From: Norana najaformis | Lineage: Eukaryota; Annelida; Clitellata; Crassiclitellata; Hormogastridae | Length of the DNA: 64,000 nucleotides | Assembly (NCBI GenBank): GCA_964023275.1 | Contig: OZ029917.1 | Coordinates: forward strand, 21,500,488-21,564,487 | Direction of reading: 5' to 3' | In this document: positions 1 to 64,000 of the stretch, piece after piece | How the letters are laid out: every line of letters begins with the position of its first letter | Numbering within the stretch: the stretch's first letter is position 1 | Notes under the pieces: generated by a model | The model's input: the letters and a program-made list of their open reading frames with translations, nothing else | The model's database searches: none | Told to the model about the DNA's origin: nothing | Made by a program: the position numbers and the translations under genes

Positions 1-12
1 CAAACTACATAG

Positions 13-13
<1 letters not shown>

Positions 14-102
<89 letters not shown>
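14..102. repeat. (AT)n microsatellite
   Basis: About 44 uninterrupted AT dinucleotides at the left edge, within or beyond the kinase gene's next intron. Confidence 0.98.
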
Positions 103-105
<3 letters not shown>

Positions 106-681
106 ATTTGATTTGAACTATTCCCTTAAAATACTGCTTTGGCCATTATAAACTACCACAAGTCTTGGTAAAATGTACATACTCTCAAGTATCTGGCTTA
201 GGATTTCTGAAAACTGACAGTCCTATACTTAATTTTATTATTTTGAACTACAACTTAACCCAGTATTTGTTACCATGACAGTGGTCAATCAAATTTACAT
301 AACCTTTACCATCAAAAACTTTTAAGGATCTCTGACCACTCAGTGTAAGCATACTAAATCGGGATACAGATATGCAGCTGCATTCTATATGTGCCACCTT
401 ACAACGATAATGACCAACAGCGTGGGCTGAGATAAGCCAGTGCAGACAAACGCATCTGATGAAGGTGCTTGAACATTCTATAGTCAGTCATCTTCTGAAA
501 AGAGGTGTGCAGAAAGTATCAGGTAGCCAGGCCCACAAAGGAGAAACTCTTCACTAATTTCAATCTTAGTAAAGGCAGCTCGCAATAGAGGCTGCCCACA
601 GAGAACAGAAAGGTCATATCACATTATTTGTTGTTACTTCCTCCCTGACCGCATGAAATTTAGACAATGAATTGTACTAAC

Positions 682-12350
<11,669 letters not shown>

Positions 12351-13120
12351 CTTTTTGGAAACACATGCAAGGCAAGAACTAAAAGAACCAAACCACACAA
12401 CACATTAACTCAATTCAGGACTAGAAACAATCTCAAATAATATCCATATAATTGAAGCAGTAAACGTTAACTCACCTGAATATAATTTAAATCTATTAGC
12501 TCTGTTTACGACAATCTTCATGCAGCAGTTTTCCTTGGACAATCAAATGGTTCTACTTAATGCAATTTGCCCACTATTCTCACAAACTCTAACAACAGAT
12601 CTTTTATACCTGAATGATAGCCAAGCAAAGGGCATTTCCAAAAGACATGCAATATATATGCCCTACATTAGAACTAATGCTCTTTACCATATATCATTCC
12701 AACTTCCATGAACACACACATAATTACTCCAGTGCCAGAGACATAATACTACACCAAGCAGCCACATAGTAAAACATAACGTAATGTAATATGCTATAAA
12801 TTAAATCTTTAACACACTCATTAATGGTGACATGCAGGTGAAGTGTTCTCGTTACAATTAGGACCAAATTGTTCATATCATTGTTGAGTTTTGGATGGTT
12901 GAAGGAGGGAATCCTACACAAGCTGCCACCCTTTGGTCAAATAAACCCTGCGCCAAAGGACAATGTAGATATGCCATTTCCATAAATACTTACCTCATCA
13001 TATCTATCCAGTTAAGATGCCAAATGACATTTCTGGGTACGTTTATTTGAACATATCCTGTTAGAGTACATTATTTTATGTAATACAGATGTAACATACA
13101 AACTACAGGTTTAATATGCT
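12351..13120. other. upstream of kinase exon 1, no gene seen
   Basis: AT-rich DNA upstream of the first coding exon. It may hold 5' untranslated sequence or an intron before a non-coding first exon; nothing specific is recognisable. Confidence 0.5.
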
Positions 13121-13312
13121 CCTGGGGAGCATGTTAGCTGATTGGATAGTGTTTGGCTTGTAACATGGAGAGTACAGGTTCAAGCCTCCCCTAAGATGGT
13201 TACTGTGTAGGGACTTTTCGCAAGTCCTTTGCTCACAATTTCTTTGCACCTCAGATTCAGATTTATTGACCTTGCGCACATAATAAATGCAATAATAATA
13301 ATAATAATAATA
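13121..13312 (+). mobile_element. SINE-A copy (tRNA-derived)
   Basis: tRNA-like head (TTAGCTGATTGGATAG as box A, GGTTCAAGCCTC as box B), then AGGGACTTTTCGCAAGTCC, a short 3' region and an (ATA)n tail. Aligned by eye with copies at 13.6, 16.1 and 28.8 kb. Confidence 0.85.
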
Positions 13313-13567
13313 ACAACACATGCTCACTGCATATGAACTTCAAGCAATTCCTTAACACAATGCTTTTGAAAGGTTCTTGAAAGGCACTTTTCAAATGCTC
13401 AGTTGCACACATACATACATACATAAATAAATACATACAAACACAATTATAAATTGGAACTATATAAAAGAAAGACACTCAAAATATATTATAAAATTTA
13501 CATGCAAGTAAAGGAATTTAACGTAACACAGCAGAGGATGTATATATGATATGCCTCTTCAAGCCAT

Positions 13568-13758
13568 GCTGTGCGACAAGGTAGCCGATTGGTATGCGTG
13601 CTTGCCTTGCAACGTGGAATATGCAGGTCTGAATCTCCCCTGAGATGGTTTTCATACAAAGACCTTGAGCAAGTCCATCACACATAATTGCTCAGCATCA
13701 TCGATTGATGCATAGTCATTAGATAGTGGCACCCTAATAAATACAGAAATAATAATAA
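13568..13758 (+). mobile_element. SINE-A copy (tRNA-derived)
   Basis: Box A region GGTAGCCGATTGGTATGC, then GACCTTGAGCAAGTCC, CATCGATTGATGCATAGTCA, ATAGTGGCACCCTAATAAAT and an AAT tail. The same family lies 250 bases upstream in the same orientation. Confidence 0.85.
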
Positions 13759-14879
13759 CATACTCAGGTCTTAATTCACAAGTTAACAAGCATGTTCCGA
13801 GAGTACTCCATTCCAGGTCTGGAAGTGTCAAGCAGGGCAAGTAGATCAGTCCACACTATTTACTTTGTTTATGCTGAGGAGAGGCCAAACTCCTGATCAA
13901 CTCATTTTTCCTAATATCTTTCCCATCCTGCAGTCAATTTATTCCTCAACATCTGCAACTGTTCTCTAATCTATGCTACACCAACTCCAACAGTCTGCTC
14001 ATCCTTCATATGTCTGTATCCTTGAATACTTACCTCCTCTGGCAATTAAATTCTCCATACACCTCAGCTCTTGTTTTACTGACTGGTTGCTATGTCTTGA
14101 AACACAGCAAATAAATGATGACTTGTTCAAATGGTCAAATGAGTGAAATAACAACTCACCCTAACAGCTCCTCTGCCACCTATTTCTCTGATCTTCTGGC
14201 AGCTAGACTTGGTTCTTCATATGGCATCATTGGACAACCCCTCTGAGTAGATGTGCTTGTGAATAAGTGATGCCCTGTACTTAGCTTTAAAGTAGTGCTA
14301 TAGAAATTTTGAGCTTATGATTACATTAAATTAATTCAGTAATATAAGGCTGGTCGTTACATGAATTTCTCAGCTAAATGGATGGAGAAGTTTACAATGA
14401 CTTGTGAACTGCTAAATAATACACATAAACTCAGATTTCCGTTATTTATATGCAATAAGTTTAAGAAAATAACTCATGAGATCTTGGCAAAGTTTATGGT
14501 TGCTATTCACTTTATGACTGGCGATTCCGTGATGCAGTTTGATTACGTTTTTCACGTATACCTAAGTCACGTAAACAACTAGACCAAGCCAACCCCAATT
14601 TCCCCAGTTTTCGAATCGTAAGCAATTGAAATTTTGCTTGCGAACTGATGGCGATAGACGGCCAATCGAAAGCCGAGGGAGGGGCAGTCACTGTTTAAAC
14701 TCCGACCCAGTACGACATCAGGTATTCCTTCACGAAAACGCAGTAAATGTAAGCACATGCCAATAGAAACTTTCCAAGCCTAAAACGCACAGAATTTTAA
14801 CGCACCTCAGGTCTAAAAATCCGGCATAATACGCCAAGGGCTGATTCACTGTTCCTCTTACTCATTCACCGGTATCAAT

Positions 14880-14945
14880 CTGTTTTGTAATCAAATGGTC
14901 AATCCAAGATGGCCGCTTTCTAGTCACGCTGACGGTCACGTGATT
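14880..14945. promoter_or_regulatory. candidate promoter motifs: YY1-like site and CACGTG E-box
   Basis: CCAAGATGGCCGC resembles the YY1 initiator-type element, and GGTCACGTGAT holds an E-box 40 bases away. The stretch is more CpG-rich than its surroundings and lies 2.5 kb upstream of the first kinase coding exon, so it could be the promoter or first non-coding exon of that gene. No direct evidence of transcription. Confidence 0.3.
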
Positions 14946-15615
14946 TTTATCTCTGGCAACAGCATCAGCAGCAACCACATCGTCGTCGTCGTCTTCTTCT
15001 TCGTATATCCCGAAGGACAATAAATGAAAAGTGTAGGGAATGCGGAGAACCGATAAATGACAGAATATTAATAGTAAGACTGTAGACAAGGTTCTTTAAC
15101 ACAACCATAGTTCAGGTGTGTGCTCCGACAAACAGCCAATTACGAAGAAAATGATAGAATCTACGAGCGGCTACAGGGTGTTGTAGATATCGCACTTAAC
15201 AAATGCATTACTTAATTACTTACCTGCCTACGATACGAAGATTACAATGGGAGATTGGATAGGGTAAAACTGGTTGGGAAGAAGTTATAGGACGGATGAC
15301 GGAGAGCGAAAGAACTGATTATGGAGAAAGATTACTGAGCGTCTGCAGCAGTTACAAAATTAATTAAAGATAAGAGGGAGCTTTTTCCAACATCAAAACA
15401 TACGTACACAAGCTCACATGCACGTCACTTGAAGGAGTTAATAATTTATTATGTAAATACAAAAAACAGACCACATAGGCCTATGGGTATGTGGGAGGTG
15501 GATGTCATCACTAAGAGATGCCAATAATGAAGATAAAGCTTAAAAACTACCAAAAGAAGAGGTGAAGATTATAAATACGCATAGCCTAAAAGAAGAGCCT
15601 ATAGGGCCTATGCGA

Positions 15616-15825
15616 CAACACTGATGATGATGATGAGTTCTTTGTCCGAAGGCAGGTCCATTGGCTCTATGCCACCCGGGGATGAGATGAGCGAGGTGGT
15701 TTCCAGTTGCCTTCCTCACAGACAATTGTGGGGGAGCAACTTGTCCAAGGTCGCTACGTAGGGGCTTCAGGCAGTTTCGAACCCGTGACCCTCCAACTAC
15801 GAGGCACAGACCATACCACTACAAT
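15616..15825 (-). mobile_element. SINE-B copy, reverse orientation
   Basis: Reverse complement carries the tRNA-like box B GGGTTCGAAACTGCC, GCGACCTTGGACAAGTTGCT, ACAATTGTCTGTGAGG, CATCCCCGGGTGGCAT and a (ATC)n tail, parallel to the copy at 27.5 kb. Confidence 0.85.
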
Positions 15826-16026
15826 AAGAGCTGAAGTTATAAAGAACAGGTTTGCTATCTTGGAGAACTGTGAAGTTGTGGATGAGACCAGCATCAGTCA
15901 TGAGGACGGGGCGATTGATGTACACTGTAACATGAAGTAACACAATCATAAAAGCTGCAGAAAAGATTCCGGGCTTTTAAGGAAGGAATCGTAAATCTTT
16001 ACAGAAACGTGGCAGGGGATGGATGA

Positions 16027-16212
16027 AATTATTATTATTATTATTTCTTCATTTATTAGGCACCACTATCTAACGACTTAGCATCAATCGATGGCGCCGA
16101 GCAATTGTGAGTGAAAGACTTGCTCAATGTCCCTACACCTTAATCGTCTCGGAGGAGGTTTGAACCCGTACTCTTCGCGTTACAAGCCGAGCGCTCTATC
16201 CGTCCACCATAG
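16027..16212 (-). mobile_element. SINE-A copy, reverse orientation
   Basis: Reverse complement reads GATAGAGCGCTCGGCTTGTA, GGGTTCAAACCTCC, AGGGACATTGAGCAAGTC, CGCCATCGATTGATGCTAAG, GTGGTGCCTAATAAATG and an AAT tail. It is the best preserved tRNA-like head of the family. Confidence 0.88.
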
Positions 16213-16269
16213 ATGAAAAGAAACATGTAAAGCAGATATTGGGACAGACAAGGACTAGTTGAGTCGGAC

Positions 16270-16990
16270 AACAAGAACTGACTAAAACTTACAGAGAAAA
16301 TAACAAGGAAGTGAAGAGGATAAGTAGAAACGACCAATATAGCTACATCTTAGAGAGAAAAACTGAAGCAGAAGAGGGGGAAGAGGAGATTCTAGAACTT
16401 CGTTTCGTATAGTGAAACAACTTTCAGGAAACACCAGAATACAGATGTCCCTATTAGAGAGCTCGATGGGCAGATGAACAAATACTCGTGAAGAACAGTT
16501 TGAGAGAATACTATATTGCTCGGAACAAACAGTGCAACTCGATCGGAGGCTTGAACTCTGAAGAGGAAGTTGAAGAGTTTATAGCAGATATCGAAGCCAT
16601 AAGTGCAGAAGAGATGCAAGGCAGTCAAGAGTCTTATCAATGGAAAGGCTGCAGGAAATGATGGATTAAAAGCCGAAATGAGTAAATATAGGGGTGAGAC
16701 TATGGTAAGACATCTGGCTAAGTTGTGTAATAACATATGGGCAACGGGCAGAGTTGGCCTACCCACAGTATGGAGATATGGCATTATCATACAGATTTCT
16801 AAGAAGGGAGTTTTGAAAGATTGCACAAATTAAAGAGGCTTTGCTCTACTCTACTCTGCCTGAAAAGACCTTGGCCACAGTGATGCTGAATCGCATGAAG
16901 ATTGCTGATGACAAAATGAGACGGAATCAGACGGGATTTAGACTACAGCGATCCTCCTGGGAACAAATGTTACACTTTGACAGATAATTT
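16270..16990 (+). mobile_element. degraded LINE reverse-transcriptase fragment
   Basis: Across frame breaks: SRNDQYSYI, then EEVEEFIADIEAISAEEMQ, VKSLINGKAAGNDGLKAEM, GETMVRHLAKLCNNIWATG, YGIIIQISKKGVLKDCTN, and past a stop RGFALLYSA and ESHEDC. This is the RT-1/RT-2 region of an APE-type non-LTR element, dead through stops and frameshifts. Confidence 0.85.
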
Positions 16991-17099
16991 ATATATTTCA
17001 ATACTCTTATGTATAATACAATAGCTATACACAAATGAACTGTTACCCTACACAGGTTTTTATGATAATTGATAAACATCATTTAAGTTTAAAGCTTAA

Positions 17100-17275
17100 T
17101 GGTTTTTCTATAGCGATCGTATGGCCTCGACAATGAATTAATCGGGTGAGATCCTTCACCGCCACTGCCCGTTTGAATGGGCGCCACATCATTTAAGGTC
17201 CCCGTGTACGGACCGTGCTAGCCCGAGATTCAAAACTCTGAAAATAAGCCACTACCGGCACTTGCAAGTACATGT
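17100..17275 (-). mobile_element. SINE-C copy, reverse orientation
   Basis: Carries GGGTGAGATCCTTCACCGCC, GTTTGAATGGGCGCCAC, ATTTAAGGTCCCC and GCTAGCCCGAGATTCAAA, the complement of the SINE-C core. It lies inside the interval between two parts of a broken LINE. Confidence 0.75.
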
Positions 17276-17689
17276 ATTGTGGTGCAACTGGGCGTCTGTT
17301 GCTTGTCCTTTAAAGTCTTGCTTTCGATTATTAAAATTCGTAGATACATTTTGTCTCATTGGCAGCAACTCCTAGTACTCATAACTCTGTCGAGTAGTTT
17401 AACTGAGTAGCTTTATTGTAAGAAATTAAGTCAAATGCCCTGGAGAATATATCTCAATCGCACAGACCAACTGTTTTGCTGCCTAGCTATCGTCCATCCA
17501 TTATACACTCACTAGATGGACCTCCATTTCCAGCATCGCTGTCTAGGGGAAAGCCACGCAAGTCTTGTAGATTCAGATGTAATGCGACAGTTCAACGGTT
17601 CTCAACTTCAAAAGTTTTCGTTTCGTATAAAACTGTGAACTGCTTTTCGACAGTTCAGAAATACTCATAATGCCCTTCTGACAAAGTTC

Positions 17690-17965
17690 AGCCAAGAAGA
17701 GAACTGAAGAGACGCGTCGGGAAGTCGGTGGCAAACTGCTTTGGGGAGCAATAATAGAAAGAAAATTGAGGTACTTCTGGACATATTATGAGACAGACAA
17801 CAAACCCGGGAAAAGATGGAAGAGAGGAAGACCAAGAAGGGCATGGATTAACGACGTCAAGGTATGGACGGACATGACCTTGGAACAGGCAGCTCGTGCG
17901 ACGCAGTAAAGAGGTTTATGGAGAAAGATCGTCCATTGTGCCGTCAAAGTTCGAAATAACGAATA
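17690..17965 (+). mobile_element. LINE C-terminal fragment
   Basis: GRGRPRRAWINDVKVWTDMT, then LEQAARATQ, a stop and RGLWRKIVHCAVKVRNNE: the end of a LINE ORF2 after the RT domain. It may be the tail of the copy starting at 16270, separated by later insertions. Confidence 0.75.
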
Positions 17966-18432
17966 GGGCATCGACGATGACAGCTCGAGCGGTATTTATG
18001 TTGGCCCAAATTAACCAATCGGAACAATACGCAGCTGCCTAGGGGCTATCTGTCTGCATCAAGAGACCCCATTCGACGGTGCCTAATTTTTTGTGCAGCG
18101 TTTTAACACCAGTTATTCAGCGTTAGCCATTGACCTGACACACTGACACCGCATTTCGCCGAAGGCTGATACTTCGCCACAGAAACTCACTGTGAAAGCT
18201 TAATGAGGCCTAATTAAACTGCAGTCTTCTAAATACAGTAGATTAATTGTTTCGCGTAAAACTAGACTATAACTACGACCCCCGTGAATTCTTTGAATAT
18301 TTAGTGATTCATCCATCACATTAATAGTGATCAAAGCAAACTCCAGCAAGTTCAGATTAGGGTGGAAGCACATGGAAAGGCTTGGCGGCTGGGGTTTTGC
18401 AGACTAATCTTATGGGCTGACCTTCTGGATAT

Positions 18433-18482
18433 AGCCAAACCACAATCAGGTCAATATATATTGACCTGATTGTGGTTTGGCT
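18433..18482. repeat. perfect 50-bp palindrome
   Basis: Arms of 25 bases with no spacer, starting AGCCAAACCACAATCAGG and centred on CAATATATATTG. Every base pairs. Confidence 0.98.
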
Positions 18483-19144
18483 TTGGTGCGCCATCGGTTG
18501 AAGCCTTGTGCATTAGACACCGGCGCATTAGAAGTTACTAGATATTACTTGCCCAAGACCTGGCATGTGGATCAACACGCCCACAAACGCCTCCGCCGTT
18601 GAGAGTGTTAAATCCACCCACCCACCAACCCAGTCATATACACACCCGCCAAGTGAACAAGCTGCACTGGGTGAACCCATAAGTATGAGACTTCAACCTG
18701 AAAACGCGGAGGGGAAGGAAGGCCCACATTACTTTGTGATTAGGGCCCCAATACCCTTAATCCAAGCCTGCTTTATGCATAATACGCGAATTAATGAACG
18801 ACATAGGCCTCCCTTATTGCTTTTGACTGAAAGAAACAAGAGTTTACGTTGCTATAATAGAGAAGAATTATCAAACTTATGACAGTGTAGGCCAATATTG
18901 GCTGCAGTTGTCAAAATGGCAGACTAAGCATCTGTTAGGCCTAAATGACAATTTTATGTCGATCATTCGATTTCTGGTAGATTTGTCTTCAATAGGAAAA
19001 GTTCTCATATCGAGCTTCAGATTTCTGCTACTTTCTGTTCCATGATTTTCGACAATTCTCTGTTCGAAAAACTTTCGTCTTATCTGTTTCAAGTCGATTT
19101 TCCAAATGAATTTCGTTTCCAAGGCAAGAAACAATAGGGTCAAA

Positions 19145-19176
19145 GATGACGTCATCTATGTTGAGATGACGTCATC
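19145..19176. promoter_or_regulatory. paired CRE-like palindromes
   Basis: GATGACGTCATC occurs at 19145 and again at 19165, exactly 20 bases apart. It is the full CREB/ATF palindrome. In the second repeat unit the pair is GATGACGTCATC (20058) and GATTACGTAATC (20078). Whether they act as regulatory sites is unknown. Confidence 0.45.
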
Positions 19177-19292
19177 GGAACAACAATTGCAAAGTGAAGT
19201 CTTTATTATTATATGCGTAAAGTAAGCAAGAAAATAATTTACTGACCCTCACACCCGTAATTGTAATTTTTCAAATTGAAAAGTATTGTTGG

Positions 19293-19715
19293 CAGGGCCG
19301 CCTTAGCATCAATGACGCTCCAGGCAAAGTATATATTTTGGCGCTCCCGATCCCACCTAATTATAAGCATTTTTAGTTTTTAATTCAGCCATTCAATCTG
19401 AAGGCCGGTACCTGACTTACTCTGAAGTCGTGCAAAACAATAAGATCTGCTCAAAAAAGACCTGTTTCTAAATTGTTTATTAATGTTATCACAGAAATCA
19501 TTTTCAATAGTTTGTGTCGATAATGGAAAGTGACAAATTTAACTTATTTTTCTAGGAATAAGAGTTTTACGAAACCCTTCTGCTTTTTCATACTAACTTC
19601 TGTTTGCAATTTTTTCTTACGAGATTGTGCACCCGATAATTTCTGGCGCTTCATAGGTTTTGGCATTATTTCTTATTATTTTACTTTTATTAACATTATC
19701 ATAAGACCGAAACTA
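19293..19715 (+). mobile_element. hAT-like element, 5' end fragment
   Basis: Begins CAGGGCCGCCTTAGCATC and runs colinear with the first 400 bases of the complete element at 50851-52125. The right end is missing. Confidence 0.7.
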
Positions 19716-20105
19716 TAAGATCTGCATGTTCGAAATGACAGTTTTATGTCGATAATTCGATTTCTGGTAGATTTGTCTTCAAGAGGAACAGTTCTCATAT
19801 GGAACTTCAGATTTCTGCTTCTTTCTGTTTAATGATTTTCTATGATTTTCTGCTCGAAATGACAGTTTTATGTTGATCATTCGATTTCTGGTAGATTTAT
19901 CTTCGATAGGAAAACTTCTCATATCGAACTTCAGATTTCTGCTTCCTTCCGTTCGAGGATTTTCGAGAATTCTCTGTTCGAAAAACTTCGTCTTATCTCT
20001 TTCGAGGCGTTTTTCCAAATGAACTTCGTTTCCAAGGCACGAAACAACAGTGCCAAAGATGACGTCATCTATGTTGCGATTACGTAATCGGAACAACAAT
20101 TGCAA

Positions 20106-20227
20106 TGTAGTAGTAGTAGTTCCTCAGTTTAACGACAGCTTATGGCATCAAAGGCCGTTGCCGTCGCCCTCCTCCTTTATCCAGTCTTGGGACTGGCACT
20201 ACCCCCAAACAAGGCAGTGGCGGAGTT
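20106..20227 (-). mobile_element. short retroelement family D, 122 bp, with 11-bp target duplication
   Basis: Flanked by AACAATTGCAA at 20095-20105 and 20228-20238. The neighbouring repeat unit (19180) shows the empty site, so the boundaries are certain. Core: GGCAAAGGCCGTTG-like start, GTCGCCCTCCTCCTTTATCC, TTGGGACTGGCACTACCC, AAACAAGGCAGTGGCG. Reverse complement ends in (CTA)n. It has no tRNA boxes; it resembles a LINE 3' end or a SINE mobilised by one. Confidence 0.85.
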
Positions 20228-20344
20228 AACAATTGCAAAGTGAAGTCTTTATTATTATAGGCTATGCGTCAAGTAAGCAAGTAAGAAATTTACTAGCTCT
20301 CACACCCGTAAATGTATTTCTGTCCAATTGAGAAGTATTGCTGG

Positions 20345-21115
20345 GAGGGCCGGTCTTAGCATCAATGACGCTCCAGGCAAAGTATACATTTTGACACTGT
20401 CCGACCCCACCTAATTATAAGGAATTTTAGTTTTTAATTACGCCATCCTAAAAAATGTAAATCTGAGGGCCGATACCTGTCTAATTACTTTTCAACGCTT
20501 GCAAAACAATAAGACCTGTTTAAAGCAAACCTGTTTCTAAATTGTTTATTAATGTAATCTTAAAAATCATTTTGAATGGTTTCTATCGATAATGGAAAAT
20601 GATAAATTTAAAATAATTTTTCTAGGAATAAGTGTTTTACCAACCTTTTTGCTTTTTGATTCTAACTTCTGTTTGTAATTTTTTCTTACGAGATTGTGCA
20701 CCCGATAATTTCTGACGCTTTATGCGTTTTGGCATTATTCTTATTATTTTACTTTTATTAACATTATTATAAGACCAAAACTATAAAACCTGTACAGTCA
20801 TCGACATTTTGATCTTAAATTAAGATTTTCACAAATTAAGAGAACTATTTAAAACTAAAGATTAAACTACTTTTGAAAACGATTCAAATTTGACAATACA
20901 ATGTCTGCAAAAACAGAACAGGAAAGACATGAATAACTAATGTATTTCCTGCAGGTAGTCGCGTGTTTTACTGTGATGGACGTGCTTTTCTTCGTTTTTG
21001 TCGTGTCACAGTTTTGTTCTATCAGTGCGTAGAAAATGACTATCAACGATAACTTGAAGCGTACAACGTACACACGTAGCCAACTACTAAGTCTGAGCGT
21101 ATCATATAATCCATT
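20345..21115 (+). mobile_element. hAT-like element, 5' half
   Basis: Starts GAGGGCCGGTCTTAGC and matches the complete element at 50851 down to ACGATAACTTGAAGCGTACA and the ACGTACACACGT stretch, then is cut by the long (AT)n tract. No transposase reading frame. Confidence 0.75.
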
Positions 21116-21118
21116 AGC

Positions 21119-21330
<212 letters not shown>

Positions 21331-21670
21331 CTGCCCCATGGGATATATATATATACGCGCGTGTGCTCATTTGAAGAGTCTGTGCCTTATTTGTACACAC
21401 GATTTCAAGCGTTATGATAGTCCTTGTCTAAAGAAGCTCAGTTATTACGCAGATCCAGTTGACATTCAGGAAAAATGTAGATACATTAGCATATCTCGTA
21501 TCAAATCGTGTATATGTGAGCAATTCAAGTCTGGCTATGGGCAATTTGACACCGTTTTTGCAAACCATGCAAAACTATATGAACGAATACCGAAATTTAT
21601 TGATCTAGGCACCCTAAGACGTTCATCGTGTATGCAAATTTAGCTCGTATTGATTTGCAATTACCTTTTC

Positions 21671-21950
21671 CGCTCTCTTCCTCTCTTTCCTCCATTTTCA
21701 CTCTCTTCCTCTTTTCCTCCATTTTCGCTCTCTACCTCCCTTTCCTCCATTTTCGCCGCTCTCTTCCTCCTTTTCCTCCATTTTCGCTCTCTTTCTCCCT
21801 TTCCTCCATTTTCGCTCTCTTCCTCCATTTCCTCCATTTTCGCTCTCTTCCTCCCTTTCCTCCATTTTCGCTCTCTTCCTCACTTTCCTCTATATTACTC
21901 TCTTTCTTCCTTCTTCTCTTTTCGCTGTCTTCCCCGCTTCCTCCCTTTCA
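21671..21950. repeat. polypyrimidine minisatellite, about 28-bp unit
   Basis: About eight degenerate copies of CCTCCATTTTCGCTCTCTTC plus CTCCCTTT. The strand is almost all C and T. Confidence 0.93.
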
Positions 21951-22417
21951 GGATAGTTCAATTTTACCGTAATGACTAAGTCATTTTAAATTTGTATAAG
22001 ATAATACAAAGAAAAACTGCATGTAGCAAAATATTATATTATAGATTTTTTTAATAGTTTATTCTTTTGACTTCTTCTTGCCTATGCCATCAGTGGAAAT
22101 GACATACCTACTTGCGTGCATGCTTACTTCTCTATCGAACGCTGTGACGTCATCAATCTCGTGACCGTCAAATACAGTCTATCGAATATCTGTGAGAAAG
22201 TCTATCATCAGAAGCTTCAACCGTTGTAGTGAAACGGAAACTTTTGGCTGAAAAGGGGACAGTTAAAAATAAGCAGTGTCGGGCTTAGGTACCCAATTTG
22301 CATGCCAGATATTCGAAGTTTAATGAAATTCCGAAACGGAATTCTTCGGTTTTGCTTTCCCGGTTTGTGTGGCTGTAGTAATACGAGGTTCCCGGTTCCC
22401 GCTCTCCTTTGGAATTC

Positions 22418-22545
22418 TACTACTACTACTACTACTACTACCACTACCACTACCACCACTACTACTACCACTACTACTACTACTACTATTATTATTATTA
22501 TTTTTATTATAGTAATAATAGAAATAATAACAACAGATAACATTA
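22418..22545. repeat. (ACT)n/(ATT)n microsatellite
   Basis: TACTACTACCAC triplets turning into ATTATT and AATAAT; no coding value. Confidence 0.95.
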
Positions 22546-22599
22546 TTATCCAGCAACCGAAAAAGAAAATAATAATTATTCATAGAAAATTTAGACTTC

Positions 22600-23449
22600 A
22601 AAAAAGGTTCGATAGACTGTATTTGTAATTGTAAATTGTAATTGTAATCAGAAATTGATTACAACTCACGAACTGCCAGATACTGCATTAACTACAGCTC
22701 ACCAATTACTCATTTAATTATTGGCAAAGATCTGCCATAGCGACGTTGCGTTGCACACAATAGCGTGACGCAGCATAAGCCTTCAGAGCATTGTTTTTGA
22801 ACTCTATGTGATACGCTGCTCATGTATAGCATGTATCGGTAGATGGGAAATATCTTGGTGTTGATTAAGAGGAAGTAAGATCGGATGCTAGAATGTACGC
22901 AATATAGGATGGTTTATGTCAACATTGCAGTGTCTGCGTTGGTATGCTTGTGATCGTCTGCATGAAGGAGCGAATAAGTGACGGCGAAGGAGTGCTGCCT
23001 TGGGTCGCAACCTACTCTGCCTGGGTCCTATCAACGTAGATCTGTCGATCGCGGATGTTGCTGGACAGCATCGATGCCGGAAGAAGCGATCGGACCAGGC
23101 TCCACAATGACTCGTCGTCGTCGGTCAGTCATTTCTTCGTGTGGATGAACTGGACGAACTGCACTGCCCTTGAGGTGACGATGGCATCCAGCTGTCCCTT
23201 CTGGAAGGAGATCGCGTTTTGGAGGAAATCGCAGGTAGGAAAATATCTGCACGTAGTCCACTGTGGTGCAGAGGTGTTGACATGCACCGTCTGGCAGAGA
23301 AAACAAATGTTCAATTGTGTTTATTCACAGGTAATCAGAGGCGAAACAGCACTGGGATTGGGAAGGTGGGTTATTAGTGCTGCGTAGAAATTTAATATTA
23401 AAATTAAATAGTACGTCACACTTTTAAGGGAGCGACTTAAGGGGTATGA

Positions 23450-23450
<1 letters not shown>
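22600..23450. other. no assignable gene; possible minus-strand exon at 23129-23296
   Basis: The most protein-like stretch, on the minus strand, follows a CTCTGCCAG acceptor-like site and reads TVHVNTSAPQWTTCRYF, then FLQNAISFQKGQLDAIV, SRAVQFVQFIHTKK and a stop. I do not recognise it. It could be a terminal exon or transposon debris. It lies upstream of the GFER exons, where the missing GFER first exon is also expected. Confidence 0.25.
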
Positions 23451-23800
<350 letters not shown>

Positions 23801-23889
23801 GTGACTCTTGTTGCGCCCTGTACCCGAACAGGGTTGCCTCGTATAAGAACAGTATTGGGCTCTCGGGCCTTCTAGGTAACAGGTCGAGA

Positions 23890-24060
23890 GCTTTAAAATT
23901 CACTACCCAGTGCAGTTCGTTTTGTCAATTCTTTGATATCATTCAGGTCTGAACTAAAGATTTATCTGCTGCTTGCCCATCGTAGCCTGGCTTCTGGTTC
24001 CCTGGCCTATCGGAGTTCCACCTGGCTTCTTCGACGGATTATGATTTTTAATTGGGATTT
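23890..24060 (+). mobile_element. LINE C-terminal fragment (CR1/L2-like)
   Basis: One frame reads NSLPSAVRFVNSLISFRSEL then KIYLLLAHR, matching the WNSLPxxVR...SLxxFRSxLKTYLF ending of CR1/L2-type ORF2. Short and decayed. Confidence 0.6.
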
Positions 24061-24461
24061 CACTTGAAGGCACCACCGACTGATGGCTTTGGCATTATGA
24101 TAACGGCGCTATAGAAGTCTTCAGATTTTGTAGACCATCGGTTGCTGCCTAGTGCATTACGATAGTGGCGCTACAGAAATCACTAGAAAAGATCAGTCTG
24201 CCTTGTGCGCATTTGGTAAATGTCGTGCATGAAAGCAACTGACACAACTGTGACTAGATTATTCTTTACTGTTTTGCTGGCAGTAATCACACCAAACTGG
24301 CCTGAAGCCAGTTAGCCAGTCAGTGTTGTTCTTGGGCTACATACAGACTACAGTGAATGCAGAATGTAAATAAATTCCTACCCACATAAAAACATTACCA
24401 GAAGTAATGCATGCTGTTAACCAGCATTACTTTTAAGATACGCTGTCATTTTGCTTTAAAG

Positions 24462-24997
24462 GCAGACGTGAGTTGTGGAAAGGCAGGAGGTGGAGAAAAT
24501 GGAAACCCAGGAGGAGGAACAGGAGCAGACACGGAAAGGAATTCTAACCAGGAACCGTCACAGCAGAGCGACTTATCGCACGACTGTCCAGTGGACCGTG
24601 AAGAACTCGGACGCAATACGTGGTCCTTTCTGCACACAATGGCTGCCTATATTCCGGAACAGCCGACGAGGATGGAACGGAAGGAACTGGAACAGTTCAT
24701 GGGAACACTGTCCAAGTTCTATCCATGCGACATGTGCGCAACGGAACTCAGGAAGACGTAAGTCATTTGGTCAGTAACGGAGTTGGTCAGTGGGTCAGAG
24801 GAAGGAAATTGGTCGGAGTAAGGGAATGGATCGGACTAAGAGAATTGGTCGGAGTGAATTGTCGTATTAATAATAATAATGCTAATGATAATGATACTGA
24901 TACTGATACTGATAATGCTAATGCTACTTATACTACTACTACTAATAATAATTAAATAATACTAATAATAATACTAATACTACTACTACCACCACCA

Positions 24998-25042
<45 letters not shown>

Positions 25043-25881
25043 ATAATAATAATAATATAATAATGATAATAATAAATATTATAAGTATTATTATTTTAAT
25101 AACCACCTAAAGGCGGTGTTATCGCCTCATGCCGGGGATTGGCTATTTGCCCTCCCCATTAACTCAATCGGTCTTCGCCTGGATGACGAAGCCGTACGTA
25201 TAGCCGTAGGTCTCCGTCTCGGAGCTATCCTATGTCAATCACATAATTGCACATGTGGAGCTCTGGTGACTGCTGAGGGGTCGCATGGTCTCTCTTGCCG
25301 TTTGGTGACCCGGCAGAATGGCACGTCACGCTTGTCTCAATGACCTTATTCACAGAAGTCTGAGCGGGCTTCCCATCAGTGAAAGAACCTACGGGTCTCT
25401 CTAGAACAGACGGCAAGAGACCGGATGGCCTTACCCTGATTCTTTGGCGTTCGGGGCGCAGCCTCCAATGGGATGTCACTGTGATTGACACGCTTGCACA
25501 TTCTTACTTACAGGCAACCTCTGTTACAGCAGGAGGCGCAGCTGAACTGGCGGCCGATAGAAAAACTTTGAAATATGATCATCTCACTAATGCATACCAC
25601 TTTGTCCCTCTGGCCTTTGAGACTTTAGGCCCTATCAATGGTTTGGGTATGACCTTTCTCACAGATCTGGGACGTATATTGTCCCTCATATCGGGAGATG
25701 GTAGAGAAACAGGTTACCTTTTTCAACGTTTATCTATAACATTACAGAGTTTCAATGCAGTCGCCTTCCACGGTACATTTGTGGTGCCGAATCCAGACGA
25801 GGATTAGCCGTTCCAGAATCCCTCTCTCTCTTTTTCTCCGTAAATTTTTGAACAACCAAGGGATTATACTTACCTTGGTAA

Positions 25882-25951
<70 letters not shown>

Positions 25952-26812
25952 AATTCTTCAGTTCCTGAGGGATTATACTTACCTCGGGCAAAAAAATAAA
26001 AATAATAATTATTATTATTATAGTCAAGTAATCAGTCGAATGCTTAGAACAACTATTTAAGGCACAATTTACTGGCAGATGAAAAAAGTTGAAAGTGAGC
26101 CATTTGATCAATCGATCATGTCACAAAGTGGATTTTTAATTTGTCTATCTATCTATGGCTGATAGAAGTCAACGAAAAACGACGAGTCTAGAAAACAGTT
26201 TTGTTTACATGCGCTCAGTCATGGCATAAAAGAAAGAAAATTTTTCAGAATCAGGTAGTCAGTTATACCAAAATTGTCACCACTGTAAAGTTTTTAAAAT
26301 GCACACAGTTCGTGTGACATTATACTATTATTATAGGCCAATGGCTTACGTTCTAGAATGCAGTGTTGAAGAGACGATCAGTTCACAAAACGAACACCGA
26401 GAGCCAGCCATGGATATGAAATCGTAGAGATTTCAATTTGTTATCCTCGGCATATGAGGGCAGATGTATTTGAAGCTCCGTCCTCAGACTGACAATTTAT
26501 AACGTCAGTCACTAAACCCCCAGTATAATCCTGGCCTAGCGATGAAAGGGCCATGTCATGTTATAATATGAGATTAACGCGCCAGACGTCAGAATTGAAT
26601 CAGATCAGGAACTGTACATTGATGTATCGTTGCGCTATATACTTTCTAGGCTGAAGTCTAATCCGCCGGATGTCCGTTCGCGCCATGACTTTTCGCAGTG
26701 GATGTGTCGTCTGCACAATGACGTCAACATCCGTCTCGGAAAACCAGAGTTCGACTGTTCCAAGGTCGACGAACGCTGGAAGGACGGCTGGAAGGACGGA
26801 AGCTGCGACTGA
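24462..26812 (+). CDS. GFER: GFER/ALR, FAD-linked sulfhydryl oxidase (ERV/ALR domain), first exon not found
   Basis: Two exons are certain: 24462-24757 and 26650-26812, joined in frame (AAGAC/GTAAGT to TTTCTAG/G). Family role: ALR reoxidises Mia40/CHCHD4 in the mitochondrial intermembrane space by passing electrons through a CxxC and FAD to cytochrome c or oxygen. Seen here: [19 protein letters not shown], the redox pair FYPCDMC, the FAD-contact helix [26 protein letters not shown] and the C-terminal GWKDGSCD. The structural cysteines (QWMC with FDC) and the inter-subunit pair (HDC with GSC) are kept; two extra cysteines of the human protein are absent. An acidic Gly/Gln/Ser-rich linker precedes the domain. 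The start codon must lie in an exon upstream of 24462, not identified. The intron holds a dead LINE fragment. A possible AATAAA is at 26946. Confidence 0.92.
24850..25085. repeat. AAT/ACT/ACC triplet microsatellite in GFER intron
   Basis: Mixed AAT, GAT, ACT and ACC triplets directly after the splice donor region of the first GFER exon found. Confidence 0.95.
25105..25880 (+). mobile_element. LINE ORF2 C-terminal remnant in GFER intron
   Basis: Two frames separated by a frameshift near 25345: APHAGDW-like [36 protein letters not shown], then [59 protein letters not shown] and [20 protein letters not shown]. This conserved tail follows the RT in a widespread invertebrate non-LTR class. Its 3' end CCAAGGGATTATACTTACC is followed by (AAT)n. 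Confidence 0.82.
25883..25950. repeat. (AAT)n tail of LINE remnant
   Basis: About 22 AAT triplets, followed by a second diverged copy of the LINE tail motif GGGATTATACTTACC at 25970. Confidence 0.95.
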
Positions 26813-27523
26813 CTCGCTGGATCGAAAGAGAAGTTCGCTCAAAAAGAAAACCAGGCCTTTATTTTAGAAAAAGCATAAGATTGGCCATAACATTATTCAG
26901 AAGATTCGGAAATATAGGCTACCCCCACATCAAACGTAAGTCCTAAATAAAATTCCCTGCATCTTAGTTGCGTTTATTATAGCCAACATCTCTTCCCTTG
27001 TGCATGATATAACATAAACGCTAAACGTATTCAAGCAGGCCTGCTATGATATATTAACGCACAATAACGCCCAAGCAAATGTAACGGTTTGAACAGTGTA
27101 TCAACCCTTGAAGACGGTGTAAACATTGAACGTAAGACACATTAAGACTTAAAGGTGGTGTAAACACTGAACATGAGGCACCTTGTTTTCTTATAATGCT
27201 GTTCTAAAATGAAACTCGCTATAAGTGCATAACATGTTATTAAGCCTATTCATTAGTATAGACTAGGAATAAATGTTTATGGCAATATGCTCATTAAAAA
27301 TAGCAAAGCTTGTAACCGGAATCATATTTAAATGCAAGATTGTTAAAGCAGATCATACTGAAAGGACGATAATTGTTCGAAATTCTTTGTTTCAAGTAAA
27401 TCAGGAATCGAAAACACGTCACATTCTAATTAGTAAGAATATTAATTTTCGTAAAAATGGATAAAAGCATGATGTTGTCTTTACTAAACTAAACGGAATA
27501 AGATTACCCTATAGTCATCAAGT

Positions 27524-27724
27524 GTGGGACGTGATGGTATAGTGGTATGATCGGTTCCTCGTAACCGGAGGGTAGCGGGTTCGAATCTGCCTCATGCCAC
27601 TGCGTAGCGACCTTGGACAAGTTGCTCGTGCACAATTGTCTGCGAGGAAGGCAACCGGAAACCACCTCACTCATCTCATCCCCGGATGGCATTAAGCTAA
27701 TGGACCTGCTTTCGGGCAAACAAC

Positions 27725-27757
<33 letters not shown>

Positions 27758-27775
27758 CCACCACCATCACCATCA
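27524..27775 (+). mobile_element. SINE-B copy (tRNA-derived)
   Basis: GATGGTATAGTGGTATGATC (box A region), GCGGGTTCGAATCTGCC (box B), GCGACCTTGGACAAGTTGCT, ACAATTGTCTGCGAGGAAGG, a 3' region and a (CAT)n tail. It is a close match to a tRNA top half, but the rest is not tRNA. Confidence 0.88.
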
Positions 27776-28480
27776 TCATAGTCAGCAAAGAACACAACTA
27801 GGCAGAACAGCTATAGCTCTGAATCGCCATTTGAATGCGTCGCCTGGTCTGCATAGTTACTGCGGTAAGGCATCCTCGTCGGACATCTGTGTAAGGGGAC
27901 GGCCAATCGTAATTCAACCGTCACCAGCATGGTTAAAATACAGCATCGTATCGTAATCGTAATCATAGCATGGTTAAAATACAGCGTCGTATAGTAGGCC
28001 TAATCGTAATCGTAAACTTGAGACAGCAAGACTTCGGGCTAAATCAAATCCACTTACGGGCAATCCAGGCCATTTTGTTTCATCAAGACAGTGATTATAT
28101 TTCACGGCCCATCAGTTGTTCTTGAGTAGTTATAAGTGACTAAGAGTTGTAATTGCGATTTCATTTCATGAGAAGTGGGTTTGTCTATATACTAGTGGGC
28201 CTAAATGCCTATGGGGGACTCGCCCACTATTGTTAGTTGTTCGCCCCATCAGCCGATCAATTATAACTGTTATGTTTTAAACAGATGACCTCAAAAGCAA
28301 CGTCATATGTGAAGATGTGGTGAGAATATGACAATATTTCATACATGGGATCCATATGTCCTACATTTGGACCCAATTTAGGACAGATTGCCTCTTGTAA
28401 ATCCATGATCACTGCCTTTTATTATATCATATTCATTAAAGTGCTCCATGTATTATCCTTATAATTCTCTCCACGACCTT

Positions 28481-28650
28481 CATTCTTTCATGCATCATTC
28501 CATTCTTTCATGCATCATTCCATTCTTTCATGCATCATTCCATTCTTTCATGCATCATTCCATTCTTTCATGCATCATTCCATTCTTTCATGCATCATTC
28601 CATTCTTTCATGCATCATTCCATTCTTTCATGCATCATTCCATTCTTTCA
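28481..28650. repeat. 20-bp minisatellite, 8.5 perfect units
   Basis: CATTCTTTCATGCATCATTC repeats without change eight times, then a half unit. There are no spacers, so it is not CRISPR-like. Confidence 0.98.
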
Positions 28651-28718
28651 GCATAATCGAACCATCGGAGTCTTCACTAAACTTTATCTACCAGAGTTGT
28701 CTGCATATCCATAGCCGA

Positions 28719-28905
28719 TTTCTGAGGCACGATTGCCCATTGGTTAGAGTGTTCGGCTTGTAATGTGGAGTACGAGTTCGAGCCTCCTCTGAAACGGTTA
28801 CTGCGCAGGGACCTTGGGCAAGTCCTTCACTCAGAATTGCTCAGCGCCATCGATTGATTCTTAGTAATTATATAGTGGTGCTTAATAAATGCAGAAATAA
28901 TATTA
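28719..28905 (+). mobile_element. SINE-A copy
   Basis: TGCCCATTGGTTAGAGTGTT, GAGTTCGAGCCTCC, AGGGACCTTGGGCAAGTCC, GCGCCATCGATTGATTCTTA and TAATAAATGCAGAAATAAT. GACCTTGGGCAAGTC is the best match in the window to the CORE-SINE (MIR-type) central motif. Confidence 0.88.
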
Positions 28906-29182
28906 ATTGTCGAATTTTATCGTTACTATCTGTTTTGGGGTCCGGATATTCGTGCAATTTTCCGTAGCCTGCTCAATTCTGCCGTGAGGATTCTTGTTTC
29001 ATCCAAATTTGCCAATGTCCAGCAGTCTGATCCATATAAAAATGGGTTTTATCTTCGTCTCACGTAATCTTACCTTTGTTTCCTTGTTATTTCCCTGTTT
29101 CTTCATATCTTCGCCATTCTTCCAAATGCTTGTGACGTTCGGAAGAATGACCTTAGATGAACTTAGTCGAAATCATTCAGTA

Positions 29183-29325
29183 CATGGGAACCTCAAATGG
29201 CGTGGCACCCATTCAAACGGGCAGCGCTGGTGAAGGATCTCACACGATAAATTCACGGGAAAATGAGCAGGTCGAGTCCATACGGGCGCTATAGAAAAAC
29301 GTGTACATGTACATTTACATTTCAC
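29183..29325 (+). mobile_element. SINE-C copy, 5' truncated
   Basis: GGAACCTCAAATGGCGTGG, CACCCATTCAAACGGGCAG, GGTGAAGGATCTCACACGAT, GAGCAGGTCGAG and GGGCGCTATAGAAAAACGTG. Confidence 0.75.
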
Positions 29326-29393
29326 GTCTCGAGACTGTCTCGAGACCGAGACGCCGAGACCGAGAATAGGCCCTACATCCCTGCATATAGAGG
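29326..29393. mobile_element. end fragment of a hAT-like MITE
   Basis: Runs of CTCGAGAC and CCGAGAC end in CCCTACATCCCTG, whose complement CAGGGATGTAGGG looks like a hAT terminal inverted repeat. The other end is missing. Confidence 0.4.
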
Positions 29394-31740
29394 CCTATAT
29401 TTATAATATTTTACAGATCTACGTCTCCTTTTATGCAGGATGGTTCGTGGGTTGGTCTTTTCTGATCTTCACGCACACATACAATATAACTACATATTAT
29501 TAAACAGCTTGGCACCTAGTGTAGGCTACTTAGTGTGTTTTGCGTAAGATAACAATTAATTTGGACATAATAATAGGCCTAATTCCAAAATTAATTATTG
29601 TCGTATAAAAATAACACTAGACAGCCTACATAGGCTAGCGCATTGTTATAATAAATTTAACGAAACAAGAGTAAGCAGGCTATCAGCAGGCAGATTGGTA
29701 AACGGATATAGGCCATAGCAAACGAAAACCAGAAAAACACGTATTAAGGTTCAGTCTGTAAAGGCAAACGCACAAATCCCGCCCCACAGTGGCACGTGCA
29801 CCGCAGTCAGCAAGTGGGGGAAGAAGTGGAGGTGGTGAGACGGTTGGTGGACGGTTTGGATGAATGTCACCCATTTTGCGGCTGCTAATCTTATGTAAAT
29901 ATTTGACCCATATTTGCACGCCATAAAACTGAGCTCAGCCTTGCGTAGATGGAGGACGGACGGACGGTTCAGCGGGCTTATTAATTAACAGAGCCATATG
30001 CATTATGAATATTAATATTCATGATTGCTATGAACAGATCCGTTGACCTGCGTCGAATGTGCGCGAGCTCTGACAATCCTACTCGTATCGTCATCGTTTT
30101 CTCCTCCCGCCGTTGGTTTTCGTTGCTGCCGTTAGGCGGCGTGATATGAGGAAAACAGTGGAAACGAATCTTATCAACAAAATTAGATTTACTCATTTTC
30201 TAACGTGACTATTTAGGTCAATATTAGCCGGAAAATATGCAGATAATATTAGCCTTGCCAATTAATGAGCCAATAATTGATCGATCGTAAAATTTTATTA
30301 AAATATTGATATGAATGAAAGTATTTAGACACCACTGAACTGGTTGAGGATATTGGCTATAAAAGCTCTGAACACGACTGAATAGCTTTAGGTATGTGTT
30401 GGCTTTGGTTATTTATCTCCATTGTAGTAAACCCGAAGCCAACTTAATTCGACCTCGACGCCAGGGATATTTATGACAAGCAGTTGTAGTAAGTATCCCT
30501 GACGCCTCCTAATCAAAGCATCTTAGCTCGAGGCTAAAACAGACGGATATGTTTTGTATAAGCAATCGTAATCGTAATTCCGAGATTTCTACAGCGCCCA
30601 ACGAAAGCCACGTCGCGGGGACCAGTCAGGCGCTCAGTCAAAACAAAATCGATAGGCAAAAGGGTTCGGTTCCAGGTCAAGATCCAAAAGTCAGACGGAG
30701 AGGCAGCGTGGCAGCTACGGGGGGTGTTTGGGGTTGGACAGAGAGAGATAAAAGGAAGAAGGGGTGTCAGGATAGGATCTGGGAAAAATAAATGTTTTCA
30801 GTTTCGAGTGAAAGGCCGATTCAGAAATTGTACGTACTGTACTTGTACGTACAAAAGTGGTGTTTTTCAAGAACATCACCATATTTAAGAACAAGCGTAA
30901 ACAAGAATTAAGCCTATCTATCTAACAAATGAACAACAGCTTTTTCTGCTCTAGTTTTACTTGTAAATAACCTCATGCGGCCAGTCATGGTCGACAGTTC
31001 CAGGTGGCCAGAAGGGATGTTAGGCCTATAGTTTGAGGGGTTCAAGTCAGAACATAGCATCTGAGTTTTACATCATTTTAAGAAACTCAAGGAAACAGAA
31101 AATTTAGTAGAAAATCATTTTTGTCTTAATGAAAATTATTTTTTGCAAAATGCTGATTAACGACAATCCTCTTCAAATGCAATAAAGTATGTATTGTTTT
31201 GTTTACATATAACGTGATATTTAGGTGAAATTAGTCAAAATTTCACAAGATGCGCCGTTTTAGCAAGAGACGTATCTTAGACATGCAGCAATTTGGCACG
31301 AATTATTCTGCAAATTTGGCAATAATTGTTTTGCTGCACGGATGTATCTTTATCTGGCAGGACTACTAGTTGGAAATGAATTAATACACACCGTATCCAT
31401 AGTTTTACATCCTTAGGGCATAAAAGTGACCCATAATTTGAGGTGTATCTTGATGAAGCTGTACAGCTACAACCTTCTGGCACAAAGCTTCTTTGACGTC
31501 AATCAATCCAATTTCTGTCAAAACCTCTGTTTCGCAAAAAATCGTTGATACTACCTTCTGGCTTAAACGCATCGAAGTGCTTCTATCGCAAAATTTCCAG
31601 GACTATAATGAGCGCCCGCAGAAATTTCTTCAAGGAGGCAAACTATGCAGCACAAAAACCACGCGCATCTTTATAAGGCACGAGTGTTTCCTGGAAGGAA
31701 GTAGAAGGTATATATTTAATATAGTAAGCGTCCACAGTTG
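29394..31740. other. intergenic, no gene recognised
   Basis: Between the converging GFER and selectin-like genes. 29.7-30.2 kb is more CpG-rich with some open frames but no family match. AATCGTAATCGTAAT-type short repeats occur near 30560. Nothing else supportable. Confidence 0.4.
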
Positions 31741-32900
31741 ACCGTCTCCTCTATGCCAACGACACCAAACTATTCATCTTTTGCTCTCCGAACTGTTTCA
31801 CCGACTCTATAGATAATTTTTTCGTGTGCATAGTTACACAAATCTCTTCATCGATGACATCTAATCTCCTGTGCTTTAACTCAGCTTAATCGAATTTATA
31901 TTTATAGGCCTACGTGACCAGCTCAAGAAAAATTTCGCCCCTCTGTCTCATTCCTCTTGGACTCTGCCTTTACCCAATTCTTTGCTACTAATTCTCCTGT
32001 CCGTAATTTAAGTGTGATATTCAATCAAAACCTCAGCCTCTCTGACCATATCACGCATCTTGGGGGCTTTGGCATCCTGCATAACCGTGAACTTCGCAGA
32101 ATCCCGCCTTATGCTTGACCTCAAAGCTGCATCAACTATTCATAGTCCATGTTAACTAGACAACTGCAATTCACTTTTCCTGAATATATACGCCACCCGA
32201 ATAAACCGCCTTCAAGCTATTCTGAATGCTCTTGCTCGTGCAGTCACCAAAACCCAACACTCCTGTTCTCAAATCACTTCACTAGCTTAAAATACCTGAA
32301 ATAATAAAGTGCAAAGTTCTATCTCTTACCTAACACACACTTCAATCCTCCAAACCACCTAGCTTCGTCACTTGTTTACAATTCAACCCCTCCGTTCAAC
32401 CTCCCTCTTCTTCCACCATAACATTTCACCCCCTCCCGTCACCTCATCCTTAAAATTTGGAAATCCCTCAATGGCTGCTCCATTCCTTTGGAATAAACTC
32501 CCGCAAGAATTATGACAATTATCTAACCCATCTTATCCTACGAACTCACCAATATTTTTACCTCTTGCAATCTCTGGGAAGGTCTTTCACTCAAAACTGA
32601 AAACAATCTTCGTCCAGATTTCCAATCCTGATTCCTCCTTTTCCCTATCTTATCCCTCCAATTCCAAACACCATCCACCTGTCTGCCTGCCTGCCTGCAC
32701 GACCCTTGGAACTGAAACCGAATCTGACTAACTGAATCTGACTAACTGGAACCGAATCTGACCTTTCCTGCCTATAAAATTTGTTTTGACTGAGGGCCTG
32801 TGAATAAGCTGGTTCCCTACTTAGCTTTCTTTGGGTGCTGTAGAAATCTCAAGTTTACTCTTACGATAATTAAGTGCATTTGGGGCAGTTATGATTACAG
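31741..32900 (+). mobile_element. CR1/L2-like LINE, RT C-terminal half and 3' end, decayed
   Basis: Over shifting frames: LYANDTKLF (the RT active site YADD, mutated to YAND), RNLSVIFNQNLSLSDHIT, LDLKAASTIHS, INRLQAILNALARAVTKT, PPPVTSSLKFGNPSMAAPF and LWNKLPQEL. The order matches CR1/L2-type elements. The 3' end has a (CTGC)3 run and TTTGTTTTGACTGAGG. Confidence 0.88.
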
Positions 32901-34364
32901 ACCCTGGCATAGCAGCGGCTAATCATATCATCTGCGTGGGCAAACAATACTGGATTGGATGCAATTAATTACAGCAATGTTTGACTGCGTTAATTGCAGC
33001 CAAGGGGAGCTGCGTCTGTGTGTCCTCCTCAGCATGCCTGTTATCTAGACCTTAGGCTTATTGGCCTAATTGAGCCTTATGCGGGCTTTAGGCCTGTGCA
33101 CCGGCTAATATGATAAGGTTTTCAAAATAATAAGAGCAAGCTAGCTTTATGATTAATATTTAAAATGCATCTGTTGCACTAAGCATGCATGCTACACATA
33201 ATTATTTACTACATAGGCACCAAATATATGAATTTCTTTGTAGAATACTTACAGGTTAGTACTTCAACATGCCACAGGCCTATGTGTTACAGTATATTTT
33301 TTACGTGCTTAACACGTGTAGCATGTTTAAGTTCACCTCAGCGTACTTTGAGAGGTACTTAAAAAGCGTTATATTAAGTGCTCTGAGGCTACACGCTGCA
33401 TTATGTGCGTACTTGGCGCGCCACTTCTGTTAATCATGAGCCTTGACTGCCTATAAGCAACGAAAAAAAATCAAACCACCTTAGCTGAACTTGTCTGTCT
33501 GTTTCTTCTCGTTTGGTGAGCCAGTTAACTTTCAGTATCTTGCTAGTGTTACTTCAGTTATCGATCTTGCATAATCGCCATTTAATAAAAATGAAAATAT
33601 AGGTTAACTGGACCTTTCTGGTCGACCTTTTGACCTCTGCATCAACTTTATGTGTTTCTTCATATTCTAACATGCTGCTGATGTTGAGAAGTCAATAAAA
33701 GGCTAAACAATCAAACGATTACTAGATGCGGGATGAGGAATCGCATAAAACACTGGCTGTGACACAGAGCCACTTTGCTTTATAGGCCTTCTATCAATTT
33801 CTGCTCAGAATTTGATATAATGGTGATATGTTCTATGATATACGTCTGACAAAACTATTTCGCTTCGAGTGATCTTACTCCGGACATATTCACTTGCAAC
33901 TAACTGGCTCGCATGGGAATTCTCTATTAGCAATTTAATTTCCTTATTGTTAACATGATATTACGCCCCTAATAATAGTCAACAAGTTTCAAACCGGCGT
34001 GTAGATAAGAAATTTGTATGAGTCACCGGGTTATTGATTTATCTGTGCCCGCGCGGATCACGTGCTTATGGTTAGTGGGTGCTGCGGGCTGACATCAGCA
34101 GTAATTTTGGCTGGCGCGCATTCTATCATGCGGGCGCTCGCGCCAGAAAGCTACAAGTCTACGTTGTGATGATTCAGTGGGTTTTTGGAAAACCCACAAT
34201 TGCGCGAAAGCGGGAGGCCGGTCTAAACCAATATGTACCTCTCTCCTGACTTTCTCCTGACTTAGCGTGAAAGGGCTTATTTATCAGGACGCAAGTGCAT
34301 TTTGAGATAGCGCGAAGATTTAGTATCAGTGGTCTACTGTGTACTCAGTTGAAAGCTTGAGTTA
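32900..34364. other. probable 3' flank of the selectin-like gene; CpG-rich 34000-34300
   Basis: No gene or repeat family was recognised. The 300 bases around 34000-34300 are rich in GCGC, CGCGCG and a CACGTG box, unlike the AT-rich surroundings, and could be a promoter on either strand or simply GC-rich flank. Confidence 0.35.
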
Positions 34365-34551
34365 CTAATTTTGTTGATAAATTCGTGCGTTTAGAATCAA
34401 TGACGATTGAAGAACTGTTGTGATTGAATTGTTCGTTGTATCATAGTATAATGACGGAACTTTGCCCGAGTCAACGCTACGCTGCGAATCGTGAGAGTCG
34501 ATGGTTCGAAGTCCTGTTGTTGACAGTTTCGAAGGATCGTCGAAACTCATT
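34365..34551 (-). CDS. selectin-like gene, cytoplasmic tail exon and stop
   Basis: With an acceptor at GAACCCAG/A the exon continues the transmembrane exon in phase 2 and reads MSFDDPSKLSTTGLRTIDSH, then SVDSGKVPSLYYDTTNN and a TAG stop. It is rich in Ser, Thr and Asp, with a Tyr pair that could be phosphorylated (inference). The open frame extends upstream to an ATG at 34619, so an alternative is the first exon of a separate gene. Confidence 0.55.
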
Positions 34552-37500
34552 CTGGGTTCATGAGCCAGCAAGAGATTAACTAAATCAGTCTGAGTTCCTG
34601 AATCTAATTCCGACGACATCAGATAAGAGAGAAGCAGCTTCTCATGCAGAATTTTAATCGTGTCTTTTGGAAAACACAGGAAACGGATACATATGAGGTT
34701 TGATGATTTTTCTCAAATTACAACCTCTTCTTAATATCCGCGGGCATTAAAATACTCTCTGCATATAATTTCTTAGTATCTGACCTGTGAATGTGTCATG
34801 CATAACATTAATATAAATATAAATACTTAAAATTTGCATCAATAGACAGGAAGAGAGAGATTACTGTGTTACAATAGAGGTTTGTTTCCATGGCATATTA
34901 GATAGCAACGCGAGCACATAGCACATATAGAAGCTTTTCAGGCGCTAGATAAATGCTTATAGGATATACGAACATAAACGTATATACATAGAATTTATAT
35001 AGCTCAAACTCGACCTCAGATAAAGCACCTAATGCGATAGAAGTTAGGAGGAAAAGGATGACGAAGACGACTGCTTCAACAGTTTCATCGATGCTGCTGC
35101 TGCTAGTGATGATGATGCTGAAATAGATCATAATGACGAAAGTAATAGAGATGAATTATTTTGGTTCTCACTATGGAGGATAATGATTAGAATTACAGCG
35201 GTTGCCTCCGCAATCTTTGCGTCATAGTTAATCCAGGTCGATTAATTATTCTGAACCTAATCACAAGCAGATTTCACTAAAAGTCATAGCAAAATATGCA
35301 GGCTATCTGCAGGTAATTTTACGGTTGGCCGGCGTTGGCAATCCGGTTGAATCCAACCGTGACGTTGTCTTTGAACATCTTGGCGTGTCGGACAAGATGA
35401 TCGAAATCCATGAGAACAACGAGAGCAATTTCGATGCTGATGAAGATTATGGCCACCGTCCCAATTGCCGCTGCGCCGTACGCTTCTACCGGCTCGATCT
35501 TTACTGTTTTGCCTGTCTCAGAATCTACCAGCGCATCACAACCAAACAGCTTTCTTCATTATTGTCACCACCATAACCAACACCACAAACAACAATAAAA
35601 CAACACCTTAGCACCACTACCACCACACCCTAACCACCACTACCACCAACACCATCATCATCAGCACCCCACTCCTGACCACCACAACCACCACTACTAT
35701 CACCACCGTCACCATCATTGTCACCACCACCACCACTCTAGCCATCACCACCTTAATTACTTACCACCACCACTATAATATACAGTCACTAGTAGTTGTT
35801 GCTCATCTTATGGCATAAAAGGCCGTTGACGTCGCCCTCCTCCTTTATCCAGGCTTGGGACTGGCACTACCCAGAAACAAGGCAGTGGCGAAGTTGTACA
35901 GTCACTTTACTAACCATCACCTTATAAACACCACCACAGCAATCATTTAGAAGGCCAGTCGACGGCGGTAAAGCAACCACAGAGTCGAAAGTTTTAAAGC
36001 CGACTAACATTGGCATGTTTTAAAATCAGGAATCCAGCTTCCGTTGGGTTGGCAGGTGGTTGTCAGAGTCATCACCTCTTCTGATACTTCTTCACTAAAC
36101 TGCTTTCCCTCGTTGCATCTGTACGTAACGACATCTCCGACTCGGCGACTGTCAGTCTCCGTTTCAATTCCGTTCCAGGTTGGAACGACTGAGCAGACAA
36201 CGGCTAAGAATTCGACAAATGACCAACGACACAACTGAGCGCGAGTCTGCTTTGTGTTTCTAATAGATAAGGAAGAGGCGCCTACACATCAATTACGCAA
36301 CGACAACTAGCACGACGCATTCCAGCCAAGGCCATTAACGCAGTCCAACAAGGCCAATAATGCATTCCTTTGCAGTCCAATGACGTATTCCTCTCAAGGT
36401 CAATAAAGCATATCCCAAAAGCAGTGACGCATCCCTCCAGAGGCCAACGACGCATTCCTCGCTTCTCTCAAGGCCAGTCACGAATTCTTCCCAAGGCCAA
36501 TCACGCATTCCCCCAAGGCCAATCACGCATCCCCCAAGGCCAATCACGCATTCCACCAAGGCCAATCACGCATTCCCCCAAGGCTAAGAGAAAATAATGG
36601 CCGTTTTTTACAGCAATGCCATGTACTTATGCTAAGAAATTTTTAAGGACCCATTTTATCATCACTATTTTTAATCACACTTCAAGGTTATGAGCGGGTT
36701 ATATATGGGTACTTATAATTTGTGCCAAATTACCTCTAACATCACCCTCGTCTATCAGTAATAAAGACAACTTCGCCTTTTATAAATATTGCTTATGGAT
36801 TCTGCTTCTCCTTAAAATCGATTTTCTTTCTACATGAAATTTCTAGGGCGTATCGTGCGTGATTCCTCTCAATTTGGACGCTCCAAGATAAGGCCATCTC
36901 CAAGCTTTTCCAACTAGATGCAACCTTTTATACGATCTTTTGCCTGAAGGCAGCAGCAAGAACATAATTGTGGCATATAGCAGAATTTTGACGCAAGACA
37001 AACGGCGCACTTTATCACGTTATGAAGTGTTGCTTTGCGATTGGCCAAAGGGGAATACGACAGCTTTGCTTTGTATGTATTTGTGTATGTATATATGCAT
37101 GTATGTATGTATGCGTGCATGTTTTTATGTCTGTCCTCATTCCATAGACTTGCCGTTATTCTACCAGATTATATGATTGCTTTTCTCCGACGATGCCTAA
37201 GACTGGAAATCCTTTTGGGCAACGGGTCTCTTCGGTTGCTGGGCCTAGATTTTTCAATTACATTAAGAGAAAGACACTCGGATAATTTGGCTGTCGTGTT
37301 CCCCTTTGGCCAATCGCAAAGTAAACCGCGCGGCTTCGTAACGTGACGACAGTGTGCCGTTTGTCTTGCGTTCAAATGCTGCTATATGCCATAATTATGT
37401 TCTTGTTTCTGACTTGTCTCAGCTTCAGTCAAAAGATCAGCCACAAATGTAGCCTAAAGGAACCGCAGAGTGTGCAAATACAATTCATGGCCTTACGTTG

Positions 37501-40500
37501 GCAGTGTGGCAGATTGTGTGGCAGACTGGAGTGATCATCAGACTTTTCAACTAAGTTCCACTTGTGTCCGGAACAGTTCAGCTCAACGTATGTTTGATCA
37601 CCGACCTCTTTCGGGAAACGATAACCAGATTTACAAGTGTAGCGTACAATACTTCCCTCTGTAACGTCTACTTCATCGTAAGTAGAATTTTCAACAACAG
37701 GTGGCTCCGGACATATTGCTGTTGGAAAAACAGAGAAAGAGAAATTTAAAAAGTACGCCTAATATTTATATAAACAGGGGTTTCATTTACATCAGCCTCG
37801 TCTATCAATATTAAGACAGCTTCTTCTTTCAGCTATGTTGCTTATGAATTTCTGGATACAACCTTTTATACGATCTTTCGACTGAAGCTGAGACAAGTCA
37901 GAAGCAAAAACATAATCATGACACATAGCAACATTTGAACACAAGACAAACGACGCACTGTCATCACGAAACCACGCGGTTTACTTTGCGATTGGCCGAA
38001 GGGGAATACGACAGCCTCGCTTTGTGTGTTTTTATATGTGTGTGTATGTATATGTGTTTTGTATGTATGCATGGACATATGTATGTATGTATGTATGTAC
38101 TGTATGTATGTATGGATACATGTGTTCATGTGTGCATGTATGCATGTATAGATGTAACTATGCATATATGCATATCTGTATCTATATATACATGCCTACG
38201 TGTATGTATATATGTATGACCTAGGCCTATGTGGCCTAATAGTCGGGTTAGGTACTCTATTAGTGGGGATGAACTAAGCTCATTAATTGCGCGTCCTTCA
38301 GTGATGCAATGAATATGAAGGTTGGCGTATTAGAAGTTGATGGTTAGAGATGGTCGTACCCTACAGAGGCGCTACACAAATATCTTAACAGAGAACGAAC
38401 AGTGAGACAATGGATTATTATAAAATAATTGTTTAATACACTTACGTTCAGATAACACGATTGTACAGATGTTGTATGAGAATTGATACACACGTCTTAA
38501 GCTAATCTAATTCTTAATACACTCACATTGACTAAGTTCTACGTATAGTCTAAGTTGGTCCTTGTCCTCTTCCTCCTCGCCGTCTTCCATCTCCCGGCAG
38601 ATTCGTCTGCGACTGATCTCTTCCGATCTTCTCTTCCAACTCCTCACAGTGCGCGTTTCTCGAGCTACTTTCTACTAGAATCCTACAGCCTTTGTCTGGA
38701 CTCTGGGCTGCCATACGTCTCAGACTTCAGTCTTCTTGCCTGCTTACGTCAGCGTTCACGTGCATCTCTGATTCTGATTCTAGGAATTCGTCAGAGACTG
38801 TCTTTGTTGTCTAAGGTAACTTTCACGTGATTCCCTGCCTACCTCCACGTGAGTTACTTGTAAGGTCCCGGATGGAGAGTGCTAGGCGCTATGATAGCTC
38901 TCTGCTATACTGGCCTGGAGCTGACTCAGTCTATGGTTGGTATCTATTACCAGTGTCTTTGTCTAGAAGCAAGCCAACTGCTGTGAATCACACGATTCAT
39001 ATAGCGCACTTTCTATCTATCATATATGTATGTATGTCCTCATTCCAGAGACTTGCCGTTATTCTACCAGCTTATCCCATTGCTTTTCCCTGGTGATGCC
39101 TAAGACCGGAACTCTTCGTGGTAAACGGGTCTCTTCGATTGCTCCGCCTAGATTTTCAACTCCCTTCCTGTAATTCTAATTTCTGCTCAATTGCTGGTGT
39201 CACTGCGTTCTCAAGGAAGACTTGCATTTTTCAAATTCCTATTCGTCATCATGGACAGACATTAAACCATAAGTGTAGCCTAAAGGAACCGCAGAGTGTA
39301 CAAATACAATTCATGGCCTTACGTTGGCAGTGTGGTAGATTGTGTGGCAGACTGAAGTGACTATCAGACTTTCCAACTAAGTTCCACTTGTGTCCGGAAC
39401 AGATCAGCTCAGCGTATGTTTGATCACCGACCTCTTTCGGGAAACGATAACCAGATTTACAAGTGTAGCGTACAATACTTCCCTCTGTAACGTCTACTTC
39501 ATCGTAAGTAGAATTTTCAACAACAGGTGGCTCCGGACATATTGCTGTTGGAAAAACAGAGAAAGAGAAATTTAAAAAGTACGCCTAATATTTATATAAA
39601 CAGGGGTTTCATTTACATCAGCCTCGTCTATCAATATTAAGACAGCTTCTTCTTTCAGCTATGTTGCTTATGAATTTCTGGATACAACCTTTTATACGAT
39701 CTTTCGACTGAAGCTGAGACAAGTCAGAAGCAAAAACATAATCATGACACATAGCAACATTTGAACACAAGACAAACGACGCACTGTCATCACGAAACCA
39801 CGCGGTTTACTTTGCGATTGGCCGAAGGGGAATACGACAGCCTCGCTTTGTGTGTTTTTATATGTGTGTGTATGTATATGTGTTTTGTATGTATGCATGG
39901 ACATATGTATGTATGTATGTATGTACTGTATGTATGTATGGATACATGTGTTCATGTGTGCATGTATGCATGTATAGATGTAACTATGCATATATGCATA
40001 TCTGTATCTATATATACATGCCTACGTGTATGTATATATGTATGACCTAGGCCTATGTGGCCTAATAGTCGGGTTAGGTACTCTATTAGTGGGGATGAAC
40101 TAAGCTCATTAATTGCGCGTCCTTCAGTGATGCAATGAATATGAAGGTTGGCGTATTAGAAGTTGATGGTTAGAGATGGTCGTACCCTACAGAGGCGCTA
40201 CACAAATATCTTAACAGAGAACGAACAGTGAGACAATGGATTATTATAAAATAATTGTTTAATACACTTACGTTCAGATAACACGATTGTACAGATGTTG
40301 TATGAGAATTGATACACACGTCTTAAGCTAATCTAATTCTTAATACACTCACATTGACTAAGTTCTACGTATAGTCTAAGTTGGTCCTTGTCCTCTTCCT
40401 CCTCGCCGTCTTCCATCTCCCGGCAGATTCGTCTGCGACTGATCTCTTCCGATCTTCTCTTCCAACTCCTCACAGTGCGCGTTTCTCGAGCTACTTTCTA

Positions 40501-43500
40501 CTAGAATCCTACAGCCTTTGTCTGGACTCTGGGCTGCCATACGTCTCAGACTTCAGTCTTCTTGCCTGCTTACGTCAGCGTTCACGTGCATCTCTGATTC
40601 TGATTCTAGGAATTCGTCAGAGACTGTCTTTGTTGTCTAAGGTAACTTTCACGTGATTCCCTGCCTACCTCCACGTGAGTTACTTGTAAGGTCCCGGATG
40701 GAGAGTGCTAGGCGCTATGATAGCTCTCTGCTATACTGGCCTGGAGCTGACTCAGTCTATGGTTGGTATCTATTACCAGTGTCTTTGTCTAGAAGCAAGC
40801 CAACTGCTGTGAATCACACGATTCATATAGCGCACTTTCTATCTATCATATATGTATGTATGTCCTCATTCCAGAGACTTGCCGTTATTCTACCAGCTTA
40901 TCCCATTGCTTTTCCCTGGTGATGCCTAAGACCGGAACTCTTCGTGGTAAACGGGTCTCTTCGATTGCTCCGCCTAGATTTTCAACTCCCTTCCTGTAAT
41001 TCTAATTTCTGCTCAATTGCTGGTGTCACTGCGTTCTCAAGGAAGACTTGCATTTTTCAAATTCCTATTCGTCATCATGGACAGACATTAAACCATAAGT
41101 GTAGCCTAAAGGAACCGCAGAGTGTACAAATACAATTCATGGCCTTACGTTGGCAGTGTGGTAGATTGTGTGGCAGACTGAAGTGACTATCAGACTTTCC
41201 AACTAAGTTCCACTTGTGTCCGGAACAGTTCAGCTCAACGTATGTTTGATCACCGACCTCTTTCGGGAAACGATAACCAGATTTACAAGTGTAGCGTACA
41301 ATACTTCCCTCTGTAACGTCTACTTCATCGTAAGTAGAATTTTCAACAACAGGTGGCTCCGGACATATTGCTGTTGGAAAAACAGAGAAAGAGAAATTTA
41401 AAAAGTACGCCTAATATTTATATAAACAGGGGTTTCATTTACATCAGCCTCGTCTATCAATATTAAGACAGCTTCTTCTTTCAGCTATGTTGCTTATGAA
41501 TTTCTGGATACAACCTTTTATACGATCTTTCGACTGAAGCTGAGACAAGTCAGAAGCAAAAACATAATCATGACACATAGCAACATTTGAACACAAGACA
41601 AACGACGCACTGTCATCACGAAACCACGCGGTTTACTTTGCGATTGGCCGAAGGGGAATACGACAGCCTCGCTTTGTGTGTTTTTATATGTGTGTGTATG
41701 TATATGTGTTTTGTATGTATGCATGGACATATGTATGTATGTATGTATGTACTGTATGTATGTATGGATACATGTGTTCATGTGTGCATGTATGCATGTA
41801 TAGATGTAACTATGCATATATGCATATCTGTATCTATATATACATGCCTACGTGTATGTATATATGTATGACCTAGGCCTATGTGGCCTAATAGTCGGGT
41901 TAGGTACTCTATTAGTGGGGATGAACTAAGCTCATTAATTGCGCGTCCTTCAGTGATGCAATGAATATGAAGGTTGGCGTATTAGAAGTTGATGGTTAGA
42001 GATGGTCGTACCCTACAGAGGCGCTACACAAATATCTTAACAGAGAACGAACAGTGAGACAATGGATTATTATAAAATAATTGTTTAATACACTTACGTT
42101 CAGATAACACGATTGTACAGATGTTGTATGAGAATTGATACACACGTCTTAAGCTAATCTAATTCTTAATACACTCACATTGACTAAGTTCTACGTATAG
42201 TCTAAGTTGGTCCTTGTCCTCTTCCTCCTCGCCGTCTTCCATCTCCCGGCAGATTCGTCTGCGACTGATCTCTTCCGATCTTCTCTTCCAACTCCTCACA
42301 GTGCGCGTTTCTCGAGCTACTTTCTACTAGAATCCTACAGCCTTTGTCTGGACTCTGGGCTGCCATACGTCTCAGACTTCAGTCTTCTTGCCTGCTTACG
42401 TCAGCGTTCACGTGCATCTCTGATTCTGATTCTAGGAATTCGTCAGAGACTGTCTTTGTTGTCTAAGGTAACTTTCACGTGATTCCCTGCCTACCTCCAC
42501 GTGAGTTACTTGTAAGGTCCCGGATGGAGAGTGCTAGGCGCTATGATAGCTCTCTGCTATACTGGCCTGGAGCTGACTCAGTCTATGGTTGGTATCTATT
42601 ACCAGTGTCTTTGTCTAGAAGCAAGCCAACTGCTGTGAATCACACGATTCATATAGCGCACTTTCTATCTATCATATATGTATGTATGTCCTCATTCCAG
42701 AGACTTGCCGTTATTCTACCAGCTTATCCCATTGCTTTTCCCTGGTGATGCCTAAGACCGGAACTCTTCGTGGTAAACGGGTCTCTTCGATTGCTCCGCC
42801 TAGATTTTCAACTCCCTTCCTGTAATTCTAATTTCTGCTCAATTGCTGGTGTCACTGCGTTCTCAAGGAAGACTTGCATTTTTCAAATTCCTATTCGTCA
42901 TCATGGACAGACATTAAACCATAAGTGTAGCCTAAAGGAACCGCAGAGTGTACAAATACAATTCATGGCCTTACGTTGGCAGTGTGGTAGATTGTGTGGC
43001 AGACTGAAGTGACTATCAGACTTTCCAACTAAGTTCCACTTGTGTCCGGAACAGATCAGCTCAGCGTATGTTTGATCACCGACCTCTTTCGGGAAACGAT
43101 AACCAGATTTACAAGTGTAGCGTACAATACTTCCCTCTGTAACGTCTACTTCATCGTAAGTAGAATTTTCAACAACAGGTGGCTCCGGACATATTGCTGT
43201 TGGAAAAACAGAGAAAGAGAAATTTAAAAAGTACGCCTAATATTTATATAAACAGGGGTTTCATTTACATCAGCCTCGTCTATCAATATTAAGACAGCTT
43301 CTTCTTTCAGCTATGTTGCTTATGAATTTCTGGATACAACCTTTTATACGATCTTTCGACTGAAGCTGAGACAAGTCAGAAGCAAAAACATAATCATGAC
43401 ACATAGCAACATTTGAACACAAGACAAACGACGCACTGTCATCACGAAACCACGCGGTTTACTTTGCGATTGGCCGAAGGGGAATACGACAGCCTCGCTT

Positions 43501-43554
43501 TGTGTGTTTTTATATGTGTGTGTATGTATATGTGTTTTGTATGTATGCATGGAC

Positions 43555-43585
<31 letters not shown>

Positions 43586-46500
43586 TGTACTGTATGTATG
43601 TATGGATACATGTGTTCATGTGTGCATGTATGCATGTATAGATGTAACTATGCATATATGCATATCTGTATCTATATATACATGCCTATGTGTATGTATA
43701 TATGTATGTATGTCCTCATTCCAGAGACTTGCCGTTATTCTACCAGCTTATCCCATTGCTTTTCCCTGGTGATGCCTAAGACCGGAACTCTTCGTGGTAA
43801 ACGGGTCTCTTCGATTGCTCCGCCTAGATTTTCAACTCCCTTCCTGTAATTCTAATTTCTGCTAATTGCTGGTGTCACTGCGTTCTCAAGGAAGACTTGC
43901 ATTTTTCAAATTCCTATTCGTCATCATGGACAGACATTAAACCATAAGTGTAGCCTAAAGGAACCGCAGAGTGTACAAATACAATTCATGGCCTTACGTT
44001 GGCAGTGTGGTAGATTGTGTGGCAGACTGAAGTGACTATCAGACTTTTCAACTAAGTTCCACTTGTGTCCGGAACAGTTCAGCTCAACGTATGTTTGATC
44101 ACCGACCTCTTTCGGAAAACGATAACCAGATTTACAAGTGTAGCGTACAATACTTCCCTCTGTAACGTCTACTTCATCGTAAGTAGAATTTTCAACAACA
44201 GGTGGCTCCGGACATATTGCTGTTGGAAAAACAGAGAAAGAGAAATTTAAAAAGTACGACTTATATTTATGTGAACAAGGGCTTCATTAAAAAAGTTACA
44301 TGCATAATAGATATACCCGATTAATATAGGTACACCCGATTATCCGAAGTCGAAGTTTAGTTCTTGCAGATGTGGTTCGACCATGTAAGGGTGTTTGGAA
44401 CAATTATAACGATGATGCAAATCCTAAGTTTAAAAATGTTTTTGTATTTTTTCTTAAAGTTCCCGTTTTAAATTTTCAACAACATAAGCATTTTGAAACG
44501 ACATAGTTGCGAGGGTTCTCGCCGCCAGTACCTGTTTTTATTACTGTAAAGAGTGTATGAAGCATATATATTTATCTCTCGTGGATCGTAGGTTTCCATT
44601 TGTACCTCGAATTTTTGATTTTTGTGGGGGTTCAGATTATCAGGTCATATGTCAAGTGATCTGTTGTGGCAGATATGTAATGAGGAAAGGACGAATCGTG
44701 ACGTTTTGAGGCTACAGGGACTTTGGTCTTAGCAGGATTTGATTTTTGTTATTTCTCTATGCTCACAGATTTTTGTTTACATTGAGGACCCAGTGAATGA
44801 TTGCTTCTTCTATAATAAATAATGCATAAGGTCTTCAAAAATTTGCTAAGTCTTCGTGAGGAAGATCACCATATTAATCGTGTACAACATGACGTGGTTA
44901 AAGATGTATGCAATAACTTTTAAATGAATAATTATAATGCTACATATGCTACAGTTTCCATGCTGCGTGTCTAGCTTACCTATGACATGAACAAAATCAC
45001 TCTGGTAAAATGAAATAGAATTTACTTCTATGACAATACTTACCATATATTATATAATTAAGTTACTCACGTAAAGCAAAGCCAACAAAGCCTAACAAAA
45101 GTAGGGGCAGAAGTCAAAACCGGCATTAAAAGACTTCAGCCAAAGAGAATAAGAGCGTAAGAACAAGAACAAGAACGATCCTGCCAAACCGAGTTATGAT
45201 ATAACTAGAGCCTACTTTACAACGCCACCAGAGATCGTCTCTACCTGCTTCACTGATCATAACAGCCGCCTTTCGTGTGCAATAACACCAAGGAGTAAAT
45301 AGATACGACCACGGAAGCCAGGGTATAGGATGAAGATGGGTCGCTTGCCCCTTCTAGAAATTACTTCTGAAGGGCCAAGATCGGGTCGGGACGACGTGTC
45401 CAGGTTTTCATAGTTTGCCCTACGGAAATTTCCGTGGGCGTCTATGCATATGAGATTCCAGGTCAACCCAGGAATTGACAAATCGGCCAATTTACAGTTT
45501 TAAAATTAATTTGCATTTGCCGGAAAACCAGTTGGAGTAGCTCAGTGCCGCAATTTAAGCTACGCGTTGTTTTGGTCTTAAATTCTGCTAGTGAAATTTC
45601 CTAATATATATAAATATATATTTTTAAATTAGCTTAAATTTTCTAAACAGACTTAATAGTTAGTCTAGTGTTCTATCAAGGAAGTGTTATATTACCCCGT
45701 TTGGTCTAGGGTACATGTATTTTATTGATCTAGTTGGCAAAGCATCCTGTTTCCTCATTGTCGTCCTTTCATTCACACCTCCAGACTTCCTTACTTTCCA
45801 AAACTACGTTGCGTATAGTCCACCGCGTCTTTCCTTCAGCAAAATTCTAACACCGGTCCACTACTAATCCAGGCCTGGTACCCTTTAATTAGATTGAGCT
45901 TAAGTCGGCCCATAAGCTGAAGGTTCTTCATTTGCCTCCTTTAGACTGCAGGCTTCGTTTTATACTCGCTGCACGTTTGAAGTTTCAGGTTGTTGTGATT
46001 GGCCATTCAGTCAAACCACGTGCTTCTTTTTAAGTTTTCCCCCTACCGATTGAAAACTAACATGGCGCTATTCACATCATTTTGCTGCGATTCTCAGCAT
46101 TACAGTCATCCTCTTTTGTTCACTTTCACACATACGCCCTCAGTTTCCCCAGCCATCGCCTCACGTCATCATTAGAACTATTGCCTCTATTTTATTTCAC
46201 CATGTTTTCCATGAAGCCCACTCCTTTTACGTTATCCAACCGGCCATGTCTAATATACCAACAAGCTTTTTTCTATCTCTGTCTATTTGCTCAACATATA
46301 CAGTACTCCAATTTTTCCATTTCGACACTTGAGACTAAAGCATACCGCAAATTACTTGTTTCTAGTTTGTCTACTGTTGCTCCTTTCTGGTGATATTGAG
46401 CTTAACCCTGGTCCATACCGTCTCAAAACTATTAATTTCTGCCACTTGATATTCATTCTGTCGGAAATAAGCCCCCTTTCTTAAAAATTACATCTCGGAT

Positions 46501-49500
46501 CATCTGTTAGATATTCTTGCTCTTAGTGAAACTCGGCTCCAACAGTCTGACACACCTTCCTTCATTTCGGACATGATTCCTGCCTCTTTCTCTCCTAAAT
46601 GAACCTCGGTTGAACAGACTTGGTGATGGAGTTGCCTTTCTTCACAAATCACACCTGTAACTTGCTCATTTTCCTTCATCTATTCCAACTCCAAAGTCAT
46701 TTGAAACCTTATTGCTACTCTGAACTCTGAAAATCGACACCTCCTTTTCGTAATATTTACTTACCGTTCGCCCTCCATTTCACTCTAGCTTTTTCTCTGA
46801 GTTCCAATCACTGCTTCTGTTCCAATCACCTTCTGAACTTATAACAACTAGCAACTTTAATATACACATAGATACTCTACACTATGCTTTAAACAATTTC
46901 TGGATTTCCTCTCTGGCTTTGATCTCATGCAACACGTTTCCTTCCGAATTCATGACATGGACCGTTTCGGCCTACTTGATCTCTTATCACCCAATCTAAC
47001 TGTTCTGCTGTTACGAATATCTCTTCTTCTGACTCATCTTTGTCTAACCATACTTCCATTGCTTCTTCGGTTTCTTTCCACTATAATTCGCCTCCTACTT
47101 ACTCTGTAATCAGTTATCCGTCCTTTGAAAATGCGCCCAGCACAGACGTCTACCGAACTAAATGTGCTTTATCTTAGATCCTGGATGAGCTCATTTCTAC
47201 TGTCCAAGAGAATTGCAGCACGCCCTTTTCAGCCCTGGTACAGCTCAGATGTTGCCGCTGCTTGGAGTCTGCGCAGCCAGCTTGCGAGATGTTGGTGCCT
47301 CAGTTACCTTCTCATCTCAAATTAGACGCGAGTACAGTAATGCCTGTGAACTTGTCTCAGCTGCAATATCTACCTACAAGCCTCATTAGGTCTTTGTATG
47401 TTCCTCTTTTCACAGCTTGCCAAAAGGTTCTTCCGTTTCGTTTCTTACTAGATCTCGGCCCTAAGACTCAACTTGTCCAACGTTCTCTTACCTGAAAGCC
47501 TTTCATACCTTAATTCTCCTCAACCGATGCTCAGCTTGCTGCAGCCAATAACCTTAACTGAGATTTGTAATTTCATTTTCTCATCATTTTCTAAACAAAG
47601 TACCTTGGATCCTATTCCTACCACCCTGTTAAAAGAATGCTTCCACGTCTTGGGCCCAAATATCACACCCATAGTCAACCTCTCGTCTGCTGAAGGCTGC
47701 TTCCCCGCCATTTTCGCTCATCTCTTAGTTTACCCTCTTCTTAAAAGACAACTATCCATCCTGGTGCTTTATTAAACTATCACCCAATTTCTCATCTCAA
47801 TTTTATTTCCAAAATTCTGAAAAAGTTGTTGCCAGTCGTCTGAGTAATCGCATTTCATCCCAAAACCTGTGAAAGTAAATGTACACGATTACATATGTCG
47901 ATTGTATTGTCTCGACCCTGCTCATTTTTCAATGAATTGATCGGGTGAGATCCTTTACCACCGCTGCTCGTTTGAATGGGCGCCACGCCATTTAAGTCCC
48001 CATGCTAGCCCGAGATTCAAATCTCTGAAACAAGCCACCTTCGGGTTGCGGACCGGGGATCCTCACGCATAGAGACTGCTTGGCGTATGTATACGCGTTT
48101 ACCGATGTAGCTACCTAGGCAGCTGTACCTTCTCTTCCAATCTGTCTTCCGTAAACAACATTCCAAACCCCACGACTTACCGTTCAAAATCTCAAAATCA
48201 ACTCCATGGGCTAAGGAAAAGTAACTGCTCTTTGCTCGTATTCTCCTTGACCTATCTCCTGTTTTTGACCCAGTTGATCACAGGATAATTCTTCACCGCT
48301 TCGAGCACGGGTTTAGTTTTCTGGTCCCGCTCTCCGTTGGTTTCGCATCTTACCTGTACCCTCGTACTCAGTCAATCCGTATCAACCAAATCACTTTTGA
48401 GCCTACTGTCTTGAATTGTGGCGTTCTACAAAGTTCTGTACTGGGCCCACTCCTGTTCACATTATACAAGAACCTGTTCGGTTAATGCTTACTGATAGCT
48501 CTCTTGACTACCACCTGCACGCTGATGATACCCAAAACAGACGGAGGAAAATGCAAAGAAGTATTATACTTCTGGTGTCGATAATGGTTGACTTTCTGCG
48601 CATAACTCTAACTATGTCCAGTGACAAAGAGATTTCCTGTCTGATTGATGGATCAGCTTATTCACTTAATGCTTTTCGAGTCGTGTGATTAATGGATGAA
48701 CTCTAAGCTAAACAAGTCCGTCGGAATTTATACTTACAGAGGATTGGCAAGAATTCGGCACTTCCGGGATTTAATACGTTTTCTATGCATTGTGTGTATA
48801 GGTCTATAGGAAGTGGCAGTGAGCAGATCCGTATATACAATTATACATCATAGTGCATTTACGCTTAGTATAGGCCTATTGCATAACGTATAAACCGGAA
48901 TAATTTATATCGAGGACGCCACCTAGTTCATCTATTGTGATGATATGCATAATATGATTAGGGTGTCAAGCGCAGACGATAAATTGGTTTATATGTCCAT
49001 TCTGATGGAGGCACTTTGAAGATGATTGTTGCTCAGGGGTCTTCGATCGGAACACGCCAAGAGTTGAAAGCTGTCTGTACATATCTCACCAGTTTCGCAA
49101 TGACTGCCTGTAAATCCGTCGAGACAGAGGCATTCGTATCGGCCCAATTTGTCAGCACAGATGCCGCCGTTCATACACGACACTTGAAGGCACTCGTTGA
49201 CCCCTAAAGAATGCACGCAAACTGTCCTTATCGACTTCAGTCTAGACCACGATACAGTAGTAGGTGCTGGGCATGTCGAAACGTCGTCATGCGAAATTAG
49301 CATTTGATCATGCAGCTCTTAAATCCGTGAGTAAAATGCCATCTGATTGCTTGAAAGATTACGTAATAATAACAGCAGCAGCAAGAGCAACAACAATAAC
49401 AATGATAGTAATAGCAGTAGTAATAATAATACTAGTAGTAGTAGTAGTGGTAGTAATAATAATAATAATGGTAGTAGTAGTAGTGGTAGTAATAGTAATG

Positions 49501-52500
49501 GTAGTAGTAGTAGTAGTAGTAGTAATAATATTAATAATGATAATAATAATAATATTAATAATAATAAAAATAATAATAATAAAATAATAATAATAATAAC
49601 GTTCTCTATGTCCTTTAGACACGGAGTAATGGGTACTTTCAAATATTATATTATCTTTATATACCAAGTTCTATCACGCGGCTTAAAGCGAACGAAAACG
49701 AAGAATGTTTCTAGTTCAGAAATTAATGCTATTTTCACAAGATGAAGAAGCAGAAAAGACGCAGGAACGTCCTGACTGCCATGGAGGTGAATCCGATGCC
49801 ACATTGATGTCAATATGCTCTCTGGAGCTGCATTTGTCTACGTCACGCTGTAATCGATGCCCGACTGTGTATACGTGATTAAAGTGTCATTTCCTACCGA
49901 TTTGCTGGACCGTTTAATAAACGAATGAATGAATGAACGAACGAATAAACGAAAGAAAGAATAACCGGACGAACGAATGATCAAGACTGAAGATGTTTAC
50001 CGGAAATGCAGTGTAATGCTAATGGATCGTTGTCAGCGGGAAAGCGTTCTTCTTTGTTTCCCACTGTGGCTAGAGCGGCTGCAACAATAGAGCACGAATT
50101 AGGTTCTTTATTCACTAGCAAAGGAGCGTTTGGTCTATGTATGAAGCTAGCTGTTTATAGGTTTGCTTATTTTTTGTAATTTTCTTATAAGGATTTGTTC
50201 GTAAAGACATTCTGAACGACTGCTTTCAACATACCATTTTTCAACATAACATTACAGCATTCCTTTGGTCGAAAGGATGCGTCTTCGTGATTGGCTGGGT
50301 CGGAGGAATCGTCCAACCTAGTGGCGAGTCGGGGAGTTTATACGTTATGCCGAAACTGAGTGCACATTCGGAACGATCAACAGCCAATCCGCCTAACTGA
50401 ACAGACGTCAGTCAATCGAATTTGTGGAGTTGTTTACTTGTTCTGAAGAAGAGGAATTCAGCCTTAGAAGGATTCAGGAACAGCTTGTTAATGGCCATCC
50501 ATCACTTAGCATCACCGAAAACCGAAGCAGGAGAAACAGAAGACGTAATTAGATAGTTGAATTAGACGAGGAGCTAATGAATGAAAGAAATAGCTTAGCA
50601 TCGTCAGCATACAAATGGTATTATAGATAGCTTTCAATGAGTAGTGAACCGAGCGGAGGGGTATACACACGTAATGTAAACAGAAGTGGGCCTAGCAAAG
50701 AACCCTGTGGAGCAACACAGTTCAGAACAGTTGGCATCGAAGTGAGTTGAGTGATACGGACTGACTGAGTAAGAGGTTGCAGGTAAGACGAGAGACACCT
50801 GAGACCAGGACCAGAAAGACCAAACCCATGTGAAAGAGTAGGCCTATATCCAGGGTCGGCCTTAACCTCAATTACGCCCAGGCAAAGTATACATTTTGGC
50901 GCCTCCGACCCCTCCTAATTACAAACATTTTTAGTTTTTAATTAGGCCATCCAAAACACTGTAAATCGGAGGGCCAATACCTGCCTTATTACTTTTCAAC
51001 TCTTACAAAACAATAAGATCTGTTTGTTTGTTAATGTCATTAAGCATAGAAATCATTTTGAATACTTTCTACCGATAACGGAAAGTAATAAATTTAACAC
51101 ATTTTTTTCTAGGAATAAGCGTTTTACCAACTCTTCTGCTTTTTGATGCTAACTTCTATTTGCAATATTTTCTTACGAGATTGTGCACCCGATAATTTCT
51201 TACGCTTCATGCGTTTTGGCATTATTTCTTATTATTTTACTTTTATTAACATTATCATAAGACCAAAACTACAAATTTTGTATAGTTATCGATACTATAA
51301 ACTTAAATTAAGATTTTCAGAAATTAAGAGAACTCTATTTAAAACTAAAGGTTGAACTACATTTGAAAAAGATTCAAATTTGACAATACAACGCCTGCAA
51401 GAACAAAATAAAAAGAAATATGAATAACTAATGCATTTCCTGCAGTTAGTCGCGTGTTTTACTGTAATGGACGTGCTTTTCTTCATTTTTCTCGTTTCAC
51501 ACAGTTTTGTTCCATCAGTGCGTAGAAGATGCCTATAGACGATAACTTGAAGCGTACAACGTACACACGTGGCCAACTACTAAGCCTGTCGTCTGCGTAC
51601 GACAGCGCACCTTTGGGCCAACTTTGGACCAGTGCATTGGTACACATAGACTATTGGCTCATTAATTTACCAGACGGACAGCCCGAGGCTGCAGAGCCGG
51701 GCGCCGACGGAAACCAGCCACGATGTACACGGATTCTGGTTGCTTTTGGCATCATATTCATCTCCAGCAATCGCCCAATCTCATAGCCTTGACCAGACAT
51801 CTAAAACCCGAACTGACCTAGTGCAACACAGGAAACCTGTCCTTATTCCTCTCGCGACTCGCGAAACATGCTGTACAAACGAGGTAGGCGCTTATTGCAT
51901 CGGGACCTTGAACAAGTCCCTCACTCTTAATTTTATTAGTGATTAAATAGACCTAAGTCACAGCCAGATTGCGATTAAGAAAATTTTTGAACTCAAATGA
52001 AAAATCATTGAAAGAATGATTGAATAACATGAAAACATAAAGCATAAGTTTTTGCGGAAGTGGCGTCCATAAATTGTGGCGCTCCAGGCAACTGCCTGCT
52101 CTGCCTATACCTAAGGCCGGCCCTGCCTATATCATAATCCAGAGTATCAAAAGTGGCGGAAAGATCAAGTAAAATGGGAGCAGTTACTTTTTCTTTACCC
52201 GTGAGCCTGATTATTTGATAGCAAACGGAAATAGTGCAGTCTCAGTGGAATGGTGTTTACGATAGGCAGGCTGAATAGGGGAAGAGTGTATGATGACAGT
52301 TAACTACTCAAGCGGTTCGCAACAACCTATTTCCAGGAATTTGGAGATAAATTGAGAGTAGAAATGGGGCGATTATTTGATAATCCTCACAGAGAGATGC
52401 CTTTTCAAGAAGAAGGTGAACTATGACATGTGCGAAGCTAACGGGAAAGGAGCCTTCAGCGACAGAGGTTGACAATAGATGTGCCAACTGGGCCTAAAAC

Positions 52501-54062
52501 TTCAAATCAATTGTTTTAAATGGCAGTGCAAATGAGATTCAGAGCGCACTACTTATCAGGAGATGAGAAGTTTAAATTACGATTAAATGTACTAAATGAA
52601 CCATAGACCATGCATTATTAAGCTATTATTATATAGATTTTTGTCACCTCTTGTTATTTTTATTTTATCACGATGTTTTGTAGGTCATGCGAATTCTCTT
52701 ACACTGATTTGATTTGAATGCAACATTCTCTCTTCTGAAGTTGCATACTTCTATCCACTGATGGAAGGAAACCCGGTTGCTACATATAGTTGCACTGGAC
52801 TTCCACACTAACACTGACGGTTGATTATGTTCGTATGCGTGCATGGGATTAGCGACTTAGGGGCTTCAGGGGTCGTATTGGACGTACGCTCCTTAACCTT
52901 GATGGATTGGCGCACGGCGTGCCTAATTGCGTTCTCATTATGCCCCAGACACCACTAATCCGCTTCGACCTGTGCCTTTGAATCCTATCACCACCTGAAG
53001 GAGACATCTAAGAAGATAACCACTTGGACTGTTGATGATTTCATATGCAGGGAGTCGAGCCTAGCAGAAGTCCAGATTTTACCCACTTTACCACCATGCC
53101 ATTTCAAACTGATTTCACAGTTACATCATTCGATTCGATGATGTACTTGCTTTTCATTGCTCCCTTCCTTCCTTCTTTCCTTCCTTAAATCCATGAACTC
53201 GTTGCCTGTTGGAGTTGATCCAACGCATCACTGTTTATGCCATTATCATCATCATCATCATCACCACCACCACCATCATCATCATCATCACCACCATCAT
53301 CATCACCACCACCGCCACCACCATCTCGTCGTCGTCACCGTCACCATTTTGCTTTCAGACGACGGTAAGCAGTTGCCTGTTAGTTGCTTGGCGGTCATCT
53401 GGCAGAAGACAGCGATGATGCCCGCTGCCTGGCAGCAGGGATAGTCGTGCCACTGAATGCTCGGCCTGTGTTCTCTTGCCTTCGCGACAACACAATCTTC
53501 GTCCTTATTCGAGCCAACTCCGCCGCTGTTCGGTTCACCTGAGACCAATCAACAACAACCGACGTGATCTAATGACTTTTACGGCCCCGAGATCTAAGGC
53601 GCAAGACATCTACTGGTGGCCTGTTATAAGCCACACACTATATGACTGGCCTTCAAATGATCTGGTCCGTTGAGAGCATTTAAAAAGGCGCCAAATAAAT
53701 TCTCAGATATATGCAGTTTGTTTTATGGGTTCATTTGACAATTGTAAAAATACCGAATAACCCAAAGAGGTGAAGAGAGAATCTTTATGAATTTAGAGGG
53801 CGTGCAAATAATGTATTTGAGTCAGTTCAGCCAGCAGCGTTAGGTCTTTTACTCTTTAGAACAGCACCTACCTGTATCCCACTGCGTCTCCATCTGTGGG
53901 TCGAACTTTGTTCCGTCAAACCAGGTCCAGTTGCCCTCGACTTCAACGTCATTCAAACCAATGTATGCGCTTTTCCTAAGATGATGCTGCGGAAACGTCA
54001 CATGTCCGAATTTAGCTCGATTTGCGTTGAAGCATAAGTGCTAGTCACCAATGCTAGGAAAT

Positions 54063-54126
<64 letters not shown>

Positions 54127-57100
54127 TAGACAGACAGACAGATAGACAGACAGACAGAGTAGAAAAGTTTATTTACTCATTTACTTGCTTACTTACTGAC
54201 AGACAGACAGACAAAACATGTACAGATGCAGATACACATATTCAGGTGCAGATACAGACCACGTATACACCAAAACAGATACATATGCCACTAAGTTTAC
54301 TAACCTGTGCAGGCTAAAAGTATTCCACCCCTTATATTCACTTCAGCTAACATCAGATTACAGATTCGTCTCTACTTTAATGCATACGCGTTGACTTCAG
54401 CGCTTTCCAACATCTGCTTTTGTTAACTTCATTTATTTCAACAACAGATCCACTGAATAGTATTGCGAGAAGACGCAATACTCTCGATACTTTTGGCAAT
54501 ACAGTATGTTTTTTAAGATGAAATATCTGTGCTACGAGTCGGCTGATATGGTTTTGCGACATCACTGCTAAATATGGCGCGTTTAAAGACACAGTTTTTC
54601 AAGTATTCCGATTTAGCTTTTGCTTGCAAGAAAAGATATAGACTATGTGTTTCAATAAATCTCGCAGATCGTCTTTGCTGTCTGTCGTGTCTGAGTGATT
54701 TGCATGATTTTATCAATTATTATGTAAGTAAGCAAGTAAATAAGTAAGCAAGTAAGTAAGTCTGTCTGTCTGTCTGTCTATCTCTGTCTGTCTGTCTGTC
54801 TAATTTCCTAGCCTAGCCTTCAAAACAAATCTGGCTCAATTCAAGGTATCAGGCAGAAGTTGATTTAGATAATAAACTACTATATTTTAAATGTTATACT
54901 GAGAATGCCAGAATCGCTTGAACGTGTCTATTTTGACTCACATCCGCAATACGGCTAAGCAAAGCTCCACCATATATAGCCAACGGGTCTCAGGCGCGAG
55001 TTCTGGAGAGACAAGTGAACGGACACACAAACACACGGATAGCTGTTGCCAATTACTACTTATGAGCAAGACCTACTGATCATGTTCCTGCCAGCTTGCC
55101 CATATGGGGTCCTTATGGGACCCATATTCCCATATGGGACCTTCGTAGGGCCCATATGGGTGCTATCAAAATGTTTATGGGAAAATCTTACTGACTGAAG
55201 GGTGTTTTTAAGTAACGTTGCAGCCGTGTCAGAGCTCTGTTGGTCAATTGAGGCAATCTCTCCTCCTATGGACCAGCACTTCTTACGAGACTCGTACACT
55301 GACTCAAATCCGTTCTTCTCAGTCGCATGTAGAACCATGAGGCACTTCTGCGAGGACTGAAGCCAAACGCCTTGGTGAGGACAGTCTACATCTAAAGAAA
55401 ACGAACGAGTTTGTTAATTAGACAGACTAAAACTTCTCAAGAATGCAGCACGATTTGATGGTGTATATGAACGTCATATATACAGTATTGGCCTACATAC
55501 AGTGTGTCAGATATGTTCCTTTTTCTTGACGAGCAGTTGCGTTTTTGCGTTTCGTAACGTATGTATTGTGAGGGCACAGAGTAAGTGCATCAATCCTTGT
55601 CTCAAGCTGATGTAGACTCAATATTTAATATTTGTCTCTGAACTTATGGAACATCGAGGGGATGACCTGTATTATGTAGTGATATTATATTCTGGAGGGT
55701 TTACATCTGTCAGTGGAGATTGCAGTTCCAGCTAGGGCCACTGACAATGCAAATAAAGAGGTCCCCCGGGTAAGTAGTTTAATTAAATATGAAAATATGT
55801 ATATTGACACCCGATAAGGGTCAGTTGGAGGGCAGTCTAAGCAAGCAGTTGGAAGGCACATGGCTATGAGCATTGGCAGGGGAAATCAATGTATAGGAGG
55901 CCAAGGAGTCATTGGTTTGAGGAGAGGGGCAGACGGAAAAGGGCACAAAATAAGGCTGTGCACAGGTATCTGAGTCTTCTGTTCTGGTGGTTCTTCCGGA
56001 AGTGTCTTCTGGTGGTGCCTTCTGGTGGTGGTTTGTCTGCATGGTGAAGTTTCTTTGGACTGGACTGCTATCGTCTCCAGAAAGACAGGAGCAGGGACTC
56101 CAACCGAACAGCAAACAAGGGTAAGCGAGCCAAACAGTGTTAAGAAATAGGTAGAAGAAACCCTCTGGTGTTAGGTAGCTAACTGTGCGGTCTTGAAGAA
56201 GAAAAAGAAACAAAACGTGAAAGAGAATCTGTTTGTTTGGGCTCGGAGCACAAAGAGTCTTCGAGCTGCGTTCAAGTGACAAGAGACCCGTTGATTCCAT
56301 TTAGTTAACTGCCCCTTTATCCCGGTACAAGGCGCATTATGGATTCTGTAAGGCCGTCCATAAGCCGATTGTAGAATATTTATTTCGTGAAATCCGTATG
56401 TCTGGCAGAGCTGATTGACTTTAATGTGTAATAAAGTAGTTATATTTAAACGTGTCTGTGCTTAGTTGCACGTTGTATAGTTATATTCACATATAAAATC
56501 GCGTAGTCTAAAATGTTCTCAATTTCTAGCCGGAATAATTCTTCTGTGGGGTCACGAGATATAGGGCCGAACTCCCCAAAACCGGACCCCGACTTACTGG
56601 CTGGGGTCGCTGCATCACCCTGGGACGCGGCAGCCTTCGGCATCATCCTGGTACAGAGGTCCTATTCCGCATTCTACTCGTGAGGAGCTGGAACCCGACA
56701 AGTCCGATCAAAACAAAAGTAGGAATTCGTCACAGTATGCACGCATATAAAGGAACGCAATACTGAGTTTCTTGTTCAGGTATAGCGGAACTTCATCTTC
56801 TCAAACACGGATATCGACAAATAATAATTATACTGTGGCGAATTAGTTTGTTATAAATTGCAATTGCTGATTTGCAAGTAGTCTGATGTCTAGAAAAATA
56901 TACGACTACTAATCTGATTTCGTGACTTGTGACATTTTACCGTATCTGAGAAAACCCTCACAAAGTCGGAAAAGCTAATTTGCGATAAGCACCTTCAGAA
57001 AGCATTAAGCATAAAATGAGTAAAATGAATTGTTTGCATAATTATATTCCCTGTTGTGTCAATTATCAAACTGTAAGTCCTTACATATATAGTTTCGCTG

Positions 57101-58397
57101 TAAAAATATTTTTATTTTCAATTGTATATTTGATGCCGTGCAACAAATACTCACTTAACATACCCCTGAGTGCGCTAATTTGAAGCCGTGTGCACCGATT
57201 GTTATTCAGTTGACCAATTCATGTAAATACTCATCTTTAACCAGTTTTTTAAAGAAAGATTTCATTGATGGCAGCCTCGGGAGATGACTGCGCTCCAATT
57301 TATACATGTACTATACTCATAACATTCACTATCTACACTTAGATCGAATCATAGTTATGGTAAACTTTATCTCGAGGTTTCTCACAATAGCTGCAAACAT
57401 TGTAATTTTTTACTATTTGTGATAAAGATATTCTGTTTCACCTAACTATTTAGTAATTCCATCCCATTTCACTACAGCATCAAACCCGGTTTTAAGTTTC
57501 CCGACCTTATAAAGGTTTTCTCAGGCACGGTCAGATATAGTCTATCCGTAAATTCTGCGACAAGAGTCATTAAGTTGTCGTGGCAATTTTATTATGCAAG
57601 AGTCAGCCAGAAGAACGCCGTTGTAAACAACGTCATCCTCTAGATGATTAATTCAAAGCCACTTTATCCAGCACAATAGCACCTAGCAGTATACACAGAA
57701 TAATCTCGTTGAACACCATCAAAGTTCCGAGGAAAAGACTCACCAGTGGGCACTGCGATGTACAAAAACAGTCGTCAACATCAGATACAGCGCTGAAGCG
57801 TCTTAAGCTAATGACCTCATTAAAGAAGCTCAATAGTGCGCCAAATTTGAAGTGTTTCTCAGAAAGCAGCCACCGCAAGCGCTGAACAAATTAGACCGAA
57901 AAAAACGAGGAGTGTTCATGGCATTCGTCGGACACAATGTCTTTCGAAGAAGACCACAACCCCAAACACATCATCACTGTGCAGGTAATTACACAGCACC
58001 ACTCTGATCAAATAACCGGTTTCCCTTAAAAACGGATGTTTCCGTCGTTTAGAATCAAAACAATTGCGCTTCATTCGGCGAAGGTCTGAAGTCAATCTAT
58101 CCAATCTAAACACACGACTGTGTCTTTCTTGACAGCTAAGATGGCGCGCATTCCTAGAATTCGTGTCTTGCAGAAATAGCGACACCAAAGGGCAAACTGT
58201 TTTCCTATTCCTAAGGGCTGTAGTTGCTTTAGCTCCATCTATAGGCTGTAGTTGCGGCTGCTTTTGTAACTTATACATAAATGATGAATGTGTTAAAGCC
58301 GCGTTGTTCCTCAGTTCTGAAGGTACTTACCTTGCGTCGTAGACCATGTTCCCCTTGCATTAAAACCGATGAACAAGATTAAGCCGAACGCAATCAT
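34365..58397 (-). CDS. selectin-like membrane protein: signal peptide, C-type lectin, EGF, six CCP/sushi modules, TM, cytoplasmic tail
   Basis: Exons in order: 58397-58331 (signal peptide), 55391-55192, 53986-53872 and 53538 to about 53360 (C-type lectin domain), 49203-49090 (EGF), 44219-43998, 43196-42975, 41370-41149, 39544-39323, 37718-37497 and 36203-36009 (CCP modules), 35524-35323 (transmembrane), 34551-34365 (tail). Every junction except the one from lectin exon to EGF was checked for phase, and all agree (EGF and CCP exons are phase 1-1). The order CTLD-EGF-CCPn-TM is that of vertebrate selectins, cell-surface adhesion lectins. In vertebrate selectins the CTLD is one exon; here it is split in three, and the CCP exons are lineage-amplified, so convergence or an ancestral relative are both possible. 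Function is inferred: a calcium-dependent carbohydrate-binding surface receptor. The joint between 53360 and 49203 is unresolved and may hide another exon. Confidence 0.83.
35323..35524 (-). CDS. selectin-like gene, transmembrane exon
   Basis: The exon of 202 bases (phase 1 in, phase 2 out) encodes a short polar stalk (SETGKTVKIEPVEAYG), a hydrophobic segment with core GTVAIIFISIEIALVVLM, then DFDHLVRHAKMFKDN, a mixed basic juxtamembrane stretch. This fits a single-pass type I protein with the CCP stalk outside. The pyrimidine tract before the acceptor is poor, which is the main doubt. Confidence 0.72.
35580..35780. repeat. CAC/ACC-rich simple repeat
   Basis: Irregular CCACCA and CATCAC triplets in the intron between the TM exon and the sixth CCP exon. 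Confidence 0.85.
35791..35896 (-). mobile_element. short retroelement family D, 106 bp, with 10-bp target duplication
   Basis: Flanked by TACAGTCACT at 35781-35790 and 35897-35906. The body matches the copy at 20106-20227: AAAAGGCCGTTGACGTCGCC, CTCCTCCTTTATCCAGGC, TTGGGACTGGCACTACCC and AAACAAGGCAGTGGCGAAG. The minus-strand end is CTA/CAA-rich. Confidence 0.85.
36009..36203 (-). CDS. CCP/sushi exon, membrane-proximal sixth module
   Basis: The 195-base phase 1-1 exon is not part of the array. It encodes VCSVVPTWNGIE, GDVVTYRCNEGKQF, TTTCQPNGSWIPDFKTCQ: four cysteines and the NGSW motif typical of CCP modules. The donor is the non-consensus GTTAGT; a phase-1 exit at that site joins in frame to the transmembrane exon. 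Confidence 0.82.
36315..36590. repeat. degenerate minisatellite, about 20-bp unit
   Basis: Around 13 copies of CCAAGGCCAATCACGCATTC with indels, best conserved from 36470 onward, in the intron upstream of the sixth CCP exon. The Gly-rich minus-strand frame over it is an artefact. Confidence 0.92.
36934..37438. mobile_element. foldback/MITE-like element with about 135-bp inverted arms
   Basis: The arm from 36934 (GATCTTTTGCCTGAAG, then AAGACAAACGGCGCAC and GCGATTGGCCAAAGGGGAA) returns in reverse complement ending at 37438. The interior holds GTAT repeats and CCTCATTCCATAGACTTG. In the array introns only the left arm and interior survive, so the right arm was lost before amplification. Confidence 0.6.
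37497..37718 (-). CDS. CCP/sushi exon, array copy 1
   Basis: V/N variant and the most diverged of the five array exons (VEKSDDHSSLPH against VGKSDSHFSLPH), consistent with an older edge copy. Coding and splice sites are intact. Confidence 0.88.
38218..39031. mobile_element. 814-bp insertion inside the GTAT tract of the array intron (copy in first interval)
   Basis: Introns at 37.7-39.3, 39.5-41.1 and 41.4-43.0 kb carry about 814 bp that the 43.2-44.0 kb intron and the diverged 36.7-37.5 kb intron lack; there the GTAT repeat runs straight into GTCCTCATTCCAGAGAC. The size follows from 1826-1023 plus a 12-bp repeat gain and a 1-bp loss. Start and end are approximate because the target is a microsatellite. 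No coding region or terminal repeats were recognised; it begins near ACCTAGGCCTATGTGG. Further copies lie at 40044-40857 and 41870-42683. Confidence 0.7.
39323..39544 (-). CDS. CCP/sushi exon, array copy 2
   Basis: A/I variant, apparently identical in exon sequence to copy 4. Module layout CPEPP...YTC...LICSGHKW...LPHC gives the two CCP disulfides. Intact, with no stop or frameshift. Confidence 0.88.
41149..41370 (-). CDS. CCP/sushi exon, array copy 3
   Basis: V/N variant of the array exon. By eye it differs from copies 2 and 4 at two bases only (41229 and 41238), both changing the protein. The flanking introns look identical to those of copy 2. Confidence 0.88.
42975..43196 (-). CDS. CCP/sushi exon, array copy 4
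   Basis: Same exon as the other array copies with the same splice sites (CCAACAG/CA and CAAC/GTAAGG). A/I variant: TYAELICSG in place of TYVELNCSG. The following intron, towards lower coordinates, carries the 814-bp insertion. Confidence 0.88.
43998..44219 (-). CDS. CCP/sushi exon, array copy 5 (first in transcript)
   Basis: The 222-base phase 1-1 exon encodes one sushi module: ICPEPPVVENS, VRYTCKSGYRF, VELNCSGHKWNL and LPHC, four cysteines and the conserved Trp. About 73 residues is a little longer than the usual 60. It is the V/N variant (TYVELNCSG) and differs from other copies by a silent TTT/TTC and a Glu in NLVEKS. It sits 1023 bp from copy 4, whereas the other copies are 1826 bp apart. 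Confidence 0.88.
44280..45900. other. intron of the selectin-like gene, no further CCP exon seen
   Basis: AT-rich DNA between the first CCP exon and the antisense LINE. No CCP-like cysteine pattern was found on the minus strand. From about 45700 the sequence is probably the 5' UTR of the LINE. Confidence 0.5.
46389..46415 (+). other. 2A-like ribosome-skipping motif in LINE
   Basis: Encodes GDIELNPGP preceded by a Leu-rich stretch. It fits the consensus D-x-E-x-N-P-G-P of 2A peptides, known at the N-terminus of some invertebrate CR1-like LINEs. The frame continues only to a stop near 46484, so it is no longer functional here. Confidence 0.85.
47884..48140 (-). mobile_element. SINE-C copy nested in LINE
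   Basis: Interrupts the LINE RT frame. Reverse complement has a box-A-like TAGCTACATCGGTAAACGCG, a diverged box B, TTTGAATCTCGGGCTAGC, GGCGTGGCGCCCATTCAAAC and GATCTCACCCGATCAATTC. This is the longest copy and gives the family size of about 260 bp. Confidence 0.82.
49090..49203 (-). CDS. selectin-like gene, EGF-like domain exon
   Basis: The 114-base phase 1-1 exon encodes GVNECLQVSCMNGGICADK, LGRYECLCLDGFTGSHCET: six cysteines in EGF spacing (C-x5-C-x4-C-x8-C-x-C-x8-C) with the G-F-T-G turn. The acceptor is TTCTTTAG and the donor ACTG/GTGAGA. Its last base plus CA of the first CCP exon gives Ala, so the joined protein reads HCETA-ICPEPP, a natural EGF-to-CCP junction. Confidence 0.88.
49363..49605. 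repeat. AGT/AAT/AGC triplet microsatellite
   Basis: AGCAGC, AATAGTAAT, AGTAGTGGT and AATAATAAT triplets over 240 bases, upstream of the EGF exon in its intron. Confidence 0.96.
50851..52125 (+). mobile_element. non-autonomous hAT element with 8-bp target duplication
   Basis: Left end CAGGGTCGGCCTTAACCTC and right end complement CAGGGCCGGCCTTAGGTATA, CAGGCAGTTGCCTGGAGCGC. Flanked on both sides by CCTATATC (50843-50850, 52126-52133), the 8-bp duplication expected of hAT transposons. 1275 bp, no transposase. A SINE-A remnant (51890-51955) is nested within. It lies in the intron between the lectin and EGF exons. Confidence 0.92.
51890..51955 (+). mobile_element. SINE-A 3' fragment nested in hAT element
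   Basis: CGGGACCTTGAACAAGTCCC, TCACTCTTAATTTTATTAG and TGATTAAATAGACCTAA align with the SINE-A middle and 3' part; the head is gone. Confidence 0.6.
53238..53345. repeat. (ATC)n/(ACC)n microsatellite next to lectin exon
   Basis: ATC and ACC triplets run to within a few bases of the last lectin-domain exon and obscure its splice donor. Confidence 0.93.
53360..53538 (-). CDS. selectin-like gene, C-type lectin domain exon 3 (end uncertain)
   Basis: Carries GEPNSGG, KDEDCV, a WHD where WND is usual, then YPC and VFCQM: the last two thirds of the sugar-binding loop and the final cysteines. EPN is the mannose-type Ca2+-site motif also found in selectins, and KDEDCV is shared with E-selectin. The acceptor GGTCTCAG/GT is clear. 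The donor is not: the reading frame runs into a GTG/GAC-rich microsatellite, and no phase-1 GT that would join directly to the EGF exon is visible, so the given end is approximate. Confidence 0.75.
53872..53986 (-). CDS. selectin-like gene, C-type lectin domain exon 2
   Basis: The exon has 115 bases. It contains AYIGLNDVEVEGNWTWFDGT, the WIGL-x-D...EGxWxWxDG block of C-type lectin domains, with Tyr replacing the usual Trp of WIGL. The donor ACAG/GTAGGT leaves one base that completes Gly with the next exon, producing the GEPN calcium-site motif across the splice junction. Confidence 0.85.
54053..54812. mobile_element. 760-bp element with terminal inverted repeats containing (GACA)n
   Basis: Left end GCTAGGAAATTAGACAGACA, right end its exact complement TGTCTGTCTAATTTCCTAGC. 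The arms continue inward through GACA repeats and GTTTATTTACTCATTTACTT-like sequence matched by AAGTAAATAAGTAAGC on the right. No coding region and no clear target duplication. Intronic, between lectin exons 1 and 2. Confidence 0.75.
55076..55165. repeat. clustered CCCATATGGG palindromes
   Basis: GCCCATATGGGGTCC, GGGACCCATATTCCC, CCCATATGGGACC and GGGCCCATATGGGTG within 90 bases, directly after the donor of lectin exon 1. Confidence 0.85.
55192..55391 (-). CDS. selectin-like gene, C-type lectin domain exon 1
   Basis: Encodes 66 residues: the long-form N-terminal cysteine hairpin (DCPHQGVWLQSSQKC), then ESRKKCWSIGGEIASI, which fits the conserved first core cysteine and the G-G-x-[IL]-A strand of C-type lectin domains. 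The acceptor is TTTCTTTAG/AT and the donor is TCA/GTAAGA. It exits in phase 0, matching the next exon. Confidence 0.82.
55392..58330. other. first intron of the selectin-like gene, nothing recognised
   Basis: Read on both strands; open frames of 60-160 codons occur but have no family motif, and no splice-phase partner was found. No repeat copy of the families above was seen. Confidence 0.5.
58331..58397 (-). CDS. selectin-like gene, signal-peptide exon
   Basis: Starts MIAFGLILFIGF and gives 22 residues plus one base before a consensus donor (CAAG/GTAAGT). The hydrophobic core followed by small and polar residues reads as a secretory signal. The split codon G/AT joins exactly to the lectin exon at 55391 to give an Asp before DCPHQGVW. 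No upstream in-frame ATG was needed. Upstream at 58660-58860 is a microsatellite; no TATA box is obvious. Confidence 0.8.
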
Positions 58398-58675
58398 TCT
58401 GTATTGCCCTCCGGCCACCAAATAAAACTGGCAGCCTATTGTCCTTCCCTTTGAAACCGCCATCTGATGACAAGTGCCTGTCTAAAGCCCGCTGCTCACC
58501 ACCGGATGATGCTACAACCTTTGTCGCATGATTCCTACATAATTGGATATCGCATGTATGTACGTCGTTGTGGTAATAATCATCATCATCATCAGCGTCC
58601 ATCTCCTTCATATCAATAACATTACTTATTGTCATTGTTAAAGTTATAGCTATTAACAGTTAATTATCAGAATAA

Positions 58676-58870
58676 GGTGGTCGTCTTGTTCATGGTAGTA
58701 GTAGTAGCAATGATAGTACTAGTGGTAGTGGTGGTAGTGGTAGTGGTAGTAGTAGTAGTAGTAGTAGTGGGAGTAGTAGTAGTAGTAGCTATGATGATAA
58801 TGATGATGATGATGAAGGTGATGATGATGATGATAATAATCAGCAGCAGCAGCAGCAGATACATCAACAA
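58676..58870. repeat. AGT/GAT/AGC triplet microsatellite upstream of the selectin-like gene
   Basis: AGTAGTAGT and GGTAGTGG, then ATGATGATG and CAGCAGCAG, about 280-470 bases upstream of the start codon. Confidence 0.95.
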
Positions 58871-61800
58871 CAACAAGACTGGCTTTGGAGCATGATTGGA
58901 ATTATTTTGCAATCAGCAGCACTGATTTCTTCCCAGTATCTGGTCTTCAATCACTTGTCCCATGATGTTGGCTAGAAAATATTTCAGGACCATATCTAAC
59001 CAAAAGCCTGCAGTTTTCATTTGGCTGCATTTTAGTCCCGCTTCACGAGGCGAATTATTATTATCATTCGAATCTATCATTCATGACGCTGCTCGTTCTC
59101 AATTCCAGTTCTTCGTATACTTAAAACAAACTTCTCTGCCGAGAATCACGTTACCCGTCACATATAATTCAACCGAACAAATGTATAAAATAGGCACGAG
59201 CGATATCTAATGGCGCTGGAGAAATGAATCTGCTTCTTACGTTACATTACATCACTGGAACGTACATACATCGTCAGATAAGATGAGAAATGTCCGAGTT
59301 AAGCTATGGAGATGAAGCCTGGCTTTAGTACTGTTTGAGGAAAACACCCACGGCTTTGTCTCTTTTAGCTCCAACACAGACATCGCGTGCATCATAATAT
59401 ACGCTTATACAATATCATATAATTATTTGCATTGGTGTGGGATACATCTATATCCCGCAGCGATGCATATATATGTATATGAGATATATTTTCCATACGT
59501 TTGCAATAAATATATACGTATATCATCTACGAGAGTTGGCAGAACTGTGGGCATAAGCTGTCGAACTACATTTGCGGATATACAGGATTGACATCAGGCC
59601 GCCGATGCAATAGCGCGATCGCATTGAGGTTATGAATTACGAGCGCTATATAATCCGGCAAATTGATATTTGTTTTCCTTTCGCTTTTTTATGATAAAAC
59701 GAATTCGTAAATCGGTTTAGAACCCATTCGCCATCGATTTTCTCCCTAGAGACTTTGACAGCACACGTCAATACGTGTATGCCTGTGACATTTATGCTGA
59801 AAATATGCATACGTTCTGCATACAATAGCGCCATCATAATATTTTACAGATGTATGCATAAGCTCTGCATTTATCTTATAGATTATGACTTTATTGTAAT
59901 AGGGTTTAAGCTGTAGAAATATGCAGGCGCTCATGAGGACGACGCTTCTGAAGAGAGTCCTCAGAGCTGTGTAAAGAACTGTGCCACCTTCATAAAGCTC
60001 TGCGTTAGATACAGACATGATATTATAGTATTTACATACGTTCTGCATACATGTAGTCACTCTAAGTATCAAAATAGGTATATAATTTGCATACAATACA
60101 GACGCATATATAATTTAAGAATAAGAATATACAATCCCATGCATATAAAGGCACCTTAGTTAATTGAAGCCTAAGCATAGGCTACATTATTTTGTTAAAT
60201 TGTCTGTGTGTCTTTCTGTCTGCATGTCTGTATTATATATGTATGCATTTATGTATGAATGTTTATATGTATGTATGCATGCATGCATATATGAGTGTGT
60301 GCATGTCTGATCATATATAAAGCGTGTTTTATTTGGCCAAAGATGCGTTACAATTAACACATATCAATTCCACTAATTACTTAGAACTCAGTGAAGTATA
60401 TTCTCTAATCCGAAATTATACAATAAACAAATGCAAACTGAATATAGGCCTACAAGCAATATAAAGGGACTTTTTATAAAACAATATATCCCTCAGTAAG
60501 TACATATATTAAATATATAGATCTTAATCGTCAAAAGACGTACAAATTATTACACTGAGATCGGGTGTAGGAAATGTTAATCAAAGACTATTCTTTATAA
60601 AAAGACATTCAACTGGCTTGTTTGACTTTTACCAGGTTAAGGAAACCATACATCTCAGGTTCTCATGTACTATTATAGTAAAGATGTTTGAATGTCTGGG
60701 CCTACACCTATAAATAACCAGAAGACAACAGTTGATTGTATTATAAATGAAAGTTAAGAACTATCATCTATCTAGATGAGAAGATTCAATAAACTCCCAA
60801 AATATTATGTTCCATGCTGGTAATTAAGAAGTTTATAATTCTGTATATACCATTACATGATCTTATTTTTTTATTTCTAATTGTTTTTATAAATAAGTGA
60901 GAAGACATTCTTAAAAATAATATAGGCATTCTTTAACAAGAATTTTAAATACTAAATGTATTATCTGAACTGCCCTCAACGATCATTGCAATCATATGAT
61001 GACAATAAACGTTTGAACTGTGTGTGTGTGTGTGTGAGCATGTGTGTGTGAGCTCGCTTATACAAATGTACACATAGGCCATCCAGTGTAAATGAAAAGT
61101 TATTCCAATTTCTAGATTATGCTTAAGTCTATATGACGTTATTTCGTGTATCATATTTGCGTTTCTTTGATGGTTTTCGACAAAGGCATACAGAAAGTAT
61201 TATGTATGTGGAAGATTCGCTATATCGAATTTTGTCCTTTCATTTTTGACTCACTGCTAATTAACCGAGGGTGCGCAAAGCAGAGTATGTGATATCTTTC
61301 TTCTCATTCGATGACTCTGGTTCGAATCCCGTTTCATGAAGGAAGAACGATATGAAAAAAACAAATGCTCTGTCGACGCCTTATCGAAATGGCCATCGGA
61401 ACATTTGCTTTGAGGCGCCATCTGGTTGGATGGTTTGTGCATTATTTGTAGGTTTTGTATAAATTACTCCATAAGATCTTTCAGATAGATGCGACAGCAA
61501 CCACACTACTAAACAACCTCGTTCTTGGAATGAGGGGAGGAGCGGAGTCCCAGCCGCTGGCGATTATCAGGCTTTTATATCACATAGCAATATGCGTGAT
61601 GCTCCATATCCGAAAATATTCGAACAAACAGAAAAATTTCTTCATTTTATGAAGTTTAAAAGTAATGATTCATCTTTATTGAGAGGCAAATATGCGGAGT
61701 TTGGGCAACTGGGGAACATAAATAATTTAGAAAGCATATTTAAGAAGTATATTTACAGCAATTATTTTGCATATTAGAACAAGCGATTTTGAAGTATATT

Positions 61801-62177
61801 AGAAGTAAATTTAAGCAATTATTTCTACATTGGACAGCTTTGGCAATCCACTTATACCACAGCACACAGTGCAGAACCTCGTGTGCTTCAGTTTGCCAGA
61901 TATTTATCAATTAATATCCAGTCCATCACCATCATTCTTCTTCTTTCCTTATATCCAGTGATCATAATTATCATTTGCATTCCCCTCTGCAAAGCTCTCC
62001 AGTTTCCTGTACGCACTACCAGCTGGTGAAGAATCCAGACTTTGTGTAGCCAGATATTCATTAAGTGGAGGTGGGGCTCGTTCAAGTGTAGGTAGGCCTT
62101 TCAACCGGTCTCTGTGGCAGCTCCCGCAGGATTAATTGTTATTAATCTAATCATAGGCAATAGCAACAAGCTTTTGG
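58871..62177. other. intergenic, no gene recognised
   Basis: AT-rich, with GTAT-type and TATATG short repeats (59.4-59.9 and 60.2-60.3 kb) and a (GT)n at 61019-61036. No exon of a known family was found on either strand. Confidence 0.45.
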
Positions 62178-62934
62178 GCTTCTAGGACAATAACTCCCGG
62201 ACAATAACCCCGGGGAGAATAACCCCCCATGCAAATAACCCCCCGGACAGTAACCCCCTATACTGATATATTAATTATATAAATATACAAATAATGTATA
62301 TTAATCATACAGTTTATATATTAATTTATTAGACATATATTGGAGAAACATGCAACGTCACAGTATGAAATTAAATGTGTAACAGAAAATGCTGCTTATT
62401 GTTTATTAGTTTATTGAACTTAAAAGGAAAGGCTGTGAGCTATTCCATGTAGATAGTCAAGAGCATTGCGCTCATTGTAGTTGCTAATGACGGCCAAAAT
62501 CCGTGCATTGGAGTCAGCATACTTCTTCCTTGGAGGTTGTGATGGGTGACCAGCCAGAAATTGGCTGCAGTGAACTTGTTGTTATGCTTGTTCTCTTTGA
62601 ATAAATCCAATGAACTTCCAAATGGTTGGATGAAAACTGCCAACGTTCGACTGAAAACTTCTATGCCAGCCTTCAACCGAATTGTTTGTTTTTGGTAATT
62701 CGTCTTCGGATCTTCGATACATATGGTAGGTCTTTCATGTCTACTCTGTGCCCAGTTGTCTAATAATTGTCTAATAATTAGTTTTTGATGTATGGTAAGT
62801 CTTTCATGTCTACTCTTTACTGTATGTACTGTATCAGTACAGGGGGTAATTGTCCGAGTTTTTTTGCATGGGGGTTATTGTCCGGGGGTTATTGTCCGGT
62901 GGGTAATTGTCCGGGGGGTTATTGTCCTGTTACC
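62178..62934 (-). mobile_element. MULE-derived DNA transposon, deletion derivative with iterated TIRs
   Basis: Ends GCTTCTAGGACAATAAC and complement GGTAACAGGACAATAACC, both followed by repeats of CCGGACAATAACCCC. Flanked by a 9-bp duplication AGCTTTTGG (62169-62177, 62935-62943). The minus strand keeps the transposase C-terminus: TNNSVEGWHRSFQSNVGSFH, PTIWKFIGFIQREQA, a stop, then PPRKKYADSNARILAVIS and LDYLHGIAHSLSF. This is the Mutator-like, FLYWCH-type invertebrate transposase. The catalytic N-terminal part is deleted. Confidence 0.9.
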
Positions 62935-62943
62935 AGCTTTTGG

Positions 62944-63471
62944 ACCTTGCGCTATATTATAACTGCTAACTTTGTCTTCAATGGGACTCGAGATAGTCGT
63001 ATTCCTGAACTTGCTCTTTCTTTTTTAATGCCGTCTTTAAGCCCTCGATGTCCACTGTTGTCTGGGCTTTTGAACATTCCAGGAGGAAGACGCCGAAATG
63101 AGAAAGCCGAAGCTAAATAAGGAAAATAATCAACCGAGAAATCGGCCTGAAAATTATGCAGAAAACGCATGACATGCCAAGTGGCGTTTCCTTGCAGTGC
63201 TTTACCAAGTCATCACAACAAACTGAGTTCCGAAAACAGCGGTTAAAGGCTGAGGCTGTACCGCAATGATAAGGCAATACTAATAACTTCTGCAACGCAA
63301 TTCCACTGCGTCGCTTAAGGCTTGCTGCGACAGGCAATGCATCGATGGCAGATTGGCGACTCGGCTGCCCCTGGAGAATCAGTTTCGAACGGGGCCGCTC
63401 GCGGTGTTTTTGTTCACACAATTAGTGGAATTAGTTCGTAATGAATGGCACTTTTTCGCGCTTCCGATGGG
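62944..63471. other. unassigned sequence beside the MULE element
   Basis: Contains overlapping open frames of about 60-100 codons on both strands, none with a recognised motif. Possibly remains of another repeat. Confidence 0.35.
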
Positions 63472-63628
63472 TAGGGATGTGTTGTTCGAGTAATTTATTA
63501 CTCGAGAACTCGGCGAGTAGCTTAACAAGTACTCGAGTACTCGCCAATCACGTCACTTATGACAGGCCATAAAATGCTCGAGTTTTTTAATTTGGAGTCG
63601 AGTAACTCGAGAACTTGGCGCAGCCCTA
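63472..63628. mobile_element. palindrome-rich hAT-like MITE, about 157 bp
   Basis: Ends TAGGGATGTG and complement TAGGGCTGCG, with an interior of ACTCGAGTA and CTCGAG repeats. Size and ends suit a hAT MITE; no matching 8-bp flanks were found. Confidence 0.5.
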
Positions 63629-64000
63629 TAGATAGGCTTCTCTGGGATCACTCCGACTATGTTTGTTTTCACCAAACGGTTATCAAGAGGACAGTCGCAC
63701 CGAGAAAGAAGCACTTACTAAGCTGATGCCTTTCCTCACTTTTAATATAACTATGTACTAGCTGGAATTTAAATTTGAATGAGGTCTTTCGTGCAATATA
63801 GGGTTACATGTTAAAAACGAATAATTTTATTTTAGTTTTACGTTTCTTTATTGCTCCAAACAGCATACAATTACCAGCAATGTATTACACGATTAGGCCT
63901 ATATTTTTGGGCACATTGCGTAGGCTCTAAATTGACCAGAATCCCGCTATCTATAGCCACCTAATTTTAGCGTAATCAGCTTATGATGATGATGGCAGAG
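63629..64000. other. right edge, nothing recognised
   Basis: AT-rich; ends in a GAT triplet stretch that may be a SINE-B-type tail cut by the window edge. Confidence 0.35.

Follow-up and report, generated by a model that had tools for sequence, protein, structure and literature searches.

A candidate annelid receptor gene with the domain plan of vertebrate selectins and recently duplicated CCP exons

Selectins mediate the adhesion of white blood cells to vessel walls. The vertebrate selectins SELL, SELE, and SELP share with the annelid locus described here an N-terminal C-type lectin domain (CTLD), one EGF module, a stalk of CCP (sushi) modules, one transmembrane segment, a short tail, and the motifs EPN and EDC. 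Lecticans such as versican, which were generic matches of a protein search with the whole gene model, also combine CTLD, EGF, and CCP modules in one protein; they are secreted, carry link domains, and have the EGF module before the CTLD and the CCP module after it. To our knowledge, no Group XIV CTLD protein has a run of CCPs between the EGF module and the membrane segment. The members of this group (thrombomodulin, CD93, endosialin, and CETM, the last as described in PMC514892) have in common with the locus a CTLD followed by EGF and a transmembrane segment.

An earlier note on this DNA had treated the order CTLD-EGF-CCPn-TM as the definition of vertebrate selectins, which needs a caveat in view of the type-A P-selectins of clams (PMC9484242) and of furrowed (PMC5712786), as far as the accessible text of these reports goes. 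A total of 90 bivalve "P-selectins," mostly CCP-only, have been listed, and the type-A forms, with CCPs plus CLECT or EGF, number 3 and 15 in two clams (PMC9484242). These type-A proteins resemble the present locus in being lophotrochozoan and CCP-rich and in having CLECT or EGF, a likeness drawn from their description only. Drosophila furrowed has been termed P-selectin-like (PMC5820395) and acts in cell adhesion (PMC5712786, PMC9954269, PMC5820395), furrowed-type proteins combine an F-type lectin domain with a CTLD, CCPs, and a transmembrane segment (PMC5712786), and Tribolium CTL15 has been described as the only selectin that its genome encodes (PMC9954269). Furrowed and CTL15, termed invertebrate selectins, share with the worm model a CTLD, several CCPs, and a transmembrane segment. 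However, furrowed has an F-type lectin domain, whereas the worm model has none among its Pfam matches and has one EGF module; EGF is unmentioned for the insect proteins in the accessible text, where the term occurs 0 times in PMC9954269. Bivalve proteins that combine CCPs with a CTLD or an EGF module and insect proteins with a CTLD, CCPs, and a transmembrane segment have, in these sources, already been named selectins. In rotifers, an EGF module precedes the carbohydrate recognition domain, a pair reported as new for Lophotrochozoa (PMC8878817). The available portion of a report on a gutless annelid gives 33 C-type lectins as well as mixed SRCR proteins and describes no such architecture (PMC5117596), and the literature searched yielded no description of such a gene in an annelid.

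The locus lies in a stretch of 64,000 nucleotides of the Norana najaformis genome (the window), on contig 5 of an assembly of 608,420,607 bases in 17 contigs. Twelve minus-strand exons spanning 58397 to 35319 join into a spliced model of 722 amino acids with no stop or frameshift, in the order signal peptide, CTLD (three exons), EGF, six CCPs, and membrane segment with short tail. Exon 1 (58331..58397) holds the start codon and the signal peptide (22 amino acids plus a split codon) and ends at a phase-1 donor scoring 11.8, within the top 0.2% of the GT sites of the strand. The CTLD is divided among exon 2 (55192..55391; first part, with the N-terminal cysteine pair C26/C39 and C61), exon 3 (53872..53986; middle part, with YIGLND and W.W.DGT), and exon 4 (53377..53538; end, with EPN, EDC, WHD, and the last cysteines), which matched a local CTLD HMM with E values of 3.2e-9, 7.3e-11, and 4.7e-7, respectively. 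The EGF exon (49090..49203) is phase 1 at both ends (acceptor, 6.8; donor, 9.3), and all six CCP exons likewise have phase-1 borders. The last exon (35319..35524) encodes the 19-mer with the highest hydrophobicity in the model (mean, 2.64), a tail of about 30 amino acids, and the stop codon. Pfam searches with the separate modules gave 47.4 bits for Lectin_C (cutoff, 22.6), 32.3 bits for EGF (cutoff, 21.5), and, against a Sushi cutoff of 20.7, 22.4 bits for CCP1 and 29.4 bits for CCP6. When 2166 six-frame ORFs from the window were scanned with motifs and phmmer, one CTLD, one credible EGF, and five CCP copies were recovered; CCP6 escaped the pattern used. A Circovir_ORF3 match just over the Pfam cutoff in the CCP stretch of the whole model was taken as chance. 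These results confirm that the modules named earlier are real and stand in the order claimed, with EPN and EDC present, but the motif expected as WND reads WHD.

Splice sites were scored with hand-typed consensus matrices. Most sites score well; those that are fair or weak are the exon 2 donor (3.2, against 9.0 for its acceptor), both CCP6 sites (2.6 and 3.7, merely fair), and the membrane-exon acceptor (2.0). Two boundaries of the gene were corrected. A start of exon 3 at 54040 has a poor acceptor (40.5% rank among the AG sites of the strand) and was replaced by 53986, whose phase-0 acceptor (6.8) is within the top 3.4%; this change raised the Lectin_C score from 37.0 to 47.4 bits, a gain of 10 bits that provides independent support for it. 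The locus had also been thought to extend to 34365, which is not borne out: ORF 34365-34712, considered as a tail exon, has neither a well-scored phase-matched splice site nor a Pfam match, and the membrane exon carries its own stop at 35319-35321. Downstream of this exon, a strongly hydrophobic open frame of 85 amino acids occupies 34898-35155 on the minus strand.

GT-AG sites lie in phase at every junction except that between the CTLD and the EGF module, so that the claim of matching splice phases stands for all other junctions but requires a GC donor here. Downstream of the final cysteine of the CTLD, phase-1 GT donors are absent, and the GC donor (acag|gcaact) is the sole in-phase choice; the 3' end of exon 4, set at this donor, is uncertain. 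Two fair GT donors are phase 0, and the unspliced frame stops at 53303-53305. The open continuation of exon 4 as far as this stop, along which phase-1 GT donors are absent, would suit a pair of genes, namely, a secreted single-CTLD lectin (exons 1 to 4, ending at that stop) and a downstream EGF-CCP-TM gene with its own start. AATAAA-like signals after exon 4 at 52664, 51937, 51247, and 50112 point the same way, as do retroelement-like remains, seen by eye and given no confirmation by Pfam, in the 4.2-kb gap before the EGF exon. However, the read-through extension of exon 4 is of low complexity (..TTTRWWWRWW), and the EGF exon begins at a good phase-1 acceptor, which indicates that coding does not start with this exon. 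A search of both strands for signal-peptide-like exons returned 26 loose candidates (10 minus and 16 plus), among which exon 1 alone combines a markedly hydrophobic core with a strong phase-1 donor. None with a phase-1 donor was found between exon 4 and the EGF exon at the thresholds used, which favors one gene. A division into two genes is judged rather unlikely, and the CTLD, EGF, CCPs, and membrane segment likely belong to a single transcript, as read from exon structure.

The CCP stalk is encoded by CCP1 (43998..44219), its near-copies CCP2 (42975..43196), CCP3 (41149..41370), CCP4 (39323..39544), and CCP5 (37497..37718), and the divergent CCP6 (36009..36203). CCP2 to CCP5 share 96 to 99% identity with CCP1 (96% for CCP2, 99% for CCP3, and 97% for CCP5), the exon DNA of CCP4 shows 0 differences from that of CCP2 over 222 sites, and CCP6 has 22% identity to CCP1. 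The exons of CCP1 to CCP5 are carried by tandem repeats of 1826 bp, with a last step of 1023 bp, and are the product of recent tandem duplication. The array (37441-44288) consists of three full 1826-bp units, which differ at 2 to 10 sites among them, one unit of reduced length, and a final copy; V/A and N/I variants alternate along the units. An identical stretch of 803 bp occurs in three of the units (38217-39019, 40043-40845, and 41869-42671) and is missing from the fourth, where its site lies between TATGTATG-like repeats; it looks like an insertion that was afterwards duplicated. Selection on the CCP exons was considered and set aside: the excess of exon differences among the three full units (7/222 versus 3/1604) is mostly contributed by the outer margin of the outermost unit and disappears in the five-copy comparison (8/222 versus 9/125; p 0.19).

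Units 2 and 3 of the array differ at only 2 of 1826 sites, and arrays of this type are prone to miscounting in assembly; together with the one odd junction, between the CTLD and the EGF module, this might suggest a decaying or misassembled locus, with an artefactual repeat of the CCP exons or an artefactual union of the two halves. However, 12 of the 12 exons are open and without frameshift, the window lies within an assembly of as few as 17 contigs, and divergence is seen at the outer edges of the outer copies of the array, as expected of a real one. An artefact of this kind is considered improbable.

An AlphaFold model of CCP1 had a mean pLDDT of 79.9 (the best of five; the others ranged from 74.3 to 50.0), and its top PDB matches in Foldseek were mostly sushi-bearing proteins, none at an E value of 1e-3 or better. 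The CCP is most similar to complement regulators, and 0 of 56 matches were selectins.

The relationship of the other modules to selectins was addressed with PDB searches and phylogeny. The best matches of the corrected CTLD were mincle, SP-D, and mannose receptors, with no selectin among the best 60 of 102 matches, and those of the EGF module were Notch and Delta, with no selectin among the best 60 of 149 matches. An older CTLD model with a longer exon 3 matched L-selectin (1.1e-4) and E-selectin (1.4e-3), behind many other lectins. A phylogeny of the CTLD alone (16 rows), proposed earlier as a check, placed the window CTLD on a very long branch not joined to the selectins; forcing it together with them cost 6.3 log units and was not rejected (AU p 0.235), so that this tree carries little weight in either direction. 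Structural differences from selectins are stronger. In the alignments, the window CTLD is of the long form, with C26 and C39 ahead of C61, a pair absent from L-, P-, and E-selectin, whereas selectin CTLDs are short-form and abut the EGF module; the cysteines of the CTLD and EGF module are spaced by 12 residues here versus 4 in selectins. The coding of the CTLD by three exons is, as noted earlier, unlike the vertebrate arrangement, since in Fugu selectin models the CTLD is on one 5' exon, according to the accessible part of PMC514892. At the sugar site, EPN, EDC, and the D of WND are kept, but WND, which is the selectin motif and is read in 7 of 7 other aligned sequences, is replaced by WHD, which makes calcium and sugar binding doubtful.

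The earlier note had left two options, an ancient relative of selectins or independent assembly of the same type of receptor. The same module order, the presence of EPN and EDC as in selectins, and the AU test, in which a selectin clade was not rejected, would be compatible with a genuine relative of selectins retained from the bilaterian ancestor onward, its CTLD introns and long form being either ancestral or gained. The PDB rankings, the long form, the 12-residue link, and the tree give the ancient relative no support, and surveys saw practically no CTLD groups common to vertebrates and invertebrates, in the part of PMC514892 available. Such a relative is regarded as very improbable, and more remote still is a selectin-type receptor in the annelid-vertebrate ancestor whose old three-exon, long-form CTLD was later streamlined in vertebrates. 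The locus falls short of a selectin orthologue. As its parts are without clear descent from selectins, the plan was probably assembled twice, and independent assembly appears to be the better of the two options.

Relatives of the gene were sought in the same genome and in protein collections. The CTLD query gave 3 matches in the 608-Mb genome, all its own exons, with no close copy elsewhere, and the CCP query gave its own five copies and two matches of 37 to 41% on contig 1, the best beyond the locus being 41% over 55 amino acids. PF00084 occurs in at least 134 places (150 of 237 candidates scored) and PF00059 in at least 90 (150 of 373 candidates scored). For a search for CTLD-Sushi pairs, 90 CTLD places were compared with 91 Sushi places, after 43 had been dropped, all of them by eye part of an array on contig 3 at 41.26 Mb. 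The closest pair elsewhere in the lists compared was 250,703 bases apart, a check that is insensitive and misses such genes, because the exons of the window itself are absent from both lists. A local CTLD profile detected no other CTLD exon at 28 loci beyond one match with an E value of 0.77. The contig 3 region at about 41.26 Mb (loci L001-L005) contains a sushi-rich open frame of 2562 amino acids, a large CCP protein intronless over that stretch. No relative with the whole order was found in a collection of 5.8 billion proteins, in which the whole model gave 8 weak matches when the 7993 candidates sharing most words were scored; residues 1-245 gave 2 matches among 258 candidates, in the EGF module only. 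Scans for tRNAs, Rfam families, and the phage collection gave nothing useful.

Another gene in the window bears on its lineage. A GFER/ALR sulfhydryl oxidase is encoded by two plus-strand exons (24408-24761 and 26567-26809). In a tree of 21 proteins chosen from the best 120 of 514 found, the window protein, that of the leech Helobdella, and a metagenome protein form one group (100/100), and without the long-branched metagenome row Helobdella and the window group with 100/99. The pairwise identities to fish, starfish, and leech are nearly equal (67 to 73%) and do not single out Helobdella, so the annelid placement rests on the tree. No bacterial or archaeal kin of the assembly was present in the collection compared. 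The claim that an invertebrate gene has the selectin-type order is upheld, with the order present in the sequence and the GFER tree grouping the window with Helobdella. Two minus-strand kinase-like exons (8218-8574 and 3559-3735) are AAK1/BMP2K-like by eye; the first matches Pkinase with 17.5 bits, below the cutoff, and the second has no Pfam match. A plus-strand ORF at 46254-46484 contains GDIELNPGP, which we take to be a 2A-like peptide, next to reverse-transcriptase-like fragments, and those fragments tried against Pfam gave no match.

On balance, the locus is probably a single annelid gene for a receptor of the selectin plan that was convergently assembled and whose CCP stalk was lately lengthened. 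The gene would encode a type I membrane protein with a CTLD tip, an EGF hinge, a CCP stalk, an anchor, and a short tail. It may work in a selectin-like manner, with the lectin held away from the cell, and the lectin may bind glycans of cells or microbes, leading to adhesion or recognition. The module order probably arose independently through shuffling of phase-1 modules, and the stalk would have been lengthened recently through tandem duplication. If the transcript is confirmed, the locus would be a concrete example of the selectin plan from an annelid. It would raise the questions of whether a plan of lectin tip, EGF hinge, and CCP stalk recurs because it is suited to adhesion and of whether the annelid gene acts in the adhesion of coelomocytes, in epithelial contact, or in the recognition of microbes. 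Its recently formed CCP array provides a natural test for change in stalk length.
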